Source: an uncultured Bacilli bacterium
GTDB lineage: Bacteria; Bacillota_I; Bacilli_A; RF39; UBA660
Assembly: GCA_947589435.1 (NCBI GenBank)
Contig: CANQBI010000014.1
Location: 1-40,326 of the forward strand
DNA: 40,326 bases
Direction of reading: 5' to 3'
Position numbers and translations under genes: made by a program. Every line of letters starts with the position of its first letter. Position 1 is the first letter of the stretch. The notes below the pieces were generated by a model. That model worked only from the letters and a program-made list of their open reading frames with translations. It ran no database searches and was not told the origin of the DNA. Below are positions 1 to 40,326 of this stretch, one piece after another.

Positions 1-74
<74 letters not shown>

Positions 75-89
75 TTTAAGATAGTCAAA

Positions 90-114
90 AAGTCTTATAA
101 AATAAGGCTTTTTT
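90..114 (+). terminator. Rho-independent terminator after tRNA-Phe
   Basis: AAGTCTTAT (90-98) pairs with ATAAGGCTT (102-110), with one G-T pair and a three-base loop, and runs into a T tract. It sits 16 bases after the CCA end, as expected for the end of a tRNA transcript. Confidence 0.8.
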
Positions 115-125
115 CTTTGCCTATA

Positions 126-174
126 TTTTAGGGCAAAAAACATCACTTATTTTTTTAGGGAATTTTTAGGGAAC
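126..174. repeat. Three short TTTTAGGG direct repeats beside the tRNA
   Basis: TTTTAGGG occurs at 126-133, 153-160 and 164-171; the last two continue as GGGAA. Short direct repeats just 3' of a tRNA gene can be integrase arm sites or the scar of an integrated element. No integrase gene is present in the window, so this is only suggestive. The rest of 115-184 shows no gene. Confidence 0.4.
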
Positions 175-184
175 TTTTTACATC

Positions 185-212
185 TTGTTTTTTTAAAAAA
201 ATAATGTATAAT
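185..212 (+). promoter_or_regulatory. Sigma-A-type promoter for the short RNA / GNAT operon
   Basis: TTGTTT (185-190), a 16-base spacer and a perfect TATAAT (207-212). The same TTGTTT -35 hexamer recurs in the promoters of the LRR array in this window. Predicted start of transcription is near 219. Confidence 0.7.
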
Positions 213-218
213 TATTAG

Positions 219-308
219 CAAGTGAGGAGATATAAGCAATCTGTGAGCTATCTCGGGTTAAGACCTACACAATTAAATTGGAGTCACGAATATTGTTCGT
301 GGCTTTTT
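219..308 (+). ncRNA. Short structured transcript or attenuating leader
   Basis: Between the promoter at 185-212 and the GNAT gene at 346 lies a stretch of about 90 bases that folds and ends in an intrinsic terminator. The first hairpin is GAGAT 227-231 with ATCTC 250-254, extended by AGC 235-237 with GCT 247-249. The terminator is AGTCACGAA 282-290 with TTCGTGGCT 296-304, then a T run to 308. No convincing ORF lies in it. It may be an independent small RNA, or a leader whose terminator controls the downstream acetyltransferase genes. I could not match it to a riboswitch or 6S RNA by eye. Confidence 0.45.
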
Positions 309-345
309 CTTATATTTAGAAAAAGTTTAAGAAAGAAGGGAAATA

Positions 346-1167
346 ATGAAACTAATTGATAAAAATAGTAAAATATTTAAAAGTAAAGAATTTATAAAAG
401 ATATATATAAATTCTATTTAATACCTTTAAATTTACAAAGTGAAGAAGTAGTATTATATAGTGATGAAGAAAACTATGTAGTATGTCGTGGTAAGGTAGG
501 ATTACCTACTTGGATTTGGACTAAAGATAATATTGCTATAGATACTGTAAGAGAGATTGAAGAAGTTATTAATCTTTACTTAACTGATACTGAAAAAGAT
601 AAATTTACTTGTAAAAAAGAATTATATGATTTATTAGTGCAAGATAATTTTACTAAAATAAATAGAAAAGATTATTTTGAAATGGGTTTTTTATATTGTA
701 ATAAAACGAAGAAACCTAAAGATTGTGAGGGAAAGATGGATATACCCACTATCAAAGATAAACCAATTTTAGTTAAATATTTATATGATGATTATGCTGA
801 ATTGAATGATTGTGAGGCAATTAGTATGAAAGATGCGGAGATAAAGTTTCAAAGCTTAATTGATTCTAAAAAATATTATGTTTGGCGCAATGATAATAAT
901 AAAATAGTTTGTACAATAAACTATAATGAAGTTAATGGCTCTGCAAAAGTAGGAGGAGTTTATACGCCACCGGAAGAAAGAGGCAAAGGTTATGCCGCTA
1001 ATCTAGTTTATAGTCTTACCAATATCTTGTTAGAAAAAGGCTTAGAGCCATTACTTTATACGGATTACAATTATATACCTTCTAATAAAGCATATCTAAA
1101 TGCGGGATATATAGATGCTGGCATCTTAATTAATTTCTCTTGTTCTAAAGAAAAAGTGAGGAAGTAG
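346..1167 (+). CDS. GNAT family N-acetyltransferase with N-terminal extension
   Basis: A 273-residue protein whose C-terminal third is a GNAT acetyltransferase. The acetyl-CoA loop RGKGYAANL follows the strand GGVYTPPEE around residues 204-222, and the last motif contains SNKAYLNAGY. The N-terminal 150 residues lack a clear motif and may form a degenerate second GNAT half, as in two-domain GNAT proteins. Substrate is unknown; members of this family acetylate amines on small molecules or proteins in the cytoplasm. The start has an AGAAGGG ribosome site 6 bases upstream. The gene is followed after 5 bases by a second GNAT gene, so the two form an operon, possibly controlled by the terminator at 282-308. 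Confidence 0.85.
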   Translation: MKLIDKNSKIFKSKEFIKDIYKFYLIPLNLQSEEVVLYSDEENYVVCRGKVGLPTWIWTKDNIAIDTVREIEEVINLYLTDTEKDKFTCKKELYDLLVQDNFTKINRKDYFEMGFLYCNKTKKPKDCEGKMDIPTIKDKPILVKYLYDDYAELNDCEAISMKDAEIKFQSLIDSKKYYVWRNDNNKIVCTINYNEVNGSAKVGGVYTPPEERGKGYAANLVYSLTNILLEKGLEPLLYTDYNYIPSNKAYLNAGYIDAGILINFSCSKEKVRK

Positions 1168-1172
1168 TAATT

Positions 1173-1733
1173 ATGGAAAAATTAAAGTTAATTAAACCTA
1201 CTAAAGAATATGAAAAAGAAGCCCTTTTATATATTCAAGAATTTCAAGATTATAACTCTAATATTAATGGCGTTGGAGGTTTATATCGTTATCTAGATAA
1301 TTATGATGGTTGGTTAAAACATTTAGAAGAAAAAAGAAATATAATACCAAGTGAAAAAGAAGTACCATCGGAAACTTTTATGGTCGTAAGAGAAGAGGAT
1401 AAAAAAATTATAGGAATGGTAAGTATAAGACTTAACTTAAATAATGATTTATTATTCCATGCTGGTAATATTGGTTATAGTATAAGACCTACAGAAAGAA
1501 GAAAAGGTTATGCTAGTTATGCCTTATATTTAGCTTTAGAGTATTGTAAAAGTAAAGATTTAGATAAAGTTTTAGTAACTTGTTATAAAGAAAATATAGC
1601 TTCTTCTAAAACTATTAAGAGTTGTTATGGTATTTTGGAAAATGAAATAAAAGATACTCTGGGAAAGATACTTCAAAGATATTGGATAGATGTAAATTAT
1701 GCTTTAGATAAACTAAAAGAAAAATATGCTTAA
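1173..1733 (+). CDS. GNAT family N-acetyltransferase
   Basis: A 186-residue single-domain GNAT enzyme, close to the usual family length. Visible parts are the central strand FMVVREEDKKIIGMVSIRL, the acetyl-CoA loop RRKGYASYAL near residue 110, and the C-terminal motif ENIASSKTIKSCYG where an Asn-Ser step starts the last helix. The catalytic domain is complete and cytoplasmic; the acceptor amine is not predictable. A GAGGAAG ribosome site precedes ATG. It lies 5 bases after the first GNAT gene. No terminator is visible after it before the next gene. Confidence 0.9.
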   Translation: MEKLKLIKPTKEYEKEALLYIQEFQDYNSNINGVGGLYRYLDNYDGWLKHLEEKRNIIPSEKEVPSETFMVVREEDKKIIGMVSIRLNLNNDLLFHAGNIGYSIRPTERRKGYASYALYLALEYCKSKDLDKVLVTCYKENIASSKTIKSCYGILENEIKDTLGKILQRYWIDVNYALDKLKEKYA

Positions 1734-1787
1734 ATACTATTTTAGAAATAAGAAATATATAGTATAATAAATAAAAGAGGTAGTAAA

Positions 1788-2540
1788 ATGAAAGAGAGTA
1801 AGAAGGTATTATTAATTAGTTTAAGTATAATTCTTCTAGTGGTTTTAATTGGAGGACTTTTTAGTTATAAGTTATATTTAGTGGTCCATTATAGTGATAA
1901 GTCCCTAGATTATTCTTATAAAAGTATAAGTGATGCTTACAAAATAAATGATAAATTAACGATTCATACTAATTTATTAAATAAAGATGAATATATAGAA
2001 TATAATGGTATTAAAATTAAAAATGATTTTAAGGGTTATGAAAGTAAAGAAAATAGTGATGCTACGGGTGATTATATCGTTTATACTAATAAAGATAATA
2101 ATTCTTATTTTTCTCTAGGAATTACAGAACCTTATATTGATTTTTTACATTTAACTAGTGATAGTAAAGAGAAAGTTGTTGCTAAAATTACTTATAAAGA
2201 TGTAAAGGAATATCTAGAAAAAAATAATGTTAAAAATGATTTAGATTTATGGAATTTTATTGCGAGTGAAAACTATAAAAAGAATATCTTTTCTTTAGGT
2301 AAAGATATTAAAGCTTCTTATGCTTTATATGAAGTGGCTTATATTCTTAATCCTCATAATAAAAAGATAACTCTTTTAGAGGGTGATTTAAAAGGTTATA
2401 TGTTTACTTTAGATAATAATATAAGAGAAGTAAATATTTTAAAAAATAATAAAAGATATGTCTTTGTTATGAGTGGGGAATATTACTCAATTGATAAAGT
2501 TGTCGAATTAATTAATACGATAGTTATTAAAGAAAGTTAA
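1788..2540 (+). CDS. Membrane-anchored protein of unknown function
   Basis: A 250-residue protein with one hydrophobic segment at about residues 7-30 (LLISLSIILLVVLIGG) after a short Lys-rich start, so it is probably an N-terminal membrane anchor or uncleaved signal with the polar rest outside. There is no lipobox cysteine. The remainder is rich in Lys, Asn, Asp and Tyr and shows no motif I recognise. The ribosome site is AGAGG 9 bases before ATG, and a TATAAT hexamer stands at 1763-1768 without a good -35, so it may have its own promoter. The 93 bases after it contain no gene; an extended -10-like TGGTATTCT at 2602-2610 may serve the next regulator gene. Confidence 0.75.
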   Translation: MKESKKVLLISLSIILLVVLIGGLFSYKLYLVVHYSDKSLDYSYKSISDAYKINDKLTIHTNLLNKDEYIEYNGIKIKNDFKGYESKENSDATGDYIVYTNKDNNSYFSLGITEPYIDFLHLTSDSKEKVVAKITYKDVKEYLEKNNVKNDLDLWNFIASENYKKNIFSLGKDIKASYALYEVAYILNPHNKKITLLEGDLKGYMFTLDNNIREVNILKNNKRYVFVMSGEYYSIDKVVELINTIVIKES

Positions 2541-2633
2541 TAATGTTAAATAATTTTACCCTATATGTTAAGGAATTTTGGTAGAATGTTCTTATGTTTT
2601 TTGGTATTCTTGTCTTAAGAAAGAAGGAATATT

Positions 2634-3194
2634 ATGTTAGGAGAAAAAATTCAAAAATTTAGAAAGATGCAAAAGATGTCCCAAGAAGAATTGGGCGAGG
2701 TAATGGGAGTAACAAGACAAACTATTTCTAATTGGGAAAGTGGGGAATCAGCTCCCAATATTATGGAAGCAAAGAAACTTGCTAATCTTTTAAGTTTGAG
2801 TTTAGATGAACTTACGGATAATGATACCGATAATGTATTAATAAAGAAACTAGATAAAATTAAAAATATTTCTAATTTTAATTTAGGAATATCTTTAATG
2901 CATTTTGTGGTGTTTATAGGTTTAATTATTTTAGGCATTTGGATAGTTATTAATTATAATAAAGTAGATACAGTAGGTAAGTCTGTGGAAATAAATTGTA
3001 AGTTAAATGATAGTATTTATAACTATAAATTAAATATTGATGTTAAAAGTGATAAAATAATTTCCTTGGAAACTAATGATAATGATTTAAAGAGTAGTTT
3101 TAAATATGATAAGAATGATTCCTATGAAGATGTTATCGCAAGTATTAAAGAAGAAGTTACCAAAAAAGGTGGTAATTGTAATAAAATAGACTAA
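2634..3194 (+). CDS. XRE-family HTH regulator with a transmembrane segment
   Basis: A 186-residue protein. Residues 5-60 form a Cro/C1-type helix-turn-helix: SQEELGEVMGVTRQTISNWE contains the two helices, and the pattern up to SLDEL is typical. A transmembrane helix lies at about 86-107, followed by an 80-residue polar tail ending near a Cys. This layout, with cytoplasmic DNA-binding head, one membrane helix and a small outer domain, is common in Firmicutes, where such proteins regulate neighbouring membrane genes; the inducing signal is unknown. The ribosome site is AGAAGGAA. The next gene encodes a similar XRE-membrane protein, so the pair may act together or be diverged duplicates. Confidence 0.9.
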   Translation: MLGEKIQKFRKMQKMSQEELGEVMGVTRQTISNWESGESAPNIMEAKKLANLLSLSLDELTDNDTDNVLIKKLDKIKNISNFNLGISLMHFVVFIGLIILGIWIVINYNKVDTVGKSVEINCKLNDSIYNYKLNIDVKSDKIISLETNDNDLKSSFKYDKNDSYEDVIASIKEEVTKKGGNCNKID

Positions 3195-3261
3195 TTCCAG
3201 TTTTATTTCCTGTTCATATTAAGTAATGAGTCTTAAAATGGATGGGGAAAGGAAGGGTATA

Positions 3262-3966
3262 ATGAATCAAGAAAAGATTGGTAAATTTATTGCCAAAAAA
3301 AGAAAAGAAAAAAGTATAACGCAAGAAGAATTAGCTAGTACTCTAGGAGTTACAAATAGATCTATTAGTAATTGGGAATGTGGAAAGAATATGCCCGATT
3401 TATCTTTATTTAAGCCTTTATGTGAAGTTTTAGATATTTCTCTTAATGAGTTATTAAGTGGAGAAGAATTATTTTCTTTAAACAAGCAAGAATATGAAGA
3501 TAATATTGAAAATACGCTAAATTATTCTAATCAAAAGATAATTAAATATAAAAGATTTATGGCTTTATTTTTAATTATTATGGGTTTAATTATTGTGGTA
3601 TCTTCAATTATGATTTTTCCAAGTGAAAGTAGTTGGTCTTCTATCTATTCAGTTTTTGGTCTTATAATTTTTTCTTTAGGAATTTATACTTTATTAAAAA
3701 TGAAATGGTTTTTAAAATTACTTATTACTATTTGCATATTTATATGTTCATTTGGACTTCTTTTATTTACAGACTTTTTAAATGTTTATTTTAATAAAGA
3801 TGTTCCTATGTTTAGAATAAGTACTATTTATGCTGGCGATGTTCTTTATTATGATACTTTATTTTATGATGTATATAGATGTTATTTTGATACCGATAAA
3901 GAATACTTTGTTATTCAAAAAAACCATTCTCATGAAATTGAATATTTATTAAATATTTGTAAGTAA
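3262..3966 (+). CDS. XRE-family HTH regulator with three membrane segments
   Basis: A 234-residue protein. Residues 5-65 are a Cro/C1-type helix-turn-helix (TQEELASTLGVTNRSISNWE at 20-39). Three hydrophobic helices follow at about 99-119, 126-145 and 149-171, then a polar C-terminal part. I start it at the ATG at 3262 because a strong GGAAAGGAAGGG site stands just upstream; an in-frame ATG at 3226 would add 12 residues but would place this site inside the coding region. The role is probably transcription control linked to a membrane signal. No terminator is visible between it and the leader region beginning near 4025. Confidence 0.88.
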   Translation: MNQEKIGKFIAKKRKEKSITQEELASTLGVTNRSISNWECGKNMPDLSLFKPLCEVLDISLNELLSGEELFSLNKQEYEDNIENTLNYSNQKIIKYKRFMALFLIIMGLIIVVSSIMIFPSESSWSSIYSVFGLIIFSLGIYTLLKMKWFLKLLITICIFICSFGLLLFTDFLNVYFNKDVPMFRISTIYAGDVLYYDTLFYDVYRCYFDTDKEYFVIQKNHSHEIEYLLNICK

Positions 3967-4024
3967 ATAACTTTAAAACAAATCATTATTTAAACCAAAA
4001 TTTAATAATTACGAAAATATAAAT

Positions 4025-4053
4025 TTGATTTTTGGATAATAATTAGTTATTAT
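4025..4053 (+). promoter_or_regulatory. Promoter for the DUF6429 leader region
   Basis: TTGATT (4025-4030), a 17-base spacer and TATTAT (4048-4053). It lies in the 244-base gap between the XRE regulator and the DUF6429 gene and would start transcription near 4060, just before a ribosome site and short reading frames. Confidence 0.5.
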
Positions 4054-4073
4054 ATATATGAAGGACTTAAATT

Positions 4074-4124
4074 ATGATTGAAAATATAGGAATAGATGCA
4101 AAACCAATCTGGGTTGTCAAGTAG
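4074..4124 (+). CDS. Possible 16-residue leader peptide
   Basis: ATG at 4074 with a GAAGGA ribosome site (4060-4065) eight bases upstream opens a 16-codon frame reading MIENIGIDAKPIWVVK and ending at TAG 4122-4124. It stops 6 bases before a perfect hairpin (4131-4165). Position and size fit a leader peptide, but no run of a single regulatory amino acid is visible. It overlaps another small frame at 4096. Confidence 0.3.
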   Translation: MIENIGIDAKPIWVVK

Positions 4125-4194
4125 AAATCTTGCAGACATCTGCAATGATTCTGCAGATGTCTGCAGAATTATCTGCATAGAAGCAAAAAAATAG
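4096..4194 (+). CDS. Possible 32-residue Cys-containing small protein
   Basis: An ATG at 4096, four bases after a weak AGGA, opens a 32-codon frame that ends at TAG 4192-4194, 16 bases before the TTG start of the DUF6429 gene. The hairpin at 4131-4165 lies inside it and encodes a near-repeat, LADIC then SADVC, followed by IIC, giving three cysteines. I recall similar short peptides before other genes in gut Firmicutes, but this is unverified. It could equally be non-coding structured leader sequence. Confidence 0.3.
   Translation: MQNQSGLSSRNLADICNDSADVCRIICIEAKK
4131..4165. repeat. Perfect 14-bp inverted repeat (hairpin)
   Basis: TGCAGACATCTGCA (4131-4144) and TGCAGATGTCTGCA (4152-4165) are exact inverted copies separated by 7 bases. 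Each arm is itself close to a palindrome (TGCAGA...TCTGCA), so it could be a protein-binding operator as well as an RNA hairpin. No T tract follows, so it is not a plain terminator. Confidence 0.8.
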
Positions 4195-4210
4195 GAAAAG
4201 GAGGTAAACT

Positions 4211-4471
4211 TTGAATAAAAAAATAGAAGAATTAACATTACTACTTATGTATTTAACTTCTTGGGAAGAAGATGGATTTATAGCGGATGAAAATGATATG
4301 CCAGTAGAAGCTAAAATTAAAACAAGCTGGAAAGGTTATTCATTTGATGTTATTAATAAATTAATGGATGAGAAATATTTATATTTTAGTAAATATAAAA
4401 ACAAAACGGTTTCTCTTACAAAAGAAGGAGAAGAATTAGCTCAAAAATTAGTGGATAAATATTTAAAATAG
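4211..4471 (+). CDS. DUF6429 family protein
   Basis: An 86-residue protein of a small family of unknown function. The typical features are the N-terminal ELTLLLMYLTSWEE, the central SWKGYSFDVINKLMDEKYL and the C-terminal LTKEGEELAQKL, a layout that suggests a small winged-helix fold. It starts with TTG: a perfect AGGAGG at 4199-4204 stands six bases before it and no ATG fits. The next gene begins 12 bases after its stop, so they are probably one operon. It may be controlled by the promoter and hairpin at 4025-4165. Confidence 0.85.
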   Translation: MNKKIEELTLLLMYLTSWEEDGFIADENDMPVEAKIKTSWKGYSFDVINKLMDEKYLYFSKYKNKTVSLTKEGEELAQKLVDKYLK

Positions 4472-4483
4472 TAGGAGTAAAAA

Positions 4484-5875
4484 ATGAATTATAAAAGATA
4501 TTTAATAAAAAAAGGCAAATTAGATTTATTATCTTCATTAAAAGCATTAGATAAAAGATTACTTAATGAAAAAATAGAGGAATATGGAGTTAATAATATA
4601 AATGAATTAAAAGATTATATTTTAGATTTTTTTAGACAATGTTTGGAAGAATCTAAAGATGATTTTTATACTAAAATCTATTTTGAAAAATTATTGGATA
4701 ATGAAAATAGAGAATATTTATCTTCTTGTGAACAAGATTTAGAATCCCATTTTATATTTTTGTATAATAATGGTAGTTATGATTCATATTATATTCCTAT
4801 AGAAATAAAAGAAATAATAAAAGATGTTTTAGGAGAATTAAATCTTGATGAAATATTTAATTTAGAAAATGCCTCCAATACCCCTATAGTGAAAGATTTA
4901 AAAGGTCTTCTTGAAGCTTTAGTAGTCGATGATTTAAAACATATTGGAAATTTATTTAATATAAGTAATTTAAGTCATAAAAAGAAAAAAGAACTTGTTA
5001 AAATAATTTATGATGCCCTTACTGATAAAGATAAATTAACAAGTATAATCGAGAGATTTATAGATAAAGAGTTTGAACTATTACAAAACTTAATGGCTAA
5101 TAAAGGTACTATTCAAGATAATAATATTAGTGCAAAAGTATATCATTTTCTATATATGACAGGTTTAATATTTATATTTAGAAGAGATGATAAATTTTAT
5201 ATATCTATGACTGATGATGTATATAATACAATTAAAAAAATTGATTTAAATAGTCTTAAAAATATAATTGATGAAAATACTAAAGCGTATAATATGGTAA
5301 GATCAATGGTTGAATTATATGGGGTAGTTTCAAATAGTTACTTGGATTACTACTATAGTATTTATTATGGAAATGGAGAGTATTTAGATATTCCAAACAA
5401 TGCTTTATTATTTTGTGATAGAATGGATAATATTGATACAATCTATATAAATAATAATCTTTATTTTATTCATATATTGCTAAGGCATAGAGATTTAGAA
5501 GAAGTTCTTAATGATATTATTGCTAGACAAGAAAGCATTAAAAGAAAGCCAATTAAATTAAAAGAATTACTTAAGTATTCTAATTATGATTATTATGAAG
5601 AAACGGAATCTAAAAATAAATTTAAAAAATATTTAAAAGATAATAATATACCTTTAGATACAATAGAAGAGATTATAATGATAATATCTAATATGTATAG
5701 ATTAGGTAGTAAATTTATTGGAGTTTCAATAGAAATGCTTCAAGATTATGGAGTAGAGATAACTGAAGGAAATATGCAAGAAATATTAAATTATTTAATG
5801 GATATTTATAATAATTCTCGCGTATGGATAAATAATGGATGGACTCCAATAGAAATGAGAAAAGATTATAAATAA
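4484..5875 (+). CDS. 463-residue protein of unknown function
   Basis: A soluble-looking protein rich in Lys, Asn, Ile and Tyr, with no signal peptide or membrane helix. Residues around 145-185 (DDLKHIGNLFNISNLS followed by KKKKELVKIIYDAL) look like a SAP/Rho-N style helix-extension-helix, followed by a possible winged-helix stretch. The C-terminus (NNSRVWINNGWTPIEM) resembles the tail of some SEC-C-associated proteins as I remember them; this is not verified. No catalytic motif is visible. The ribosome site GTAGGAG precedes ATG. It is probably cotranscribed with the DUF6429 gene 12 bases upstream and ends at a terminator at 5877-5902. Confidence 0.75.
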   Translation: MNYKRYLIKKGKLDLLSSLKALDKRLLNEKIEEYGVNNINELKDYILDFFRQCLEESKDDFYTKIYFEKLLDNENREYLSSCEQDLESHFIFLYNNGSYDSYYIPIEIKEIIKDVLGELNLDEIFNLENASNTPIVKDLKGLLEALVVDDLKHIGNLFNISNLSHKKKKELVKIIYDALTDKDKLTSIIERFIDKEFELLQNLMANKGTIQDNNISAKVYHFLYMTGLIFIFRRDDKFYISMTDDVYNTIKKIDLNSLKNIIDENTKAYNMVRSMVELYGVVSNSYLDYYYSIYYGNGEYLDIPNNALLFCDRMDNIDTIYINNNLYFIHILLRHRDLEEVLNDIIARQESIKRKPIKLKELLKYSNYDYYEETESKNKFKKYLKDNNIPLDTIEEIIMIISNMYRLGSKFIGVSIEMLQDYGVEITEGNMQEILNYLMDIYNNSRVWINNGWTPIEMRKDYK

Positions 5876-5876
5876 G

Positions 5877-5902
5877 ACTATGATGAAATATTCATAGTTT
5901 TT
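5877..5902 (+). terminator. Intrinsic terminator after the 463-residue gene
   Basis: ACTATGA (5877-5883) pairs with TCATAGT (5892-5898), followed by a T run. It begins two bases after the stop codon of the preceding gene. Confidence 0.75.
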
Positions 5903-5920
5903 ATATTGTTAAAAAAGAAA

Positions 5921-5944
5921 TCCTTCTAATAATTATTAGAAGGA
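5921..5944. repeat. Perfect 24-bp palindrome
   Basis: TCCTTCTAATAA and its exact reverse complement TTATTAGAAGGA lie back to back. On the minus strand it is followed by TTTCTTTTTT, so it could terminate leftward transcription; on the plus strand no T tract follows. It may also be a regulator site ahead of the two-component genes, 117 bases before their start. Confidence 0.7.
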
Positions 5945-6030
5945 AAACTGAAAAAATCAAATAAACGATATAATTATTTAACATGTGGCAAAGAGAAATT
6001 GCAAATATTTTCATTTAATTATCACAATTA

Positions 6031-6039
6031 TGTTATACT
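6031..6039 (+). promoter_or_regulatory. Extended -10 promoter of the two-component operon
   Basis: TGTTATACT is an extended -10 element (TG, one base, TATACT) 22 bases before the response regulator ATG. No good -35 stands upstream, as is usual for extended -10 promoters. Confidence 0.6.
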
Positions 6040-6060
6040 ATTTCTATGTAGGTGATTTTC

Positions 6061-6720
6061 ATGAATATTTTAGTCGTGGATGATGAAGCATTAATAAGAA
6101 GTGTTATTAAAGAATATCTTTCTTTGGAAAATTTTAATGTCTATGAAGCGGAAGATGGCCTTAAAGCTATTGAGCAAGTTAAAAATAATAATATTGATTT
6201 AGTTATTATGGACATTATGATGCCGAATATGGATGGCTATACTGCTTGTAAAGAAATAAAGAAAATTAAAGATATACCATTTATTATGTTATCTGCCCGA
6301 AGTGAAGAATACGATAAACTAATTGGTTTTGATTTAGGAATTGATGATTATGTTACGAAACCTTTTAGTCCTAAAGAGTTAGTAGCCAGGGTTAAAGCAA
6401 TAACCAAAAGAAATACGAAAACTAATTCTTTAGAAATTGCCGGGATTAAAATAGATGATTTAGCGCATGAAGTATATGTTGATAATAAACAAATATTTTT
6501 AACTCCGAAAGAGTATGATTTACTTAAATATTTAATGGAAAATAAAAATATTGCCTTATCGAGAGAAAACCTCCTTTCAAATATCTGGGGTTATGATTTT
6601 TATGGTGATGATCGAACCGTCGATACCCATATTAAAACCTTAAGAAGTAGATTAGGTAAATATAGAGATATTATTAAAACAGTAAGAGGAATGGGTTATA
6701 AAATTGAAGATAAGAGATAA
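6061..6720 (+). CDS. OmpR-family response regulator
   Basis: A 219-residue two-domain regulator. The receiver domain (1-120) has the acidic pocket VVDDE (D7, D8), phosphoacceptor D51 in VIMDIMMPNMDG, a Ser in MLSAR and the conserved Lys in DYVTKPF. The C-terminal winged helix (about 125-219) shows LTPKEYDLLKYLMEN and DDRTVDTHIKTLRSRLG followed by VRGMGYK, typical of OmpR/PhoB. The start is the ATG at 6061, with AGGTGAT just upstream; a GTG at 6052 overlaps that site. It is phosphorylated by the kinase encoded next, whose start overlaps its last 17 bases, so the two are translationally coupled. Target genes are not evident. Confidence 0.95.
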   Translation: MNILVVDDEALIRSVIKEYLSLENFNVYEAEDGLKAIEQVKNNNIDLVIMDIMMPNMDGYTACKEIKKIKDIPFIMLSARSEEYDKLIGFDLGIDDYVTKPFSPKELVARVKAITKRNTKTNSLEIAGIKIDDLAHEVYVDNKQIFLTPKEYDLLKYLMENKNIALSRENLLSNIWGYDFYGDDRTVDTHIKTLRSRLGKYRDIIKTVRGMGYKIEDKR

Positions 6721-8089
6721 GTTAAAAGGAATTGAATTTAAAAGTTTAGTGTTTATACTGATATTTAATGTTGGTATAATTCTTTTCATTTCTTTTTATG
6801 TTTCTTTTGTTTTTAATGCTTTATATAAAAATTATCAAATAAATAAGTTAAATGAAATGGTGGATACTTATTCTAAAAGTAGAGAAGATGTCTATATTTT
6901 ATCTGAGCGCCTTGCTTATAATAATGAAGTGTGTATTAAGTTAATTGATGAAAACTTGGCGACATTTAATTATAATACCTTACAAAATGGCTGCCTTTTA
7001 AATCACGATGATGCTGTCCTTAATCGAACTATGAATAGATTTCTAAATTCTAATGATAAAAGTAATTATTATAGAATGTATAATCCGTATACCAAAACGC
7101 ATGGTATTTTATATGGCATAAAGGTTGGTAATAATAATGTTTTCATCTATAGTAATATTGAAAATGCTTCTAGTTTTGTAAAAGTATTTAAAAGTCAAAT
7201 AATATATTTTGTTATTTTAATGATTTTATGTTCGATTTTAATATCGATGTTTATTGCAAGTAAAACCACTAAACCAATTAGAGAAATAACTAAGAAGGCT
7301 AAGAATATTGGTTTAGGTAAGTATGATACGCAGTTTCCTAAAAATGGCGTATTAGAAATTGAAGAGTTATCCCAAACTTTGGAAGAAGTACAAAAAGAAT
7401 TAAGAAAAAGTGATGAGTTAAAAAGAGATTTAATGGCTAATGTTTCGCATGATTTAAAAACCCCACTTACCATGATTAAAGCCTATGCCGAAATGATTAA
7501 AGATATTTCTTATAAAGATCCTGAAAAGATGCAAGAACATTTAGATATTATTATGGAAGAAGTAGATAGATTAACGGGTTTAGTTAACGATATTCTAGAA
7601 CTATCTAAAGTTCAAAATAATGAATATATGTATAATTATGAAGAATATGATTTAGTTAAAGAAATTAAAAAGATTATTAAAAGATATGAAGTTATGGAAT
7701 ATTTAGAAAATTATAATTTTGTTTTAAATATGCCTAAGAAAGCCATGATTAAAGCTGATAAAGATAAAATAAATCAAGTTATTTATAATCTTTTAAATAA
7801 TGCGATTAATTATACCGGTAAAGATAAAACTGTTTATATTAACATTAAAAAGGAAGATAAGGATTATCTAGTGGAAATAAAAGATACTGGTAAAGGTATT
7901 AAAAAGGAAGAAATAAATTATATTTGGGATAAGTATTATAAAAATGAAAAGAATCATCAAAGGAACATTGTGGGTACGGGTTTGGGTTTATCAATTGTTA
8001 AGGAAATCCTAAGTAAACATAAATTTGAATATGGCGTTAAAAGTAAAATAAATGAAGGCTCTACTTTCTATTTTAAGATACCTCTTTAA
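6704..8089 (+). CDS. Membrane sensor histidine kinase
   Basis: A 461-residue kinase. TM1 is at about 14-38 and TM2 at about 165-187, bounding an extracytoplasmic sensor of some 125 residues. HAMP comes next (TKPIREITKKAKNIGLGKYD), then HisKA with the phosphorylated His249 in SHDLKTPLTMIKAYAE, and HATPase_c with N box NLLNNAINYT, DTGKGI and GTGLGLSIVK. All key residues are present. It uses a TTG start at 6704 inside the regulator gene, with no ATG nearby before TM1; AAGAGGA upstream is the likely ribosome site. The ligand cannot be predicted. The operon ends at the strong terminator at 8198-8234. Confidence 0.93.
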   Translation: MKIRDKLKGIEFKSLVFILIFNVGIILFISFYVSFVFNALYKNYQINKLNEMVDTYSKSREDVYILSERLAYNNEVCIKLIDENLATFNYNTLQNGCLLNHDDAVLNRTMNRFLNSNDKSNYYRMYNPYTKTHGILYGIKVGNNNVFIYSNIENASSFVKVFKSQIIYFVILMILCSILISMFIASKTTKPIREITKKAKNIGLGKYDTQFPKNGVLEIEELSQTLEEVQKELRKSDELKRDLMANVSHDLKTPLTMIKAYAEMIKDISYKDPEKMQEHLDIIMEEVDRLTGLVNDILELSKVQNNEYMYNYEEYDLVKEIKKIIKRYEVMEYLENYNFVLNMPKKAMIKADKDKINQVIYNLLNNAINYTGKDKTVYINIKKEDKDYLVEIKDTGKGIKKEEINYIWDKYYKNEKNHQRNIVGTGLGLSIVKEILSKHKFEYGVKSKINEGSTFYFKIPL

Positions 8090-8197
8090 ACTTTCTTATT
8101 TTAAACACAAAAATTTCATAATTTTAAGTTATGATTAATATGTAAGGAGGATTGATAAATAAATATAAATCTTAAATCTAAACTCACACTATACTTT

Positions 8198-8234
8198 AAG
8201 AACTATAATGAGTATTTGTTATAGTTCTTTTTTT
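8198..8234 (+). terminator. Strong intrinsic terminator after the kinase
   Basis: AAGAACTATAA (8198-8208) pairs perfectly with TTATAGTTCTT (8219-8229) and runs into seven or more T residues. The 108 bases between the kinase and this hairpin hold no gene, only an isolated AGGAGG at 8145-8150. Confidence 0.9.
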
Positions 8235-8243
8235 AGGCCATGA

Positions 8244-8351
8244 GTTCCGGATAAAGTTCCGGATAAAGTTCCGGATAAAATATCAGCCAAAGTATCGCAT
8301 AAAGTATCGCATAAAGTATCGGATAAAATATCGGATAAAGTATCGGATAAA
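8244..8351. repeat. Nine-copy 12-bp tandem repeat
   Basis: Nine consecutive 12-base units: three GTTCCGGATAAA, one ATATCAGCCAAA, two GTATCGCATAAA, then GTATCGGATAAA, ATATCGGATAAA and GTATCGGATAAA. In one frame each unit reads as a tetrapeptide (VPDK, ISAK, VSHK, VSDK) and the frame ends at TAA directly after the last unit, but a TGA stands immediately before the first unit, so no gene can be called. It may be the remnant of a gene with a tetrapeptide-repeat tail. Confidence 0.9.
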
Positions 8352-8355
8352 TAAA

Positions 8356-8389
8356 AAAATGAGTTAAGCACTAAGCATTAACTCATTTT
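8356..8389 (-). terminator. Terminator of the minus-strand glycosylation operon (bidirectional form)
   Basis: AAAATGAGTTAA (8356-8367) pairs with TTAACTCATTTT (8378-8389) around a 10-base loop, flanked by A and T runs on both sides. The stop codon of the GtrA gene (8383-8385) lies inside the stem. Confidence 0.85.
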
Positions 8390-8781
8390 TCAATAAATAT
8401 TTTTCTGGTGATAAAGTTATAAATCATTACAATAATTGTGGCTATTATTTTACCAATTAATTCATGGATATGTAATAGTTCTACTGATAAGTAAAGGATT
8501 AAAGAATTAAGAAGTAAACCTATAACACTTAAAACAATAAATACAATAAATTCTTTAACACCTTGTTTTTTATTGACATCAAAGACCCAAGTAATACTTA
8601 AGATGTAATTAAAAATAACGGATAATGAAAATGAAATAACTGAGGCTAGAATATAATAAACAGAAAATACTTGAGTAAGTAGGGCATAAACACCATAATC
8701 AATGATAAAGGCAAGACCACCCACAATTCCAAACCTGATTATTTGTCTTATTAATTTATTTTCCCATAACTTCTTAATCAT
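8383..8781 (-). CDS. GtrA family membrane protein
   Basis: A 132-residue protein with four predicted membrane helices, the size and layout of GtrA. It opens IRQIIRFGIVGGLAFIIDYGVYALL, the characteristic first helix with its FGxVGG step, and ends in a basic tail (RKIFIEK). GtrA-type proteins are thought to help move undecaprenyl-phosphate-linked sugars across the membrane. It is the last gene of the minus operon; its ATG overlaps the stop of the GT2 gene by four bases (ATGA), which fits the known pairing of GtrA with a bactoprenol glycosyltransferase. Confidence 0.92.
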   Translation of the reverse strand: MIKKLWENKLIRQIIRFGIVGGLAFIIDYGVYALLTQVFSVYYILASVISFSLSVIFNYILSITWVFDVNKKQGVKEFIVFIVLSVIGLLLNSLILYLSVELLHIHELIGKIIATIIVMIYNFITRKIFIEK

Positions 8782-9701
8782 TTTTTCTCCTTAAGTAAAT
8801 TTAAATATAATTCATATAATTGTTTATGTTTCTTTTGAATAACTTCTAAAATAATACCAGTTATACATAGAAGAATACTGATAACTAAAGAGATAGAGGC
8901 TACGATTAAACTTGGGAATCTTAAAACTAAACCAGTTTTAAAGTATTCAATAAAAGGAGGAATACCTAATATTAAAGCCACAATTAAGAATAGAGTAGCA
9001 ATAATATTAAAGAATAAACTAGGATGATATTCTTTAAATAAAGTTCCAATTGTTTTTAAAACTTTTAAACCATCAGAATATGTATTAAGTTTGGAAACAC
9101 TCCCTTCAGGCCTATCCCGATATGTAACTGGTACTTCTTTAATTTTAAAGTTTTTATCAACGGCATGAATAGTCATTTCCGTTTCAATTTCAAATCCTTT
9201 AGATAACACAGGGAATCCCTTAACAAATTCATAACTGAAAGCTCTATAACCCGTCATAATATCAGTAACATGAGATTTAAATATTAAATTAATTAAAAAT
9301 CTAACTAAGTTATTGCCAAAATTATGGAATGGTCTTTTGTTTTCTTTGGCATAAGTACTAGATAAACGGTCACCCACAACCATATCGGCTTTACCTTCTA
9401 AGACTAAATCACACATTTCTTTGGCAAATTCTTTGGGATAAGTATCATCCCCATCAATCATTAGATAACAATCCGCATCAATATCGCGAAACATACTTCT
9501 AATGACATTTCCTTTTCCTTGACGATATTCATATCTCACAATAGCGCCCGCTTTTCTAGCAATTTCATCGGTGCCATCGGTAGAGTTGTTATCATAAACA
9601 TAAATATCGGCATCCTTTAAGACACTCTTAAAATCTTTAACTACTTTTTCAATAGTTTGACTTTCATTATAACATGGAATTAATACAGCAATTTTTTTCA
9701 T
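8778..9701 (-). CDS. Family 2 glycosyltransferase, polyprenyl-phosphate type (GtrB/DPM1-like)
   Basis: A 307-residue enzyme that would attach a sugar from a nucleotide donor to polyprenyl phosphate on the inner face of the membrane. The GT-A domain (1-220) shows IAVLIPCYNESQTI, YVYDNNSTDGT and the metal-binding LMIDGDDTYP, then MTGYRAFS and the acceptor region VPVTYRDRPEGSVSKL. Two C-terminal membrane helices (about 232-250 and 265-290) match GtrB-like enzymes rather than plain dolichol-phosphate mannose synthases. It overlaps its neighbours by four bases on each side, so the operon is tightly coupled. The sugar cannot be read from the sequence. Confidence 0.92.
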   Translation of the reverse strand: MKKIAVLIPCYNESQTIEKVVKDFKSVLKDADIYVYDNNSTDGTDEIARKAGAIVRYEYRQGKGNVIRSMFRDIDADCYLMIDGDDTYPKEFAKEMCDLVLEGKADMVVGDRLSSTYAKENKRPFHNFGNNLVRFLINLIFKSHVTDIMTGYRAFSYEFVKGFPVLSKGFEIETEMTIHAVDKNFKIKEVPVTYRDRPEGSVSKLNTYSDGLKVLKTIGTLFKEYHPSLFFNIIATLFLIVALILGIPPFIEYFKTGLVLRFPSLIVASISLVISILLCITGIILEVIQKKHKQLYELYLNLLKEKK

Positions 9702-11542
9702 TTAACTTCCTTCTTTCTATCTTTATTTTTAATAGCTGAATATGTTAAAGCAAATAACAATGGTATAGCCATAGTATAACCTAAAGTATATCTAAAATAC
9801 GTATTAACTGGGGAGGCTATACAAACTAAGATAATGGATATTACTGGTGTAAACATTATTAGATAATCATATTTTTTAAATTTAAGTAAAAGAGCAAATA
9901 AGTACATCATAATCCAAGTGGCAAACCCAATACTTACAATACTTCCTACAACTGGTATATAAGGGAAGAGAACGGCATAATCACTTAGTATATTTCTTAC
10001 TCCTTTTAAATTATTGTAATGATAATCTAGTCCCGCTTCTTTTAATCTTTTATCATATTTATAATAAACATACCAATTCTTAGAATCTGGGTAGAAGTAA
10101 CCATAAGTATTATTAATGGTAGCTTCAAAATATACGCCGGGATGTTTAAAGAAATCATTAAACCAAACTTTAAAGTATTTTTTTAAATCATCTTTGGTCG
10201 CATATTTATTAAATTCATTTTTAACGGGGTCGGATATTTCGGGTTTATATCTTTCGGCTAAAGTACTATAAGTTAATATTTTATCAATTGCCTTTTTCTC
10301 TTCATCTGTTACTTCATTTGGATAAGTTTTCACATATCTTGCGGTTTGTTGAAAAGGAATTGATAAAACTTCTCTGACACTTCCCGGTGTAACTTTTAAA
10401 GTCGGAAGCAAAACATGGGTAAATCCATAATAGAATAAAACCGGAACTAAAAAGACACCTAAAAGCTTTAATCTATTTTTCTTATCAATTAAAAGTAAGA
10501 ATGGAAATGACATAATAATTAAATAAATTCCGTTATTTCTAAATAAAGTTATGGCAATCATTAAGAAGATTAAAATTAAATTTTCTTTTAAATGATACCT
10601 ATCTAAATTTTTATATTTTATACATTCATATAATTTTAAATAATAGAAAATAACGAGGATAGCAAAAATAGTATCTTTTAAAGTAGACATTCCATATAAA
10701 GGAAATATAGGTACTAAAGCATAAATAAGTAGACTAATTATCCTGATACTTAAGGGAGTATCTAACTTTTTCATATAGTAAATTGTATAAGCAAGTAAAC
10801 TAATAAGAAGAGCCATTTGCAAAATACTATACATAAATATGCCGACGTTTACACTACCTAAAGTTTTACCTAAGTAAGTAAGACCCCCAAGAATAAGAGT
10901 ATGAGTAACGGGATGATGATTAGTTATAGGGACATTTTCATCAATCATAACTACATATTCTTTATATTGTTTATCTAAATTAAAGAATTGTTTAATTTGA
11001 TTAGATGGATCAGGTGAAAGTATCCCTGGATAAAAAGCAATAATATAAGGAAGATAACAAATTAAAAGAATTAAGGCAGTACTTCTAAAGGGGTGTTTAT
11101 TAAAAATATAATCAATTATTTTATTTTTTTTATCTTTTTCTTTATAATTTATAATAAAATCACTAGTAATATTTAAGGTTTCTTTAAAGAAAATAAAGTA
11201 ACCTATAAAAATTATTATATTTAATAAAAATAAAGGAATACTTCCGAAGATAAGTTTGGCACTACTTAAAGTGCTATAACTATAACCGATAATCATAAAT
11301 AAAGAAAATAAAATACTTAAGATATCAAAAGCATAATGACTTTTTCTATTTTGAAAATAATATTTTTGATAATATTTATAGAAAAATACCCCAATGATAA
11401 GTAAAAATAAAGTTCCTACTTTAAAAGGTTTTTCAATACTAAAATTATCAATCTTTAAAGTAAATGATAAAGTAGTAAGAATAGCCATAAGGATTAATAA
11501 AATATTTTTAATTACTTCATTATTTTTTATTTTCTTTATCAT
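9698..11542 (-). CDS. DUF6020 family polytopic membrane protein, probable GT-C glycosyltransferase
   Basis: A 614-residue protein with about twelve hydrophobic segments and a large outside loop at roughly 390-510. I recognise it as DUF6020 from FYPGILSPDPSNQIKQF and the ITNHHPVTHTLILGG segment; the acidic and His residues in the first outside loops are where GT-C enzymes keep their catalytic site. Next to GtrA and a GtrB-like enzyme it probably transfers the lipid-linked sugar to a surface polymer or protein outside the cell. It is the first gene of the minus operon, with an extended -10 about 28 bases upstream. An AAAGG near the start is the only visible ribosome site. Confidence 0.85.
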   Translation of the reverse strand: MIKKIKNNEVIKNILLILMAILTTLSFTLKIDNFSIEKPFKVGTLFLLIIGVFFYKYYQKYYFQNRKSHYAFDILSILFSLFMIIGYSYSTLSSAKLIFGSIPLFLLNIIIFIGYFIFFKETLNITSDFIINYKEKDKKNKIIDYIFNKHPFRSTALILLICYLPYIIAFYPGILSPDPSNQIKQFFNLDKQYKEYVVMIDENVPITNHHPVTHTLILGGLTYLGKTLGSVNVGIFMYSILQMALLISLLAYTIYYMKKLDTPLSIRIISLLIYALVPIFPLYGMSTLKDTIFAILVIFYYLKLYECIKYKNLDRYHLKENLILIFLMIAITLFRNNGIYLIIMSFPFLLLIDKKNRLKLLGVFLVPVLFYYGFTHVLLPTLKVTPGSVREVLSIPFQQTARYVKTYPNEVTDEEKKAIDKILTYSTLAERYKPEISDPVKNEFNKYATKDDLKKYFKVWFNDFFKHPGVYFEATINNTYGYFYPDSKNWYVYYKYDKRLKEAGLDYHYNNLKGVRNILSDYAVLFPYIPVVGSIVSIGFATWIMMYLFALLLKFKKYDYLIMFTPVISIILVCIASPVNTYFRYTLGYTMAIPLLFALTYSAIKNKDRKKEVK

Positions 11543-11569
11543 AAAAAAATGCCTTTCTTTACAGGCATA

Positions 11570-11578
11570 ATTATAACA
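11570..11578 (-). promoter_or_regulatory. Extended -10 promoter of the glycosylation operon
   Basis: On the minus strand TGTTATAAT (11578 to 11570) is a perfect extended -10. A small hairpin with a T tract (ATGCCT/AGGCAT, 11549-11568) lies between it and the ATG, but the predicted start near 11563 falls in its first arm, so it probably stops read-through from upstream rather than attenuating this promoter. Confidence 0.6.
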
Positions 11579-11630
11579 TGAATATAAGTTATTTACTAGA
11601 TATCTTAGTATTATTACTATATTTGTTTTA

Positions 11631-11689
11631 ATTCATAATTAATAGGTAGGAAAGGCAATCGCAATTGCCATTTCACTGAACCTATGAAT
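11631..11689. repeat. Nested inverted repeat between the two minus operons
   Basis: Three stems nest around one loop: ATTCAT (11631-11636) with ATGAAT (11684-11689), AGGT (11644-11647) with ACCT (11680-11683), and GGCAAT (11654-11659) with ATTGCC (11664-11669). It lies downstream of the pyrophosphatase and upstream of the DUF6020 promoter. It could be a processed 3' end or a structured RNA; no T tract follows on either strand. The rest of the 188-base gap holds no gene. Confidence 0.6.
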
Positions 11690-11730
11690 AATATACTCTT
11701 TTTTACTAATTAAATCAATAGAAATTTACT

Positions 11731-13347
11731 TTATTTTATTACTCCAATTATTGGCGGTAAGATTTGTTTTTTTCTGGAAACCATACTATCCATAAATAAA
11801 CCTTGAGTCATATTTTTATTATAGGCTTCACTTAAAATATCTTTAGATTTTTCATTAAAGAGTAAGTAAGAACCATTTTTAAAAATATCGGTGATGACTA
11901 AAATCATAACATCATAGCCTTTACTATTTGCCTCTCTATTTAAGTATCTGATATAACTATTTTTTTGTTTTAAAATGGCTTTAGCATTTAAAGTCGTAAC
12001 TTGACTTATGGCAATCACATTTTTATCTAGATTAAAGGTTTTAAAATCCATATAAATAATATCTTTAACGGATTTACTTTTAATGGCGTCATTGGCTTTA
12101 AACATTTCAATGGCTAAGTTTTCCGGATTAATTCCCGTTATTTTAACTAAATCATTTAAGGCTTTTTCATCCACACTAGTGGTTGTTGGGCTTTTTAAAA
12201 GAAGAGTATCAGAAATAATCCCTGCCATTAAAAGAGAAGCAATATTATTAGGTATTTTAACTTTATTTTCTTTATAAAGTTCATAAACAATAGTGGAAGT
12301 ACTACCGACAATCATATTTCGGAAATTTATGGGTTCCATAGTACCTAAAGTTCCTAATTTATGATGATCTAAGATACCCATTATTTTGGCTTCCTCTAGA
12401 CCTTCCACACTTTGACTAATCTCATTATGGTCCACTAGAAAGACTTGTTTGGGTTTCGCATCTCTTAAATCGGATAATTTAATTAAGCCAAGACAATGAT
12501 TATGTTTATCAATAATAGGGTAGTAACTATGTCTAGTTTTATTAACAATTTCATTAAAATCGGTAATATAAGTATCTTCACTTACACAATATAAATCTTT
12601 GGTATAACGATAACTTTCGATATAGTTCGCAAAGTTAATGGTAAGAAGAGTATCATAAGAACTCTTATTAGTATAAATAATATTTACTTTATTTTTTTCA
12701 GCTAGTTCTAGATGTTCTTCTTTAATTTTTTTACCCGCTGTAACGACGATTAATTTTACTTTTTTTCTGATGGCATCTTCAATAACGGAATGTCTATCTC
12801 CAATAATTAAAATCGTATTTTTATTAAAAATATCACTATCATAAACCGCCGAACTACAAATACTTATATTGGTAATTTCGCCTTCAATTTCGTCGTTAAA
12901 CTTTAAAATACTGGTTCCTTCAATTGTTTTTAAGATGTGATTATAATTCGTTTTTAAATACTTGTTATCGCCAAGAATTTCTTTTATGGCAATGTCTTTC
13001 ATGGCAAAAGCCCCCATGAATTCACCAGCTTCATTTACTACCGGAAGAGTACTCATGTTTTCATCTTGCATTAAAAAGAAAGCATTATAAACGGATTCTT
13101 TTAAATCCACTTTAAAATTTTTATGATAATTAATATCTTTAATTTGTAATTTAACATCGTTAAGGATGCTTGGTGTATTAAATTTAAATTTTTTTAAAAC
13201 ATAACTTGTCTCTTCATTAATGGGTGAAAGAATACAAGGAATGGTATTATAACCTAAAGCATTTTGTAAATAAGATAAACAAATGGCACTACAAACACTA
13301 TCAGTATCCGGATTTTTATGTCCAAAAATATAAATTAAATCTTCCAT
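11731..13347 (-). CDS. ppaC: Mn-dependent family II inorganic pyrophosphatase with CBS and DRTGG domains
   Basis: A 538-residue enzyme that hydrolyses pyrophosphate, keeping biosynthetic reactions irreversible. The DHH domain begins with metal motif GHKNPDTDS (9-17). An insert of about 240 residues follows with two CBS halves (near 65-125 and 250-295) around a DRTGG domain (about 145-240), the adenine-nucleotide-regulated form known from Clostridium perfringens. The DHH core resumes with FLVDHNE (304-310) and GILDHHKLG (324-332); the C-terminal DHHA2 part binds substrate. The start is the ATG at 13347, with AAGGTGG just upstream; a GTG three codons earlier overlaps that site. An extended -10 (TGATATAAT) stands at 13375-13367. 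Probably monocistronic. Confidence 0.93.
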   Translation of the reverse strand: MEDLIYIFGHKNPDTDSVCSAICLSYLQNALGYNTIPCILSPINEETSYVLKKFKFNTPSILNDVKLQIKDINYHKNFKVDLKESVYNAFFLMQDENMSTLPVVNEAGEFMGAFAMKDIAIKEILGDNKYLKTNYNHILKTIEGTSILKFNDEIEGEITNISICSSAVYDSDIFNKNTILIIGDRHSVIEDAIRKKVKLIVVTAGKKIKEEHLELAEKNKVNIIYTNKSSYDTLLTINFANYIESYRYTKDLYCVSEDTYITDFNEIVNKTRHSYYPIIDKHNHCLGLIKLSDLRDAKPKQVFLVDHNEISQSVEGLEEAKIMGILDHHKLGTLGTMEPINFRNMIVGSTSTIVYELYKENKVKIPNNIASLLMAGIISDTLLLKSPTTTSVDEKALNDLVKITGINPENLAIEMFKANDAIKSKSVKDIIYMDFKTFNLDKNVIAISQVTTLNAKAILKQKNSYIRYLNREANSKGYDVMILVITDIFKNGSYLLFNEKSKDILSEAYNKNMTQGLFMDSMVSRKKQILPPIIGVIK

Positions 13348-13366
13348 AGCAACCACCTTTTAGAAA

Positions 13367-13375
13367 ATTATATCA
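13367..13375 (-). promoter_or_regulatory. Extended -10 promoter of the pyrophosphatase gene
   Basis: The minus strand reads TGATATAAT from 13375 to 13367, a perfect TGnTATAAT, about 20 bases before the ATG. Confidence 0.65.
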
Positions 13376-13413
13376 TATTTATTAATTAAATTCACTCTAA
13401 AATCAAGAATTTG

Positions 13414-13422
13414 TGGTATAAT
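13414..13422 (+). promoter_or_regulatory. Extended -10 promoter leading into the LRR array
   Basis: TGGTATAAT at 13414-13422 is a perfect extended -10 about 23 bases before the ATG of the Cys/His protein gene. With no terminator between that gene and the first LRR gene, it probably also drives the start of the array. Confidence 0.65.
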
Positions 13423-13445
13423 AGGAAACTTGAAAAGAGGAGTTT

Positions 13446-14102
13446 ATGATTTTAAGGGAGATTATTGATTTAAAAACCAAGTTGTTATTTTTAAAAAATG
13501 AAATTTTGAAGATTAATGATGATAGTAAATCTTCCCTTTTAAAAATGCAAGAATTATACAGAGAATACTTAAAATTAGAAGTAAGACTTCAACCAAAAAC
13601 CCCTAAAAATAATAATGCTTATTACTCTATAAGTTCTAATTGTTATACTTATGCCTTAGATTTACCAATACCTTATTTTTTAGAAAATATTTTAAATAAA
13701 AATCCCCATTTAAAAAATTTTTTAACTATTCAAAATGTGGGGATGATTAGTGGATATCGCAAGAACATAAAATATGGTATTACAAGTGAAAAAGAATTTT
13801 TAGAATGTTTATATAGCGATTTAGAATATTTAAAAATTAAATATTATGATACTGATATTTTAAGTAAACAAAAACATAATGGTTATAAAATAGGCATTTA
13901 TTATGATGCGAAAATAACCGATGGTCTTGCTAATTATCATTTTGTAAGACAAAATTTAGATGGTAGTTGGTCAAGTAAAATGGGTATTAGTAATGAACTT
14001 CATTTTAGTGAAGATATTGATGATTTTAAAAGATATTATCAAAATAGAGTTAATTTAGATTTAGTTAAAACTTTAGAAATAGTTAAACCAAGTTTTAGAT
14101 AA
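13446..14102 (+). CDS. Unknown protein with a possible Cys-His hydrolase-like core
   Basis: A 218-residue soluble-looking protein. Residues 1-50 are charged and helical. SSNCYTYALDLP with C66 opens the main domain, and ANYHFVRQNLDGSWSSKMG with H165 comes about 100 residues later. A Cys at the start of a helix plus a His in a strand is how papain-like folds (NlpC/P60, CHAP) are built, and I remember NCY-A-L paired with (Y/F)H-x2-RQ-x2-DG-x-WS in uncharacterised proteins; activity is inference. Neither a signal peptide nor a membrane segment is seen. The ribosome site is AGAGGAG, with its own promoter at 13414. The first LRR gene starts 23 bases after it, so it may be a functional part of that operon. 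Confidence 0.7.
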   Translation: MILREIIDLKTKLLFLKNEILKINDDSKSSLLKMQELYREYLKLEVRLQPKTPKNNNAYYSISSNCYTYALDLPIPYFLENILNKNPHLKNFLTIQNVGMISGYRKNIKYGITSEKEFLECLYSDLEYLKIKYYDTDILSKQKHNGYKIGIYYDAKITDGLANYHFVRQNLDGSWSSKMGISNELHFSEDIDDFKRYYQNRVNLDLVKTLEIVKPSFR

Positions 14103-14125
14103 TTAAGAAGAAAGGTGGGGGTATT

Positions 14126-15874
14126 ATGAACGAAGATTTAAAAATAATTAAAAAGAAATATGGCGAAAAGATGGCTCGTTTTTGTCGTGAATTATTTCCT
14201 ACTTTACTAGAAACGGAAGGTTTACTTTCTATTCTTATGTTAAAGCATTTTGAACCAAGTCATGATTTATATGATGATATAATGGAGCAAAATTTAGAAG
14301 GTGATTTTAAAAATTATATTTATAGCTTTGTTGATGTCGAAAAAAATAATGAGGTAAAAGAAATAAAAACCCCTGAATATTTGTTAAATGATGCTGGGTA
14401 TGACTTATATGAATGTAATAGTGAAGAAGATATTCAAAAGTTTAAAAAGTATTATGCCAAAGGGGAAGAACTTTGTACTTTTCATGGGGGAAGGTTAGAT
14501 AGATGTTATGTTTTCTTTGCGGTAAAAAAGAATGTTTCTGACATCAAAAGAGAAGATTATCCTAACCCTGAAAGACAAGATGAATATGGAACTAGTGTTT
14601 TAAGTATTCAATTTACCAAAGATGAATCGCATACTTTATCTATTAAGAACAGATATAATCACCACGTCAACAACCCCGATAGTACTTATTCAAATAACCT
14701 AGATAATATAATTATAGGTTTAACGGAAAGTTTTGGTAAGTATTATGGTCTCGTTCAACAACATTTAAGAAATGAATTTTCTTTAGATTATTATGTTTTA
14801 GCTAGTGATGGTAAATTTTATAAATATAATCAAGAATTAAATAACATTTATTATTGTCCTAATAATATAATAATTGATAATTTTAAAGTTAAAAGATATG
14901 ATAAAGAAAAATATATTATTTTGGATTATTTTATTTTAGATTTAATTAATAAAAAAATTGAATTATATGATAAAAGCATTAAAGAATCTTTTCCCGATAT
15001 TTTTTTCAATATTGCAAAAATAGAAATAGAAAGAAAAGAAGAGGAAAAAGAAATAAAAATAACTTTACAAAACAATAATATAATAACTATGGCATTAGAT
15101 AAAAATAATCAAATTACGAAATTAGATTATCCTAAAATAAAAATAATTGGAGATTATTTCCTTTCTAGTAATCATTTAATTCATGAATTAAATTTACCAG
15201 TTTTAGAAAAAGTAGGAGATGGTTTTTGTATGTTTAATAGCCATTTAAAAAAATTAAATCTTCCTAAATTAAAAAGAGTTGGTAATGATTTTTTATATTT
15301 TAATGTTTATATAAAAGAGTTAAATTTACCATCTTTAGAAATAGGGGGTAATCATTTTTTAGCTTATAACAAGAAATTGTTAGAATTAAATTTACCATCT
15401 CTTCAAAAAATCGGTCATGATTTTGGAAGGTTTAATCATGTTCTTCAAAAAATTAATTGTCCTCTTTTAGAAGAAGTTGGGGCAGATTTTTTATACTGCA
15501 GTCAATATGTTGAAAAATTAAGTTTACCAAAATTAAAAAGAGCAGGTAATAATTTTATGTATAGAAATGAATGTCTTAGGGTAGTAGATTTACCTTTTTT
15601 AGAGGAAGTGGGCAATAATTTTTTATATTATAATGAAGGTCTTCAAGAATTAAGTTTACCTTCTTTAAAAAGTGCTGGTGAATGTTTCTTGTGTTTTAAT
15701 AAAAAAATTTATAAATTAAATTTACCATGTTTACAAATGGTTGGTAATAAATTTTTATATTTTAATGAAGATTTAAGAGAAATAATTGCCCCTGAACTTA
15801 GGGAATTTCCCTTTCCATTTTTAGAAGATCATCCCTTGATTAGTAGTACATTAAGAAAACAAAAAAGTAGGTGA
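14126..15874 (+). CDS. LRR1: first array protein, about 10 repeats
   Basis: A 582-residue cytoplasmic-looking protein with the complete shared N-terminal domain and about ten 22-residue leucine-rich repeats. It carries the CRELFPTLLE version of the first conserved helix, unlike the next five genes. The CTF motif is followed by HGG instead of NGG. One repeat has LNLPSLEIGG in place of the usual VG turn, and the last (IIAPELREFPFPFLEDH) is a degenerate cap. The start has AAAGGTGG, a stronger ribosome site than in most other copies. Its TGA stop lies inside the ribosome site of LRR2, so the two are translationally coupled. Function unknown; the repeats suggest protein or ligand binding. Confidence 0.93.
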   Translation: MNEDLKIIKKKYGEKMARFCRELFPTLLETEGLLSILMLKHFEPSHDLYDDIMEQNLEGDFKNYIYSFVDVEKNNEVKEIKTPEYLLNDAGYDLYECNSEEDIQKFKKYYAKGEELCTFHGGRLDRCYVFFAVKKNVSDIKREDYPNPERQDEYGTSVLSIQFTKDESHTLSIKNRYNHHVNNPDSTYSNNLDNIIIGLTESFGKYYGLVQQHLRNEFSLDYYVLASDGKFYKYNQELNNIYYCPNNIIIDNFKVKRYDKEKYIILDYFILDLINKKIELYDKSIKESFPDIFFNIAKIEIERKEEEKEIKITLQNNNIITMALDKNNQITKLDYPKIKIIGDYFLSSNHLIHELNLPVLEKVGDGFCMFNSHLKKLNLPKLKRVGNDFLYFNVYIKELNLPSLEIGGNHFLAYNKKLLELNLPSLQKIGHDFGRFNHVLQKINCPLLEEVGADFLYCSQYVEKLSLPKLKRAGNNFMYRNECLRVVDLPFLEEVGNNFLYYNEGLQELSLPSLKSAGECFLCFNKKIYKLNLPCLQMVGNKFLYFNEDLREIIAPELREFPFPFLEDHPLISSTLRKQKSR

Positions 15875-15879
15875 TGAAA

Positions 15880-16968
15880 ATGAACGAAGAATTAAAAATA
15901 ATTAAGAAAAAATACGGCGAAAAGATGATGCATTTCTGTAGGGATTATTTTGCCACTATCTTAGAAACAGATGGCTTACTTTTAAAATTATTGCTCCAAA
16001 ATTTTGAACCAAGTCATGATTTATATGATGATATAATAAAGCAAAATAAAGAAAAAGATTTCGAAGATTTTATCTATAGTTTTGTTTGGGTTGAAGAAAA
16101 TAATAAAGAAATACCCGTTAAAACTCCTAAAGAATTATTAAATGAAGCGGGTTATGATTTATATGAATGTCATAGTTATAAAGATATTAATAAGTTTATA
16201 AAATATTATGCCCCTGGAGAAACTTTATGTACTTTTATGGCTGAAAGACTAGAAAGATGCTATGTTTTTTTTGCTATAAAAAAGAATGTTTCCGAAATAA
16301 AAAGAGAAGATTATCCAAATCCCGAAAGACAAGATGAATATGGAACAAGTGTCATAAGTATTCAATTTACGAGAGATAAAACACATAGATTATCTATTAA
16401 AAATAGATATAATCACCATGTAAGTAATCCTGATTGTACTTTTTCTAATAATTTAGATAATATAATCCCAGGTTTAACTGCCAGTTTTGGTAAGTTCTAT
16501 GGTTTAGTTCAACAATATCCTCATAGTAAATTTGAATTAGAGGGTTATGTTCAAGCAAATGATGGCAAATTTTATAAATATAATCAAGAAATATGCAATA
16601 TTTATTACTGTCCTAATAATATAATCATTGATCACTTTGAAGTTAAAAGATATGCCAAAGAGAAATATATTGTCTTTGATATTTATGTTATTGACTTAGT
16701 AAATAAAAAGATAGAAGAATATGATAAAAGATATATATTTCCACTTTTTGATACAAAGGCCATTATTAAAAAAATAATCATCGTAAATAATGATAATAAA
16801 GAAAAAGAAGTAAGAATCATTTTAGAAGATAATAGTCTAAAAAAATTAATATTAAATAAGTATAATCAATTATTGAAATTTGAAGAACAAGATATTAAAA
16901 TAATAAGCAACGATTTAGATAGTCAGTCTTTATTCAATGAAGATAATATTCTAACTAGAAAAAGATAA
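15880..16968 (+). CDS. LRR2: array protein that has lost its repeats
   Basis: A 362-residue copy with the entire N-terminal domain and linker but no leucine-rich repeats: the chain ends soon after the point where the first repeat would begin (DIKIISNDLD). Its last residues, EDNILTRKR, still resemble the EDFIPRIKR tail of LRR6 and LRR7, so the repeat block appears to have been deleted from inside the gene rather than cut off by a frameshift; no repeat-coding sequence remains before LRR3. The CTF motif reads CTFMAERLERC, changing the otherwise conserved GG. I start it at the ATG at 15880, matching the other copies; GTG and ATG codons just upstream belong to the GGTGATG ribosome site. Confidence 0.9.
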   Translation: MNEELKIIKKKYGEKMMHFCRDYFATILETDGLLLKLLLQNFEPSHDLYDDIIKQNKEKDFEDFIYSFVWVEENNKEIPVKTPKELLNEAGYDLYECHSYKDINKFIKYYAPGETLCTFMAERLERCYVFFAIKKNVSEIKREDYPNPERQDEYGTSVISIQFTRDKTHRLSIKNRYNHHVSNPDCTFSNNLDNIIPGLTASFGKFYGLVQQYPHSKFELEGYVQANDGKFYKYNQEICNIYYCPNNIIIDHFEVKRYAKEKYIVFDIYVIDLVNKKIEEYDKRYIFPLFDTKAIIKKIIIVNNDNKEKEVRIILEDNSLKKLILNKYNQLLKFEEQDIKIISNDLDSQSLFNEDNILTRKR

Positions 16969-17002
16969 AAAATGATTTATACAATGAAAGTTGGTGATGA
17001 AA

Positions 17003-19015
17003 ATGAACGAAGAATTAAAAATAATTAAAAAGAAATATGGGGAAAAGATGATGCATTTCTGCAGGGATTATTTTGCCACTATCTTAGAAACAGATGGCTT
17101 ACTTTTAAAATTATTATTAGATAATTTTGAGCCAAGTCATGATTTATATGAAGATATAATAAATCAAAATAAAGAAGATAAATTTAAAAATTATATTTAT
17201 ACTTTTGTTGATGTCGAAAAAAATAATGAAATAAAAGTAATTAAAAACCCAAAAGAATTGTTAAGTGAAGTGGGCTATGATTTATATGAATGTAAGTGTG
17301 AGGAAGATATTCAAAAGTTTAAAAAGTATTATGCAAAAGGTGAAGAACTTTGTACTTTTAATGGAGGAAGGTTAGATAGATGTTATGTTTTCTTTGCCGT
17401 TAAAAAGAATATTTCCGAAATAAAAAGAGAAGATTATCCTAACCCAGAAAGACAAGATGCATATGGAACTAGTGTGATAAGTATTCAATTTACTAAAGAT
17501 AAAACCCACACTTTATCCATTAAAAATAGATATAATCACCATGTCAACAATCCTGATAGTACTTTTTCCAATAATTTAGATAATATAGTAGAAGGTTTAA
17601 CAGAATCTTTTTCCGAATATTATGGTCTTATCCAACAACATTCTAATGGTAAATTTGAATTAAAAGATTATGTTAGAGCGAATGATGGCAAATTCTATAA
17701 ATATAATCTTGAAATAGATAATGTTTATTATTGCCCCAATAATATTATAATTGATAACTTTGGAGTTAAAAGATATGATAAAGAAAAGTATCTTATTTTT
17801 GATTATTTTATTTTAAATTTAGAAACCAAAAAAATTAAAAAACTTATTCGTGAGAATGATAGTTTTATTCATAGTTTAGGTAAAATTAAAAAAATTACAA
17901 TAACAAATAGAAAAGACTATAAAGAATTATTAATATATAATGAAGATGGATTTATAATAACAATTAATTTAGATAAAGATAACAACATTATTATGGTTGA
18001 TAATCCCTATATTAAAGGAATAAAAGAAAATTATTTGTTTTATAATAGAAAATGTCAAAAAATATATCTTTCTAATGTTGAAAGAATAAGTTATAATTTT
18101 ATGCCCGATAATAATGATAGTTTGGAAGAGATATTTTTACCAAAATGTGAAACTATCGGTGATGATTTTTTATGTTTTAATAACAAATTAAAATCCATTT
18201 ATTTGCCAAATGTAACTTTTATTGGAAACGACTTTTTATGCTCAAATGAAAAAATAAAGTCTGTTTCTTTGCCAAAATGTCGAGAAATTGGCGATAATTT
18301 TTTGTATTATGATTTTACTTGTGAAAAAATGGATATGCCTATGTTAGAAAAAGTAGGAACGAATTTTATGGCAGAAAATGGAAAATTAGAAACTATAAAT
18401 TTTCCTTCTTTAGTTTCTATTGGTGATGACTTTTTATATGATAATGATAAAATAAAAACAATGTATTTACCTAATGTAAGTTATATTGGTAATAATTTTC
18501 TTTATCAAAATATACTTATAGAAGATGTATCTTTACCAAAATGTATAGAAGTTAAAGATGGCTTTTTGCATTCTAATAAAATGTGCAAAAAGTTAGATAT
18601 GCCTATGTTAGAAAAATTAGGACTATATTTTATGAACAGAAATGAAAATTTAGAAACAATAAATCTTCCTTCTTTAACTTATATTCGTGAACATTTTATG
18701 TATCTTAATAATAAAGTAAAGACTGTATATTTGCCAAATATTAAATATATTTATGGTTGTTTTTTTGGAGTTTCTGAAATAGAAACTGCTATCTTATCTA
18801 ATCTTATTTCAATAAATTTTCCTCAGGATTTTAAAATAACCAAGTATTTATATGCTCCCAAATTGGAGAAAGTTTCTGATATTTCCCTTTTGAAAGACAT
18901 TCCTTATTGTTATACGCCCCTTTTAGAGGAATATTGTAATACGGAAGATTTAATTTTTGACTATGAGCAATTATCATTAGAGGAAAATGATAATTTAAAT
19001 AAAAAAAGTAGGTGA
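17003..19015 (+). CDS. LRR3: array protein with a four-repeat superperiod
   Basis: A 670-residue copy. Its N-terminal domain is ordinary, but the linker differs (no SFP-x-TI motif) and the repeats are a separate lineage: the LP core cycles through YLPNV, SLPKC, MDMPML and INFPSL, and this set of four recurs with an exact 88-residue (264-bp) period at 18188-18715. A fifth YLPNI repeat follows, then a divergent C-terminus without repeats. Start at the ATG at 17003, as in the other copies; the in-frame TTG at 16991 overlaps the ribosome site. The TGA stop is inside the ribosome site of LRR4. Confidence 0.93.
   Translation: MNEELKIIKKKYGEKMMHFCRDYFATILETDGLLLKLLLDNFEPSHDLYEDIINQNKEDKFKNYIYTFVDVEKNNEIKVIKNPKELLSEVGYDLYECKCEEDIQKFKKYYAKGEELCTFNGGRLDRCYVFFAVKKNISEIKREDYPNPERQDAYGTSVISIQFTKDKTHTLSIKNRYNHHVNNPDSTFSNNLDNIVEGLTESFSEYYGLIQQHSNGKFELKDYVRANDGKFYKYNLEIDNVYYCPNNIIIDNFGVKRYDKEKYLIFDYFILNLETKKIKKLIRENDSFIHSLGKIKKITITNRKDYKELLIYNEDGFIITINLDKDNNIIMVDNPYIKGIKENYLFYNRKCQKIYLSNVERISYNFMPDNNDSLEEIFLPKCETIGDDFLCFNNKLKSIYLPNVTFIGNDFLCSNEKIKSVSLPKCREIGDNFLYYDFTCEKMDMPMLEKVGTNFMAENGKLETINFPSLVSIGDDFLYDNDKIKTMYLPNVSYIGNNFLYQNILIEDVSLPKCIEVKDGFLHSNKMCKKLDMPMLEKLGLYFMNRNENLETINLPSLTYIREHFMYLNNKVKTVYLPNIKYIYGCFFGVSEIETAILSNLISINFPQDFKITKYLYAPKLEKVSDISLLKDIPYCYTPLLEEYCNTEDLIFDYEQLSLEENDNLNKKSR
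18188..18715 (+). repeat. 264-bp tandem duplication inside LRR3
   Basis: Two successive blocks (18188-18451 and 18452-18715) each encode four 22-residue repeats of different type in the same order. For example, CCAAAATGT of the SLPKC unit lies at 18272 and again at 18536, exactly 264 bases apart. The blocks have since diverged. Confidence 0.8.
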
Positions 19016-19020
19016 TGAAA

Positions 19021-20967
19021 ATGAACGAAGAATTAAAAATAATAAAAAAGAAATATGGCGAAAAGATGATGCATTTCTGTAGAGATTATATGGCCACTAT
19101 TTTAGAAACAGATGGTTTACTTTTAAGTCTATTAGTTAATAACTTTGCCGAATCTCATGAATTATATGATGATATTGCGAGTCAAATGAAAGAAAATGAA
19201 TTTAAAGATTTTCTTTATAGTTTAGTAGATGTGGAAAAAGATAACAAAGAAATACCTTTTAAAACTCCTGAATATTTATTAAGTGAAGCTGGTTATGATT
19301 TATATGAATGTACAAGTGAAAAAGACATTCAAAGTTTTAAAAAGTATTATGCCCCTTATGAAGAGTTATGTACCTTTAATGGGGGAAGACTTAATAGATG
19401 TTATGTTTTCTTTGCAGTTAAAAAGAATGTTTCCGAGATAAAAAGAGAAGACTACCCAAATCCCCAAAGACAAGATGAATATGGCACTAGTGTCATAAGT
19501 ATTCAATTTACAAGAGATAAATCGCATACTTTATCTATCAAAAATAGATATAATCATCATGTAAAAAATCCCGATTGTACTTTTTCAAATAATCTAGATA
19601 ATATAGTAGAAGGTTTAACCGAAAGTTTTAGTAAGTATTATAACCTTTCTCAAGATAATATAAGTAATAATTTTGAATTAAAAGGTTATGTTAAAGCGAA
19701 TGATGGCAAATTTTATAAATATAATCAAGAACATTTTAATATTTATTATTGTCCCAATAATATAATAATTGATAACTTTGAAGTTCAAAGATATGATAAA
19801 GAAAAATATCTTGTCTTTGAATATTTTATATTAGATTTGGTTAGAAAAAGAATAAGAGTCTATGGTTCTAAAATGGAAGATTCTTTTCCTAGTACTTTAA
19901 CAAATATTCATAAAATAGAAATTAAAAGAAAAGAAGAGACTAAAGAAATTAAATTTACATTACAAGATAATAGTGAAGTATTTATAATTTTAAATAAAGA
20001 TAATCAAATAATAAAATTGGAAAATCAAAATTTAAAAGAAGTCCAAGATTATTTTTTAAGTTATGTGCCTTCTTTAGAAGAATTAAATACGCCAAATCTT
20101 GAAAAGGTTGGAAATTGTTTTTTAATGGATAATAATATTAAAAAAATATATTTACCTAACTTACAAAGAGCAGGATGGGGATTTTTGCATGACAATTTTT
20201 CTTTAGAAGAATTAGATTTGCCTTCTTTAGAAGAAGTTGGGGATGACTTTCTTTATTTTAATCAAACAATTCATAAATTAAATTTACCTAAACTAAGAAA
20301 GGTAGGTAATTGTTTCTTATATTATAATAGGGCATTAGAAGAATTATTTTTACCAGAACTTTTAGAAGTAGAAGATGATTTTTTATATACTAATAATACT
20401 TTAAAAGAATTAAGTTTACCTAAGTTACAAAGAGCGGGACGAAACTTTTTGTATATAGGGGCATCTTTAAAAAAATTAAGTTTACCATCTTTAAGGGAAG
20501 TTTGGGGTAATTTCTTAGATGGTGATACTTCTTTAGAAGAAGTAGACTTACCCCTTCTAGAAGAAGTAGGGCCGAAATTTTTGTTTAATAATAATAAACT
20601 TAAAAAATTAGATTTACCTCTTTTAAAAAAAGCAAGAGATGGTTTTTTGGCTTACAATGAAATAATTCAAGAAGTAAATTTACCATCACTCGTAACCTTA
20701 GGCGATTATTTTTTAGCTGATGCCAATGTGTTAAACAAATTATATGGACCATCTTTAGAGAAAGTTGGTAATGCCTTTTTACTTAACAATACTTCTATTG
20801 AAGAATTATATTTACCAAAATTAAAAGAAGTTGGGGCAGATTTTATGCCTCGTAATAAAGTCTTAAAAGAAGCATATTTACCTTCAATAGAAATAATAGG
20901 TAGTCACTTCTTAGCAAAATATCCTGAATCAACTTATGAAAACTTTGGTCATTCAATTAAAAGATAA
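19021..20967 (+). CDS. LRR4: array protein, about 13 repeats
   Basis: A 648-residue copy with one of the longest repeat regions. The N-terminal domain has the CRDYMATILE helix version, and the loop after YY reads NLSQDNISNNFELKGYV, shared only with LRR6. Near its end, bases 20650-20836 are almost identical (3 mismatches in 187) to 24544-24730 in LRR6, including the odd LYGPSLEKVG repeat. Start at ATG 19021 behind a GGTGATG site that contains the LRR3 stop. The tail SIKR is basic, as in most copies, partly because the 3' end doubles as purine-rich leader of the next gene. A 49-base gap follows. Confidence 0.93.
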   Translation: MNEELKIIKKKYGEKMMHFCRDYMATILETDGLLLSLLVNNFAESHELYDDIASQMKENEFKDFLYSLVDVEKDNKEIPFKTPEYLLSEAGYDLYECTSEKDIQSFKKYYAPYEELCTFNGGRLNRCYVFFAVKKNVSEIKREDYPNPQRQDEYGTSVISIQFTRDKSHTLSIKNRYNHHVKNPDCTFSNNLDNIVEGLTESFSKYYNLSQDNISNNFELKGYVKANDGKFYKYNQEHFNIYYCPNNIIIDNFEVQRYDKEKYLVFEYFILDLVRKRIRVYGSKMEDSFPSTLTNIHKIEIKRKEETKEIKFTLQDNSEVFIILNKDNQIIKLENQNLKEVQDYFLSYVPSLEELNTPNLEKVGNCFLMDNNIKKIYLPNLQRAGWGFLHDNFSLEELDLPSLEEVGDDFLYFNQTIHKLNLPKLRKVGNCFLYYNRALEELFLPELLEVEDDFLYTNNTLKELSLPKLQRAGRNFLYIGASLKKLSLPSLREVWGNFLDGDTSLEEVDLPLLEEVGPKFLFNNNKLKKLDLPLLKKARDGFLAYNEIIQEVNLPSLVTLGDYFLADANVLNKLYGPSLEKVGNAFLLNNTSIEELYLPKLKEVGADFMPRNKVLKEAYLPSIEIIGSHFLAKYPESTYENFGHSIKR

Positions 20968-21016
20968 TCAATAATATATTAAAATAGTTTATAAATATAG
21001 TAAAGACGGTGAGAAA

Positions 21017-22912
21017 ATGAATGAAGAATTAAAAATGATAAAAAAGAAATATGGTGAGAAAATGGCTCATTTTTGTAGGGATTATTTGGCTACGATTTTA
21101 GAAACAGATGGTTTACTTTTAAAATTATTATTAGATAATTTTGAACCAAGTCATGATTTATATGAAGATATTGTAAAGCAAAATAAAGAAGATGAATTTA
21201 AAAATTATATTTATAGTTTAGTGGATGTTAAAAATAACTATAAAGAAAGAGTTATTAAAACACCAAAAGAATTACTTGAAGAAGTCGATTATGATTTGTA
21301 TGAATGTAAGTGTGAGGAAGACATTCAAAAATTTAAAAAGTATTATGCTAAAGGTGAAGAACTTTGTACTTTTAATGGAGGAAGACTTGATAGATGTTAT
21401 GTTTTCTTTGCAGTAAAAAAGAATGTGGATAATATCAAAAGGGAAGATTTTTCCCATCCCGAAAGACAAGATGAATATGGAACAAGTGTTATAAGTATTC
21501 AATTTACTAAAGATAAATCCCATACTTTATCCATAAAAAATCGTTATAACCATCATGTTAATAATCCGGATAGTACTTTTTCAAATAATCTTGATAATAT
21601 TATAGAGGGCTTAACCGAATCTTTTGCTAAACATTATGGTTTAGTTCAATCTCACCTAAATAATGGTTTTGAGTTAAGGGATTATGTTCAAGCTCGTGAT
21701 GGTAAATTATATAAATATAATCAAGAAATAAACAATATTTATTATTGTCCAAATAATATAATTATTGATAACTATGAAGTTAAAAAATTTGAAAAAGAGA
21801 AGAATATTGTTTTTGATTATTTTATTTTAGATTTAGTTAAAAAAGAGGTAAGATTATATGATCAAGATATTATTGAGTCATTTCCCGATACTATTCCTGA
21901 CATTCAAAAAATCGAAATAAAAAGAAAAGAAGAAGAGGAAAAAGAAATAAAAATAACTTTACAAGATAATGGGGAAGTAATAATAGTTTTAGATAAAAAT
22001 AATGAGTTAAAAGAACTAAGTAATCAACATGTAAAAAAAATTGGTAATAATTTTCTCTTTTTTAATAGAAAGTTAATTAAATTAAATCTTCCTAATTTAG
22101 AAGAAGTTGGCAATATATTTTTAGATTATAGTCCGGATTTAAAAAAAATAGATTTACCTAAATTAAAGAAAGTGGGTGATTTATTTATTTCTAGCAATGT
22201 ATTATTACAAGAAATAAATTTACCATCTTTAGAGGAAGTCGGCAATCATTTTTTGTTGTGGGCTAGACTAATCAAAGAAGTAAATTTACCAAGCTTAGAA
22301 AAAGTTGGCAATAATTTTATGAATTGTGACACAAACTTAGAATCTTTCTTGGCTCCTCATTTAAGGGAAGTCGGCAATAATTTTCTCTATGAAAATACGA
22401 AATTAACGGAACTTGATTTGCCAAATTTACAAACGGTAGAAAACTATTTTTTAGGTGAAAATAAGCATATTCATTATCTAAATTTGCCTAAATTACAAAG
22501 AGTAGGTGATGGTTTCTTATCTCGTAACATCTCACTTATAAAATTAGATTTACCCCTTTTGAAAAAAGTAAGAAATAGTTTTTTTGCTTATAATAAAATA
22601 ATTCAAGAAGTAAATTTACCATCACTAGTAACCGTGGGAAATTATTTTTTGGACAATGCTTCATGTTTAAAAGAAATTTATTTGTCTTCTTTAGAAGAAG
22701 TTGGTGATGCGTTTTTATCTCATAATACAACTTTAGAAGAATTAGATTTGCCATCTTTAAAAGTTGTGGGTAATTTCTTTTTCCTTAATAATAAAGTTTT
22801 AAAAAAAGTTAATTTACCATCTTTAGAAAAAATAGGAGGATATTTTTTCTGTTTTCACCCATCATTTAGTGCATATAGCATTAACCAGATAAAAAAAGAA
22901 AGTAGAAGGTAA
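21017..22912 (+). CDS. LRR5: array protein, about 12 repeats
   Basis: A 631-residue copy. The N-terminal domain reads CRDYLATILE and carries FSHPERQDEYG, a variant of the YPNPERQ segment. The repeats are regular; two of them (IIQEVNLPSLVTVG and the following one) match the block shared by LRR4 and LRR6 but are more diverged, so this gene looks like an older participant in the same exchange. Start at the ATG at 21017 with GGTGAG upstream. The 49 bases before it contain only a weak TATAAA, so expression may depend on read-through from LRR4. LRR6 begins two bases after its stop. Confidence 0.93.
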   Translation: MNEELKMIKKKYGEKMAHFCRDYLATILETDGLLLKLLLDNFEPSHDLYEDIVKQNKEDEFKNYIYSLVDVKNNYKERVIKTPKELLEEVDYDLYECKCEEDIQKFKKYYAKGEELCTFNGGRLDRCYVFFAVKKNVDNIKREDFSHPERQDEYGTSVISIQFTKDKSHTLSIKNRYNHHVNNPDSTFSNNLDNIIEGLTESFAKHYGLVQSHLNNGFELRDYVQARDGKLYKYNQEINNIYYCPNNIIIDNYEVKKFEKEKNIVFDYFILDLVKKEVRLYDQDIIESFPDTIPDIQKIEIKRKEEEEKEIKITLQDNGEVIIVLDKNNELKELSNQHVKKIGNNFLFFNRKLIKLNLPNLEEVGNIFLDYSPDLKKIDLPKLKKVGDLFISSNVLLQEINLPSLEEVGNHFLLWARLIKEVNLPSLEKVGNNFMNCDTNLESFLAPHLREVGNNFLYENTKLTELDLPNLQTVENYFLGENKHIHYLNLPKLQRVGDGFLSRNISLIKLDLPLLKKVRNSFFAYNKIIQEVNLPSLVTVGNYFLDNASCLKEIYLSSLEEVGDAFLSHNTTLEELDLPSLKVVGNFFFLNNKVLKKVNLPSLEKIGGYFFCFHPSFSAYSINQIKKESRR

Positions 22913-22914
22913 AA

Positions 22915-24810
22915 ATGAATGAGGATTTAAAAATAATTAAAAAGAAATATGGGGAGAAAATGGCTCATTTCTGTAGGGATTATTTGGCAACTATCTTAGA
23001 AACTGATGGTTTACTTTTAAAATTATTATTAGATAATTTTGAACCAAGTCATGATTTATATGAAAATATAATAAATCAACATAAAGAAAATGATTTTAAA
23101 AATTATATTTATAGTTTAGTAGATGTTGAAAAAGATAAGGAAATAAAAGTAATTAAAACTCCTGAAGAACTACTAAATAAAGCTGGTTATGATTTATATG
23201 AATGTAAGTGTGAGGAAGATATTCAAAAGTTTAAAAAGTATTATGCTAGAGGTGAAGAGTTATGTACCTTTAATGGCGGAAGACTTAATAGATGTTATGT
23301 TTTCTTTGCGGTTAAAAAGAATGTCGATAAAATAAAAAGAGAAGACTATCCAGACCCCGAAAGACAAGATGCCTATGGCACAAGTGTCATAAGTATTCAA
23401 TTTACCAAAGATGCATCGCATACTTTATCTATTAAGAACAGATATAACCATCATGTGAGTAATCCGGATAGTACTTTTTCAAATAATCTTGATAATATAG
23501 TAGAAGGTTTAACGGAAAGTTTTAGTAAGTATTATAATCTTTCTCAAGATAATGTAAGTAATAATTTTGAATTAAAGGGTTATGTTAGAGCAAACGATGG
23601 CAAATTTTATAAATATAATCAAGAAATAAGTAATATTTATTATTGTCCTAATAATATTATAATTGATAACTTTGAAGTTAAAAGATATGATAAAGAAAAA
23701 TACATCATTCTTGATTACTTTATTTTAGACCTCGTAAATAAAAATATAAGACTATATGATAAAAGAATTAATGATGCTTTTTCTGACATTATTTCGAACA
23801 TTCAAAGGATAGAAATAAAAAGAAAAAATGAAGAAAAAGAAATTAAAATTACATTACAAAATAATAATGAAGTAATCATAACTTTAGATAAAGATAGGAA
23901 AATAGTAAAACTAGAAGATTTAAATATAAAAAAAATAGGAGATTATTTTTTAATTTATACTTCATCTTTAAAAGAATTAAATATGCCAAATCTCGCAAAG
24001 GTTGGAAGTTACTTTTTAGTGAATAATAATATTAAAAAATTAGATTTACCTAAATTGCAAAGAGTAGAATGGGGATTTTTACGTTGGTCTATTTCTCTTC
24101 AAGAATTAAATTTGCCTTCTTTAGAAGAAGTTGATGGAGACTTTTTATATTTCAATAAATTTATTCAAAGATTAAATTTACCTAAACTAAAAAAAGTAGG
24201 AGGTCAATTCTTATATATGAATGAGTCTTTAGAAGAATTATTTTTACCAGAACTAGAAGAAGTAGGAGACGATTTTTTGCATGTTAATAAAAATTTAAAA
24301 GAAGTAAGATTACCTAAGTTACAAATAGTAGGGAAAAATTTTTTGAAATCAGCAAAATCATTAAAGAAATTAAGTTTACCATCTTTAAGAAAAGCCGGTT
24401 CTTATTTCTTAGAAGATAATACTTCTTTAGAAGAATTAGATTTACCTCTTTTAGAAGAAGTTGGTCATGATTTTCTATTTAATAATAATAGTCTTAAAAA
24501 ATTATATTTACCAAATTTAATAAAAGCAAAGGATGATTTTTTAGCTTACAATGAAATAATTCAAGAAGTAAATTTACCATCACTCGTAACTGTAGGCGAT
24601 TATTTTTTAGCTGATGCCAATGTGTTAAACAAATTATATGGACCATCTTTAGAGAAAGTTGGTAATGCCTTTTTATTTAACAATACTTCTATTGAAGAAT
24701 TATATTTACCAAAATTAAAAGAAGTTGGGGAATATTTTTTATGTAAACATTATAAATTTTCTAAAAAAGATTTTATAAAAGAAGATTTTATACCAAGAAT
24801 TAAAAGATAA
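22915..24810 (+). CDS. LRR6: array protein, about 12 repeats
   Basis: A 631-residue copy, equal in length to LRR5. The N-terminal domain is of the CRDYLATILE type, with SKYYNLSQDNVSNNFELKGYV shared with LRR4. The repeat region parallels LRR4 in order (LFLPEL, then a repeat ending in VG, then LSLPSLRKAG) and contains the 187-bp near-identical block at 24544-24730. It ends EDFIPRIKR, the same tail as LRR7. Start at ATG 22915 with AGAAGGT upstream; only two bases separate it from the LRR5 stop. It is the last gene before the first recurring promoter cassette. Confidence 0.93.
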   Translation: MNEDLKIIKKKYGEKMAHFCRDYLATILETDGLLLKLLLDNFEPSHDLYENIINQHKENDFKNYIYSLVDVEKDKEIKVIKTPEELLNKAGYDLYECKCEEDIQKFKKYYARGEELCTFNGGRLNRCYVFFAVKKNVDKIKREDYPDPERQDAYGTSVISIQFTKDASHTLSIKNRYNHHVSNPDSTFSNNLDNIVEGLTESFSKYYNLSQDNVSNNFELKGYVRANDGKFYKYNQEISNIYYCPNNIIIDNFEVKRYDKEKYIILDYFILDLVNKNIRLYDKRINDAFSDIISNIQRIEIKRKNEEKEIKITLQNNNEVIITLDKDRKIVKLEDLNIKKIGDYFLIYTSSLKELNMPNLAKVGSYFLVNNNIKKLDLPKLQRVEWGFLRWSISLQELNLPSLEEVDGDFLYFNKFIQRLNLPKLKKVGGQFLYMNESLEELFLPELEEVGDDFLHVNKNLKEVRLPKLQIVGKNFLKSAKSLKKLSLPSLRKAGSYFLEDNTSLEELDLPLLEEVGHDFLFNNNSLKKLYLPNLIKAKDDFLAYNEIIQEVNLPSLVTVGDYFLADANVLNKLYGPSLEKVGNAFLFNNTSIEELYLPKLKEVGEYFLCKHYKFSKKDFIKEDFIPRIKR

Positions 24811-24842
24811 CTTTCAATAATTGTCTTGTAAATAGATACTAA

Positions 24843-24873
24843 TTGTTTAATAGATTTAAAATTAATTTATAAT
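24843..24873 (+). promoter_or_regulatory. Array promoter upstream of LRR7
   Basis: TTGTTT (24843-24848), a 19-base AT-rich spacer and TATAAT (24868-24873), about 20 bases before the ATG. It is the first of five near-identical cassettes; its spacer is one base longer than in the other four. Confidence 0.75.
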
Positions 24874-24893
24874 AAAGAAAAGTTGGTGAGAAA

Positions 24894-26708
24894 ATGAATG
24901 AAGAATTAAAAATAATCAAAAAGAAATATGGCGAAAAGATGGCTCATCTATGTCGAGAATTTTTTCCTACTTTACTAGAAACAGACGGTCTACTTTTAAA
25001 CTTAATGCTTACCCATTTTGAACCAAGTCATGATTTATATGAAGATTTAGTATATGAAGGTCAAGAAATGGAATTTAAAAATTATATTTATAGTTTAGTA
25101 GATGTTGAAAAGAATAATGAAATAAAAGTAATTAAAAACCCGAAAGAATTGTTAAGTGAAGTTGGTTATGATTTATATGAATGTAAAAGTGAAGAGGACA
25201 TTCAAAAGTTTAAAAAATATTATGCCAAAGGCGAAAAACTTTGTACCTTTAATGGCGGAAGACTTGATAGATGTTATGTTTTCTTTGCGGTTAAAAAGAA
25301 TGTTGATAATATTAAAAGAGAAAATTTTTCTAACCCAAGAAGACAAGATGCCTATGGCACAAGTGTGATAAGTATTCAATTTACTAGAGATAAATCTCAT
25401 ACTTTATCCATTAAAAATAGATATAATCATCATGTAAGTAATCCCGATTGCACTTTTTCTAACAATTTAGATAATATAACTCCAGGTTTAACGGAAAGTT
25501 TTGGTGAACATTATGATTTAGTTCAACAATACTTAAACAATGAGTTTGAACTAGATGGCTATATCAAAGCAAATGATGGTAAATATTATAAATATAATCA
25601 AGAAATAAACAATATTTATTATTGTCCCAATAATGTAATAATTGATAACTATGAAGTTAAAAGATATGATAAAGAGAAATATATTATTTTTGATTACTTT
25701 ATCTTAGACCTCGTAAATAAAGAGATAAGATTATATGATGAAAGTATTTTTGATTCATTTCCTGATACTATTTCTAATATTCAAAAAATAGAGGTTAAAA
25801 GAGAAGAAGATAATAAAGAAATAATTATAACTTTAAAAGATAATAAAATAGTAGTAACTTTAAATAAAGAAAACCAAATGATAAAGTTAGATTATCCTAA
25901 GTTAGAAGATGTAGGAAATGACTTTTTGGTATATATCAAATACTTAAAAGATTTAGATATGGTTGATTTACAAAAAGTAGGTTGTGATTTTTTATCTTTT
26001 GTTGAATGTCTTCAAGAATTAAAGTTGCCTTCTTTAGAAGAAGTAGGGGATAGATTTTTAATTTATAATAGAGGTCTTAAAAAAATAGATTTACCACTTT
26101 TAAAAAAAGTTGGGCGGGCTTTTTTGTTCCGTAATAGATTTTTAGAAGAAGTAAATTTACCCTCTTTAGAAGAAGTAGGAGATAACTTCTTATCTCATGA
26201 TGCGAAATTAAAATCTTTGTCTGTGCCAGTTTTAAAGGAAGTTGGTAATGATTTTATACATGAGAACACCGATTTAAGGAGACTAGATTTACCAAATATA
26301 CGAATAGTGGGTGCTCGCTTTTTACAAAAAAATAAATTTATTAGTGAATTAAACGCTCCTTATTTAGATAAGGTTGGAGTGGCCTTTTTATATAATAATA
26401 CATCTTTACGAAAATTAGATTTACCCCATTTAAAAAAAATTGGTGATTATTTTTTGTATTATAATAACTTATTAGAAGAAGTAAATTTACCTTATTTAGA
26501 AAGTGTTGGAGTTGAATTTTTATTTAATAATACATCTTTACGAGAATTAAATTTACCAAGCTTAAAAAAAGTTGGTCATTCCTTTTTGTATTGTAATAAC
26601 TTATTAGAAGCAGTAAATTTACCATCTTTAGAAGAGATAGGTGATAATTTTTTGGAGAGTCATCCTACATTAACTAAAGAAGATTTTATACCAAGAATTA
26701 AAAGATAA
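24894..26708 (+). CDS. LRR7: array protein, about 11 repeats
   Basis: A 604-residue copy used here as the numbering reference. It has the CREFFPTLLE helix version, RQDAYG instead of RQDEYG, and an unusual VYEGQEMEFKNY segment at 53-64. Repeats begin near residue 339 (LEDVGNDF). Two adjacent pairs of repeats in the C-terminal half (LRKLDLPHLKKIG with EEVNLPYLESVG, then LRELNLPSLKKVG with EAVNLPSLEEIG) are clearly copies of each other, indicating a recent 44-residue duplication. It has its own promoter cassette and a GGTGAG ribosome site. A second cassette follows directly after its stop, so it is likely a single-gene unit. Confidence 0.94.
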   Translation: MNEELKIIKKKYGEKMAHLCREFFPTLLETDGLLLNLMLTHFEPSHDLYEDLVYEGQEMEFKNYIYSLVDVEKNNEIKVIKNPKELLSEVGYDLYECKSEEDIQKFKKYYAKGEKLCTFNGGRLDRCYVFFAVKKNVDNIKRENFSNPRRQDAYGTSVISIQFTRDKSHTLSIKNRYNHHVSNPDCTFSNNLDNITPGLTESFGEHYDLVQQYLNNEFELDGYIKANDGKYYKYNQEINNIYYCPNNVIIDNYEVKRYDKEKYIIFDYFILDLVNKEIRLYDESIFDSFPDTISNIQKIEVKREEDNKEIIITLKDNKIVVTLNKENQMIKLDYPKLEDVGNDFLVYIKYLKDLDMVDLQKVGCDFLSFVECLQELKLPSLEEVGDRFLIYNRGLKKIDLPLLKKVGRAFLFRNRFLEEVNLPSLEEVGDNFLSHDAKLKSLSVPVLKEVGNDFIHENTDLRRLDLPNIRIVGARFLQKNKFISELNAPYLDKVGVAFLYNNTSLRKLDLPHLKKIGDYFLYYNNLLEEVNLPYLESVGVEFLFNNTSLRELNLPSLKKVGHSFLYCNNLLEAVNLPSLEEIGDNFLESHPTLTKEDFIPRIKR

Positions 26709-26740
26709 CTGTCAATAATTGTCTTTTAACTAAGTATTAA

Positions 26741-26770
26741 TTGTTTAATAGATTTAAAATAATTTATAAT
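26741..26770 (+). promoter_or_regulatory. Array promoter upstream of LRR8
   Basis: TTGTTT (26741-26746), an 18-base spacer and TATAAT (26765-26770), 21 bases before the ATG. The flanking sequence, including GTCAATAATTGTC about 20 bases before the -35, is shared with the cassettes before LRR9 and LRR11. Confidence 0.8.
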
Positions 26771-26791
26771 AGAATAAAAGATGGTGATAAA

Positions 26792-28735
26792 ATGAACCAA
26801 GATTTAAAAATAATAAAAAAGAAATATGGCGAGAAAATGGCTCATCTTTGTCGTGATTATTTTCCAACCATTTTAGAAACTGAGGGTTTACTAATAAATT
26901 TAATGCTAGAGCATTTTGAACCTAATCATGATTTATGTGAGGATATAATAGAGCAAAAGGAAGAGATTAATTTTAAAAATTATATTTATAGTTTAGTTGA
27001 TGTCGAAAATAATAAGGAAACAAAAAGCATAAAATCCCCAAAAGAATTACTTGCGGATGTTGGTTATGATTTATATGAATGTAAAAGTGAGGAAGATATT
27101 CAAAGGTTTAAAAAGTATTATGCTAAAGGTGAAGAACTATGTACTTTTAATGGAGGCAGGTTAGGTAGATGTCATGTTTTCTTTGCGGTAAAGAAAAATG
27201 TTTCAGATATTAAAAGAGAAGACTACCCAAATCCCCAAAGACAAGACGAATATGGAACCAGTGTTATAAGCATTCAATTTACGAGAGATTATACCCATAC
27301 CTTATCTATTAAAAATCGCTATAATCACCATGTTAATAATCCGGATAGTACTTTTTCAAATAATCTTGATAATATTGTTGATGGTCTGACAGAATCTTTC
27401 GCCAAGCATTATGGTCTTATTCAACAACATAAAACAAATGGTTTTGAATTAAGAGGTTATGTCAATGCAAGTGATGGCAAATATTATAAATATAATCAAG
27501 AACATTATAATATTTATTATTGTCCAAATAATATTGTAATTGATCACTTTGAAGCAAATAGATATGATAAAGAAAAATATCTTATTTTTGAATACTTTAT
27601 ATTAGATTTAGTTAAAAAAGAGGTAAGATTATATGGACCACATATGAGAGACTCTTTTCCTTCGACTATTCCTAATATCAAAAAGATTGAAATAAAAAGA
27701 AAAGAAGAAACTAAAGAAATAAAATTTATTTTACAAAATAAAAATGAAGTAATAATAGTTTTAGATAAAAATAATAGAATACTAAAATTAGAAAATTTAA
27801 ATTTAAAAGAGGTTGGAGATGATTTTTTAACTTTTGCGTCATCTTTACAAGAATTAAATACCCCAAATATAGAAAAAGTTGGCGATTGTTTTTTAACTTA
27901 TAATAGTCTAAAAAAATTAAATTTACCTAAGTTGAAAAGAGTAGGATCAGAATTTTTAGGTTGTAATTCAGAATTAAAAGAAATAGACTTGCCATCTTTA
28001 GAAGAAGTTGGGATTAACTTTCTTTATTATAATAGTCAAATTCATAAATTAAATTTACCGGTCTTAAGAAAAGCTGGTCATAATTTTTTATATAGAAATT
28101 GGGCTTTAGAAGAACTAGCTTTACCAGAACTTTTAGAAGTTGATGATAATTTTTTTCATGATAATATTACTTTTCAAGAAATTAAACTTCCAAAATTACA
28201 AAAGGCAGGAAGAAACTTTTTAGCTTCCGATGTTGGTTTAGAAAAAATATTTTTACCTTCTCTAAAAGTAGTCGGTCACTATTTTCTTGGAGATAATGAT
28301 TCATTAGTAGAGTTAGACCTACCTTCTTTAGAGGAAGTGGGAAATAAATTTTTATATCATAATCAAAAACTTAAAAAATTGGATTTACCACATTTAAAAA
28401 AAGTCGGACATGAATTTTTGAATTGCAATGAAATAATTCAAGAGGTAAATTTGCCGTTATTAGAAAGTGTGGCTGATTATTTTTTATTTTATAATCGCGA
28501 TTTAAAAGAATTAAGGTTACCCTCCTTAAAAGAAGTAGGCAATAATTTTTTATTTCACAATTACCTTCTTAGAAAACTAGATTTATTAGCATTACAAAAA
28601 GTGGGCAATGATTTTTTACCTAACAATATAGCCCTTATAGTGGCAAATTTACCTTCCTTAGTAATAATTGGTGATAATTTTTTAAATGATCATAATATTT
28701 TTAAAGAAGATTTTATCCCCAAAACTAAGTGGTAA
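26792..28735 (+). CDS. LRR8: array protein, about 13 repeats
   Basis: A 647-residue copy and the first with the MNQ start. The first helix reads CRDYFPTILE, a hybrid of the two common versions. Variants inside conserved motifs include NHDLCEDI for SHDLYEDI and GRLGRCH, where the residue after GRL is Gly instead of Asp or Asn. The repeat region is among the longest. It ends KTKW, without the basic tail of its neighbours. An in-frame TTG at 26741 would add 17 residues, but that TTG is the -35 hexamer of the promoter, so the ATG at 26792 behind GGTGAT is the real start. Confidence 0.94.
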   Translation: MNQDLKIIKKKYGEKMAHLCRDYFPTILETEGLLINLMLEHFEPNHDLCEDIIEQKEEINFKNYIYSLVDVENNKETKSIKSPKELLADVGYDLYECKSEEDIQRFKKYYAKGEELCTFNGGRLGRCHVFFAVKKNVSDIKREDYPNPQRQDEYGTSVISIQFTRDYTHTLSIKNRYNHHVNNPDSTFSNNLDNIVDGLTESFAKHYGLIQQHKTNGFELRGYVNASDGKYYKYNQEHYNIYYCPNNIVIDHFEANRYDKEKYLIFEYFILDLVKKEVRLYGPHMRDSFPSTIPNIKKIEIKRKEETKEIKFILQNKNEVIIVLDKNNRILKLENLNLKEVGDDFLTFASSLQELNTPNIEKVGDCFLTYNSLKKLNLPKLKRVGSEFLGCNSELKEIDLPSLEEVGINFLYYNSQIHKLNLPVLRKAGHNFLYRNWALEELALPELLEVDDNFFHDNITFQEIKLPKLQKAGRNFLASDVGLEKIFLPSLKVVGHYFLGDNDSLVELDLPSLEEVGNKFLYHNQKLKKLDLPHLKKVGHEFLNCNEIIQEVNLPLLESVADYFLFYNRDLKELRLPSLKEVGNNFLFHNYLLRKLDLLALQKVGNDFLPNNIALIVANLPSLVIIGDNFLNDHNIFKEDFIPKTKW

Positions 28736-28767
28736 ATGTCAATAATTGTCTTTTAAGTAAATATTGA

Positions 28768-28797
28768 TTGTTTAATAGATTTAAAATAATTTATAAT
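28768..28797 (+). promoter_or_regulatory. Array promoter upstream of LRR9
   Basis: TTGTTT (28768-28773), an 18-base spacer and TATAAT (28792-28797). From the -35 to the ATG the sequence matches the LRR8 cassette except for one base just before the ATG. Confidence 0.8.
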
Positions 28798-28818
28798 AGA
28801 ATAAAAGATGGTGATAAT

Positions 28819-30309
28819 ATGAACCAAGATTTAAAAATAATAAAAAAGAAATATGGCGAGAAAATGGCTCATCTATGTCGAGAGTTATTTCCAACTTTAC
28901 TTGAAACAGATGGTCTACTTTTAAAATTATTATTAGATAATTTTGAACCAAGTCATGATTTATATAAAGATATTATAAGTCAAAAAAAAGAAATTGAATT
29001 TAAAAATTATATTTATAGTTTATTAAATGTTGAAAAAAATAAGAAAACAAAAATTATTAAAACTCCGAAAGAATTGTTAAGTGAAGCGGGTTATGATTTA
29101 TATGAATGTAAGTGTGAAGAAGATATTCAAAGTTTTAAAAAGTATTATGCTAAAGGCGAAGAACTTTGTACCTTTAAGGGGGGAAGACTTAAAAGATGTC
29201 ATGTCTTTTTTGCGGTAAAAAAGAATGTTTCGGATATTAAGAGAGAAAGATTCTTGAACCCTCGAAGACAAGACGAATATGGAACCAGTGTTATAAGCAT
29301 TCAATTTACGAGAGATTTTACCCATACCTTATCTATTAAAAATCGTTACAATCACCATGTTAATAATCCGGATAGTACCTATTCAAATAACTTAGATAAT
29401 ATTATTCCAGGATTAACGGAAAGTTTTGGTAAGTATTATGGTTTAGTTCAACAACATCCTTATTGTAAATTTGAACTAGATGGCTATGTAAAAGCTAATG
29501 ATAACAAATATTACAAATATAATTATGAAATAATAAATGTTTATTATTGTCCCAATAATATAATAATTGATAACTTTGAAGTTAAAAGATATGATAAAGA
29601 AAAATACCTTATTTTTGATTATTTTATTTTAGATTTAGTTAAAAAAGAGATAAGATTTTATAATTCTCATATTGAAGATTCTTTCCCTTCTACTATTCCT
29701 AATATTGAAAAAATAGAAATAGAAAGAAAAGAAGATGATATTAAAGAAATAAAAATAATTTTACAAGATAATAGGGAAGTAACAATAGTTTTAAATAAAT
29801 TTAATAATATTATCGAACTTGATAATCAATATGTAAAAGATGGTGGAAATAATTTTTTATGTTATGTTGAACATTTAAAGGTTTTAAAGATGGCTAATTT
29901 ACAAACTGTTAAAGATTATTTTTTGTATAATAATAAAGATTTAAAAGAAGTTTACTTGCCATCTTTAGAAAAAGTCGAAAATTATTTTCGCTTAAATGGC
30001 CAATTTAAAGAACTAAACTTAAATTCTTTACAAGAAGTAGGAGATTGCTTTGCTATTTTTAATTCTGGTTTAGAAGAAATGAATTTACCACTTTTAGAAA
30101 AAGTTGGCTGTGATTTTATGTATCATAATGATTCTATTAAGAAGATAAAAACCCCTAATTTGCAAAAAGTAGGAGATGGTTTTTTCATGGATAATCCTTA
30201 TGCTCGTAAGGCTTGCTTATTTCAAATCAAAAAGAATGGTTTTAAAAAATTTCTTAATTATTTAAAATTTAGGAATGATAATATGCCAAATAATAAAAGA
30301 GAAAGGTGA
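28819..30309 (+). CDS. LRR9: short, irregular array protein, about 5 repeats
   Basis: A 496-residue copy in which the repeat block is contracted to about five units, several poorly conserved (LNLNSLQEVG, LKMANLQTVK). After the last repeat the chain continues as a Lys/Phe/Asn-rich tail of about 35 residues (KKNGFKKFLNYLKFRND) not seen in other copies. The N-terminal domain has CRELFPTLLE and a changed segment RERFLNPRRQ in place of REDYPNPQRQ. Start at ATG 28819; the upstream in-frame TTG is the promoter -35. Its TGA stop is inside the AGGTGAT ribosome site of LRR10, coupling the two. Confidence 0.92.
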   Translation: MNQDLKIIKKKYGEKMAHLCRELFPTLLETDGLLLKLLLDNFEPSHDLYKDIISQKKEIEFKNYIYSLLNVEKNKKTKIIKTPKELLSEAGYDLYECKCEEDIQSFKKYYAKGEELCTFKGGRLKRCHVFFAVKKNVSDIKRERFLNPRRQDEYGTSVISIQFTRDFTHTLSIKNRYNHHVNNPDSTYSNNLDNIIPGLTESFGKYYGLVQQHPYCKFELDGYVKANDNKYYKYNYEIINVYYCPNNIIIDNFEVKRYDKEKYLIFDYFILDLVKKEIRFYNSHIEDSFPSTIPNIEKIEIERKEDDIKEIKIILQDNREVTIVLNKFNNIIELDNQYVKDGGNNFLCYVEHLKVLKMANLQTVKDYFLYNNKDLKEVYLPSLEKVENYFRLNGQFKELNLNSLQEVGDCFAIFNSGLEEMNLPLLEKVGCDFMYHNDSIKKIKTPNLQKVGDGFFMDNPYARKACLFQIKKNGFKKFLNYLKFRNDNMPNNKRER

Positions 30310-30313
30310 TAAA

Positions 30314-31867
30314 ATGAACCAAGATTTAAAAATAATAAAAAAGAAATATGGTGAAAAGATGGCTCATCTATGTCGAGAGTTATTTCCAACTTTACTAGAA
30401 ACTGATGGTTTACTTTTAAAATTATTATTAGACAATTTTGAACCTAATCATAGTCTATATGAAGATATAGTAGAGCAAAAAAAAGAAGATGAATTTAAAA
30501 ATTATATTTATAGTTTAGTAGATGTTGAGAAAGAGAATAAAATAAATATAATTAAAACTCCTAAAGAATTATTAAGTGAAGCGGGTTATGATTTATATGA
30601 ATGTAAAAGTGAGGAAGATATTCAAAGTTTTAAAAAGTATTATGCTAAAGGTGAAGAGTTATGCACTTTTAATGGGGGAAGGCTTAATAGATGTCATGTT
30701 TTCTTTGCGGTTAAGAAAAATGTTTCTGATATTAAAAGAGAAGACTTCCCCTTACCCCAAAGACAAGATGAATATGGGACTAGTGTCTTAAGTATTCAAT
30801 TTACAAGGGATGGATCACATACATTATCTATCAAAAATCGTTATAACCATACTGTTAATAATCCGGATAGTACTTTTTCAAATAATTTAGATAATATAAT
30901 TCCAGGATTAATGGAAAGTTTTGGTAAGCATTATGGTTTAGTCCAACAACATCCTGATAGTAGATTTGAACTATGGAACTATGTTAGAGCAAATGATGGT
31001 AAATATTATAAATATAATCAAGGATTAAATAATATTTATTATTGCCCAAATAATATAATTATTGATAATTTTGAAGTTAAAAAATTTGAAAAAGAAAAAT
31101 ATATTATTTTTGATTACTTTATTTTAGACCTTGTAAATAAAGAGGTAAGATTATATGATGAAGGTTTTTTTGATATATTTCCTAGTACTATTCATAACAT
31201 TCAAAAAATAGAAGTGGTTAAAAAAGGAGAAGAAAAAGAAGTAATTATAACTTTAAAAGATACTAAAATAGTAATATCTTTAAATAAAGAAAATCAAATG
31301 ATAAAGTTAGATTATCCTGGGTTAGAACAAGTAGGAAATGGCTTTTTGAGACGTATCAAACATTTAAAATATTTAGATATGGCTAATCTGAAAAAAGTAG
31401 GTCGGGATTTTATGTACTATAATACAACTCTAGAAGAATTAGAACTTCCTTCTTTAGAAGAAGCATCTGATAATTTTCTGATTTCTAACATGATGAAGTT
31501 ATCCAAGTTAAATTTATCAAGTTTGCAAATAGTAGGTAGTTATTTTTTGGGATATAATACATCTTTAAAAAAATTAAGTTTACCATCATTAAGAAAAGTT
31601 GGGGATTATTTCTTAGGAGAAAACCAAAACCTAGAAGAATTAGCATCACCACTTCTAGAGGAAGTAGGGAACCAATTTTTAACTGGTAATAGAAGTCTTA
31701 AAAAATTAGATTTACCACATTTAAAAAAAGTAGGTCGTGGTTTTTTGTTCCATAATGAATTATTAGAAGAAGTAAATTTACCTTCTTTAGAAGAAGCAGG
31801 GGATGTTTTCTTGAGGAGTCATCCAACATTAACTAAAGAAGATTTTATAACAAAGTTTAAAAGATAA
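30314..31867 (+). CDS. LRR10: array protein, about 7 repeats
   Basis: A 517-residue copy. It has NRYNHTVNN where nearly all others read NRYNHHV, and FELWNYVRANDGK where others read FEL-x-GYV; both variants recur together only in LRR14, 8 kb away, which points to sequence exchange. It also reads GLMESFG for GLTESFG. The repeat region is short and includes LASPLLEEVG and LNLSSLQIVG, which miss one LP residue. The last repeat resembles that of LRR7. Start at ATG 30314 directly after the LRR9 stop; it has no promoter of its own and probably depends on the LRR9 cassette. Confidence 0.93.
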   Translation: MNQDLKIIKKKYGEKMAHLCRELFPTLLETDGLLLKLLLDNFEPNHSLYEDIVEQKKEDEFKNYIYSLVDVEKENKINIIKTPKELLSEAGYDLYECKSEEDIQSFKKYYAKGEELCTFNGGRLNRCHVFFAVKKNVSDIKREDFPLPQRQDEYGTSVLSIQFTRDGSHTLSIKNRYNHTVNNPDSTFSNNLDNIIPGLMESFGKHYGLVQQHPDSRFELWNYVRANDGKYYKYNQGLNNIYYCPNNIIIDNFEVKKFEKEKYIIFDYFILDLVNKEVRLYDEGFFDIFPSTIHNIQKIEVVKKGEEKEVIITLKDTKIVISLNKENQMIKLDYPGLEQVGNGFLRRIKHLKYLDMANLKKVGRDFMYYNTTLEELELPSLEEASDNFLISNMMKLSKLNLSSLQIVGSYFLGYNTSLKKLSLPSLRKVGDYFLGENQNLEELASPLLEEVGNQFLTGNRSLKKLDLPHLKKVGRGFLFHNELLEEVNLPSLEEAGDVFLRSHPTLTKEDFITKFKR

Positions 31868-31899
31868 TTGTCAATAATTGTCTTTTAAATAAATATTAA

Positions 31900-31929
31900 T
31901 TGTTTTAAAAATTAAAAATATTTTATAAT
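31900..31929 (+). promoter_or_regulatory. Array promoter upstream of LRR11
   Basis: TTGTTT (31900-31905), an 18-base spacer and TATAAT (31924-31929), followed by AGAATAAAAGATGGTGATAA as in the LRR8 cassette. Confidence 0.8.
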
Positions 31930-31950
31930 AGAATAAAAGATGGTGATAAA

Positions 31951-33555
31951 ATGAACCAAGATTTAAAAATAATTAAGAAAAAATATGGGGAAAATATGGC
32001 TCATCTATGTCGAGAGTTTTTTCCAACTTTACTAGAAACAGAGGGCTTACTTTTACAATTATTATTAGATAATTTTGAACCTAATCATGATTTATATGAG
32101 GATATAATAAAACAAAAGAAAGAAAATGAATTTAAAGATTTTATTTATAGTTTAGTAGATGTCGAAAAAGAGAATAAAATAAAAGTAATTAAAACTCCAA
32201 AAGAGTTACTTGAAGAGGCTGGATATGATCTATTTGAGTGTAAGAGTGAGGAAGATATTCAAAGTTTTAAAAAGTATTATGCTCCGGGAGAAAAACTTTG
32301 TACTTTTAAAGGTGGAAGACTAGATAGATGTCATGTCTTTTTTGCGGTTAAGAAAAATGTCGATGAAATAAAAAGAGAAGACTATCCTAATCCCCAAAGA
32401 CAAGATAAATATGGAACTAGTGTTATAAGTATCCAATTTACAAGGGATGAATCACATACTTTATCCATTAAAAATAGATATAATCATCATGTTAATAATC
32501 CGGATAGTACCTATTCGAATAATCTTGATAATATAATAGAGGGCTTAACCGAATCTTTTGGAGAGTATTATGGTTTAGTCCAACAACACCCTAATGGTAA
32601 ATTTGAATTAGAAGGTTATGTTAGAGCAAGTGATAACAAATATTATAAATATAATCAAGAAATAAATAATGTATATTATTGTCCCAATAATATTATAATT
32701 GACAACTTTGAAGTTAAAAGATATGATAAAGAAAAGTATGTTATCTTTAATTATTTTGTCTTAGATCTTGTTAAAAAAGAAATAAAAAATTATGACTATT
32801 ATTCTAGTGATTTATTTCCTTCTACTATTTCGAATATCGAAAAAGTAGAAATAAAAAGAAAAGATGAAGGAAAAGAAATAAAAATTATCTTACAAGATAA
32901 TAGTGAAGTAATAATAGTTTTAGATAAAGATAATCAAATGATAAAATTAGATAATCCTAAAATAAAACAAATAGGAGATGAATTTTTAACTTATATTTCA
33001 TCTTTACAAGAATTAAATATGTCTAATTTAGAAGAAGTAGGAGAATCTTTTTTGAGTTATGGTAACAATGTAAAAAAATTGAATTTACCAAAGTTACAAA
33101 TAGTGGGAGATAATTTTTTAAATTATAATTTATCTTTAGAAGAAGTAGATTTACCACTTTTAAGAGAAGTTGGATATAACTTTCTATCTCATTGTCGAAA
33201 AATTTTCCATTTAAACTTGCCATGTTTACAAAAAGTAGGTGGTAATTTTATATTTTTTAATGAATCTTTAAAGGAATTAAATTTACCTTTATTAGAGAAA
33301 GTTGGCAATGGTTTTTTAAATGAAAATATTCGTTTACAAGAATTAAGTTTGCCATCTTTAAAAATAGTAGGTAAGAGTTTTTTAAGAAAGAATTTACATT
33401 TAGAAAAATTATATTTACCTTCTTTAGAAGAAGTTGGTGATGACTTTTTGTTTTGTTATAGAATTTTTAAGAAAGAGAATATTTCTTCTTTTGTAATAGG
33501 AAGTGATGATTTTAATCCTTGGCTTAATATCTCTAATCAAAAAGGTAAAATATAG
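31951..33555 (+). CDS. LRR11: array protein, about 7 repeats with a divergent tail
   Basis: A 534-residue copy. Differences in the N-terminal domain: KKYGENM instead of KKYGEKM, CTFKGGRLDRCH, and DLFECKSEED. About seven regular repeats are followed by a tail (FKKENISSFVIGSDDF then NPWLNISNQ) not seen elsewhere in the array, so its last part may come from a different source or has drifted. It ends KGKI rather than in the usual basic Arg. Start at ATG 31951 with GGTGAT upstream. It is preceded and followed by promoter cassettes, so it is probably transcribed alone. Confidence 0.93.
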   Translation: MNQDLKIIKKKYGENMAHLCREFFPTLLETEGLLLQLLLDNFEPNHDLYEDIIKQKKENEFKDFIYSLVDVEKENKIKVIKTPKELLEEAGYDLFECKSEEDIQSFKKYYAPGEKLCTFKGGRLDRCHVFFAVKKNVDEIKREDYPNPQRQDKYGTSVISIQFTRDESHTLSIKNRYNHHVNNPDSTYSNNLDNIIEGLTESFGEYYGLVQQHPNGKFELEGYVRASDNKYYKYNQEINNVYYCPNNIIIDNFEVKRYDKEKYVIFNYFVLDLVKKEIKNYDYYSSDLFPSTISNIEKVEIKRKDEGKEIKIILQDNSEVIIVLDKDNQMIKLDNPKIKQIGDEFLTYISSLQELNMSNLEEVGESFLSYGNNVKKLNLPKLQIVGDNFLNYNLSLEEVDLPLLREVGYNFLSHCRKIFHLNLPCLQKVGGNFIFFNESLKELNLPLLEKVGNGFLNENIRLQELSLPSLKIVGKSFLRKNLHLEKLYLPSLEEVGDDFLFCYRIFKKENISSFVIGSDDFNPWLNISNQKGKI

Positions 33556-33574
33556 TAAATTAAAAGCATTTTAG

Positions 33575-33604
33575 TTGTTTAATAAATTAAAAATATTTTA
33601 TAAT
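33575..33604 (+). promoter_or_regulatory. Array promoter upstream of LRR12
   Basis: TTGTTT (33575-33580), an 18-base spacer and TATAAT (33599-33604), 20 bases before the ATG. This is the last cassette; nothing similar stands before LRR13 or LRR14, so it probably drives everything from LRR12 to the end of the window. Confidence 0.8.
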
Positions 33605-33624
33605 AGAATAAAGATGGTGATTAA

Positions 33625-35496
33625 ATGAACCAAGATTTAAAAATAATCAAAAAGAAATATGGGGAGAAAATGGCTCATTTTTGTCGTGATTATTTTTCCA
33701 CTATCTTAGAAACTGAAGGTTTACTTTTAAAATTATTATTAGATAATTTTGAACCGAGTCATGATTTATATGATGATATTATAAAGCAATTAAGAGAGAT
33801 AGAATTTAAAAATTACATATATAATTTAGTGAATGTTGAAGATAATAATAAAGAAAGAGTTATTAAAACACCGAAAGAATTACTTGAGGATGCTGGTTAT
33901 GATTTATATGAGTGTAAAAGTGAGGAAGATATTCAAAAGTTTAAAAAATATTATGCTTCTGGGGAAGAGTTATGTACCTTTAATGGCGGAAGACTTGATA
34001 GATGTTATGTTTTCTTTGCTGTTAAAAAGAATGTTTCGGATATCAAAAGAACAAACTATCCCAATCCCCAAAGACAAGATGAATATGGTACCAGTGTTAT
34101 AAGTATTCAATTTACCAAAGATAAATCGCATACTTTATCCATTAAAAATAGATATAACCATCATGTTAATAATCCCGATAGTACTTTTTCGAATAACCTT
34201 GATAATATCACTCCAGGTTTAACCAAATCTTTTGGCGAGTATTATGGTTTAGTTCAACAACACGTAACAAATGGTTTTGAATTAAGAGGATATGTTAAAG
34301 CAAATGATGGTAAATATTATAAATATAATCAAGAAATAAACAATATTTATTATTGTCCCAATAATATTATAATTGATAACTTTGAAGTTAAAAGATATGA
34401 TAAAGAAAAGTATCTTATCTTTGATTATTTTATTTTAGATTTAGTAAAAAAAGAAATAAGATTATATGATAAAAACATTAAGGATTCATTCCCTAGTACT
34501 ATTATTAATATTCAAAAAATAGAAATAGTTAAAAAAGAGATGAATGAAAAAGAAATAAAAATAACTTTACAAGATAATAATAATGTAATTATAACTTTAA
34601 AAGATAATAAAATGCTAAAGCTAGAATATCCTGATTTAGAACAAATAGAAGATGATTTTTTAATTTATAATAGACATTTAAAAGTTTTAAAAATGGCTAG
34701 TTTACAAAAGATTGGTAATTATTTTTTAGATAATAATGGCATACTAGAGGAACTCGAATTACCAAATTTACAAGAAACAGGTTATTGCTTTTTAAGTCAT
34801 AATATGTCCTTAAGAGAATTAAATTTACCTCTTTTAGAATATGTTGGTGGTGACTTTTTAGCTTATAATAGTTCTTTAGAAGAGTTAAGTTTACCTAAAC
34901 TTCGTAAGGCTGGAGATTGTTTTCTATTGGGAAATGAAAAAATTAGAAAATTAGATTTACCATCTTTAGAGATTGTAGGTTCTTACTTCTTATCTAATAA
35001 TTTAAATCTCGAAAAATTAAACTTACCTTCTTTAGAATGGGTAGTAGATGGTTTTCTTTGTGATAACGAATTAATTGAAGAAGTCTATTTACCTAAATTA
35101 AAAATTATTTGTCATTATTTTTTGTGTAGTAATAAAAAATTAAAAAAATTATGGTTACCTAATTTAGAAATAGTGGGAAGTAGTTTTTTAAGGACAAATA
35201 ATTTAATAACTGAATTATCTTTACCAAAATTAAAAACTGTAAGTGATTATTTTATGTTTGAAAATAATTCTTTAAGAAAATTAGATTTACCTGTACTTGA
35301 AGAAATTGGCAATGATTTTTTAGCTAATAATAGTAATTTAGAATATTTAAATATGCCTAATGTTAAAATCAATGGAAATAATTTTTTAAAGAATAATTCC
35401 CAATTTACTAAGAAAGGCTTGGGAAAATTTATGCTTAATATCAATGATTTTTTAGCGAAATGTTTTGATGAAAAGGAAAATAAGAAAGGAAGATAA
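33625..35496 (+). CDS. LRR12: array protein, about 11 repeats, first of the duplicated module
   Basis: A 623-residue copy that aligns with LRR13 along its whole length. It has CRDYFSTILE, FELRGYVKANDGK, and a repeat region starting LEQIEDDFLIYN. It is exactly 22 residues, one repeat, shorter than LRR13: after ELNLPLLEYVG it lacks the unit that LRR13 has there. The C-terminus (LGKFMLNINDFLAKCF, then a Lys-rich NKKGR) is a non-repeat cap shared only with LRR13. Start at ATG 33625 with GGTGAT upstream. The stop lies 4 bases before the next gene's ATG, whose AAAGGAAG ribosome site is inside this coding region. Confidence 0.94.
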   Translation: MNQDLKIIKKKYGEKMAHFCRDYFSTILETEGLLLKLLLDNFEPSHDLYDDIIKQLREIEFKNYIYNLVNVEDNNKERVIKTPKELLEDAGYDLYECKSEEDIQKFKKYYASGEELCTFNGGRLDRCYVFFAVKKNVSDIKRTNYPNPQRQDEYGTSVISIQFTKDKSHTLSIKNRYNHHVNNPDSTFSNNLDNITPGLTKSFGEYYGLVQQHVTNGFELRGYVKANDGKYYKYNQEINNIYYCPNNIIIDNFEVKRYDKEKYLIFDYFILDLVKKEIRLYDKNIKDSFPSTIINIQKIEIVKKEMNEKEIKITLQDNNNVIITLKDNKMLKLEYPDLEQIEDDFLIYNRHLKVLKMASLQKIGNYFLDNNGILEELELPNLQETGYCFLSHNMSLRELNLPLLEYVGGDFLAYNSSLEELSLPKLRKAGDCFLLGNEKIRKLDLPSLEIVGSYFLSNNLNLEKLNLPSLEWVVDGFLCDNELIEEVYLPKLKIICHYFLCSNKKLKKLWLPNLEIVGSSFLRTNNLITELSLPKLKTVSDYFMFENNSLRKLDLPVLEEIGNDFLANNSNLEYLNMPNVKINGNNFLKNNSQFTKKGLGKFMLNINDFLAKCFDEKENKKGR

Positions 35497-35500
35497 AGAA

Positions 35501-35788
35501 ATGAAAAAATTAATGATTGTTAAAAAAGAAAATTATGAGTATGTTTTAAAAGACACAGATAATGGGGAATATCAACTTAATATGGAATTTTATAATGTTG
35601 GAAAAGATCCAGAAGTAGGGGACTTTTTATTTATGTCCGAAAAATTATTACAAGAAAATAATGCCGTTTTAAGTTTTGATACATTTGAAAGTGAATATGG
35701 AAGAAAAATTGAAAATGCTTTAGATGATGATATTGTTGTTTTAATGATTAAAGACGAAAAAATATATTTAAAAAGAGTCTATGGTTAA
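35501..35788 (+). CDS. Small acidic protein of unknown function (module copy 1)
   Basis: A 95-residue soluble protein, rich in Glu and Asp: MKKLMIVKKENYEYVLKD opens it, and DDDIVVLMIKDEKIYLKRVYG closes it. It looks like a compact beta-rich domain; I recall similar small proteins in related genomes, ending KRLYG, without known function. The ATG at 35501 is chosen over one at 35465 because AAAGGAAG stands eight bases before it. It is 90 percent or more identical to the first half of the protein at 38084, where the same sequence is fused to a second domain. It lies inside the LRR12-LRR14 operon. Confidence 0.8.
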   Translation: MKKLMIVKKENYEYVLKDTDNGEYQLNMEFYNVGKDPEVGDFLFMSEKLLQENNAVLSFDTFESEYGRKIENALDDDIVVLMIKDEKIYLKRVYG

Positions 35789-35808
35789 ATAACAAAAGAA
35801 AAATAGAT

Positions 35809-36147
35809 TTGGATGAAATAAAAAATAAAGATATAACCTTTAAAGAATTAATAGAAATGTATAAAGAATTATATAATAGTTATTATGAAAATGAACTAGG
35901 ATTTGATGAAGAAAAAAGAAAAAAAGTTTTAATTCAAGAATTTAATAAAGTTTTTGGAGTTAGGGGGACAAAAATTAGTCATAAATTAGATTCTCATTAT
36001 GAACTTAAATATTCAAAGTCGAAAAATGTATATACTTTATACTATTTGGAGAGTTATATTGTAAGTGAAATAGATGATAAAGATAAATTAAATTTATTAA
36101 AAAAGAATTTGCTTTGTTATAGTAAAGGAAAGATGGTGATAAAATGA
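35809..36147 (+). pseudogene. Probable 5'-truncated gene, internally deleted (module copy 1)
   Basis: An open frame of 112 codons from a TTG with no ribosome site upstream. Residues 8-55 (ITFKELIEMYKELYNSYYEN onward) then TKISHKLDSHYELKYSKSKN look like the C-terminal part of a larger protein. Compared with the protein at 38084 it lacks 40 residues between SEIDD and KDKLNLL; in the 38084 copy a 9-base direct repeat TAGATGATA flanks exactly that segment, so it was probably lost by repeat-mediated deletion. The final KMVIK is encoded by the ribosome site of LRR13, whose ATG overlaps its TGA stop. It could still be translated. Confidence 0.5.
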
Positions 36148-38081
36148 ACCAAGATTTAAAAATAATTAAGAAAAAATATGGCGAGAAAATGGCTCATTTT
36201 TGTCGTGATTATTTTGCTACTATCTTAGAAACTGAAGGTTTACTTTTAAAATTATTATTAGATAATTTTGAACCGAGTCATGATTTATATGATGATATAA
36301 TAGATCAAGAAAAAGAAGATAAATTTAAAAATTTCATATATAGCTTAGTGAATGTTGAAGATAATAATAAAGAAAAGGTTATTAAAACTCCGCAAGAATT
36401 ATTAGATGAAGCAGGGTATATTTTATATGAATGTAAAAGTGAGGAAGATATTCAAAGTTTTAAAAAGTATTATGCTCCGGGAGAAGAACTTTGCACCTTT
36501 AAGGGCGGAAGACTTGAAAGATGTCATGTCTTTTTCGCAGTTAAGAAGAATGTTTCGGAAATAAAAAGAGAAGACTATCCTAATCCTAATCGTCAGGATG
36601 CCTATGGGACTAGTGTTATAAGTATTCAGTTTACCAAAGATAAATCCCATACTTTATCTATTAAAAATCGCTATAATCATCATGTTAATAATCCCGATAG
36701 TACTTTTTCCAATAATCTTGATAATATTATTTATGGTTTAACCGAATCTTTTGGAGATTATTATGGTTTAGTACAGCAATATAAAACAAATAGTTTTGAA
36801 TTAAGAGGATATGTTAAAGCAAATGATGGTAAATATTATAAATATAATCAAGAAATAAAAAATGTTTATTATTGCCCTAATAATATAATAATTGATCACT
36901 TTGAAGTCAAAAGATATGATAAAGAAAAATATCTTGTCTTTGATTATTTTATTTTAGATTTAGTAAAAAAAGAAATAAGATTATATGATAAAAAAATTAA
37001 AGATACATTCCCTAGTACTATTCTTAATATTCAAAAAATAGAAGTAGTTAAAAAAGAAGAGATTAAAGAAATCAAAATTACTTTAATGAATAATAATGAG
37101 GTAATTATAACATTAAATAAAGATAATCAAATGGTAAAATTAGATTATCCTGATTTAGAACAAATAGAAGATGATTTTTTAATTTATAATAAATGTTTAA
37201 AAGTTTTAAGAATGGCTAATTTACAAAAGATTGGTAATTATTTTTTAAATAGTAATGCTAGACTAGAGGAACTAGAATTACCTAATTTACAAGAAATTGG
37301 TTATAACTTTTTAGTTAATAATGAAGTTTTAGAGGAATTAAATTTACCCAAATTAAAAAAAGTAAAATCTCGCATTTTATCTTATGCTAGTTCTCTTAAA
37401 AAAATTAACTGTCCTCTTTTAGAATATGTTGGTGATGACTTTTTAAATGATAATAGTTCTTTAGAAGAGTTAAGTTTACCTAAACTTCGTCAGGTCGGAG
37501 ATTATTTTCTATCTGAAAATAAAAAAATTAGAAAATTAGATCTACCATCTTTAGAGATTGTAGGTTCTTACTTCTTAGCTCATAATTTAAATCTTGAAAA
37601 ATTATCCTTACCTTCTTTAGAATTGGCAGGAAATGGGTTTATTCATCATAACACATTAATTGAAGAAGTCTATTTACCGAAATTAAGATTTATATATCAT
37701 TCATTTTTATTTAGTAATAAAAACTTAAGAAAATTAAGTTTACCTAATTTAGAAATGGTGGGAAGTAGTTTTTTGGAGAAAAATAATTTAATAACTGAAT
37801 TATCTTTACCAAAATTAAGAGTTGTGAGTCATTATTTTATGCTTGAAAATAATTCTTTAAGAAAATTAGATTTGCCTTCTTTAGAAGAAGTTGGTGATTA
37901 CTTTTTAGCCAATAATAGTAATTTAGAATATTTAAATATGCCTAATGTTAAAATCAAAGGGGTAGAATTCTTACCGAATAATCCTCAATTTACTATAAAA
38001 GGTTTGGGAAAATTAATGCTTAATATCAATGATTTTTTAATAAAAATTTTTGAAAAAAAAGAAAATAATAAAGGAAGATAA
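36144..38081 (+). CDS. LRR13: array protein, about 12 repeats, second of the duplicated module
   Basis: A 645-residue close relative of LRR12, with the same order of repeats and the same cap (LGKLMLNINDFLIKIF). It has one extra 22-residue repeat (KLKKVKSRILSYASSLKKIN region) whose VG and FL positions are weak. N-terminal differences are GYILYECKSEED for GYDLYECKSEED and NPNRQDAYG. Its ATG overlaps the stop of the preceding frame (ATGA), and it shares with LRR14 the same upstream bases CTTTGTTATAGTAAAGGAAA. No promoter is visible, so it depends on the LRR12 cassette or coupling. The next gene starts two bases after its stop. Confidence 0.94.
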   Translation: MNQDLKIIKKKYGEKMAHFCRDYFATILETEGLLLKLLLDNFEPSHDLYDDIIDQEKEDKFKNFIYSLVNVEDNNKEKVIKTPQELLDEAGYILYECKSEEDIQSFKKYYAPGEELCTFKGGRLERCHVFFAVKKNVSEIKREDYPNPNRQDAYGTSVISIQFTKDKSHTLSIKNRYNHHVNNPDSTFSNNLDNIIYGLTESFGDYYGLVQQYKTNSFELRGYVKANDGKYYKYNQEIKNVYYCPNNIIIDHFEVKRYDKEKYLVFDYFILDLVKKEIRLYDKKIKDTFPSTILNIQKIEVVKKEEIKEIKITLMNNNEVIITLNKDNQMVKLDYPDLEQIEDDFLIYNKCLKVLRMANLQKIGNYFLNSNARLEELELPNLQEIGYNFLVNNEVLEELNLPKLKKVKSRILSYASSLKKINCPLLEYVGDDFLNDNSSLEELSLPKLRQVGDYFLSENKKIRKLDLPSLEIVGSYFLAHNLNLEKLSLPSLELAGNGFIHHNTLIEEVYLPKLRFIYHSFLFSNKNLRKLSLPNLEMVGSSFLEKNNLITELSLPKLRVVSHYFMLENNSLRKLDLPSLEEVGDYFLANNSNLEYLNMPNVKIKGVEFLPNNPQFTIKGLGKLMLNINDFLIKIFEKKENNKGR

Positions 38082-38083
38082 AT

Positions 38084-38656
38084 ATGGAAAAATTAATGAT
38101 TGCTAAAAAAGAAAATTATGAGTATACTCTAAAAGATACCGATAATGGGGAATATCAACTTAATATGGAATTTTATAATGTTGAAAAAGATCCAGAAGTA
38201 GGGGATATTCTATTTATGTCCGAAAAATTATTACAAGAAAATAATGCTGTTTTAAGTTTTGATACATTTGAAAGTGAATATGGACGTAAAATTGAAAATG
38301 CTTTAGATGATGATATTGTCGTTTTAATGATTAATGAAGAAAAAATATATTTAAAAACAAAAATTAGTCATAAATTAGATTCTCATTATGAACTTAAATA
38401 TTCAAAGTCGAAAAATGTATATACTTTATACTATTTGGAGAGTTATATTGTAAGTGAAATAGATGATATAAATAAATTATTATCCCAAAAATTTTATGAA
38501 CAAGAATTATTAGATTTAAGTCATTATCCTATTGCTAAAGAAATAAAGGGAATAAAATTAGTTGATAGTATTTCAATATTAGATGATAAAGATAAATTAA
38601 ATTTATTAAAAAAGAATTTACTTTGTTATAGTAAAGGAAAGATGGTGATAAAATGA
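38084..38656 (+). CDS. Fused small protein of unknown function (module copy 2)
   Basis: A 190-residue protein. Residues 1-91 match the 95-residue protein at 35501; from TKISHKLDSHYEL (92 on) it matches the end of the frame at 35809. Aligned with copy 1, about 194 bases (equivalent to 35775-35968) are missing here, which removes the first gene's stop and joins the two frames in phase. It keeps the 40 residues (INKLLSQKFYEQELLDLSHY onward) that copy 1 lost. The start is the ATG at 38084, with the GGAAG at the end of LRR13 as ribosome site. Its TGA overlaps the LRR14 ATG by four bases. No motif for a function is visible. Confidence 0.75.
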   Translation: MEKLMIAKKENYEYTLKDTDNGEYQLNMEFYNVEKDPEVGDILFMSEKLLQENNAVLSFDTFESEYGRKIENALDDDIVVLMINEEKIYLKTKISHKLDSHYELKYSKSKNVYTLYYLESYIVSEIDDINKLLSQKFYEQELLDLSHYPIAKEIKGIKLVDSISILDDKDKLNLLKKNLLCYSKGKMVIK

Positions 38657-40290
38657 ACCAAGATTTAAAAATAATTAAGAAAAAATATGGGGAAAAGATG
38701 GCCCATTTTTGTCGTGATTATTTTCCTACTATCTTAGAAACAGACGGCTTACTTTTAAAATTATTATTAGATAATTTTGAACCAAGTCATGATTTATATG
38801 ATGATATAATAAATCAAGAAAAAGAAGATGAATTTAAAAATTATATTTATAGTTTAGTAGATGTGGAAAAAAATAATAGAATAAAATTAATTAAAACACC
38901 GAAAGAATTACTTGAGGATGCTGGTTATGATTTATTTGAATGTAAAAGTGAGGAAGATATTCAAAAGTTTAAAAAATATTATGCTTCTGGGGAAGAGTTA
39001 TGTACTTTTAATGGCGGAAGACTTAATAGATGTTATGTTTTCTTTGCGGTGAAGAAAAATGTCGATGAAATAAAAAGAGAAGATTATCCTAACCCAGAAA
39101 GACAAGACGAATATGGAACTAGTGTTATAAGTATCCAATTTACAAGGGATGAATCACATACCGTATCCATTAAAAATAGATATAACCATACTGTTAATAA
39201 TCCGGATAGTACTTTTTCCAATAATCTTGATAATATTATTTATGGTTTAACAGAATCTTTTGCAGAATATTATGGCTTAGTCCAACAACACTCTAATAGT
39301 AAATTTGAACTATGGAACTATGTTAAAGCAAATGATGGCAAGTTTTATAAATATACTCAAGAAATAAATAATGTTTGTTATTGTCCCAATAATATTATAA
39401 TAGATAACTATGAAGTTAAAAGATATGATAAAGAAAAGTATATTGTTTTTAATTACTTTATCTTAGACCTCGTAAATAAAGAGGTAAGATTATATGATAA
39501 AATGATTAAAGATTCATTTTTAGATATGGTATCAAATATTAAAAAAATAATAATAAAAAATCAAGATAATAAAGAAAAAGAAATTAGATTTACTTTACAA
39601 GATAATAATGATGTAATTATAACTTTAAACAAAGATAATCAAATAATAAAATTTGAAAATGAAAATGTAAAAGCAATAGGAGATTACTTTTTATATTGTA
39701 TCCAACATTTGCGATACTTAAATTTACCATCTTTACAAGAGGTAGGCAGTTTCTTCTTATTTCGTAATCTTTATTTAGAAAAGTTATCTTTACCGAATCT
39801 TCGAGTAATAGAACATTGTTTTTTAACGAATAACAGTAGTTTAGAAGAAATTAATTTACCATCTTTAGAGAAAGTTGGCGATAATTTTTTGGAACTTACG
39901 AGTTTTGATAAATCGCTTTCAATGCCAAATTTGCAAGAAGTTGGGGATGACTTTTTGAGTAATGCTCTCCATATTAAAGAATTGGATTTCCCACTTTTAA
40001 GAAAAGTTGGCGATAATTTTTGTAGTGAAGATTTTGATGTAAAAAAAATAAATATGCCTAATCTAGAGATAGCAGGATATGGATTTTTGTATTCTGTTAT
40101 GTATTTAAAAGAATTAGATTTACCGAGTTTACAAAAGGTTGGAGACAATTTTTTGTACAATAGTTTTTATTTGAATAATATAAACGTACCTAATTTACAA
40201 GAAATTGGTGAAGGATTTTTAAAAAATAATAGCAAGTTTAATAAAAAGAATGATAGTGTGAAAAGTTTTATGGAAAACAAGACACACTAG
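38653..40290 (+). CDS. LRR14: last array protein, about 8 repeats
   Basis: A 545-residue copy. The N-terminal domain reads CRDYFPTILE and shares NRYNHTVNN and FELWNYV with LRR10. YYCPNN is changed to CYCPNN. The eight or so repeats include LSMPNLQEVG and INVPNLQEIG, and one (DNFLELTSFDKSLSMPNL) is irregular. Unlike LRR12 and LRR13, it lacks their C-terminal cap and ends VKSFMENKTH, so the tandem duplication covered only the 5' side or the repeat region was replaced later. Only 36 bases follow it in the window, without a terminator. Confidence 0.93.
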   Translation: MNQDLKIIKKKYGEKMAHFCRDYFPTILETDGLLLKLLLDNFEPSHDLYDDIINQEKEDEFKNYIYSLVDVEKNNRIKLIKTPKELLEDAGYDLFECKSEEDIQKFKKYYASGEELCTFNGGRLNRCYVFFAVKKNVDEIKREDYPNPERQDEYGTSVISIQFTRDESHTVSIKNRYNHTVNNPDSTFSNNLDNIIYGLTESFAEYYGLVQQHSNSKFELWNYVKANDGKFYKYTQEINNVCYCPNNIIIDNYEVKRYDKEKYIVFNYFILDLVNKEVRLYDKMIKDSFLDMVSNIKKIIIKNQDNKEKEIRFTLQDNNDVIITLNKDNQIIKFENENVKAIGDYFLYCIQHLRYLNLPSLQEVGSFFLFRNLYLEKLSLPNLRVIEHCFLTNNSSLEEINLPSLEKVGDNFLELTSFDKSLSMPNLQEVGDDFLSNALHIKELDFPLLRKVGDNFCSEDFDVKKINMPNLEIAGYGFLYSVMYLKELDLPSLQKVGDNFLYNSFYLNNINVPNLQEIGEGFLKNNSKFNKKNDSVKSFMENKTH

Positions 40291-40326
40291 AAGAAAAAAG
40301 ATATTAAAATGAAAATTTTAATATAA

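Follow-up and report, generated by a model that had tools for sequence, protein, structure and literature searches.

A tandem array of predicted cytoplasmic proteins in an uncultured Bacilli bacterium, with a phage-related constant head and shuffled leucine-rich repeat tails

Why should an uncultured Bacilli bacterium carry fourteen paralogous genes in one run, each encoding the same head and most of them a tail of leucine-rich repeats (LRR)? The window analysed here, by which we mean the whole stretch of 40,326 nucleotides, is an entire contig (C14 of genome G000), and the array occupies positions 14126–40290 on the + strand, running up to the contig end. A fifteenth head-LRR copy of the same genome lies on a different contig. 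The reading that we favour, a tentative one that could well prove wrong, is that the array is an intracellular repertoire of recognition and effector proteins, drawn from a module of phage–bacterium conflict.

The original prediction described fourteen adjacent paralogs of one orientation with a common head. All 14 ORFs are open and on the same strand, and their heads (residues 1–300) are 73–83% identical to that of copy 14, which confirms the family. They also form one run, but small non-paralogous genes intervene at 35465–36147 and 38084–38656, so that the copies are not strictly adjacent. There is a conserved start motif, MN(Q/E)(D/E)LK, and in six of the 14 copies the in-frame ORF opens upstream of it. 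The features are listed below with their ORF coordinates and, for each paralog, the number of in-register 22-residue repeats, counted with gaps filled.

13446..14102, + strand, 5' flanking anchor, an NCYTYAL protein of 218 aa, weak DUF7689; an 89% identical gene stands at the same end of the array in G032
14126..15874, + strand, head-LRR paralog 1, 582 aa, 11 repeats
15871..16968, + strand, paralog 2, head and linker only, 0 repeats; conserved start 15880
16991..19015, + strand, paralog 3, 11 repeats; conserved start 17003
19012..20967, + strand, paralog 4, 14 repeats; conserved start 19021
21017..22912, + strand, paralog 5, 12 repeats
22915..24810, + strand, paralog 6, 12 repeats
24894..26708, + strand, paralog 7, 12 repeats; near-orthologue in G026 (head 97%, tail 94%)
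26709..26791, + strand, example of a recurring 83-bp spacer
26741..28735, + strand, paralog 8, 13 repeats; conserved start 26792
28768..30309, + strand, paralog 9, 3 repeats; conserved start 28819
30275..31867, + strand, paralog 10, 9 repeats; conserved start 30314
31951..33555, + strand, paralog 11, 7 repeats
33625..35496, + strand, paralog 12, 11 repeats
35501..35788, + strand, companion gene, 95 aa, in an ORF that opens at 35465; predicted all-beta fold, C-terminus IYLKRVYG
35809..36147, + strand, second small gene, encoding 112 aa in this array and 152 aa in G026
36144..38081, + strand, paralog 13, 12 repeats
38084..38656, + strand, fusion-like gene: companion residues 1–91, then, in frame, the C-terminal region encoded by the second small gene
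38653..40290, + strand, paralog 14, 8 repeats; reference for the head

The 83-bp spacer recurs at 24811–24893, 28736–28818 and 31868–31950, with one of 69 bp at 33556–33624, and these spacers contain a conserved TATAAT, a putative promoter element. Over the whole region promoter-like matches are at chance level (110 found and 101 expected; 105 and 104), on which ground phase-variable expression of the array was rejected. Terminator-like matches numbered 6 where 2.8 were expected, and 1 where 2.6 were. No defence genes were recognised near the array, where the neighbours look ordinary on inspection by eye, a point against the favoured reading.

The repeats begin at about residue 332–399 and are present in 13 of the 14 copies. 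The earlier description of 0–13 repeats of strictly 22 residues was nearly right: the count runs from 0 to 14, and the spacings are 22 or multiples of it, with single 21s and 23s. When copies 1, 2, 3 and 14 were scanned with Pfam, only the tail of copy 3 rose above the cut-off for an LRR family (LRR_5, PF13306, E 1.1e-13). It had also been proposed that a constant head and a variable LRR tail were multiplied and shuffled, and this is supported. The test for chimeras drew on three genomes with 15, 14 and 9 copies and took in 28 of these 38, the start pattern having missed the others. In 15 of the 27 genes with a sufficiently long tail the nearest neighbours of head and tail disagree, some of these discordances involving near-equal neighbours. 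One gene, C_6897, is a clear head/tail mosaic, and a gene of G026 is 90% identical to copy 14 in the head and only 38% in the tail.

In six near-orthologous pairs, using repeats that fit a pattern, pN/pS is 0.23 for the heads, 0.32 for the LRR scaffold and 0.88 (0.64–1.25) for the variable LRR positions, which were picked after their entropy had been seen and whose ratio is not confidently above 1. The heads are under strong purifying selection, and the variable LRR positions evolve fast.

The shared part of the head covers about 285 residues, and some 50 more form a linker behind it. The head had been called unrecognised, which stands in so far as it has no convincing match in Pfam, NCBIfam, PHROG or PADLOC (with PADLOC-DB 2.0.0, seven window proteins or pieces gave 0 model matches at E up to 1), none among housekeeping families, and nothing convincing among PDB sequences; it no longer stands in that the head is a remote relative of a phage domain family, as described below. 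With a deeper head profile the best PDB match, to 5buv ('putative epimerase', E 0.029), lay in the beta part and was dismissed as too weak. In Pfam, matches such as those to Stealth_CR2 and Rpb5_N fall below the cut-off; Rpb5_N turns up repeatedly but weakly, in 12 of the 70 heads, with E 0.03 at best. PcfJ (PF14284) aligned with hhalign probability ≤0.3, using four PcfJ sequences from five matches, the fifth having its frame on the opposite strand. Bacterial heads have a Cys-x5-Arg that recalls protein tyrosine phosphatases, an idea that was dropped because the Cys–Arg spacing is longer in the phage members. A Cys/His/Asp peptidase is kept as a candidate by way of a guess; the head does have conserved polar residues, and conservation alone is no proof of catalysis.

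The phage family, which we name 'WC...YGxSM...R(Y/W)NH' (loci L192, L200–L201 and L207–L233), has the motif Cys...Tyr-Gly-x-Ser...Arg-(Tyr/Trp)-Asn-His and occurs together with repeats, WG repeats and BspA-type LRRs among them. Its general plan of head plus repeats (WG, LRR_5 and others that are LRR-like) is that of the window proteins. The similarity is limited to head columns 52–179 (hhalign probability 94.7, P 6.1e-8), where Cys, YGxS and RxNH fall in the same register. In controls, the best of 40 column shuffles reached a probability of 2.5 (P 0.018), the reversed alignment 0.1, and companion alignments ≤0.3; with smaller sets the similarity was weaker (P 3e-5 for two sequences, 8e-4 for five). 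The phage members differ in that five of the nine scanned have WG repeats, with LRR_5 in one, and that some have further enzyme domains (NUDIX in one, a nucleotidyltransferase match in one). The window head had no match in INPHARED phages; queries L120, L117 and L192 had none in phage records, L117 none in plasmid records, and a viral scan that used L192 as a single sequence brought up no relative. By the profile comparison, the head is a distant member of this phage domain family.

The complete module of head, linker and 22-residue LRR also occurs within giant proteins of phages, some 3,600 residues long, and at locus L120 one small ORF separates the giant gene from a terminase large subunit gene that lies 3' of it. 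This recalls the phage polyvalent proteins (Iyer et al., 2017, PMC5512222), which are multidomain proteins of phages or conjugative elements with disparate activities. The window proteins, in contrast, are bacterial, consist of head and LRR only, are tandemly multiplied, and have a head with no Pfam family match; 'LRR' and 'leucine-rich repeat' do not occur in the main text of that paper. The array could be a domesticated or resident counter-defence module: a phage head-LRR protein, injected or made early, would bind host proteins, and the bacterial arrays would be former phage genes kept against other mobile elements, through superinfection exclusion or as decoys. The giant phage proteins fit such an origin, and multidomain phage proteins of this kind are argued in PMC5512222 to be injected. 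However, inspection by eye places the array in a chromosomal setting and shows no phage genes nearby, and recent capture is contradicted by the low identity of phage heads to copy 14, which is 27–31% across the aligned part. We regard this explanation as unlikely.

The small companion gene was absent from the original listing. It was found in 8 of 60 genomes, all of them among the 11 that have the head (P 6e-8), and mostly 0–65 bases 3' of a head-LRR gene, these counts taking in two matches that are partial and weak (L056 at 20 bits, L082 at 17 bits). Because it is missing in three of the 11 head-positive genomes (G011, G021 and G027) and at 21 of 55 loci with room downstream, it is not an obligate antitoxin. 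The second small gene has no Pfam, NCBIfam or PADLOC match. A companion so placed, together with head/tail recombination, might suggest kin recognition by a set resembling polymorphic toxins, in which adjacent cells are the target of the head-LRR proteins and the companion confers immunity. It is an improbable explanation, because there are one to three companions for up to 14 different copies, and the two in G026 are nearly identical; no secretion or trafficking domain was found by Pfam and no signal by hydropathy; and polymorphic toxins have an N-terminal trafficking part and a specific immunity gene, and in them it is the C-terminal toxin that varies (PMC3482391), whereas here the variable part is the LRR.

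The view that these are not classical BspA surface proteins, having no export signal, is upheld. A simple hydropathy and motif scan (not SignalP) found no long hydrophobic segment near the N-terminus, no LPxTG and no lipobox in any of the 14, the highest 19-residue hydropathy mean (1.83, at residue 613) lying inside the LRRs of copy 8. As far as the sequence tells, the proteins would be cytoplasmic, and leaderless export would also be compatible with it. BspA-like LRR proteins (LRR_5, PF13306) resemble them in repeat type and in forming large variable families in small-genome relatives, with at least 28 copies counted for Ca. Mycoplasma girerdii in part of PMC5476646; they differ from the window proteins, which have the constant head, the 22-residue period and the companion gene. 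That source also describes BspA-type LRRs of other bacteria as surface proteins, and many relatives of the array, among the best 80 of 356 confirmed stretches in a contig search (71 loci, several from one genome), are gut MAGs by record title. Host-directed effectors or adhesins of a gut symbiont, leaving by an unrecognised route, are nevertheless very doubtful, given the missing export signal, the presence of the module in phage proteins, and one relative (L108, L114) from a MAG titled CSSed10_109m, a sediment sample going by its name.

The distribution of the family is patchy, in keeping with the favoured reading. Head-LRR genes are present in 10 of 36 same-genus relatives. With fragments and the bacterium's own genome included, the head occurs in 36 of 193 genomes of the family and in 9 of 395 of the class, one of these nine probably being a chance match. 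The weak matches in G211 and G329 seem to be due to chance: judged by eye, the frames concerned are coiled-coil/ATPase-like and AAA/FtsH-like; for that in G171 (E 6.7e-4), the + strand frames showed nothing relevant. Between species the arrays are not identical, copy number and gene order both varying. A cryptic repeat family, expanding and decaying with little function, would account for the degraded copies (with stops in G100, G437, G446 and G524, fragments in G263 and G433), for copy 2 and for the 26 of 36 same-genus relatives that have none, but is given little credence in view of the constraint on the heads and the 14 open ORFs.

Two further comparisons are relevant. PARCEL/DUF285 proteins (Roske et al., 2010, PMC2996958) are likewise patchy, shuffled repeat proteins of Mollicutes and others, some without membrane targeting; their stated hallmark is a tandem 25-residue repeat, with many members membrane-targeted, whereas the window period is 22.

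The plan of a constant part and a variable repeat recognition part is also that of NLR/STAND immune receptors. NLR genes elsewhere are clustered and recombine. Bacterial NLR-like proteins can use TPR-type repeats, as reported in part of PMC13236601. The window proteins differ in that no NACHT/NB-ARC-type NTPase was matched by Pfam in four window copies (E up to 10) or among 25 of the 41 weak Pfam families for 70 heads (E up to 1), and the head is unrelated by Pfam.

The sequence itself establishes the architecture, the shuffling, the rapid change at variable LRR positions, the linkage of the companion and the kinship between head and phage domain. On the basis of these observations we hypothesise that the array encodes a repertoire of proteins that are made of two parts and reside in the cytoplasm. 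Their constant part comprises a helical N-terminus, an alpha/beta core with the invariant Cys, Tyr-Gly-x-Ser and Arg-Tyr-Asn-His, and a beta linker; it is a domain common to phage proteins, joined there to repeat domains and sometimes enzyme domains. We infer that the head is most likely the effector, perhaps with Cys and His in its active site, and that the LRR tail presents the recognition surface for a ligand. The number of copies would be set by duplication, and recombination close to where head and tail join would give heads new tails. As for the companion, its most probable partner is the constant head, not a particular LRR, and its probable role is to regulate or stabilise that head. 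The conflict would most likely be a defence within the cell against phages or other mobile elements, the tails detecting foreign proteins and the head acting on the cell or the invader.

A more specific proposal, which we consider rather unlikely, is that small-genome gut Bacilli have a receptor repertoire without an NTPase, acting against phages and mobile elements in the manner of innate immunity, in which recombination pairs a phage-derived Cys/His effector domain anew with LRR surfaces that diversify, all under one shared small beta-barrel regulator, while phages use the same module, its LRRs being of like kind, in giant proteins as counter-weapons.

If the favoured reading is true, the array would add a recognisable family of head-plus-repeat proteins used by both phages and bacteria, and would connect LRR recognition with phage–bacterium conflict in bacteria. 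It would also provide a natural library of swapped heads and recognition surfaces, and make a direct question testable: whether LRR tails differ in the phage or mobile-element proteins that they bind, with the shared head then acting.

The window is an entire contig (C14; 40,326 bases, about 25% G+C) of a 1.44-Mb draft genome, and positions 14126-40290 are occupied by 14 open reading frames, all in the same direction, that encode a conserved head, a linker and a tail of leucine-rich repeats (LRRs). The heads are 73-83% identical to that of copy 14, and the tails consist of 0-14 in-register repeats of 22 residues. The gap between a conserved start and the preceding stop is 2-83 bases, other than next to the small genes. 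For copies 2 and 4 a ribosome-site-like stretch, AGTAGGTGA, lies inside the 3' end of the preceding gene, and TATAAT is conserved across four 83-base spacers and one 69-base spacer. A simple scan found no signs of export in the array proteins. The other genes considered here are as follows.

Small genes in and beside the array (forward-strand coordinates)
13446-14102, protein of 218 residues (NCYTYAL...HF.R..DGSW); sub-threshold match to DUF7689 (E 0.0051), papain-like by eye
35501-35788, companion gene
35809-36147, second small gene, apparently shortened relative to the 152-residue version in the same-genus relative G026 (L046)
38084-38656, apparent in-frame fusion of companion and second small gene, relative to the 95- and 152-residue versions in G026 (L046)

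The head has no convincing match among Pfam, NCBIfam or PADLOC families or PDB sequences. AlphaFold2, run on a 70-sequence alignment, generated a confident model (pLDDT 90.2, pTM 0.59), with predicted helices to residue 67, an alpha/beta section at 83-207 and strands at 223-334. Across these 70 sequences, from bacteria and phages, the invariant residues include G91, E114, C117, R123, R150, D152, Y154, G155, S157, Q162, R176, Y177, N178, H179, D185 and N190. A scan of genome contigs gave 383 pattern stretches, 356 of them confirmed; the 71 loci kept from the best 80 come from metagenome-assembled genomes titled Bacilli, Tenericutes, Mollicutes, Firmicutes, 'bacterium', Ca. Caccenecus and Ca. 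Onthousia, the last two both being Bacilli. Nearly all cellular copies have an LRR tail, and 21 entries with few pattern matches showed LRRs or short or cut tails and no other domain by eye. The head is present in 10 of 36 same-genus relatives. With the own genome and fragments counted, it is in 36 of 193 genomes drawn from the family and in 9 of 395 drawn from the class; one of these nine, G171, is probably a chance match.

The nearest neighbours of head and tail disagree in 15 of 27 tailed genes, some by small margins. The clearest case of apparent exchange, judging by sequence, is gene C_6897 of G026, which in 20-residue windows is 75-100% identical to copy 14 up to residue 280 and at most 55% identical thereafter, while it is 90-100% identical to one gene of the relative G032 over residues 261-500 and 40-95% before 260. 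dS is higher in heads than in tails in eight of nine compared pairs, the ninth being the exchanged-tail pair. Six pairs taken together give a pN/pS of 0.23 (0.20-0.27) in heads, 0.32 (0.25-0.42) at conserved LRR positions and 0.88 (0.64-1.25) at nine variable LRR positions, which were picked after their entropy was known.

Copy order and content differ among the window genome (G000), G032 and G026. Contig C1 of G032 has 13 copies, with an NCYTYAL gene (89% identical to that of the window) on one side and the companion on the other, followed by a 551-residue gene and two more NCYTYAL genes, so that NCYTYAL relatives occur at both ends. Contig C25 of G000 starts with a companion and has a right flank like that of G032 (a 557-residue gene and two NCYTYAL genes); C25 is therefore probably the continuation of the window contig. 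In two species the end of the array is flanked by paralogous 'MSIFKK...' proteins of 473-506 residues (L185:464-3416 on C25, and L046:12114-13613). In the same chromosomal neighbourhood of a third relative, G016, a single head-LRR gene and companion lie between two-component genes and a glycosyltransferase-like gene, a position where the window has no head-LRR gene; G016 has two further copies elsewhere. Upstream of a two-component system in the window is a 463-residue protein (4484-5875) with no match in PADLOC.

When the neighbours at head loci were clustered, one linked family stood out clearly for its recurrence, namely the companion, of about 95 residues. It usually follows a head-LRR gene, on that gene's strand and at a distance of 0-65 bases, at times preceding it instead, and is found in 37 of the 71 kept loci (34 of the 55 where the room exceeds 400 bases). 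Of the same 60 genomes, 11 have the head; 8 of these 11, and none of the others, have the companion (P 6e-8); within the genus, with the own genome removed (n=36), the companion is found in 7 and the head in 10 (P 1.4e-5). At class level the companion is found in 4 of 395 genomes, three with heads (the own genome, G060 and G337) and a fourth, G383, where no head was found and the match is a fragment of 34 model positions. The companion is predicted to be all-beta except for one short helix (pLDDT 92.8, pTM 0.81). One to three companions are shared among as many as 14 different tails, so the companion probably serves the constant head.

Viral contigs contain 12 loci with head relatives, at 28-40% identity, including three apparent near-copy pairs (L120/L121, L122/L123 and L125/L126). 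L117, L118 and L128 encode the head in LRR-free open frames of 559-577 residues; in L119-L127 it lies within frames of 3,561-3,759 residues, and in the six measured (L119, L120, L122, L124, L125 and L127) a linker of the same type comes next, then 10-24 repeats spaced mostly at 22. In L120 the giant gene is followed by a 103-residue frame and then a terminase large subunit (E 8.8e-74). The companion was not found in the examined flanks of L117-L128.

In a search of 392 genomes, a profile that included phage members matched G091, of the same family as the window genome (E 1.5e-5 for this one genome), where L192:1279-3462 encodes two tandem core-sharing proteins, one complete with WG repeats (PF14903, E 1.7e-16) and one running off the locus. 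Onward searches reached first L200 and L201, then 27 viral loci (two being the same places again) on contigs of up to 401 kb. We call this the WC-head family (WC...YGxSM...R(Y/W)NH). Comparison by hhalign of the head with 26 non-redundant cores, including both from L192, gave probability 94.7 and P 6.1e-8, against bests of 2.5 and 0.018 in 40 column shuffles; earlier comparisons with smaller sets gave P 3e-5 (two sequences) and 8e-4 (five). A Pfam scan of nine WC-head phage proteins identified WG repeats in five, one also with NUDIX and another with a nucleotidyltransferase match; one of the other four has LRR_5, two an unclassified LRR-like repeat by eye, and one no match. The head is thus joined to several repeat types. 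By eye, the C-terminal part is ADP-ribosyltransferase-like in the WC-head phage proteins L216:2786-6316 and L219:3626-6307, the latter without a Pfam match. The phage protein L225:3197-7681 carries a second, different domain (QWCTAA...KYQFHFE..QFMDEND; phrog_17056, function unknown, E 8.6e-11), which may be distantly related to the head core.

In the literature collection searched, no paper on the motif KNRYNHTV was found, and among the papers listed that combine LRRs with arrays, phages, polyvalent proteins or WG repeats none was recognised as describing a family of this kind. BspA-like and PARCEL families were compared through portions of PMC5476646 and PMC2996958 respectively; passages of PMC10868615 concern cell walls of related orders and prove nothing for the array. 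NLR receptors are alike in plan, not related. Polyvalent phage proteins are described in PMC5512222 as injected multidomain proteins.

Taken together, the constant head, exchangeable tail, shared partner, patchy presence and copy-number change fit a recognition repertoire, in which an effector-like head would be combined with exchangeable recognition tails and a shared small partner. The phage relatives of the head point to a role in conflict between bacteria and mobile elements, which may be defence or counter-defence, rather than in adhesion.
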